From positions 1 through 25,127 of the forward strand of contig MU266661.1 in assembly GCA_021014945.1 (NCBI GenBank): a stretch of 25,127 nt of DNA. Reading direction: 5' to 3'. The translations under genes and the position numbers were made by a program. The DNA comes from Leucogyrophana mollusca. Taxonomy: Eukaryota; Basidiomycota; Agaricomycetes; Boletales. Positions 1 through 25,127 of this stretch are shown here, piece after piece (the first letter of the stretch is position 1; the number at the start of each line of letters is the position of its first letter). The notes beneath the pieces are model-generated. The model was not told where the DNA came from and made no database searches. It saw nothing but the letters and a program-made list of their open reading frames with translations.

Positions 1-345
1 CCAGGCCATAAGTTGCGTCAGTGGGCAGGTTGTTTGCTTGGGGCGTGTTTAATTTGGTTCCGTTGGGTCATGAATGGATGGATGGATCATCGGATAGATG
101 GTTGGATGGTTGAGGTGAGTGTCGCTTGAGCGCAGGTTGACAGCTTGGAGCATTTGGCAGCGCTTGTGTGGTTGGACAAAGGTCTTCAAGCGGAGCTTCA
201 AACATGTTGTTCTAGCCACGTCGCAGGTAATACAGTCCACCACATTCATTGAGCCACGCCATCCGGAATGCCATTGCGCTCCCAACCTCCAGCAACCCAC
301 TTCAAGGCGGCACCAGTCATCAGACTGTCATGAGAAGTTATCATA
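1..345 (+). repeat. Left terminal inverted repeat (345 bp)
   Basis: Bases 1-345 match the reverse complement of 24786-25127 at every position except a 3-base insertion (TAA, 228-230) in this copy. The repeat starts CCAGGCCATAAG and stops abruptly after TTATCATA, beyond which the two sides share nothing. Near bases 71-115 it contains an ATGG-rich tetranucleotide stretch. The 345-bp unit has no inverted repeat of its own, which argues against it being an independent small transposon present twice. Its ends do not match the terminal bases I know for hAT, CACTA, piggyBac or Polinton elements. It probably serves as the end recognised for excision or replication of the whole element. Confidence 0.97.
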
Positions 346-369
346 GGGTACATCCCAGGTACAGTGTTT

Positions 370-475
370 GTGAGTAGTTTATTTGTTTGTGGGCCCTTAT
401 CTTTTGCTCTCTGCTTCACAGATTGCGAGATACAAAAAAGCTCGAAGGGCGGAAATTAGAGCACAGCGGAAAAGG
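370..475 (+). other. Possible intron (370-421) and short basic exon (422-474)
   Basis: Just inside the left TIR a GTGAGT donor at 370 and a CTGCTTCACAG acceptor ending at 421 delimit a 52-base intron-like segment. The following 53 bases read in one frame as a lysine/arginine-rich peptide (IARYKKARRAEIRAQRK) up to a GTAGGC donor-like site at 475. This could be an exon of a transcript that starts in the TIR and reads inward. I found no start codon or convincing continuation, so it is recorded only as a splice-like signal. Confidence 0.2.
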
Positions 476-480
476 TAGGC

Positions 481-767
481 ACTTGCCGTACTTGCAGCTT
501 GACTCACTTGCCGGTTGGGCCAGTCTTAGCGTATCTTAGTATAATTGCCAGTGTTGTATTTACTTATTTATGTACTTGGTCAATACTTGGTTACATTTTT
601 TACTTGAAGCAATTTTGTGACACCAGACGAGATCTACGCTTAGCTGCCTTGATGAGACTTAATTAACTTAGCCTACTTGTACTTACAGAAAAACAAGTAA
701 AATAAGACAGGTTACATAAGCAGAGTGTAGTTTTCCTGATGTTCACTTCACAAGTTTTCGTGACTTG
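481..767. promoter_or_regulatory. Left subterminal cluster of ACTTG motifs
   Basis: Eight ACTTG pentamers start at 481, 490, 506, 574, 585, 602, 675 and 763, and two reverse copies (CAAGT) at 694 and 751. That is ten copies in 287 bases, where a random sequence would give about one or fewer. No equivalent cluster lies inside the right TIR (24159-24785). Subterminal repeats of this kind are typical binding sites for a transposase or replication protein, but the one-sided placement also fits a promoter region or a replication origin. No gene is called in this stretch. Confidence 0.5.
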
Positions 768-896
768 CGCTGTAAGTACGCTTTTCTCGCACTTCAAATT
801 TTCACCTGGGACCCCCGCAATCGCCTTCCTATCATGTACTTCGAGCCGAGGACGACACTGTAAACCATCACCTCACATGCAGACACGAGGCTGACG

Positions 897-951
897 GTAA
901 GTGATTTTATCTCATTTCGCGACACGTTTCACTGAGGTTGTGTTATACTAG
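897..951 (+). other. Probable 5'-UTR intron upstream of the 1063 gene
   Basis: A GTAAGT donor at 897 and an ATACTAG acceptor ending at 951 define a 55-base intron, the usual size in this element. No useful reading frame precedes it, so it most likely lies in the 5' untranslated region of the gene whose ATG is at 1063. Confidence 0.45.
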
Positions 952-1062
952 GTATTCCCCCACGTGGGCGTCCGCCTTTGCATTCACCTTACCATCACGT
1001 CATCCAGTGTGTCTTTGAATATCCACTACCATCCAAACTCATAGTCATCGCCGATTGCAAAT

Positions 1063-2365
1063 ATGGGGTCACCCCGTCCTGGTAACCCGATGTCACCTAA
1101 TCCCCTTGTTCGCGAACGCTCAAAAGCAGAGTCGATCGGTGCGGGCGTGAAATCCCCCGCGCGTGTCGCTGTCGTAGTGAAGCTTCGTACCGGAGTGGCG
1201 ATAACGCCGAAGAAAGCTACGGGTGTCACACCTAAGAAAATAGCTCCAGTGCTGGCGAGGAACACCAAGGCGAGTTCTCGTGAGAGGGGCATATTCTCTC
1301 CTGTCCGTACCAACGCATTATCACCTGTCCACGACATAGGCCCAGATGTAGGAAACGTATCGGGTAAGCTACACCTTGTAATGCAGTTCGTTTGAACGTT
1401 CCAAAGGACGATGAATTTCTAGGGGCCCATATGAAGAACCAGGCATGTAGGCGTGCACCAGTGGACGAGAACACGCGACCAGGTCACTCCTTGTCACCTG
1501 CCAGGCAAACCGAGTCAATATCGGCGCATACGGTGGTTGGGGGTCGATTCTGCAATTAAATGGAGTGTCGGTTCAATTGTTGGGCGGTGGGAATGCCAAA
1601 ACAGTGTCACACTTGGCATCATCTGCCTCTCGTACAGCATTAGCTATTTCCCATTCTTGCGCTGCGTCAACTGTGTCCCAAGCGGCCTCGGCGAACAAGC
1701 AGAAGTTTCGGTATGAGGCGGACAATGGAAATGACGAGGGAGACGACACAACAGACTCGCTGTCGTCGCCTGACTTACCCATGCCGAGAAGTGGCTCTGC
1801 TCGTTGCGATTGCAATGTGGATGATGCCCAGTATGGGCGTGTAGAGTATGAATGCGATACTGCATTTCACGTCACATGGGTAGTAAAAGGAGGGCGAAGA
1901 GACCGGAAACAAACCTGAATGTGATCAAGATATACGTGATGTGGTCTATCCTGTTATGGTGTACGTCGTCCAACTCTTCATCTGTGGCTAACATGAACAG
2001 AGTTCTGCGAGATAGCGTTGGCGGACGTGGGGAACAAGTATATAGAGCATTGCATGGTGAGTTCATTGTACATCAACATCATGGACGTTGCTGTCTAACC
2101 TGACTGATGTTTAGCATGTCCTTCCGGAACCGTGTTCTATGTGAACGCACGGAATGCCAGGGCATCCGGTGGATTGAACCCAGCAAGCGCTAACGACACC
2201 TCGAGCGTGATAGGCGTGAAGCCCTCAAAGAGGCGGCGTGATGTGCATTGGTTGAAGGCAGACGCAATGCGTAATTACCATGCCATGGCTAACGAGGTCC
2301 TTTCAGCGTCAATGCCTGGCACAAGTCAGCCGCCGCAATGTGAGTTCGAGCCGATTACCAAGTGA
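1063..2365 (+). CDS. Multi-exon gene for a basic Ser/Pro-rich hypothetical protein
   Basis: I do not recognise the product. The first exon (ATG at 1063 to 1363) encodes a basic, Ser/Pro-rich stretch containing the repeated motif TPKK (ITPKKATG, VTPKKIAP), followed by a GTAAGC donor at 1364. A second block from 1462 (after ACCAG) continues the Ser/Pro-rich style in phase. A third block ends at 1830 with an acidic run (DNGNDEGDDTTDSLSS). It then joins in phase through introns 1831-1883 (53 bases), 1941-2000 (60 bases, CTAAC branch site) and 2057-2114 (58 bases, GTGAGT donor) to a last exon ending TGA at 2365. The last exon is again basic (KPSKRRRDVHWLKADAM). The junction between the second and third blocks (1535-1605) is unresolved. 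Disordered basic and acidic tracts suggest a nuclear or DNA-associated protein, but this is inference. Confidence 0.4.
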
Positions 2366-2514
2366 CCAGTAGGTCATGAACCACGTCCCCATTACTTGTA
2401 CCTAGTCCCGAAATGCCTCTATACGCAAGTTGCTCTACTCGAATCATGTCTCGTTTATTTCAATGACAACTATGATACTATCTGTAAGAATTTATTCAAT
2501 ACAGACGTATATGA

Positions 2515-3063
2515 TCACGGCTCCTCTAATAACTGAAAGGCGAGAAGAAGACCATGGAGTTCTGCGAGAGACATCGTCTCTCCAAACTCTCGAATTAAGA
2601 ATTTGTTTCGAAGTGGATAGCACCAACTAGCTGCAACCTTCAGGTACTTTCCACGAGTAAGTCCGGTTTTGACAAAGTCGTCCTGATAGTGTTCAAGGTT
2701 CGGCACCGCTGACTGCAGGAATTCGAGAACATCTGCGTCAACTGACTTATCATGCTCAGGTCGGGGCGGAGCAGGGGTTATGGTGTATTCAGAATGGTCG
2801 TGTGCAGAAGACCTGTTAGCCTGCATTGAAGGGCCGATTAGAGAAGATATCAAATCATGATTATCATAGATGATGACTGCATACCCTGACGAGATGGTGT
2901 TCCTGTGGACGTGAAGGGCCCCGAGTGTGCATTGACGCCTACAGTAAGAGATCTAGTGAAGGTATATCATAAATAGTGGAGAAACCTACCATATATTCCA
3001 AGTGAGCTTTGATAATTGTTTTTGTGTCAGAGTTGGACAGTTGGAGGCACTCCCCGCTGATAT
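2515..3063 (-). CDS. Spliced gene with C-terminal helical (SAM-like?) domain, 5' end unresolved
   Basis: Three minus-strand exons fit in phase: 3063-2990, 2938-2885 and 2820-2515. The introns are 2939-2989 (51 bases, GTAGGT donor, GTAG acceptor) and 2821-2884 (64 bases, GTATGC donor, CTAAT branch site, GCAG acceptor). The last exon ends with a compact helical domain of about 70 residues: VLEFLQSAVPNLEHYQDDF, then GLTRGKYLKVAASW, and near the end SLAELHGLLLAFQLLEEP. This pattern resembles small SAM-like domains that are expanded in uncharacterised agaricomycete proteins. That comparison is from memory, not from a search. An AG at 3064-3066 precedes the first exon listed, so at least one more upstream exon is expected. 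The gene converges on the 1063-2365 gene and diverges from the F-box gene at 3854. Confidence 0.5.
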
Positions 3064-3853
3064 CTAATCAAGTCACCTGATCCGATAACGGTGAGATCAT
3101 CATCGATCAGACTCGCAGGACAATTATATTTATCATTGACTGAATTTCACAATACACGTAATATACAACAGCCGTATCGGGCACCCCCTGGACCCGGTCC
3201 GACGCTCTCTCTATCCCCTCTTCTCGCGAAATTTCTCCCTCCCCGAAACCCTCGGCGTGTGCATTAGCGAGTCACAATCTTGAAGCCCATCGGATAACAA
3301 AAACAAGAGTAACAGTAACGTAATGGTCACCACGGTCATGTCCGAGTCCTACATAGTTTCGCTCATGTATTGGAGTTAGGGTAACCTTCCCTTCATTCTA
3401 CCACTAACAATTCCCTTTCCACGTGTCACTGTCCTAGCGTAGTTTTCGCTCTAAAAATTCAGCACTTTTTAGAGTGAAAACTACGCAAGCACAGTCGCTT
3501 ACATCAAGTGATTCCGTTTGCGGCGTCGACAGTATTTCCGGCAAAGAAGCCGTTTACCAACGCATACCGACGATTTTCAATGGCGTCCGTCATGGTGAAA
3601 ACAGACTGACCTAAACAACACTAAGCACAGAAAGGAACGTGTTCCCTTTATGTCCTCTAACTGAAACCCTTACCTGCGGGCCTCAGCAACAGTTCCGTGT
3701 TCCGTAGCTTCATCCGCTGCACTCATATATTCTACAAATGTACGGATATAGATCGAGAGGGCCCCCGGGCCGGCGCAACACACCATACACATATATGACC
3801 CCGATATAAGTTATAGTTCTCTCAAGTACATTGATAGTCAATCCTAAATACGA
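3064..3853. other. Divergent intergenic region (790 bp)
   Basis: This stretch separates the minus-strand gene ending at 2515 from the plus-strand F-box gene. It should hold both promoters and the missing first exon of the minus-strand gene. The only strong structure is the inverted repeat at 3437-3486. AT-rich TATAT tracts at about 3789-3812 lie some 40-65 bases upstream of the F-box ATG. I see no other gene here. Confidence 0.5.
3437..3486. repeat. Inverted repeat, 21-bp arms, 8-base loop
   Basis: The left arm 3437-3457 (GCGTAGTTTTCGCTCTAAAAA) pairs with the right arm 3466-3486 with a single mismatch (G versus A opposite C in the middle). The loop TTCAGCAC spans 3458-3465. It lies in the middle of a divergent intergenic region. 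It is too long and too perfect for chance, and could be an operator, a cruciform-forming origin or a fold-back remnant. Confidence 0.85.
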
Positions 3854-4768
3854 ATGGACTCCATTCGATCAAACTTAGCTGCCCTCAATGTCGACGTTCT
3901 GGATGAAATATTGCAATACCTGACATTTGAAGAGCTGCAGAAATTTGCCTCTCTATGTCGATTGCACCGGACGTGGATGAAAGATCACATCAACCATCGG
4001 AAGCTCGTCAATGATGCGGGGGTAATAGGCGACGCAGTCAGTTTCAACAATCTACTTCGAGATACTTCCTCAGTTGTAGCAGGGGATATTGCTCGGGACT
4101 TGTTCTATCCTCCTCCACTTCACTTGCGTCCTGCAGACCACATCCAAATGCACGTAACTGCCTCACAATACGGCATCGTACAATCCCACCTCGCACTGTC
4201 AGGTTTCAGGATCGACGCCGCTAAACCAGAGAAAAATCCGCTTTCCAGCTCATCCATCGACTCTGTCTTCATCGCGCTGAAAGCAAACAAGCGAATCACC
4301 ATCTTTGTGTCTACCCAAGACGTCGCATCCAGAACCGTGTTCGAGATGCCTACCACGTTACACATGAATTGGCTATCAGCAGACGTATATTTTTCGGCAT
4401 ACCCCAACCTTCTACGCAACCATAGAGGGCTTACCAAATCTCTCGCAATGCGAGACGGACGCTTGGTTGCTGGGGTTATGAGAGAGATCTTGTACAGAGC
4501 GGAATGCGGTGACTCCATCGAAACATCCCCTCAAGTATGGGACAGCCCGGGAATGCCGAAGCATACGTGCACCAGCAGTCCAGACTGTTTGCACTGCGTT
4601 AGACACACAGATGACAGTAATTGTCTCTGGGTCCATTTAGATAACGACCGCGACGTACCGGAAGACTTCCGTGCCATGGAGGATCCAGTTATCATGTGGA
4701 CCATAGGAGGCGACGGGTGTAATTACGAACCAGGGACCGGCAGCGGAGGAATGTTAACTGTACTGTAA
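3854..4768 (+). CDS. F-box protein, agaricomycete type
   Basis: A single-exon ORF of 304 residues starts with ATG at 3854. Residues about 12-41 form an F-box: hydrophobic spacing in NVDVLDEILQYLTFEELQKF followed by a CR..R.W ending (SLCRLHRTW). F-boxes bind Skp1 and bring substrates to SCF ubiquitin ligases. The middle part, with motifs SVFIALKANKRI, TTLHMNWLSADVYFSAYP and NHRGLT, looks like the C-terminal region of the large agaricomycete F-box families that lack WD40 or LRR repeats. A Cys/His cluster (CTSSPDCLHCVRHTDD) near residue 240 could bind metal. The protein is uninterrupted and slightly shorter than many relatives. The gene is probably captured host cargo, or an element-borne factor that alters host protein turnover. 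The F-box call is firm and the target is unknown. Confidence 0.8.
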   Translation: MDSIRSNLAALNVDVLDEILQYLTFEELQKFASLCRLHRTWMKDHINHRKLVNDAGVIGDAVSFNNLLRDTSSVVAGDIARDLFYPPPLHLRPADHIQMHVTASQYGIVQSHLALSGFRIDAAKPEKNPLSSSSIDSVFIALKANKRITIFVSTQDVASRTVFEMPTTLHMNWLSADVYFSAYPNLLRNHRGLTKSLAMRDGRLVAGVMREILYRAECGDSIETSPQVWDSPGMPKHTCTSSPDCLHCVRHTDDSNCLWVHLDNDRDVPEDFRAMEDPVIMWTIGGDGCNYEPGTGSGGMLTVL

Positions 4769-4897
4769 TTATCGCGACGATTTCGGTTATTGGGTTTTGC
4801 GTGCGAATTGATGACCTATTAGGAGTAAATCATGGTCAGACCCCAATTATTATAATATAGGTGTCAGGTCAACGGCGATACGAGTATCCGAGACAAC

Positions 4898-5002
4898 ATG
4901 GAGACCACAACGAATATCATCGCGTACGTTGATAACGTTCAGCATCCCGGTATCGTGACCATCCGACAGTATCCAACGCAACTGCAAGGATATACTCAAT
5001 AG
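4898..5002 (+). CDS. Small ORF, 34 residues, hypothetical
   Basis: ATG at 4898 opens a 34-residue frame (begins METTTNIIAYVDNVQ) that stops at TAG 5000-5002, 17 bases before the ATG of the next ORF. It has plausible amino-acid composition and could be a first exon of the gene continuing at 5020, but I see no clear donor site. No function can be suggested. Confidence 0.25.
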   Translation: METTTNIIAYVDNVQHPGIVTIRQYPTQLQGYTQ

Positions 5003-5019
5003 AAGCACGCACCCTGATC

Positions 5020-5307
5020 ATGAACGGGGGTCCCGGAGAATTCGCAAGCGTATGGGTCAACGCTACAAGGGGACCCACTATTCGCTGTTACTGGATTGTG
5101 TACGACCGCAGCTGGTCTTCGCGAGTGTGCGATGCACCTTATATGTGTTTGCGGTTATCTGCGGACGGGTCATATTTTATGCCCGTTAATGACGATGACA
5201 TTGTCACCATTCGTAGAGCTTGGATCGGTGGGCATGTCGTTCATCATCCGTTTTTCAGCGACTCACGGGATCGAACCCTATACCATGTCTCCGGGAAAAC
5301 CGCGTAG
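5020..5307 (+). CDS. Hypothetical protein, 95 residues
   Basis: A 95-residue ORF with an ATG start, rich in aromatic and beta-strand-like segments (TIRCYWIVYDRSW, APYMCLRLSADGSYF, DDIVTIRRAWIGGH). Its end overlaps the next ORF (5285) by 23 bases in another frame. The polypyrimidine-AG at about 5245-5261 could be a splice acceptor that would alter the C-terminus. The product is not recognised, and the tight overlapping arrangement is more compact than typical fungal chromosomal genes. Confidence 0.35.
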   Translation: MNGGPGEFASVWVNATRGPTIRCYWIVYDRSWSSRVCDAPYMCLRLSADGSYFMPVNDDDIVTIRRAWIGGHVVHHPFFSDSRDRTLYHVSGKTA

Positions 5308-5470
5308 AAGGCGTCGACATAGATTGAAGTGCGGATTAAAAGCTTCAGTGTCATGTGTATATCGTCCTCTGAATCGCGGAAAGGACCATTGCGCCGGTAT
5401 AGAGTTACGACTTAGACAGGTATCGGTTAGGGAAATCATTAAAGAGACCTATACGCGCGTCGATATTTGA
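5285..5470 (+). CDS. Small very basic protein, 61 residues
   Basis: ATG at 5285 starts a 61-residue frame. Its N-terminus is extremely basic (MSPGKPRRRRRHRLKCG), and it carries a possible amphipathic C-terminal helix (VREIIKETYTRVDI). The composition suggests nucleic-acid binding or a nuclear localisation signal. It overlaps the 5020-5307 ORF, so one of the two may be wrong, or both may be exons of one gene. No family is recognised. Confidence 0.3.
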   Translation: MSPGKPRRRRRHRLKCGLKASVSCVYRPLNRGKDHCAGIELRLRQVSVREIIKETYTRVDI

Positions 5471-5877
5471 ACAGAACATAGATTTTTTCAAACCTGCCTG
5501 GGGTGGAATGTAGCGGTGAGCAAGACAAGCGAGAGAAATTGTAAAGGATATGTGAACAATACCCACAGGAACGGTACATTAGACGAGTTCATTATTAGCG
5601 TGCAGGCGTTTGGAATCCAGTGCATCTCTATTTCGTCTATCAACGAGATAGAGGAGATCGAGGAGCACGGGAGTCCAATAGAACGCAGTAGACTGGAATG
5701 AGCAGTAAGAAATGCTCGCCTATGCTTTAATTCGTTGGTTTATATACTTATGATTAGCCCCGGACCGATAGAACTCTTGCACGGGATTCTTAACCTCGAG
5801 TGTCAACGCCGAGGCTTTCAAAACGATGATAGGGTTACGTCGTGCAACGAACGGACTCTAAAAGCCAAGGAAAGCGG

Positions 5878-6276
5878 TCAATTCCTTTCGATGTCAAACG
5901 TCAGATAGTAGCTCATAACGAGCAACATACAGATATTGCACATCAACGCCTCGAATATTACACAACACACAGCACAAGATCCGACGCTGATTGATTGACA
6001 TCGAGCCATCACGATCGTGTTATGCATAGCTTCTTTCAAGGAGTGACTTCCTCGAAAGAAAGCTTGCATATACAGGACCTGTAAAGGTGTTATAGGGACA
6101 TAAAGAGCGTACTGCGAGGAAGGTCGGAATGCTTGACCCTTAATAGATAGATGCTGCCGTGTGTGAACTGATGGGTTGCGAACGCCGAGGATTTCGACGG
6201 GATAAACAGAAGGTGGGGAATCACTCGGGAAGGCGCGAGACATTCGTCGATTGTCTATAAGCGGAAGCGCACGCAT
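5878..6276 (-). CDS. Hypothetical membrane protein, 132 residues
   Basis: A minus-strand ORF with ATG at 6276 and stop at 5878. The N-terminal 95 residues are mixed and Pro/Ser-containing. Near residues 98-128 a long hydrophobic, cysteine-rich segment (CAVCCVIFEALMCNICMLLV) could cross a membrane once, leaving a very short tail ending FDIERN. An A/T-rich TATATATAAA tract lies about 10 bases upstream of the ATG, which is too close for a standard TATA box unless translation starts at the methionine at residue 12. The function is unknown. Confidence 0.4.
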   Translation of the reverse strand: MRALPLIDNRRMSRAFPSDSPPSVYPVEILGVRNPSVHTRQHLSIKGQAFRPSSQYALYVPITPLQVLYMQAFFRGSHSLKEAMHNTIVMARCQSISVGSCAVCCVIFEALMCNICMLLVMSYYLTFDIERN

Positions 6277-6518
6277 CTCAATTTTTATATATATTAGATA
6301 TACGGAACCTGATAAGTGACCCCAGCCGGACCGTTATAGCCCTTATATTACAGTAGGTAGCGCTATTTCCAGTTCCTCATTCTCAAATGGGATTGTTGAG
6401 GACCCCGCATACAATAGTGCATCACATTGTCGAGGGACGGAGAAGAAACCGAGCCGGGTCCAAGCTACCTCGTACGATGTATAGCGTTATAAATACATAG
6501 AGACATATGACGATGATG

Positions 6519-7633
6519 TTAGATGGTAATGTCCCCCATGTCCTGGGAAACGAGCAAGCCGGTGTCCTCCGCTGCTTGGAAATCCGAGCTGTGTAGTAAT
6601 GAAATAGCTTCCATCTCTAGCTGCACTCGACTGTTCCACGTTCCATTCTCTTTGGTCCGGTAGCGTGTAATCTTGGCCTCCAAGAGTACGAGATCACGTG
6701 TCTTTAAATCTGAACAAACAGTGAGACATGACGATGTAGTTCATTCGCTCTCTTAAAAGCACATGTTTAGTCAGTGCATATTTCACAATACGATGCCATT
6801 CATCATATTCCTTTATGATCAACCCATTCCCGATGTTGTATTCAAGAAAAGGGTTGATGGCGAATGGCACTACGTCGTCCTCAAGGATTACTTTCTACCC
6901 ACTCTGAATTCGTGGATGTCTATCTTAGTACATCCACACACAAACGCGGCAGGGAGGTGCGAGAGGGGATAATAGACGGCTCCTCGCAAGTGATACATCA
7001 GGTTCACTTACTGGATGATACATTCGGTATGTACTGCAGTAGTTAGTGAGTGACGGTATTAACATAGGTATAGCTGGAACAGCCCCCCCTCAGTCACTTT
7101 ACGGTCGCGTGCACACGGTTTGAACCGAGACTAGAAGAGGGAACCGTCGTAGGATTCCTGTGAGTTCTATTTTATGATGCGGCATTTGATATAATCAAAT
7201 ACTACACAATAGACCAAGTGGGTGTCATGTTCCTACTGGGTCGATACAGGCGCTGAGGGCAGCAGTGACTTCGTAATTATTGATTACTGGTTCGAGTTAT
7301 AGGCGTGCACATCAGTGGTAGTTTGACGATAAGTAGTTGAGGTCGCTAAGGTTGGCTACAGCACCATCTTTCATCTTCATCTATCGTTGTTCCCTTATGC
7401 TGTACAGCTCCTTTGACAGTGTCATATTGGCGCATGTAATGCACTTACTTTAACCAGGTCCGTTCGACGCAACCAACGTCCGTAATTGTGATGGGTACAA
7501 TTAAGGGTAGAGTCTCGCGCATGCGTATACATACATAAGTGCAACTGCCAACATTATCGTATTCGTCTGCGTTGAACGGCGGAAAGTATAGCCGTTGCTG
7601 AGCGCCGTGGTGTCTGACGGGACCACCATCCAT
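6519..7633 (-). CDS. Multi-exon hypothetical gene, middle exons unresolved
   Basis: The first exon 7633-7449 starts with ATG (MDGGPVRHHGAQQRLYF) and ends at a GTAAGT donor. Towards the 3' end four exons join in phase: 7157-7103, 7033-7012, 6894-6763 and 6701-6519. The introns are 7034-7102 (CTAAC branch site, CTGCAG acceptor), 6895-7011 (GTAAGT donor, TACTAAG branch site) and 6702-6762 (GTGCTT donor, AAG acceptor). The joined C-terminus contains PFAINPFLEYNIGNG, KEYDEWHRIVKYALTKH and DLVLLEAKITRYR, ending at TAA 6519. The DLVLLEA block with alternating hydrophobic residues suggests a beta-rich (possibly OB-like) fold, which is inference only. Exons between 7448 and 7158 could not be joined without stops, so the gene may be damaged or my splice choice wrong. 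A plus-strand ORF at 6763-6972 is the mirror of one exon. Confidence 0.4.
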
Positions 7634-7635
7634 TA

Positions 7636-7654
7636 GTAGACCATGTAGGTCTAC
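7636..7654. promoter_or_regulatory. 7-bp-arm palindrome between divergent genes
   Basis: GTAGACC (7636-7642) and GGTCTAC (7648-7654) form a perfect inverted repeat around a 5-base spacer. It lies 3 bases upstream of the minus-strand ATG at 7633 and about 60 bases before the plus-strand gene at 7.7 kb. It could bind a dimeric regulator shared by the divergent pair. Confidence 0.3.
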
Positions 7655-7711
7655 GGAGTATAGTTAGTCAGGCTGAGACGGAAAGAATCTCATTACCAGT
7701 AGGCATGAATT

Positions 7712-8952
7712 CATGTGTTGCCCACATACGTCGTAGTGGATGAACGGGAATTCACGGCTGATGAAAATAATGGTGACCACATTGTGCACTATAAATCGCT
7801 GTTTAGGAATGATTCGCGCGAGTATCCGGCTCCAGCTTTCATCCGGTACTCGATTACTGCCGCAACAAATGTAAGGTCATTGCAACATCTACTGTTTAGG
7901 TATTCACATTGACTGTGAAGTAGACAGCTCGGTCGGCCTGCAATAAACGCTTTAGCTTGTGTAGTTTTTCCTGATATGATCGACGCACCTATTACACGCA
8001 ACCAGTATCGCTGGCCGATTATCTTCGCCCAAAGAGTGGAATGCTAGGTGTCCCATTCCCAAGTTTGTGATCCGCTAACCGAGGATATATTGTACAAGAT
8101 CAGGAGTCGATATAGAGTCCCGGTCGTGCCCATCCTCAAATTGAAGCGAGCTCTCTCGAACAGCATAGTTTCTAGGAGCCCAACGATGGCCGTTGAAGTC
8201 GTGTCATTTGGATCGTTTGGCACATATGGTAGACGTACGAAGTCACGCTCGGAGGAGTTGATGAAGAATGCGGTAAAGGTGGTTGCTATTGGGAGGGCCA
8301 TAGGTTGTTCCGGTATTTATAAGCCTTTTTACAGTATGTCCTATACAGCAGGCGGATCGACTCGCGATTCACCGCGTTTGCGACATGCGGTGTGACGAAT
8401 GGAGGTTTTGGTTCGATGCTCCTCAGAGGGGTTTATCAAACCGAGGGACTACATTAGTTTATATACAGAATATGACGCGGGGTACAACTTGCGTGGTATT
8501 ATGCAACGTACTGTTAACATACATGCATCGCCGCCGAGCGAATATCAGGCTTGGTCTGTACGAGATGGGGTTCTTCGCTATACCACTCGCTGTCGACATC
8601 GGGTATATCACCCCGACTTCGTAAACGCGTTCAGATCGACCTCTGTAGCCAAGCGCACACGCAAGTGGTTATACAAGGGACTGGCGTTAAATCCGGAACG
8701 AGAACACATTATACAAACCATTGATGCAGCCTTCGGTGAGTCTTCGTTTGTTGCGGTTGCCTGGTGCCAATGCATGTTATAAGATGGCTTGTGTCCGTCT
8801 ACGGAATTCGATAGCTTGCGTGGGGTTCTTGTATGCGCACGATTGTAGGCAGTGCTAAAGCCACTCCGGTCAGCTTATATCCTTTCAATCCAGAGGTGCT
8901 GTACTCACTCATAGCAGATTATTCGCATTACCTCTTTCTACCATATATGTAG
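7712..8952 (+). CDS. Multi-exon hypothetical gene
   Basis: A chain of plus-strand blocks joins in phase: about 7712-7870, 7924-7960, 8006-8066, 8116-8272, 8335-8389, 8427-8735 and 8849-8952. The donors at 7871 (GTAAGG), 8273 (GTAAAG) and 8736 (GTGAGT) and the acceptors TTTTTACAG (8334) and TTGTAG (8848) look good. The 37-base intron at 8390-8426 is shorter than usual, and an alternative reading starts with ATG at 8399. The longest exon encodes a basic region (SVAKRTRKWLYKGLALNP) leading into EHIIQTIDAAFG, and the last exon ends with an aromatic tail (IADYSHYLFLPYM). The 5' start is unclear because no good ATG precedes the first block. I do not recognise the product. It is transcribed divergently from the 7633 gene. 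Confidence 0.4.
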
Positions 8953-9575
8953 TGTAACCCGATGCACATCAGAGTCAGCATTATTGGAGTATAGTTACGA
9001 AGCATAGGGCATTTAGTAGGAACAATGTCGTTACTGGCGTTTTCAACTGCATCCGTCGCCTTCGAAGCGCCATACAATCACAGGGTGATCTATATCTTGA
9101 TAGCCCACAACAACCATCTTTCCCTTGTCTCTTGCTATTGTCCACTGCTCTTATGATGCTGAGCGGCCCTCCCTAAAAACGCTTTTAGAGAGAGTCACTT
9201 TGCATCAAGTCAGAATCTGTGCAATTGCGGAGTATTGGGACAAAGACACCCTCGAAGCGACCAGATAGATACAGTTTGGTTCCGTACCGTTGCAGACAGA
9301 TCGACCCACTCCCTCCCCTCTACCATTTTAATCGGCATCGCTGAACGCACATTATATATTGCGTCGCCCTCTAATACAAATTGGCAATGACACATATCGA
9401 TAGATTCCTCGATGCTGATGCATCTTTAAGGATCCTTCGGACCCACATTAATGTGTCACCAGTCCAATGGTTGTAGTTTCAGCTAGAGTAAGTGACAGTG
9501 CTACGGTTCAATCGTGATAATGTGTTTATGTTTCAAGTATTGCGACTTCAATACTTAAAAGATAAACGCAGTATC
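8953..9575. other. Region with competing short open blocks
   Basis: No gene can be fixed here. On the plus strand there is a 43-residue ORF at 9025-9156 (MSLLAFSTASVAFEA start, possibly signal-peptide-like) and an open block at 9104-9268 with protein-like content (SLKTLLERVTLHQVRI). On the minus strand an ATG-started 61-residue ORF runs 9395-9210. They overlap, so at most one strand is coding. A small CTAAAA/TTTTAG palindrome sits near 9173-9188. Confidence 0.3.
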
Positions 9576-10029
9576 ATGACTGACGAGAGGCAGGGAAGTG
9601 AGGAAGACGGGAGAGGGAGTGTGGCCGTGTGACTCTCGCGTGCGAACGCCGATGGTCTTAGATAAAAACGTATGTTGTCTAAGTAGGGCCATGGGAATAG
9701 TGCTGTCGGGGTTGGTGTCACGTTGGTATGCATCCTGCGCATATATGATATTGCTCGCCTCACTGTGTCGTCCGTGTTTGACCAAACCCTAGCATGGTAG
9801 AAAGTACCTCGCCTCGTGGTGGATTTCATCTGTCATACTTCCTCACCCCACCACTCGCGTTAACATCCAACCTTTTAGCCCACAATCGTCGCTAACAATC
9901 GGTCTCGACTGGATGTACGTTTGGTCGGTTTTGCATGAATTGTCCCGCATTGACACGCCATCACAGTGCTCAGCGTTCTCCATTAGGTCTCCATCATGCT
10001 TGCTTAATCTCGTTCTCAAATGGCGATAA
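9576..10029 (+). CDS. Small spliced gene, 103 residues, hypothetical
   Basis: ATG at 9576 opens a short acidic first exon to 9626 (MTDERQGSEEDGRGSVA). Exon 2 spans 9687-9796 and exon 3 spans 9879-10029, ending TAA. The introns are 60 bases (GTGTGA donor, TAG acceptor) and 82 bases (GTAGAA donor, TTAAC branch site, TTTTAG acceptor), and all phases agree. Exon 2 holds a hydrophobic stretch (VGVGVTLVCILRIYDIA) that could be a membrane segment. The 3' part is duplicated, diverged, at about 10350-10560, and the reading frame and stop codon of this gene are conserved in that copy (DTPS...VLKW[RL]-stop). This supports the frame chosen. Function unknown. Confidence 0.35.
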
Positions 10030-10113
10030 ACCCACTCGGTTGTCGGTCGCGTGCACTATGCACGTTCAATCGCTACTCACGAACTGGTACCCTACGCCAC
10101 ACTTCTCCAGTGG
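9900..10113 (+). repeat. Diverged direct repeat, copy 1
   Basis: The core at 9951-10052 begins TTGACACGCCATCA and includes CGTTCTCAAATGGC. It aligns with 10401-10502, 450 bases downstream, at roughly three quarters identity by eye. Weaker similarity reaches about 9900 on the left and a shared GGTACCC near 10086 on the right. Confidence 0.7.
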
Positions 10114-10349
10114 TTTTATACGTGAAGTGGGCGATGCCCGTGCTACTGGCGATAACTCCTTAGTGTGAGTTCCGAATCGTCTCATGTTTCAGCACTGATG
10201 CGAGCCCGGTGAAGTTAAGGTTCAGGGCGTGTTAGGATGCAAAGCTTTGAAATCGCCCCATGGCTTGTCACCAATTTATTGTATCTGTCCATCGCACTTT
10301 GGCCTTCGGCGTTCAACGTCTCAATTCACAGGTCGCTGTTGTGGCTATC

Positions 10350-10560
10350 GATTAATCGTGATTGGATCTAAGGTCGGACATTTTGTATTTACCTTTTTCT
10401 TGACACGCCATCATACTACTCAGCATCCTCCATTATGTTCTTTCATCTCGCTCTCATTTTCGTTCTCAAATGGCTATAAATCAACTTGGCCGTCGATCAT
10501 GTGTGTTTCTACCACTCAAAAGATAAACCGGTACCCACTCGGCACTCTCTTGAGCACGAG
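10350..10560 (+). repeat. Diverged direct repeat, copy 2
   Basis: This is the partner of the 9.9 kb repeat. In the frame of the 9576-10029 gene it again reads DTPS followed by a hydrophobic stretch and VLKW before a stop at the matching position. Another frame is open for 158 codons (10229-10705, alternative start only). The copy carries a TATAAA where copy 1 has GATAAA. Confidence 0.7.
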
Positions 10561-10800
10561 AGGTGTGCTAGTGGAAGTAATCCGGCAGTCCCTAGTTCCC
10601 AATACCAAACTAGACCGGACCCAGCGGAACCGTTACTCCGCGCCACATTTCTGCGCTTTGACTTTGATACTGACATTGAAGATGATCGATGCCTCGGACC
10701 AGTGACGTTTGAGTTCGGGGTGCTGGCGGCGACAGGGCACGTTGCATTTGCTTGTGATTGCGAGTCGTGGTATGTGGTCGGGTGTCCTTCGGGATGTTAA
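10486..10800 (+). CDS. Possible coding exon, hypothetical
   Basis: An open frame of 104 codons begins inside repeat copy 2 and ends at TAA 10800. No ATG is at its 5' end, so it would need an upstream exon or a non-ATG start. The N-terminal half is Pro/Ser-rich, followed by LRATFLRFDFDTDIEDD and a cysteine-containing end (AFACDCESWYVVGCPSGC). The 158-codon frame at 10229-10705 and a minus-strand frame at 10610-10948 compete for the same DNA. I favour this one on composition only. Confidence 0.25.
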   Translation: MAVDHVCFYHSKDKPVPTRHSLEHERCASGSNPAVPSSQYQTRPDPAEPLLRATFLRFDFDTDIEDDRCLGPVTFEFGVLAATGHVAFACDCESWYVVGCPSGC

Positions 10801-11540
10801 CATTTTGGTATTTAGATGTATGTGTGCGTATGGCTTGTCGTTTCGTCCGTCGCGTTGCATCCGTTTTCGCCCCGCTACAAGATCGCCACTTTGTCCGTTT
10901 TCTCGTCCACGTTCTTATCTTGTGTTGATCCGAGATGAACTCTGACAATGTCCACGCGCAGATTCCGTACTCGTTGTCTAACCCAGCCTGTCCGTCCCCG
11001 TTCCCGAACCACGGCTTGTTTTGTCGTGTCCTGTCTTGCCCAAGCCTACACGCTTCGGACCAGCGTACAAGGAGTGCCAGCTCCAGCTCGAGTGCCAGCT
11101 CGAGTGCCAGCTTCTAGCATGGCACCAATTTAGCTACCAGTCACCTTCGCCTCCGTGGGTTATTCTCACCTCATGCTTGCCAATATCCACTCGACTGACT
11201 CAGGTATGCCCGCAGAACCGTTCTGTCATTAGTGGTCGAGTCTGCGAGTTTAGGGTCAACTCACCCTGCGGGGAAGCGAATGCAGGAGCTTGGGAATGGC
11301 ATATTGGGTATGTTTTTGCGCTCCTCGTGTGCCTTCTCCCCGGCGCCTAACATTTCCACATGCCGACCAGGCCAAAACGTAAGGTTCTTCATCCTACGCG
11401 ATGGTAAGACACTGCACAACATGGCTGGAAAGTAGAAGCGTGAGGTCGTATTTCTAATGTGTATGTTCTATAGTGGCTAGCATTAGTGAGTATACTGGCT
11501 CTATGTGCATTGTACGTATGTAATGCGCGCGTTGCCCTGA
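10801..11540. other. Region without a firm gene
   Basis: Several short open frames overlap here (for example 10935-11117, 11021-11350 and 11232-11435), but none has both a clear start and a protein-like sequence. Donor-like GTAAGG (11381) and GTAAGA (11404) sites suggest exons may exist. The 12-base tandem repeat at 11072-11113 is the only distinct structure. Confidence 0.3.
11072..11113 (+). repeat. Short tandem repeat, 12-base unit
   Basis: The unit GAGTGCCAGCTC occurs at 11072-11083, 11090-11101 and 11102-11113 (last base changed), with a half unit CAGCTC at 11084-11089. In one frame it encodes repeated LECQ. Confidence 0.85.
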
Positions 11541-12134
11541 CGTTTAATAGTATCTTCGTCGTTGTGTTGGGTAGTTTGGATACAAGGAGTTAAGGTATCA
11601 GAGTCAGTTCAATGCATTCATGATGTAGAATTATCAGCCCGGTCCGCTGTAGGTACATTGCCCACATGCCTTCGGCAACTACAACTTGCATGTCTCTGCT
11701 ACACTCACGGACCATGCCCTTTCGTTCTGTTCAACATATCACTGTGACAGTGTCGTCATCCACGTCATAGAATTGCCATATTCATCAACCTGGAATCGAA
11801 CCTGTCGAAAGGTACGGCACCCGGGCAAGTTCCGCTTCACCGGGGTATCTACCATGCCGTTGTGGCCACACAGTTTGAAGGGCGCTTGGTCTTTGCGGGT
11901 ACGTACGGTATGGTGTCAAATGTCCGATGCGCAGTGTCACCCGTGCTATACCCTGAATACACGCTGGAGCTGGGTGTCGTATTTCTGCAGATCATCCCAT
12001 TCGGCATCATACCTGTCGGAACCGAGGTCCCAAAATTTGGCAGCTGGGATAAGTATTACCATATCAATGAGTTGATGGGGCGCATTGTGAAAAAGGACCT
12101 CGAGAGGTGCACTAATTTGGTTACTGCACTATGA
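11541..12134 (+). CDS. Spliced hypothetical gene
   Basis: Two exons are well supported: 11653-11811 and 11874-12134. They are joined through a 62-base intron (GTACGG donor at 11812, GGCCACACAG acceptor ending 11873) that resolves an apparent frame change. A possible earlier exon, 11541-11594, joins in phase through a 58-base intron (GTATCA donor, CTGTAG acceptor). The protein is rich in alternating hydrophobic segments (CDSVVIHVIELPYSSTW, RLVFAGTYGMVSNV, YTLELGVVFLQIIPFGIIPV), which suggests a beta-rich globular domain. It ends in a charged helix (ELMGRIVKKDLERCTNLV). It is not a trimeric dUTPase, because the signature motifs are absent. The product is not recognised and the true start is uncertain. 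Confidence 0.45.
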
Positions 12135-12250
12135 AACATCACAATTAGTTATGGACATAACATGCAGAATACTATAATGGTTTACCTAGTCGGTCTTAAC
12201 ATGTATGGCCTCATGTGAGCATGTTAACAGAATGAGGTCGGTGATTGGTT

Positions 12251-12469
12251 ATGCGAGTCAAAAGTGGGTTGAGAAGAATATGCGAATGCTATCGCGTACA
12301 TTATAATAGGAAAGGGGAGTTAAGAAACAAAGGACGCGTACCATATCTTTTAGAGGGAAGGTTCATGGGAAAGGATGATGTACGCAACGTGAAAGGATGG
12401 AGCAGTCATACAGGAGGACTCAATATCGGGTTTGGTGGGTTGCATCTGTCAGTCTGTCCTGAGTCGTGA
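12251..12469 (+). CDS. Small basic ORF, 72 residues, hypothetical
   Basis: ATG at 12251 opens a 72-residue frame that is basic and glycine-rich (MRVKSGLRRICECYRVHY at the N-terminus, LNIGFGGLHLSVCPES at the end). The surrounding DNA has a strong purine and G excess on this strand, which lowers the chance of stops and weakens the case for a gene. No family is recognised. Confidence 0.25.
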   Translation: MRVKSGLRRICECYRVHYNRKGELRNKGRVPYLLEGRFMGKDDVRNVKGWSSHTGGLNIGFGGLHLSVCPES

Positions 12470-12994
12470 TCAGTTCGTACTGGTTGGGATCGATCAAAAT
12501 CACTAGGTTGTCACCCTGATGTTGCATGTAGAAGAGTGGGTGAAAACTAAATGATACGAATGGTTAGGAGCCGTTAATGGGTGATGGGAAAGACGATGGT
12601 TTTGGGTGTGGAGTTTGCAGTTTCGCTGGTACGGGTTAATAGTGATGTGTGTGTGGCGTAGTCCGTTGTGTAGAAAATCAAAACTAGCGGTTGTGGTGAC
12701 AAGGATCAAGCAAAATGCTGTTGTAGGTGGAGTTGTGTATTAACAGTCAATATGGCACGTGGATGGGTTGCTATATATTGAAGCAACCGTGTCAGGCACC
12801 ACTAGATACCTTGACATCATGATCGTGTCACCTGAGCGCTTGAGCCTCGAGGAATTGTTAGAATTCCAAGTTGATGTGGGGTGTGTGGAGCCATAGGAGA
12901 TTAAGCTTTGAGTTGATTCGAGGGAGGTTCATATTTCATATTGTTTAGTAGATCATCCCATTCAGAACGTCCAGGATTCCGCCTTGAATTCTAG
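12470..12994. other. Purine-skewed stretch without a firm gene
   Basis: The plus strand is G-rich and C-poor from about 12480 to 12750. A 68-codon minus-strand frame at 12503-12709 is a by-product of that skew. A 25-residue ATG frame at about 12818 (MIVSPERLSLEELLEF) could be a first exon of the following gene. A perfect 14-bp palindrome, GAATTCTAGAATTC, lies at 12986-12999. Confidence 0.3.
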
Positions 12995-13384
12995 AATTCC
13001 ACCTGGTTCATGGGAGTTTACCCATTCTTCACCCGCACAATTGTGCCTTCGTATTGCAGCGCATTGTCAAGAAAGCGTTCGATGTCCACTTAGTCAAACC
13101 TGGAGAGTCAATTGTGGAGTCCAGCGGTTTAGTCCCGCACTATTTCATCATTAGTGGCCTGGCGTCCGCAATTTGGTTTATCTGTGCCACGGTGCATGTT
13201 AGGGTAAGAGCGAAACGACCGCAAAGCGGGTAAAACATTTCTAGGTTCGTTTTGGATCCCGTCATAATTGATGGGATAGCTGGGGAATGTGACGTGCATT
13301 GTCATACCGATCCGTGCGGTAGTGGAAAGTGGAAAGTTACAGTTGCGGGTAACTGTCCATGGGTTAGTGAGGGTTGAATTGTAA
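12995..13384 (+). CDS. Possible two-exon hypothetical gene
   Basis: A long open block after a TTCTAG acceptor (12995-13203) ends at a GTAAGA donor. It joins in phase, through a 76-base intron, to 13280-13384 ending TAA. The first block contains FVLQRIVKKAFDVHLVKPGE and a hydrophobic segment (YFIISGLASAIWFICATV) that may cross a membrane. The second is alternating hydrophobic (CIVIPIRAVVESGKLQLRV). No ATG is seen, so an upstream exon is needed. A minus-strand ORF with ATG (13395-13129, 88 codons) competes, and the choice of strand is a judgement. Confidence 0.3.
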
Positions 13385-13503
13385 AAGGTCGTCATCTTCG
13401 GTGAGTGGAACCGTAAAAATGCGTTTATTTATGAGTGTGACGGGATCCACAATCATTCACATTCCTGTTGTTCTGTTGCGGGAAACCTGTCGTGATCGAG
13501 ATA

Positions 13504-14387
13504 ATGAGTAGGGAACAATACTTCGTTCTTTTGCGTCGGATTCCCGTACGCTGTAAGCAACAATTGCCTACAGGAAACTCGTTGCTGTTACTGATTCTGT
13601 TTCAATGCTATAGTGAGGTCCTCAACCCTTTCAGTCGCTCACAGCATTGAGCTGACAAACGAGGAACAGTGGTCTATCGTAGATGTGCTCAACCGACCTT
13701 ATGATCATTCTACACATTTCGGATGGTGCCAGTGGCTTGCGCTTCCCAAGATGTTGACGGTGAGGATCTTATTGGTTAATGGTGGATTGTACATTGAAAA
13801 ATTGATATTTGACCACTGTGCAGCCAAATTCCTCCAGCTATGACGTGGAACCGTGCTGCCTGAATAATGACGAGAACGCGGGAGGCATCGTCATGTGGGA
13901 ACAGTTGTCTCCTTTGTCACCATTCCATAGACAGGCGACACACGCCGCTCATTTCTGGCTGGACGTGGCGCCTCATTGCTCCAGCTTGGGCCTGGCAAGT
14001 TTCTTAACAACTTTCCTTCGGCTATACACCGACCGGTCGTCTCCTAGCGTGGAATATATCGCAAATAAACCTGTTGTCGGGTTGGGCTTTCTCCTGTCAT
14101 ATCACGGTGTGGGTGGGACCATTTTGTGTCATAGGAATACGATAAACCCTGGGAAAGATCTCAGTCAGTGTGGGGGTAGTGCTGTTGAGTGCTATCGCGT
14201 CGCCGATCGTAGATTCGCAGTGTTGTCGATTCCGGACACACGAAATGATCTCGTGCGGGTAAGCACTATGCATCGGTGCATCGCAATTACTCGGTGCGTA
14301 ATTATCGTTCAATTTCTGGTTTCATCTGAACTCGTGGCATAGGATAATTGGGTTTTCGTAGGGCCATGTATTGGATTGGCGACATAA
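13504..14387 (+). CDS. Four-exon hypothetical gene, about 224 residues
   Basis: ATG at 13504 (MSREQYFVLLRRIPV) starts exon 1, ending 13552. Exon 2 is 13614-13759, exon 3 is 13824-14258 and exon 4 is 14343-14387. The introns are 61 bases (GTAAGC donor, CTATAG acceptor), 64 bases (GTGAGG donor, GTGCAG acceptor) and 84 bases (GTAAGC donor, GGCATAG acceptor). All phases agree. Exon 3 is open for 145 codons, unusually long here and unlikely by chance. If the last intron is retained the protein is 237 residues, because its 84 bases are also open. Recognisable pieces are NEEQWSIVDVLNRPYDH, HFGWCQWLALPKML and a Cys/Ser/Leu-rich middle. The C-terminus is DNWVFVGPCIGLAT if spliced. No domain is recognised. 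Confidence 0.55.
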
Positions 14388-14896
14388 TCTACGTTGGTCG
14401 TTTATGTAGTAATCCATTTTTGTACAGACGTGACCGTCAGTTACAGGCTGATTTTGGGAGTCTGATCTTTATATTTATGCTGCATTCGTTAGAGAATCGA
14501 TATGTGTGATGCACGGTTGCGAGACATAACATCCAGTCAGGCGTGATCGCAATCACATCACTGCGGTATTATCCTGTCAATGCGGCTGGATTGTGCATTC
14601 CATGGCTCGGTATCGCTCGGTACTACCAACCTCGGTTCGATGTCTAAGGGAGCGCCCAAACCTTGCGAAACGCACTGGAAAGGTCTGATTATCATAACTC
14701 GGAATCGTCTTCTCTGAAATATGAGTGACAGGTGGTGACACTATCCTTTCGAGCATCGTGGTCGCTTGGTGGTATACTAATCTTATTTCTACTCTAACCC
14801 TAGTAGCGGGCTGCGTTAGAAAGGTGTCCCTCAATGGTATATTATTATGGGAACAAAGGATAAGAGATGTAGCTGTGAAGTGGAAGGACCAGCACC
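14388..14896. other. Region without a firm gene
   Basis: Overlapping frames on both strands (plus 14725-14940 with a GTG start, minus 14577-14834) are inconclusive. A 15-base sequence, GAGTCTGATCTTTAT, at 14458-14472 recurs at 15068-15082 inside the next coding block. It hints at a small duplication. Confidence 0.3.
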
Positions 14897-15109
14897 TTGA
14901 TCAGCAAGCACTTACTGCGGCGTGGTCTCTGGGGTGCTGATGATTTTGTATCGAAGGTGCCTAGACACATTCTGAAGTCGGCGAGAGCCGACCAATGTGT
15001 GTTTAAGCAGGGTTGGTTAGACCTTATACATAACCGGTCCCCCGATAAGCCACTTAGTGCTTACCTTGAGTCTGATCTTTATGCCTGCTGTGAGGAGTTG
15101 CGTTCGTAG
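14897..15109 (+). CDS. Coding block of a hypothetical protein
   Basis: An open frame of about 70 codons, preceded by a TTGATCAG acceptor-like site at 14904, reads as a convincing globular sequence: GLWGADDFVSKVPRHILKSA, QGWLDLIHNRSPDKPL and YLESDLYACCEELRS before the stop at 15107-15109. There is no ATG, so it is probably the last exon of a gene whose earlier exons lie in 14.6-14.9 kb. No family is recognised. Its 3' end overlaps the next ORF in another frame. Confidence 0.35.
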   Translation: MISKHLLRRGLWGADDFVSKVPRHILKSARADQCVFKQGWLDLIHNRSPDKPLSAYLESDLYACCEELRS

Positions 15110-15317
15110 CGTCGAACGAATAGTAAATAAATGCAGCACTAGTATATACGTATCTTTAGAAATGGGTGTGATTTCATATGTAAAACTGATTGTGTCGAGA
15201 GCATGGAAGTACCTGGACATGTTCTTTTGTAGTGTCGTTGAGTCGATACGCGCGATGATGTGGGCTGAATACTACTGGTTAATATGGACGGCGCATGAGC
15301 CATACGAGAACTCATAA
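15081..15317 (+). CDS. Hypothetical protein, 78 residues
   Basis: ATG at 15081 opens a 78-residue frame with a Val/Ser-rich start (MPAVRSCVRSVERIVNKC), a hydrophobic centre (LEMGVISYVKLIV) and a Trp/Tyr-rich end (MMWAEYYWLIWTAHEPY). It overlaps the preceding block by 29 bases in another frame. It converges on the 3' end of the R2 gene, 67 bases away. Confidence 0.3.
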   Translation: MPAVRSCVRSVERIVNKCSTSIYVSLEMGVISYVKLIVSRAWKYLDMFFCSVVESIRAMMWAEYYWLIWTAHEPYENS

Positions 15318-15384
15318 GGTACAGATCATGGGTAGAACAACAAGGTAAACGCGTAAACAGAACGATTACGAAATATTTACCGAA

Positions 15385-16911
15385 CTAGAATGGCGCGTTC
15401 GTGGAGCTATTTAATGGCAGAGAAGAGGGGTATTAGCTCAGGCATCGAGAGCGAAAGGAAGCTTACAAATGATTGTTGTCCAGGATCGGGCAATGCAGTT
15501 GGGTGTGGACAGTCGATAAGCGATACTCTGAGACCTGACGTTCGAAGAAATTGGCTTTGCCGTCCATAGAAATGAGATTCATGAAAGGAAACTGGTGTGC
15601 TGGTTAGCAAAAAGGTACCAAGTAATGTTGAGATGAACGCACTGGGTTTTCGGCGTGGTACAAGGGGCGGAGTTGTAACATAGATAATAGAGTGTCCGCA
15701 ACGAACTCAACATATTCGTGCATGGAAGGAATGGTGATACCGAGAAGTGGGGTGCGAAGAGAATCTTTACGAGAAACGTGTGGGATTGAAGAGGGGAATA
15801 AAAGGCGAAACATACCGGTAACGAAGTCCTTTTCGAGATTGACGGCTTCTTCGACGATAGCTAGAATGGAGGTATCGGAAGGCCGAGGTTGAAGGTAATG
15901 TAACAGTGTACACGCAAATCTGGTATGGAGAGCTTCGTCGCGGGATATGAGTTCATTGGAGAATGTCAATCCTGGCATGAGACCACGAGATTTGAGCCAA
16001 AATATGGAGACGAAAGAAGATGAAAAGAAAATCCCTTCGACAGCAGCAAAAGCTACTACTCTGTATGGGAGAGAAACCGTGTCGTCGTGAATCCACTTCA
16101 TACACCAGCGTGCTTTGGCACCAATAGACGGGAATTCGGAGATGGCGGAGAACAGCATTCGTTGCTGGTCAGGGTTGTCTACGAGTGTTGTTATAAGGGA
16201 CGCGTAGGTTTCAGAGTGTATGTTTTCCCTAGATGCATTATTGATGAAGTTATTTGTGTGTTCATGCAATATGACACATACATGGCGATTTGGAACCCAT
16301 AAAAGCATTTGGCCTCAGGTATGGGCACGGAAGATGACATGCGCTCGACTAGGTTTTCGGTGACTATACCATCTGAGGCGGCGAAAAACGCAAGCACACG
16401 AGATATAAAAAGCCTTTCGCCATCTGACAGTCGTTGACGCCAGTGTTGGATGTCGACTGTTAAATTTACTTCATCGACTGTCCAGAATGAAGCCTGCGCC
16501 TGTTTGTATAGGGACCATAACTTCTGTGCATTAGATGTGGCACCGTGATAATAGACAGAAAGATAACCAACCTGAGGGTATCTGATGGGAAATAAAACAA
16601 ACCGAGACCAATCTTCCGTATCGATGGAAAGCTCGGTAGGAATTGATAGAGTGGGTGAGTCTATTTGTGGGGAGGGAGATTTACTATTATCGTTGAGAAG
16701 GGGGAGAGAACGGGATGAGTTCATAATGAGATGATCGAGTCGCTGTGAGATATCGAGATAAGTTGTAGGCGTAGTTGTTAACAAATAGTCGTGTTACCTG
16801 GGAAGCTGTAGGTTGGTTGACTTTATGGTCGATAGAAGATATAGGTCGGGGTAAGGAAGGCAAATTGTGTTGAGTCGTTGGTGTTGTGGACATAACGGCG
16901 GTATGCGCCAT
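15385..16911 (-). CDS. Ribonucleotide reductase small subunit R2 (class I), 402 residues
   Basis: R2 houses the di-iron/tyrosyl-radical cofactor that lets the large subunit reduce ribonucleotides to deoxyribonucleotides in the cytosol. Seven exons join perfectly: 16911-16798, 16742-16572, 16523-16282, 16228-15816, 15764-15643, 15591-15467 and 15406-15385. The introns are 55, 48, 53, 51, 51 and 60 bases. The 51-base intron at 15765-15815 ends in AAG. Family motifs in order are [59 protein letters not shown] and [15 protein letters not shown]. Ligands are D146, E177, H180, E240, E274 and H277, with the radical tyrosine at Y184. The tail ends FSTNAPF, like the F-ended peptide that docks to the large subunit, and is found only if the last 60-base intron is removed. 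No large subunit is encoded here, so it would pair with the host's. It is intact and normal in length for fungal R2. Confidence 0.95.
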
Positions 16912-16919
16912 GGGGAGGT

Positions 16920-16972
16920 CTACGCAAAGGTTAATTCTTTGTGTTTCCCGAAATATGTGTGTAAGGACATAC
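16920..16972 (-). other. 5'-UTR intron of the R2 gene
   Basis: On the minus strand a GTATGT donor (16972) and a TTGCGTAG acceptor (ending 16920) define a 53-base intron with a TTAAC branch site, finishing 8 bases before the R2 ATG at 16911. Confidence 0.55.
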
Positions 16973-17062
16973 CTGAGATACGGAATAAACGGTAAGTGCG
17001 CGTTCGTGGTGATAAGAGATGCAAGTTCAAGGTAGCTGAATCAAGCGGGTCACCGAAATGTG

Positions 17063-17070
17063 TTTTTATA
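17063..17070 (-). promoter_or_regulatory. TATA box of the R2 gene
   Basis: TATAAAAA reads on the minus strand here, about 150 bases upstream of the R2 ATG. This leaves room for a transcription start near 17035 and the 53-base leader intron. The plus-strand ORF at 16996-17196 over this site has no ATG start and is not called. Confidence 0.45.
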
Positions 17071-17350
17071 GGAAGAGGTTGTGTGAATATACCTTACGGA
17101 ATGAAGTGGCCGTGTATATTTGAGGTAGCTTGTGGAGGTGGATGTGGAGCGTGTCAATTATCGAAAGTAGTGGATCATGGTACTTACAAATATTAGCGTT
17201 CTTGACTCAACGTAAGTCGGTTCTAAATAGATGGAATATGGTTTGTGTGTCGGGATACGGCAGATCGCTTGTGAAATGGTGCGTTAGAACTTTGAACCTC
17301 GTTGTTTATATGATGCAATGCATTGTCGTGTGATGTGACATCTAAAATGC

Positions 17351-17762
17351 TTGAACGTGGAAGAATGCACATACAATTGGGATCGGATTCGGGTATTTCT
17401 AGATGTTCCACTGACGCGTTACCAAAACCAACGCAGCTTGCCTAGTTCAAACGGCATAGTTGTCGTAATTGGGCAGTGGTATGTCGAACTTGATTGTGTT
17501 TCGGCTGGATATGCTGGGGTTAGATCAGATTGGAAATTGTGACATACTCATGTGTCGGAGCCAGCTCGTGGAGAGTTGACTAGTGTAGTTAGGACGTGAC
17601 ATTGTGTTTGGCTTGTAAGGTTTCACGTTTGATCCGGAATATACCCCATACCTAGATACAGATCTTGTGCGTTTTCAGGATTTCGTGTATAATGGAAAGT
17701 TGAAACTAACCAATGATGGTCCAATGACGACACAAGATGTAGCTGTTTTACCGTTTTTTTAA
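17351..17762 (+). CDS. Coding blocks of a hypothetical gene upstream of RepHel
   Basis: Two plus-strand blocks look coding. The first, 17351-17542, has TYNWDRIRVFLDVPLTRY and GIVVVIGQWYVELDCV. The second, 17619-17762, has FTFDPEYTPYLDTDLVRFQ and DGPMTTQDVAVLPFF before TAA. They probably belong to one spliced gene, but I could not find a phase-consistent intron between them, and no ATG is certain (a candidate is at 17233). The gene ends 191 bases before the RepHel ATG on the same strand. No family is recognised. Confidence 0.3.
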
Positions 17763-17798
17763 GGCCTGCGCATAAACGGTGTAGTGAGTTCAGATGAG

Positions 17799-17806
17799 TA
17801 TATAAG
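17799..17806 (+). promoter_or_regulatory. Candidate TATA box of RepHel
   Basis: TATATAAG lies about 150 bases upstream of the RepHel ATG at 17954 and just after the stop of the preceding gene. This is a reasonable position for the promoter of the replicase. Confidence 0.4.
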
Positions 17807-17953
17807 TATGGTACGGGCCTTCGCAATGGTGCAACTAACCTTTGTTTACAGGACGCAAGTAATGTCAAACGATCAAATATCTTCTGAATCCACTATAACG
17901 GGTGGTAGGTCACGGTGTTTCTGGTCTCGGTTTGTGTACTCTATTGAAAGAAT

Positions 17954-20900
17954 ATGATGTCTTTAGGTGCTGGCACTAGTTCCTTCGGAACAGTTGCAAT
18001 ATCGGGATTTGAGCCCGTCAGCCTTGGATCCGCTCCTGAAAACGATGGTGAGAATCTGTTACGATCAGGTGAGTCCGATTACCGTTGTTGTTACCAGGCC
18101 ATGGCTCACATCGTCTCGCAATCGTCATCTGTGTAATTGTTCGTTTTATGTTGCCGTTTATTTGTTTGTGTCATATATAGAGCTTCGAACTATTGCATTT
18201 TGCACGGGCGGGCAGATTATTCCCGAAGGTCGTCTTGTTGCCGTGCAAGTGGGTATGTTGAATAGGTCGTACGATTTCCGTTTTGTGTGTGATTCGTTCG
18301 CTTCCTTGCAAAGGCGAATATATGTTGGGGATGTTCGCAATTTAGTGTTTCGCTTGGATCTTCGTGTACTGATAAATGGCTTTCGATATTTTAGTGTTGT
18401 CGGATTGAAAGAATTGTGCCGTTTTCATGGTGTGAACGTCAAATGTCGTGCAAATGCTAGTGAAATTCTCGCTACGTTGGGGCTTCACGTATGTTCTGCC
18501 AGTTGTGCTGATGGGTTAAATGTGTTTTATGCTCGGGCGAGAAATCGTCGAGACATAGAGCGGAAGTTTACCCGAAATATTACTGAGCGCATTTCCGTTG
18601 CTGGTAAAGGGACAGTGTCGGAATCAGTAAATAAAATGCAAGCAATCGATCGTAATATTTATGCGGATGAGTGGAAAGCCGATGGGAACGAGGATGATGT
18701 TGATGATTTGTCCGTCTATGAGATTGCAAGTGGAGAACTGAAGATGTCGATCCTGAACGAGTGGGAGAAAATGATGTCAACGGATCGTCAGAAGAGGTTA
18801 CCTTGTTCAGTTTGTGGTGAGGGTTGCACATCTGAGAATCTAGTGAAGAGGGCTTGTTGCAATGTGCCTTTGTCCTTGCTGGTGAACAGAGATTTACCCG
18901 TAGGCGTTTTTCCGAAGGGTTACAACGCGGAAGCCTATGAGTATGCTATAGTGCATCCAGGTGGGTTGACCAATACATCACATGCTGAATCAATGATGCT
19001 GTGTAGAAGGTGTGAAGTCAGTTTGTGCGAGCATAGAGAAATGCCGAAGTATGCATTAGCAAACTGGTTGTATTATGGGTATGATTGTTTGCCTACAGAT
19101 GTAAGGAATGGTTTTGCACATTCGTCGCCGTTTGAGCGTATACTTATTGCGCGGGCGCGAGCTAGTAAGATATGTTTCCGGTTCACGAAAACAGCGTCCA
19201 GTCCTGGTTCGGATGAGTCGTGTATGGGAAGTTCTGGTGATAGTAGCTCAGCTAGCCGTAAATATTCGAGAGGAAACATTGTTGTAATGCCACAAGATGC
19301 AGCGAATTTGCAAACTGTTTTACCGCCGTCCCGAAGCGAACTACTGGACACGGTTTGTGCGGTATTTGTTGGTGGTGAGGTACCTTCACGAACGACAATC
19401 ATGAAACTAACCCCGATTTTGGTCCGAAAGTCGCGAGTGCGAATGTTAGTGGAATTCTTGTTGAAAAATAATTCGGATTATAAGACGGATTCATCGTTTA
19501 TAGGTTTAAGCGATAGAAATGTAGATGCTTTGTTGGAATCGGAAAGTGCGGACGAAGGTGTGCCTGCCTGTTTGGAAATACGACATTTGTCCAAAAGTGA
19601 AGGTATTGAGAGTGCGAGTACAGGATACACAGGACGTGACTTGTACGAGGATCCGTTTGGGAATTCGGATGTTGTAATGGAGAACGTGGGTTATACCATG
19701 GGCGAGTATTCTGCAAAGAGCTATAGAGAGATGAAGATGGATGCGTTGTCGCATTGTCTACGTGGTCGACCGTTTGTTCAATCAAGGGCGGGGTCACGGC
19801 CAATTCCTGATTTTGAGAACCCTAAGTTACTCACCTGGCTGTTTCCGCACCTGGATCCGTGGGGTATTGGCGCTTTCTACCATCCAGCGAGGTCAAAGCA
19901 CCTTTCAATGCGTGAGCAACTTTGTCATTTGGTACGCATGTATGATTCACCGTTTGCGAGGGATGTGGATTTTGCATTCGTGTTCTATAATATTTTGCAG
20001 AAGAGAAGTGTGGTTCACGATGTTCACTTCAAGGTGCCTCAGCGCAGATACGATGATATTGTGGGTGGTTTGTTAAGAGTCGACATTGATGTTCTACACA
20101 ATTTGCAAAGACGTATGAGGGATGACGCAGGATATGCGCCGTGTGACGACGAGGAAAGGCGAATATGGAAGGTCTTGAGCCAAGTGACAATGGTTGGTCG
20201 TGGAATTCCTGGAACAACCGCCTATAAGCTTAGTTTGCGTAATGAGATCAGAGGGCTGATTCTTCACAAAGGGACGCCTACGCTGTTTCTAACAGTCAGT
20301 CCTTCGGACGTTCATCATCCGTTGATGAGGTTGATTGGTGGTCAAGATGTTGTCTTGGAGGATATGATGCAAGGGGAGGATTTGGATGACTGGAGTCGAC
20401 GTGTGTTTGCTGCGCGAAATCCTGCAGCGTCTGCGATATTTTTCCATACGATTATCACTGCTTTTATCAGAGTAATTTTGAGGTTTAAGAGAGGTGATAG
20501 AGGGTTGTTTGGATATTGTAGTGCATTCTATGGTACGGTCGAGAGTCAAGGCCAAGGCATGCTGCATTGTCACATGTTAATCTGGCTCCGAGGTCATCCA
20601 TCACCGCAAACACTACGGGATAGGATGACGGGTTCGACAAGGTATAAAACAGCTGTTTTCCGATGGATCGAGTCCATTATAAAGTGTGAGTTATTGGGGG
20701 CTACGGCAGTCACGTTGGAGCCCGATGGAATGCCTTTACCTCGTCCAAATCGAAAGGAAGATACTGGGGACCCACATCCTGGTGTTATCCCATCTCCCAC
20801 GTGTGATGGTTTGACGTTTGATGAGTTTTATGTCCAGTTCGAAGATTTCGTCAATGCACTGGTCAAAGAATATAACTGGCACGTTCACACAGGAACGTGC

Positions 20901-23900
20901 TGGAAGTATCTTAAGCGGGGAGACCGGCGTGATGATGCGCATTGTCGAATGAGAATCAATGGTTCGACGTTGCCTGAAACGACGTTGGACGACGAAACAT
21001 TGTCTATTTTATTGCGTCGGCTTCATCCTCGTATAGCTGCATATAATGAGGTGGTAATCTTTTTACTGAAATGTAATATGGATTTGAAGTTCATTGGATC
21101 GGGTGAGGCTGCCAAGGCTTTGATATTCTATGTCACTGATTATGTTACAAAGCCGGCGCTTCCAGCGTACATCGGCTTAGCAGCGTTAGCGAGTGCCATA
21201 GAGAAAACCAATGAGAGGACAAATACGGCGCGTTCGCAAGAAACTGTGGAAAACCCTGGGAGACGAGCTTTAACGATGGCTGTGAACAGTATGATTTCGC
21301 GTCTGGAGATGTCCCACCCTCAAATTATGAGCTACTTACTTGGTGGTGGCGATTATTACAGGTCTCATTCATTTCAAGTATTGTACTGGGGGTCCTTTAG
21401 TCGGCTACTGGAAGATCTTGAGAATAAAGTAAGTGACAACCATGGTACGTCAAACGAATCGTGTAGTGAACATGAACGACTTACTGACAAACGTTTGGAT
21501 GTTGCCAGTCGAGACAGACCTGAGCAAGCTGTGGTAATCACCATGCAGTCAGGGTCTATTACCGCATCGAATCAACAGTACGACTACCTGTATCGCAGTA
21601 CAGCTGAACCTTTCGATGGAATGTGTTTGTATGAATTTATCGGTCGAACGAAGAAAGTACAACGGAAGCATTTGGAGTTCCTTCCACGTATCATCGTTAC
21701 AGAAAGCGACGAGGAAGTCGGTGATAATCCTGAAGAAACTAGTGGGCTGTTTTGTGATGCGAAACATCCGCAATTTGAGACTCACCGATTGAAGCTGCGA
21801 GAAACATTCATAGTCCCCGTGTTGTTGGGCGACAGTATTCCGCGTTATGATCGTAGTGATGCAGAGCGTGAAGAATGGGCTAGGGCCGTGCTAATTCTGT
21901 TTAAACCGTGGCGCGTCGCTGCGGACTTACGAAGGGAGGGAATTAGTTGGTTTGATTCATTTGAGTCCTGTCGGTCGTCGTTCCCGTCCTATATTTGGAG
22001 CACAATTAAGAACATTAATGTACTCGCGGAGTGCAGGGATGCTCGAGCAAGTAACTCTTCGTATACGAGTCAGCTGCGGGTGGTATATGGTGATGATAGC
22101 ATAGATATGGAAGAGGATTTAAATGGTCAGTATGAGGTGTCGCATACACACAATATCTTCGATGGGTGTGATAAGGAGCGTGATGTTGTTGAGTTCGACC
22201 AGATCGTAGAGGTTCTTGGTGAAGGAGTATGTAGTTCTATCGATCGTTGTTACGAGGCCGCAGGAACGCGGCTTGATGATGGTATCGATAGTGCGTGTGC
22301 GTTGGATGATGCTGTGCTTGACGTCACGAAAGGTGTGCCTGATACTGTCACTGCTCATCTGAAAACCATGGGAATGCTAAAGCGTAAGCGACGACCTGAA
22401 CTATGTGATGATACTATATTGGATGGAGAACAGAGTGCTAAGAGAGTTAGAGTACAGGGTCCCGTCGTGGAGCTGTCTACGTTGCCACAGTTAGGAGGGG
22501 GCAGTGCAACTGTAAAAAATTATAACACTGTGAACAGAACGTTTTTGGACGTAGATAAATGCATAGATCACGTGGCCGATAAAATGAACTTACTAGGAAA
22601 TGAAGAGCAAGAGATGGCGTTTCGTATTGTGGCAAATCATGCGAAAAGAGGGGGGCGAGCCGAACAGCTTTTGATGTACATTGCAGGTGTTGGAGGAACG
22701 GGTAAGTCCCATGTCATTAAAAGCGTTGTATCCTTATTCAAGGCGCTAGATAAGACGAAAGAGTTGTTTCTTAGTGCTCCAACAGGAATTGCAGCGGTAT
22801 TAATTTCGGGGTATACAATACATGCATTGACTATGCTAGGGGGAAATACTGCATTGAAAAAAGTTGATTATTCTGAATTACGAGATCTATGGGCAAAGGT
22901 GAATTATTTGATTGTAGATGAGGTGTCTATGGTATCAGCGATGTTTCTGTGTCGGATTCATCACAGATTGAGGGAGGCAAAAGCAGAAACCGCGGGAAGT
23001 TCAGAAAAGCCTTTCGGGGGGGTCAATGTTATATTCACGGGTGATTTCGGACAGCTGAGTCCTGTGAAACAGGCATCACTTTATAAATATTCACTGGTTA
23101 ATGATCCGCGTTTTGATGAATGCTGTAATGTGGATGGAGTTGATGCTCTTACAGGGGTTTATCTCTGGCGCTTAGTAAATGTAGTTGTGCAATTGACGAA
23201 AAACCATCGACAAGAAAGTGATGGGTTTTATGCTGATTTTCTATCTCGTGTGCGAGTGGGTGAATGTTGGCACCCCCGAATCCCTGGTTCATTGCATAGT
23301 TCGATGGAGATGGAATGTGGAACGTACGAATCTGATTTTCATATGCTGAATAGTCGGTTATTGGATAAAGTACTTACAGATTCCTTAGATGTATCTATAT
23401 TTGCGGATGCGCCGATCATTGTTGGGAGTCGTCGGATCAGAGATGCTCTGAATGCGAAGAGGGTTGTTCAGCATGCCGCTCATGTTAAGGAAGAAGTTCA
23501 TATATATTACGCCAAAGATTGTATTGCCAAACAGGTTGTAGGTGGTAGTTTACGCGAACGCTTGTGGGATTATTCGGCGACGGTTACAGAAGATGCGATG
23601 GGTAAATTGCCGATGTTCATCGGTATGAAGGTAATGATAACGACCAATATGGCAATTTCTAGACGCGTTGTGAATGGAATGGAAGGTACGGTCGTTGGTA
23701 TTTGCTATTCAACAGACGATGAACATCGTCGATACGCGCGCCTTGTCTATATTAACATACCTCAGACTGGAATGTTTGCTGATGATTTACCAATAGATGT
23801 GGTGCCTGTATGTCCTGACAGAACATGGTTCTCGGTTCAAGTGCGTGTGGGGATGGGTTCTAGTAGGCGATATGTCAGCAGAACACAAATACCACTGGTT

Positions 23901-24158
23901 CCGGGATATTCTTACACTGACTATAAAAGTCAAGGACGTTCACTGGAAGCAGCTATTGTGGACATAGCAAGTGCGCGTTCACTTCAAGGTGTTTACGTTA
24001 TGCTGTCTCGAGTGAAGAGTTTACGAGGTCTCGCATTGCTCCGAAGATTTTCACCCGTAAAGCTTTATCAGAGATTGCCACAGGACCTTCGCGATGAATT
24101 ATCAAGGTTAGGGCTTCTAGCGTTAGCGACCAAAGAAGCCTATCGGCGGCACGATTAG
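17954..24158 (+). CDS. Helitron-type RepHel: HUH two-tyrosine Rep fused to Pif1-family helicase
   Basis: The protein would nick and rejoin single-stranded DNA and unwind it for rolling-circle-type transposition or replication in the nucleus. ATG ATG at 17954 starts a 38-codon exon ending at a GTGAGT donor (18069). A 112-base intron ends ATATAG (18180), and phase 1 is kept into one exon of 5978 bases, giving 2030 residues. An unspliced reading from GTG 17967 is also open but in a different frame. Features: Cys pairs C247/C250 and C313/C316 (possible zinc binding), a Helitron-like N region from about residue 560, the HUH motif H834-C-H836 in GMLHCHMLIWL, and catalytic tyrosines Y1022 and Y1026 with K1029 (FYVTDYVTK). 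Helicase motifs are Walker A GVGGTGKS (1541-1548), DE at 1618-1619, GDFGQLSPV (1659 on), TKNHRQ, and LSRVKS with R1982. No stop or frameshift interrupts it, and every core motif is present, so it is likely functional. It is long for the family. Confidence 0.95.
18069..18180 (+). other. Intron of the RepHel gene
   Basis: Donor GTGAGT at 18069, acceptor CATATATAG ending at 18180, length 112 bases (not a multiple of 3). Splicing joins the ATG-started frame at 17954 to the long RepHel frame and creates a GAG codon at the junction. This explains why the long frame itself has no early ATG. Confidence 0.65.
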
Positions 24159-24785
24159 GTGAAGAAGCCTACCGACAAGAGACCCCATGTCTTACCATTA
24201 GTGTCATGTATATGTACTATGATTTATTCATGGCCAGAACACGGGGCTTGTGCTACTGTGTGAGCCGTCTAGGCTTCACTGCAGGTAAGAGTAATTAGGG
24301 GACATACCTGGGTGAGTATAGAGATAAACGTGGATATTGTGAGATTGAGTATAGGGGGACGGGCACTGACCACTTAACAAGCGTTCTAAAAATGTCTGCG
24401 TATTGCACCTTCTATTCTTCAGGGACGTTTAGTCTGAACGAGTGACCTTTCGTGGGTGTAGGAACGAGGTCTAGAGGCCAGTTACGACACAAAAGGCCGA
24501 GATAGTGTCTCGGTGCTGGGATATTCAATCGGGAAGAACAAATAGTGGTGCTGCAAAAAAGGCTGATTTGCCATCTCCTGCTGTGGGAACAACGATCACG
24601 TCTTCCTCAGGTGAGCATCAGGAAAACTACACTCTGCTTACAGCAAATCTCAGGTCGATAGATCAGGTTTCGGTTTCCTTCATTGACCGCCTTTGTTTGT
24701 CCTTGGAGCGTGTCCAAATAAATTACCGTGCCCCCAGTCTCTCGTGACCTCACTGCTCGAGTTCACCAACCCTTACGGCCTCGGA
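24159..24785. other. 3' flank of RepHel up to the right TIR
   Basis: No firm gene is present. An 80-codon frame at 24505-24747 uses a GTG start and crosses a donor-like GTGAGC (24611), so it may be an exon at best. Other splice-like sites (GTAAGA at 24285) lack partners. The GC-rich hairpin at 24497-24513 is the only notable structure, and ACTTG motifs like those of the left end are absent. Confidence 0.4.
24497..24513. repeat. Short GC-rich hairpin downstream of RepHel
   Basis: CCGAGA (24497-24502) and TCTCGG (24508-24513) pair perfectly around TAGTG, and CTGG follows at 24516-24519. Classical Helitrons end with a short hairpin followed by CTRR, but there the spacing is usually longer and the next base is T. 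Here the next base is G, so the resemblance is only partial. Confidence 0.4.
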
Positions 24786-25127
24786 TATGATAACTTCTCA
24801 TGACAGTCTGATGACTGGTGCCGCCTTGAAGTGGGTTGCTGGAGGTTGGGAGCGCAATGGCATTCCGGATGGCGTGGCTCAATGAATGTGGTGGACTGTA
24901 CCTGCGACGTGGCTAGAACAACATGTTTGAAGCTCCGCTTGAAGACCTTTGTCCAACCACACAAGCGCTGCCAAATGCTCCAAGCTGTCAACCTGCGCTC
25001 AAGCGACACTCACCTCAACCATCCAACCATCTATCCGATGATCCATCCATCCATTCATGACCCAACGGAACCAAATTAAACACGCCCCAAGCAAACAACC
25101 TGCCCACTGACGCAACTTATGGCCTGG
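24786..25127 (-). repeat. Right terminal inverted repeat (342 bp)
   Basis: This is the inverted partner of bases 1-345 and lacks the 3-base TAA present in the left copy (the gap falls between 24900 and 24901). All other bases agree, so the two ends have been homogenised or separated very recently. Open frames of 75-83 codons run through both copies, but they have no compelling start and no protein-like composition, and I do not call them genes. Confidence 0.97.

Follow-up and report, generated by a model that had tools for sequence, protein, structure and literature searches.

A putative composite Helitron-type element within a 345-bp inverted repeat in Leucogyrophana mollusca

Long terminal inverted repeats (TIRs) are typical of Polinton/Maverick elements and protein-primed linear plasmids, and are not known from the gene-capturing Helitrons of maize. 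The Pleurotus ostreatus Helitrons HELPO1 and HELPO2 are 1.5 to 13.7 kb long, with T[C/G] at the 5' end and a hairpin and CTRR at the 3' end (CTTG in HELPO2) (PMC4289320). The same account describes a 37.2-kb P. ostreatus region between 576-bp inverted repeats, one of which contains an inserted HELPO1.1 Helitron; in PC15 it has 14 predicted genes and occurs on chromosome VII and near a chromosome XI telomere, and it is absent in PC9 (PMC4289320). Helitron2 elements of Fusarium oxysporum (FoHeli) are ∼5 to 11 kb long, with asymmetric TIRs of 12 to 16 bp and hairpins at one or both ends (PMC5148889). Maize Helitrons reach 39 kb and nine gene fragments, with capture of a whole gene exceptionally rare, and Polinton/Maverick elements are 15 to 25 kb and code for PolB, an integrase, an ATPase, and capsid proteins (PMC6431247).

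The window, meaning the whole 25,127-bp stretch analysed and the entire contig MU266661.1, is by a slight preference read here as a rolling-circle element of Helitron type, large and composite, in a region enclosed by a 345-bp inverted repeat (Table 1). It resembles Polinton/Maverick elements and protein-primed linear plasmids in size (15 to 25 kb) and long TIRs, but PolB and integrase were not found in the screened window frames. Like HELPO1 and HELPO2 it has a one-ORF RepHel (Helitron_like_N plus PIF1) with extra genes alongside, in a genome with more than one family; unlike those elements, it is 25 kb long, has no such ends that we could find, and carries a ribonucleotide reductase small subunit (R2) gene and several host fragments (PMC4289320). 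It shares with the 37.2-kb region tens of kilobases between long inverted repeats and a Helitron at the repeat, although the window is single copy and its RepHel is internal rather than within a repeat (PMC4289320). Inverted repeats near both ends and a composite with reversed ORF order, attributed in FoHeli to self-insertion, are also found in FoHeli, whereas the repeats here measure 30 bp for the inner pair and 345 bp for the outer one (PMC5148889). Size class and multifragment capture recall maize Helitrons, but the window has a whole five-intron R2 gene (PMC6431247). No long-TIR Helitron or Helitron-borne R2 was found among titles and abstract openings, mostly outside subscription journals. 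New here are a strong G>C bias of the right half that is independent of gene direction, the R2 gene, the host/Helitron mosaic, and the inner 30-bp pair.

TABLE 1 Features of the 25,127-bp window
Feature	Coordinates	Strand	Description	Basis
Left TIR arm	1..345	+	Outermost base is the contig end	Self-alignment, genome search
Inner pair, left arm	717..746	+	30 nt	Self-alignment, pattern search
Mosaic	1031..3507		Pieces like C203, C211, C49(-), C393/C296, and C46(-), 79 to 90% DNA identity	
C245-like block	3508..6714	+	Colinear with C245:11657-14856, 73 to 85%; the C245 stretch adjoins another RepHel	
F-box-like open frame	3854..4768	+	304 aa, 81% identical to the C245 copy	Below Pfam cut-off
C253-like block	9717..11137		68 to 72% similarity	
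Putative Helitron core	12039..24640	+	G>C bias	Onset by change-point fit; right limit a judgement
R2 gene	15385..16724	-	Five introns (48 to 60 nt), spliced product 358 aa	
RepHel ORF	17967..24158	+	2,063 aa; DUF6570, Helitron_like_N (HUH, two Tyr), PIF1 helicase	
Inner pair, right arm	24611..24640	-	30 nt	Self-alignment, pattern search
Dispersed-repeat fragment	24640..24775	+	Like C267 (two copies) and C411 (one)	
Right TIR arm	24786..25127	-	342 bp, one 3-base indel relative to left arm	Self-alignment, genome search

The one intact HUH-Y2/Pif1 RepHel described in the initial annotation is confirmed. The 2,063-aa frame is single and open (first listed start, GTG), its matches to Helitron_like_N (102.5 bits), PIF1 (89.2 bits), and DUF6570 (86.6 bits) all exceed the Pfam cut-off, and an alignment with nine same-genome RepHel pieces shows an invariant H-x-H and two nearly invariant tyrosines. 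The protein thus has the trait of Helitron membership, an HUH Rep with two tyrosines joined to a PIF1-type helicase. RepHel matches are present on at least 16 other contigs of the genome, and none of the 16 has a TIR match, showing that RepHels in this genome exist apart from the TIR. Nor is a long inverted repeat seen around other RepHel loci, in 14 assembled stretches on 13 contigs, mostly with ∼1.5 kb of flank. For positions 18,500 to 23,600, compared as protein only, the best other match in the genome has 37% identity; the window and C245 RepHel cores share ∼40% identity, and a 100/100-supported clade holding C245 excludes the window, which sits on a long branch whose placement the tree program flagged as unsure.

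A change-point fit places the onset of G>C excess at 12,039 (log-likelihood gain, 80), with a second change point at 24,944. Third-position GC skew on the plus strand is +0.35 in RepHel (plus-strand gene) and +0.38 in R2 (minus-strand gene); as the two genes are oppositely oriented, the bias tracks the DNA strand and not transcription. It is also positive in all six presumed noncoding stretches of the core (+0.07 to +0.33), and the one-strand bias fits recurrent single-stranded exposure of that strand. We note, however, that this reading is not clean, being muddied by the third-position AT skew of R2 on the plus strand (+0.07, opposite in sign to what C-to-T change there would give) and by RepHel families elsewhere, in which third-position GC skew is positive in 14 of 20 segments (13 loci) but not in the other 6. 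Strand bias might mark the limits of rolling-circle modules whose ends escape recognition. Multicopy repeats at 12,443-12,521 and 14,554-14,660 yielded no tRNA or structured RNA by ARAGORN (bacterial code) or at Rfam gathering scores.

The R2 reading frame appears to be intact with five introns, its start and splice sites having been picked by eye, and PF00268 is matched on both main open frames. The product is 52 to 56% identical to that of the host gene and 44 to 50% identical to five phage-collection records; the phage records are no closer than the host gene, so there is no hint of a phage source. Two weak R2 matches are present in IMG/VR. The gene may provide replication with dNTPs, or it may be a whole-gene capture retained by chance, and even on a sober reading it is a checkable case of a whole multi-intron metabolic gene beside a RepHel.

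The left half of the window is largely a mosaic of pieces 68 to 90% identical to other host contigs. Those in the leftmost mosaic stretch abut or lie 1 to ∼130 nt apart, and abutting joins are seen at 1786/1788 and 3507/3508. The piece matched on C203 resembles part of a host gene, since two open frames there, of 241 and 391 aa, flank it or overlap with it. The C245-like block is better explained by derivation from another Helitron than by shared descent, since the F-box-like proteins are far closer (81%) than the RepHel cores (∼40%) and the window lies outside the C245 clade. A genome search with the 1,500 bases left of the block in C245 gave one other match, to 3508-3723 of the window itself. 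The skewed RepHel module (from 12.04 kb) and the unskewed mosaic of the left 11 to 12 kb have separate histories, which argues against a simple RepHel-driven TIR element.

Under the composite Helitron reading, the core (from ∼12.04 kb rightward) encodes a full HUH-Y2/PIF1 RepHel and an R2 with an apparently intact frame, and the left 11 kb would come largely from successive captures of host loci and of a different Helitron clade in this genome. By analogy with Helitron biology, the HUH/tyrosine site would nick one strand, PIF1 would peel it away during rolling-circle replication, and the element would reinsert through a circular intermediate; capture of neighboring DNA together with self-insertion could yield the mosaic as well as the odd place and direction of the F-box-like block. 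The intact RepHel, the TIR-free RepHels elsewhere, the abutting mosaic, the onset of skew, and the five-intron R2 all count in its favor, and the 37.2-kb P. ostreatus region is a published precedent (PMC4289320). Against it stand the shared phase of the inner pair and the TIR, the restriction of the terminal 21-mer to this contig, the imperfect strand-bias signal, the position of the captured DNA 5' of RepHel, and the failure to find Helitron ends. The end-bypass model of capture adds DNA on the 3' side. Canonical 3' ends (Helitron1/HELPO type: 5' T[C/G], 3' hairpin then CTRR, target between A and T) were not found beyond chance: a scan of 3' ends scoring stems of at least 6 bp gave, over the whole window, a single hairpin-CTRR-T candidate at 1,100 (plus strand), compared with 0 to 1 in each of 10 shuffles of one strand, and there is no strong hairpin with CTRR-T near RepHel.

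The near-identity of the inverted ends reported previously holds: positions 1-345 and 25127-24786 align over 345 columns at 99.13% identity with 0 substitutions and one 3-base gap (E, 1e-174). The initial annotation suggested looking for several full-length copies with the same ends; neither arm has a further copy among the 545 contigs (32.3 Mb) of the genome set, and the terminal 21-mer at up to 2 mismatches matches only the two arms. The set apparently holds only contigs of at least 10 kb (the last-numbered is 10,008 bp), so TIR copies on smaller contigs would go undetected. Within the same range, the core and inner pair also have no second copy. The TIR edges coincide with the contig edges, which makes sequence beyond them invisible. 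Any inverted repeat left unresolved would halt an assembler at its outer edge, and failure on two near-identical inverted copies is probably why the contig stops there. The absence of the terminal 21-mer from other contigs is, however, odd for a k-mer-overlap assembler and fits a free linear molecule. Most likely the TIR is part of the surrounding region or of an older TIR unit carrying the core. Parvovirus-like (rolling-hairpin) ends were rejected, as the DNA fold of 1-345 (z, -0.14) is no better than shuffles, 45 of 100 of which fold equally well or better.

Inside the TIR, the inner inverted pair (97% identity) is recovered at only those two sites when the genome is searched with a 26-nt pattern at up to 3 mismatches. 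It lies 371 bases (left) and 145 bases (right) from the outer TIR, in the same phase, and 135 of the 145 right-hand bases are occupied by the dispersed-repeat fragment. Together these suggest that the inner pair and the TIR are remnants of what was formerly one longer TIR of the element, which favors the interpretation of the initial annotation. Helitron2/Helentron elements are defined by terminal hairpins and short, asymmetric inverted repeats at their ends; the window has the inner inverted pair, but the dispersed repeat directly adjoins its right arm. No target duplications were seen around the pair by eye, and C267 was rejected as its empty site because the left side of the C267 junction is unlike the left flank in the window (Smith-Waterman score 19, against 16 to 20 in 15 shuffles).

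A doubtful alternative to the composite Helitron is a large DDE-type TIR element, Pack-MULE-like, that moved in trans, captured gene fragments, and received a Helitron. Long near-identical TIRs with abutting gene fragments match the Pack-MULE pattern, the inverted pairs are nested, and the Pleurotus inverted-repeat region is a parallel; nevertheless, a further TIR copy was not found in the genome set, 25 kb is large for the class, and no DDE transposase domain was detected in a screen of 346-12,002 (six frames) and 12,000-17,968 (five frames), where an intron-split domain could escape. A nonautonomous element of this type would carry no transposase anyway, and its other trait, terminal inverted repeats, is present at the contig ends. 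The TIR is unlikely to be an assembly product in which one locus was used twice, such as two haplotypes that the 3-base indel distinguishes. The repeats do coincide exactly with both ends of a contig in a 545-contig draft, but a pure artifact should repeat letter for letter whereas these arms are 3 bases apart, none of 21 other contigs has a terminal inverted repeat, and the inner pair, being inverted, nonidentical, and further inward, is not the same artifact.

The initial annotation proposed a RepHel-driven TIR element or a linear replicon. Its near-identical ends and single RepHel stand, as does the lack of other mobility domains (no transposase at E 0.05, and no integrase, PolB, ATPase, or capsid, in the frames above and, within 17,968-25,127, ORF 24475-24744); the two module histories and the TIR-free RepHels elsewhere speak against a simple RepHel-driven TIR element, the unfolded TIR against a linear replicon with hairpin ends, and the lack of a PolB match against a protein-primed linear plasmid. 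Taken jointly as a TIR-bounded 25-kb replicon driven by HUH/PIF1, with R2 raising dNTPs and the 12-kb G>C bias as a fossil, these readings are rather unlikely. Such a unit, if real, would hold an intermediate position, with rolling-circle transposons on one side and linear plasmid- or virus-like replicons on the other. The first, in which the 345-bp repeats are true ends and RepHel mobilizes or replicates the whole unit, which would be a novel arrangement for an enzyme of Helitron type, is quite unlikely: the arms lack substitutions, the screens found no other mobility protein, the inner pair is nested in phase, one unit spans both modules, and the RepHel stop codon lies 627 bases from the right TIR, but the unit is single copy with no empty site, the TIR does not fold, RepHel relatives in the genome lack a match to it, and long TIRs are not a known requirement of HUH enzymes. 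If such a unit is mobile, Helitron-type enzymes act on long-TIR or linear substrates, and searches for RepHel elements, made in the studies cited here through TC/CTRR ends or short asymmetric repeats, would change. The second, an extrachromosomal linear plasmid- or virus-like molecule that replicates by means of its RepHel and R2 and was assembled entire as one contig, is highly improbable. Its termini fall exactly at TIRs whose 21-mer recurs on no other contig of the set, 21 other contigs lack terminal inverted repeats, half of it is strand biased, and R2 is typical of large DNA replicons. Against this, the TIR is not self-complementary, the skew is not mirrored about the window middle as expected for two-ended replication, nuclear residence is indicated by the introns, by pieces of dispersed repeats, and by fragments of host genes, no PolB, capsid, ATPase, or integrase domain was found in the frames screened, and single-sequence and alignment scans of IMG/VR confirmed no RepHel relatives.

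Returning to the composite Helitron, the F-box-like block is unusual in place and direction. Single-sequence structure prediction of its protein was uninformative (mean pLDDT, 31.6). Of the 16 other RepHel contigs among the matches listed, 7 have an F-box-like gene in convergent orientation with RepHel, and it is a candidate RepHel partner.

We lean modestly toward reading the window as a large composite Helitron that has an R2 (ribonucleotide reductase small subunit) cargo gene and lies inside a region bounded by inverted repeats. The window is one entire contig (C335), and its gene content and the shortness of its introns point to a fungal, probably basidiomycete, origin. The initial annotation had noted an intact HUH-Y2/Pif1 RepHel, the rolling-circle protein of Helitron-type transposons, and this is borne out: all three domains exceed Pfam cut-offs, and an alignment of the window protein with nine other RepHel pieces from this genome shows no variation in the H-x-H and almost none in the two tyrosines, which are spaced four residues. 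RepHel matches are present on at least 16 other contigs of this genome, several of them fragments. In a Rep-core tree of 14 rows the window is a long branch outside a clade of contigs C441, C67, C467, C245, and C456 (support 100/100); the fork uniting it with that clade and C419 has support of 87/89, under the program's threshold, and its highest Rep-core identity to another tree member is 41%.

Features of the window; C-numbers are other contigs of the same assembly
Feature	Position	Strand or orientation	Details
Long inverted repeat (TIR)	1-345 and 25127-24786	inverted copies	self-comparison of window
Inner inverted pair	717-746 / 24611-24640	inverted	97% over 30 nt
C203-like piece	1031-1786		83% identity
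C211-like piece	1788-2041		87% identity
C49-like piece	2073-2255	minus	83% identity
C393/C296-like piece	2385-3151		79-90% identity
C46-like piece	3167-3507	minus	79% identity
C245-like block	3508-6714		73-85% identity
F-box-like frame	3854-4768		inside C245-like block
C439-like piece	9125-9207		82% identity
C253-like block	9717-11137		68-72% identity
C105-like piece	11888-11954		85% identity
R2 gene	16,724-15,385	-	five introns of 48-60 nt, each GT...AG; spliced product 358 aa
RepHel	17967-24158	+	one open frame, 2,063 aa; DUF6570, Helitron_like_N, PIF1

The two halves of the window have different histories. The left half is largely a mosaic of pieces resembling other host contigs, with no host-contig match in 346-1030, 6715-9124, and 11138-11887. 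In the right half, 12,001-18,500 has no match in the host genome except short repeats at 12,443-12,521 and 14,554-14,660, and for 18,500-23,600 the genome comparison was at the protein level only. These repeats are dispersed, with several genome copies at 73-89% identity, and have no tRNA or Rfam match. The C203-like piece seems to be a host-gene fragment, as its counterpart on C203 is downstream of a 241-aa open frame and extends into a 391-aa open frame. We note diverged tandem copies (9950-10053 and 10400-10503, 450 nt apart, 76-85%) within the C253-like block, and an imperfect 68-nt palindrome (3428-3495, 82%) close to one edge of the C46-like piece.

The C245-like block was taken from another Helitron, because its F-box-like protein is 81% identical to the C245 copy, whereas the RepHel cores of the window and C245 are only ∼40% identical. 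The F-box label itself is weak, with a Pfam score of 16.9 bits against a cut-off of 20.5 and no F-box domain match in four tested relatives. Relatives of the protein are encoded on nine other contigs, and seven of the 16 other RepHel-match contigs (C1, C2, C67, C94, C245, C441, and C467) have the gene downstream of and convergent to RepHel; the window copy is displaced relative to this usual place. C67, C245, and C467 each have two copies of the ∼300-aa gene, C419 has it upstream of RepHel on the opposite strand, C204 has it without a RepHel match, and among the matches listed there is none on the remaining eight RepHel-match contigs. This conserved gene is possibly a partner gene of these Helitrons, and its Pleurotus counterparts may be the 'cap' genes that accompany RepHel there. 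An involvement of ubiquitin would have precedent among Helitrons, since PMC9741609 describes active deubiquitinase domains in those of zebrafish.

The core, as we call the right part, is strongly strand biased. GC skew is about zero over 1-12.0 kb, then turns strongly positive at 12,039; a two-change-point fit (log-likelihood gain, 80) places the limits at 12,039 and 24,944, with the G share of G+C at 0.503 before 12,039 and 0.608 between the change points, and in 500-base steps the skew is back near zero from 24.5 kb. Four 3-kb blocks in 12-24 kb have GC skews of +0.17 to +0.27, compared with a standard deviation of 0.068 and an extreme of -0.184 for eleven ∼3-kb host stretches, which were picked for resemblance to parts of the window and are not a random sample. 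The bias does not follow the genes, as third-position GC skew on the + strand is +0.35 in RepHel (a + gene) and +0.38 in R2 (a - gene), and all six presumed noncoding core stretches have positive skew (+0.07 to +0.33). We read this excess of G over C as the mark of one strand having been exposed again and again, as happens in rolling-circle replication. Third-position AT skew in RepHel (-0.22; T>A) matches the expectation of C-to-T change on the + strand, but that in R2 (+0.07 on the + strand) does not. Among other families (13 loci), third-position GC skew is positive in 14 of 20 RepHel segments and not in 6, and the positive sign is only a tendency there; skew is negative in five of six F-box-like frames and four of five host frames. 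The bias at 12039-24640 is a possible fossil of rolling-circle replication delimiting the core.

It had also been proposed that the window may be a RepHel-driven TIR element or a linear plasmid- or virus-like replicon; this proposal finds partial support, and we consider the two readings, taken jointly, unlikely. The long, near-identical inverted ends behind that proposal are real (99.13% identity over 345 alignment columns, no substitutions, one 3-base gap), and the nested inner pair has the same phase as the TIR. A dispersed-repeat fragment, recurring on C267 (two copies) and C411, covers 135 of the 145 bases between the inner pair and the right TIR, which suggests an originally continuous TIR and inner pair, interrupted later; a 26-nt pattern from the inner pair (≤3 mismatches) occurs only at these two places in the genome. 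RepHel is also the sole candidate enzyme seen in cis, as domain screening (six frames of 346-12,002, five frames of 12,000-17,968) yielded nothing beyond R2 and the F-box-like frame except hits that are under their cut-offs and at chance level. However, none of the other RepHel contigs matches the TIR, which is without a fold and has no flank in the assembly. Neither the TIR nor its terminal 21-mer (≤2 mismatches) has a further copy beyond the two arms in the 545 contigs (32.3 Mb) searched, apparently only those of at least 10 kb (the last-numbered is 10,008 bp). Assemblers stop at the outer edge of an unresolved inverted repeat, so a TIR at a contig end says little about the ends of the molecule. 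Such ends are not a general feature of this assembly, to judge by 21 other contigs (C334, whose start reads N, was left out): their terminal 100-150 bases show no pairing with the initial 400, and shared 12-mers number 139 in the window, one in C490, and none in the other 20. For the composite Helitron within an inverted-repeat-bounded region that we favor, a printed parallel is a 37.2-kb region of Pleurotus ostreatus with 576-bp inverted repeats and a Helitron inserted in one of them, as described in PMC4289320; PMC5148889 proposes composite Helitrons with reversed gene order via self-insertion in Fusarium.

Two open frames of the R2 gene, whose introns were picked by eye, match PF00268 (104.5 and 181.1 bits). 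The product has the residues expected of class Ia R2 as iron ligands and radical tyrosine, and it ends in seven residues (FSTNAPF) that resemble the R1-binding tail. With exons 52-56% identical to the host R2 matches on C232, it is not a recent copy of that gene; that the five-intron frame stays open despite such divergence suggests selection, in the window or in a donor. We note that an apparently intact R2 adjoins a RepHel; whole-gene capture by Helitrons is called exceptionally rare in a review (PMC6431247). C232 (889-3792) codes for two host R2-like genes, divergent and head-to-head. Four further R2-like pieces (C451:1617, C241:12318, C287:1555, and C287:27717) are possibly decayed copies, with internal stops in all but C241 and scores under the family cut-off in all but C451.
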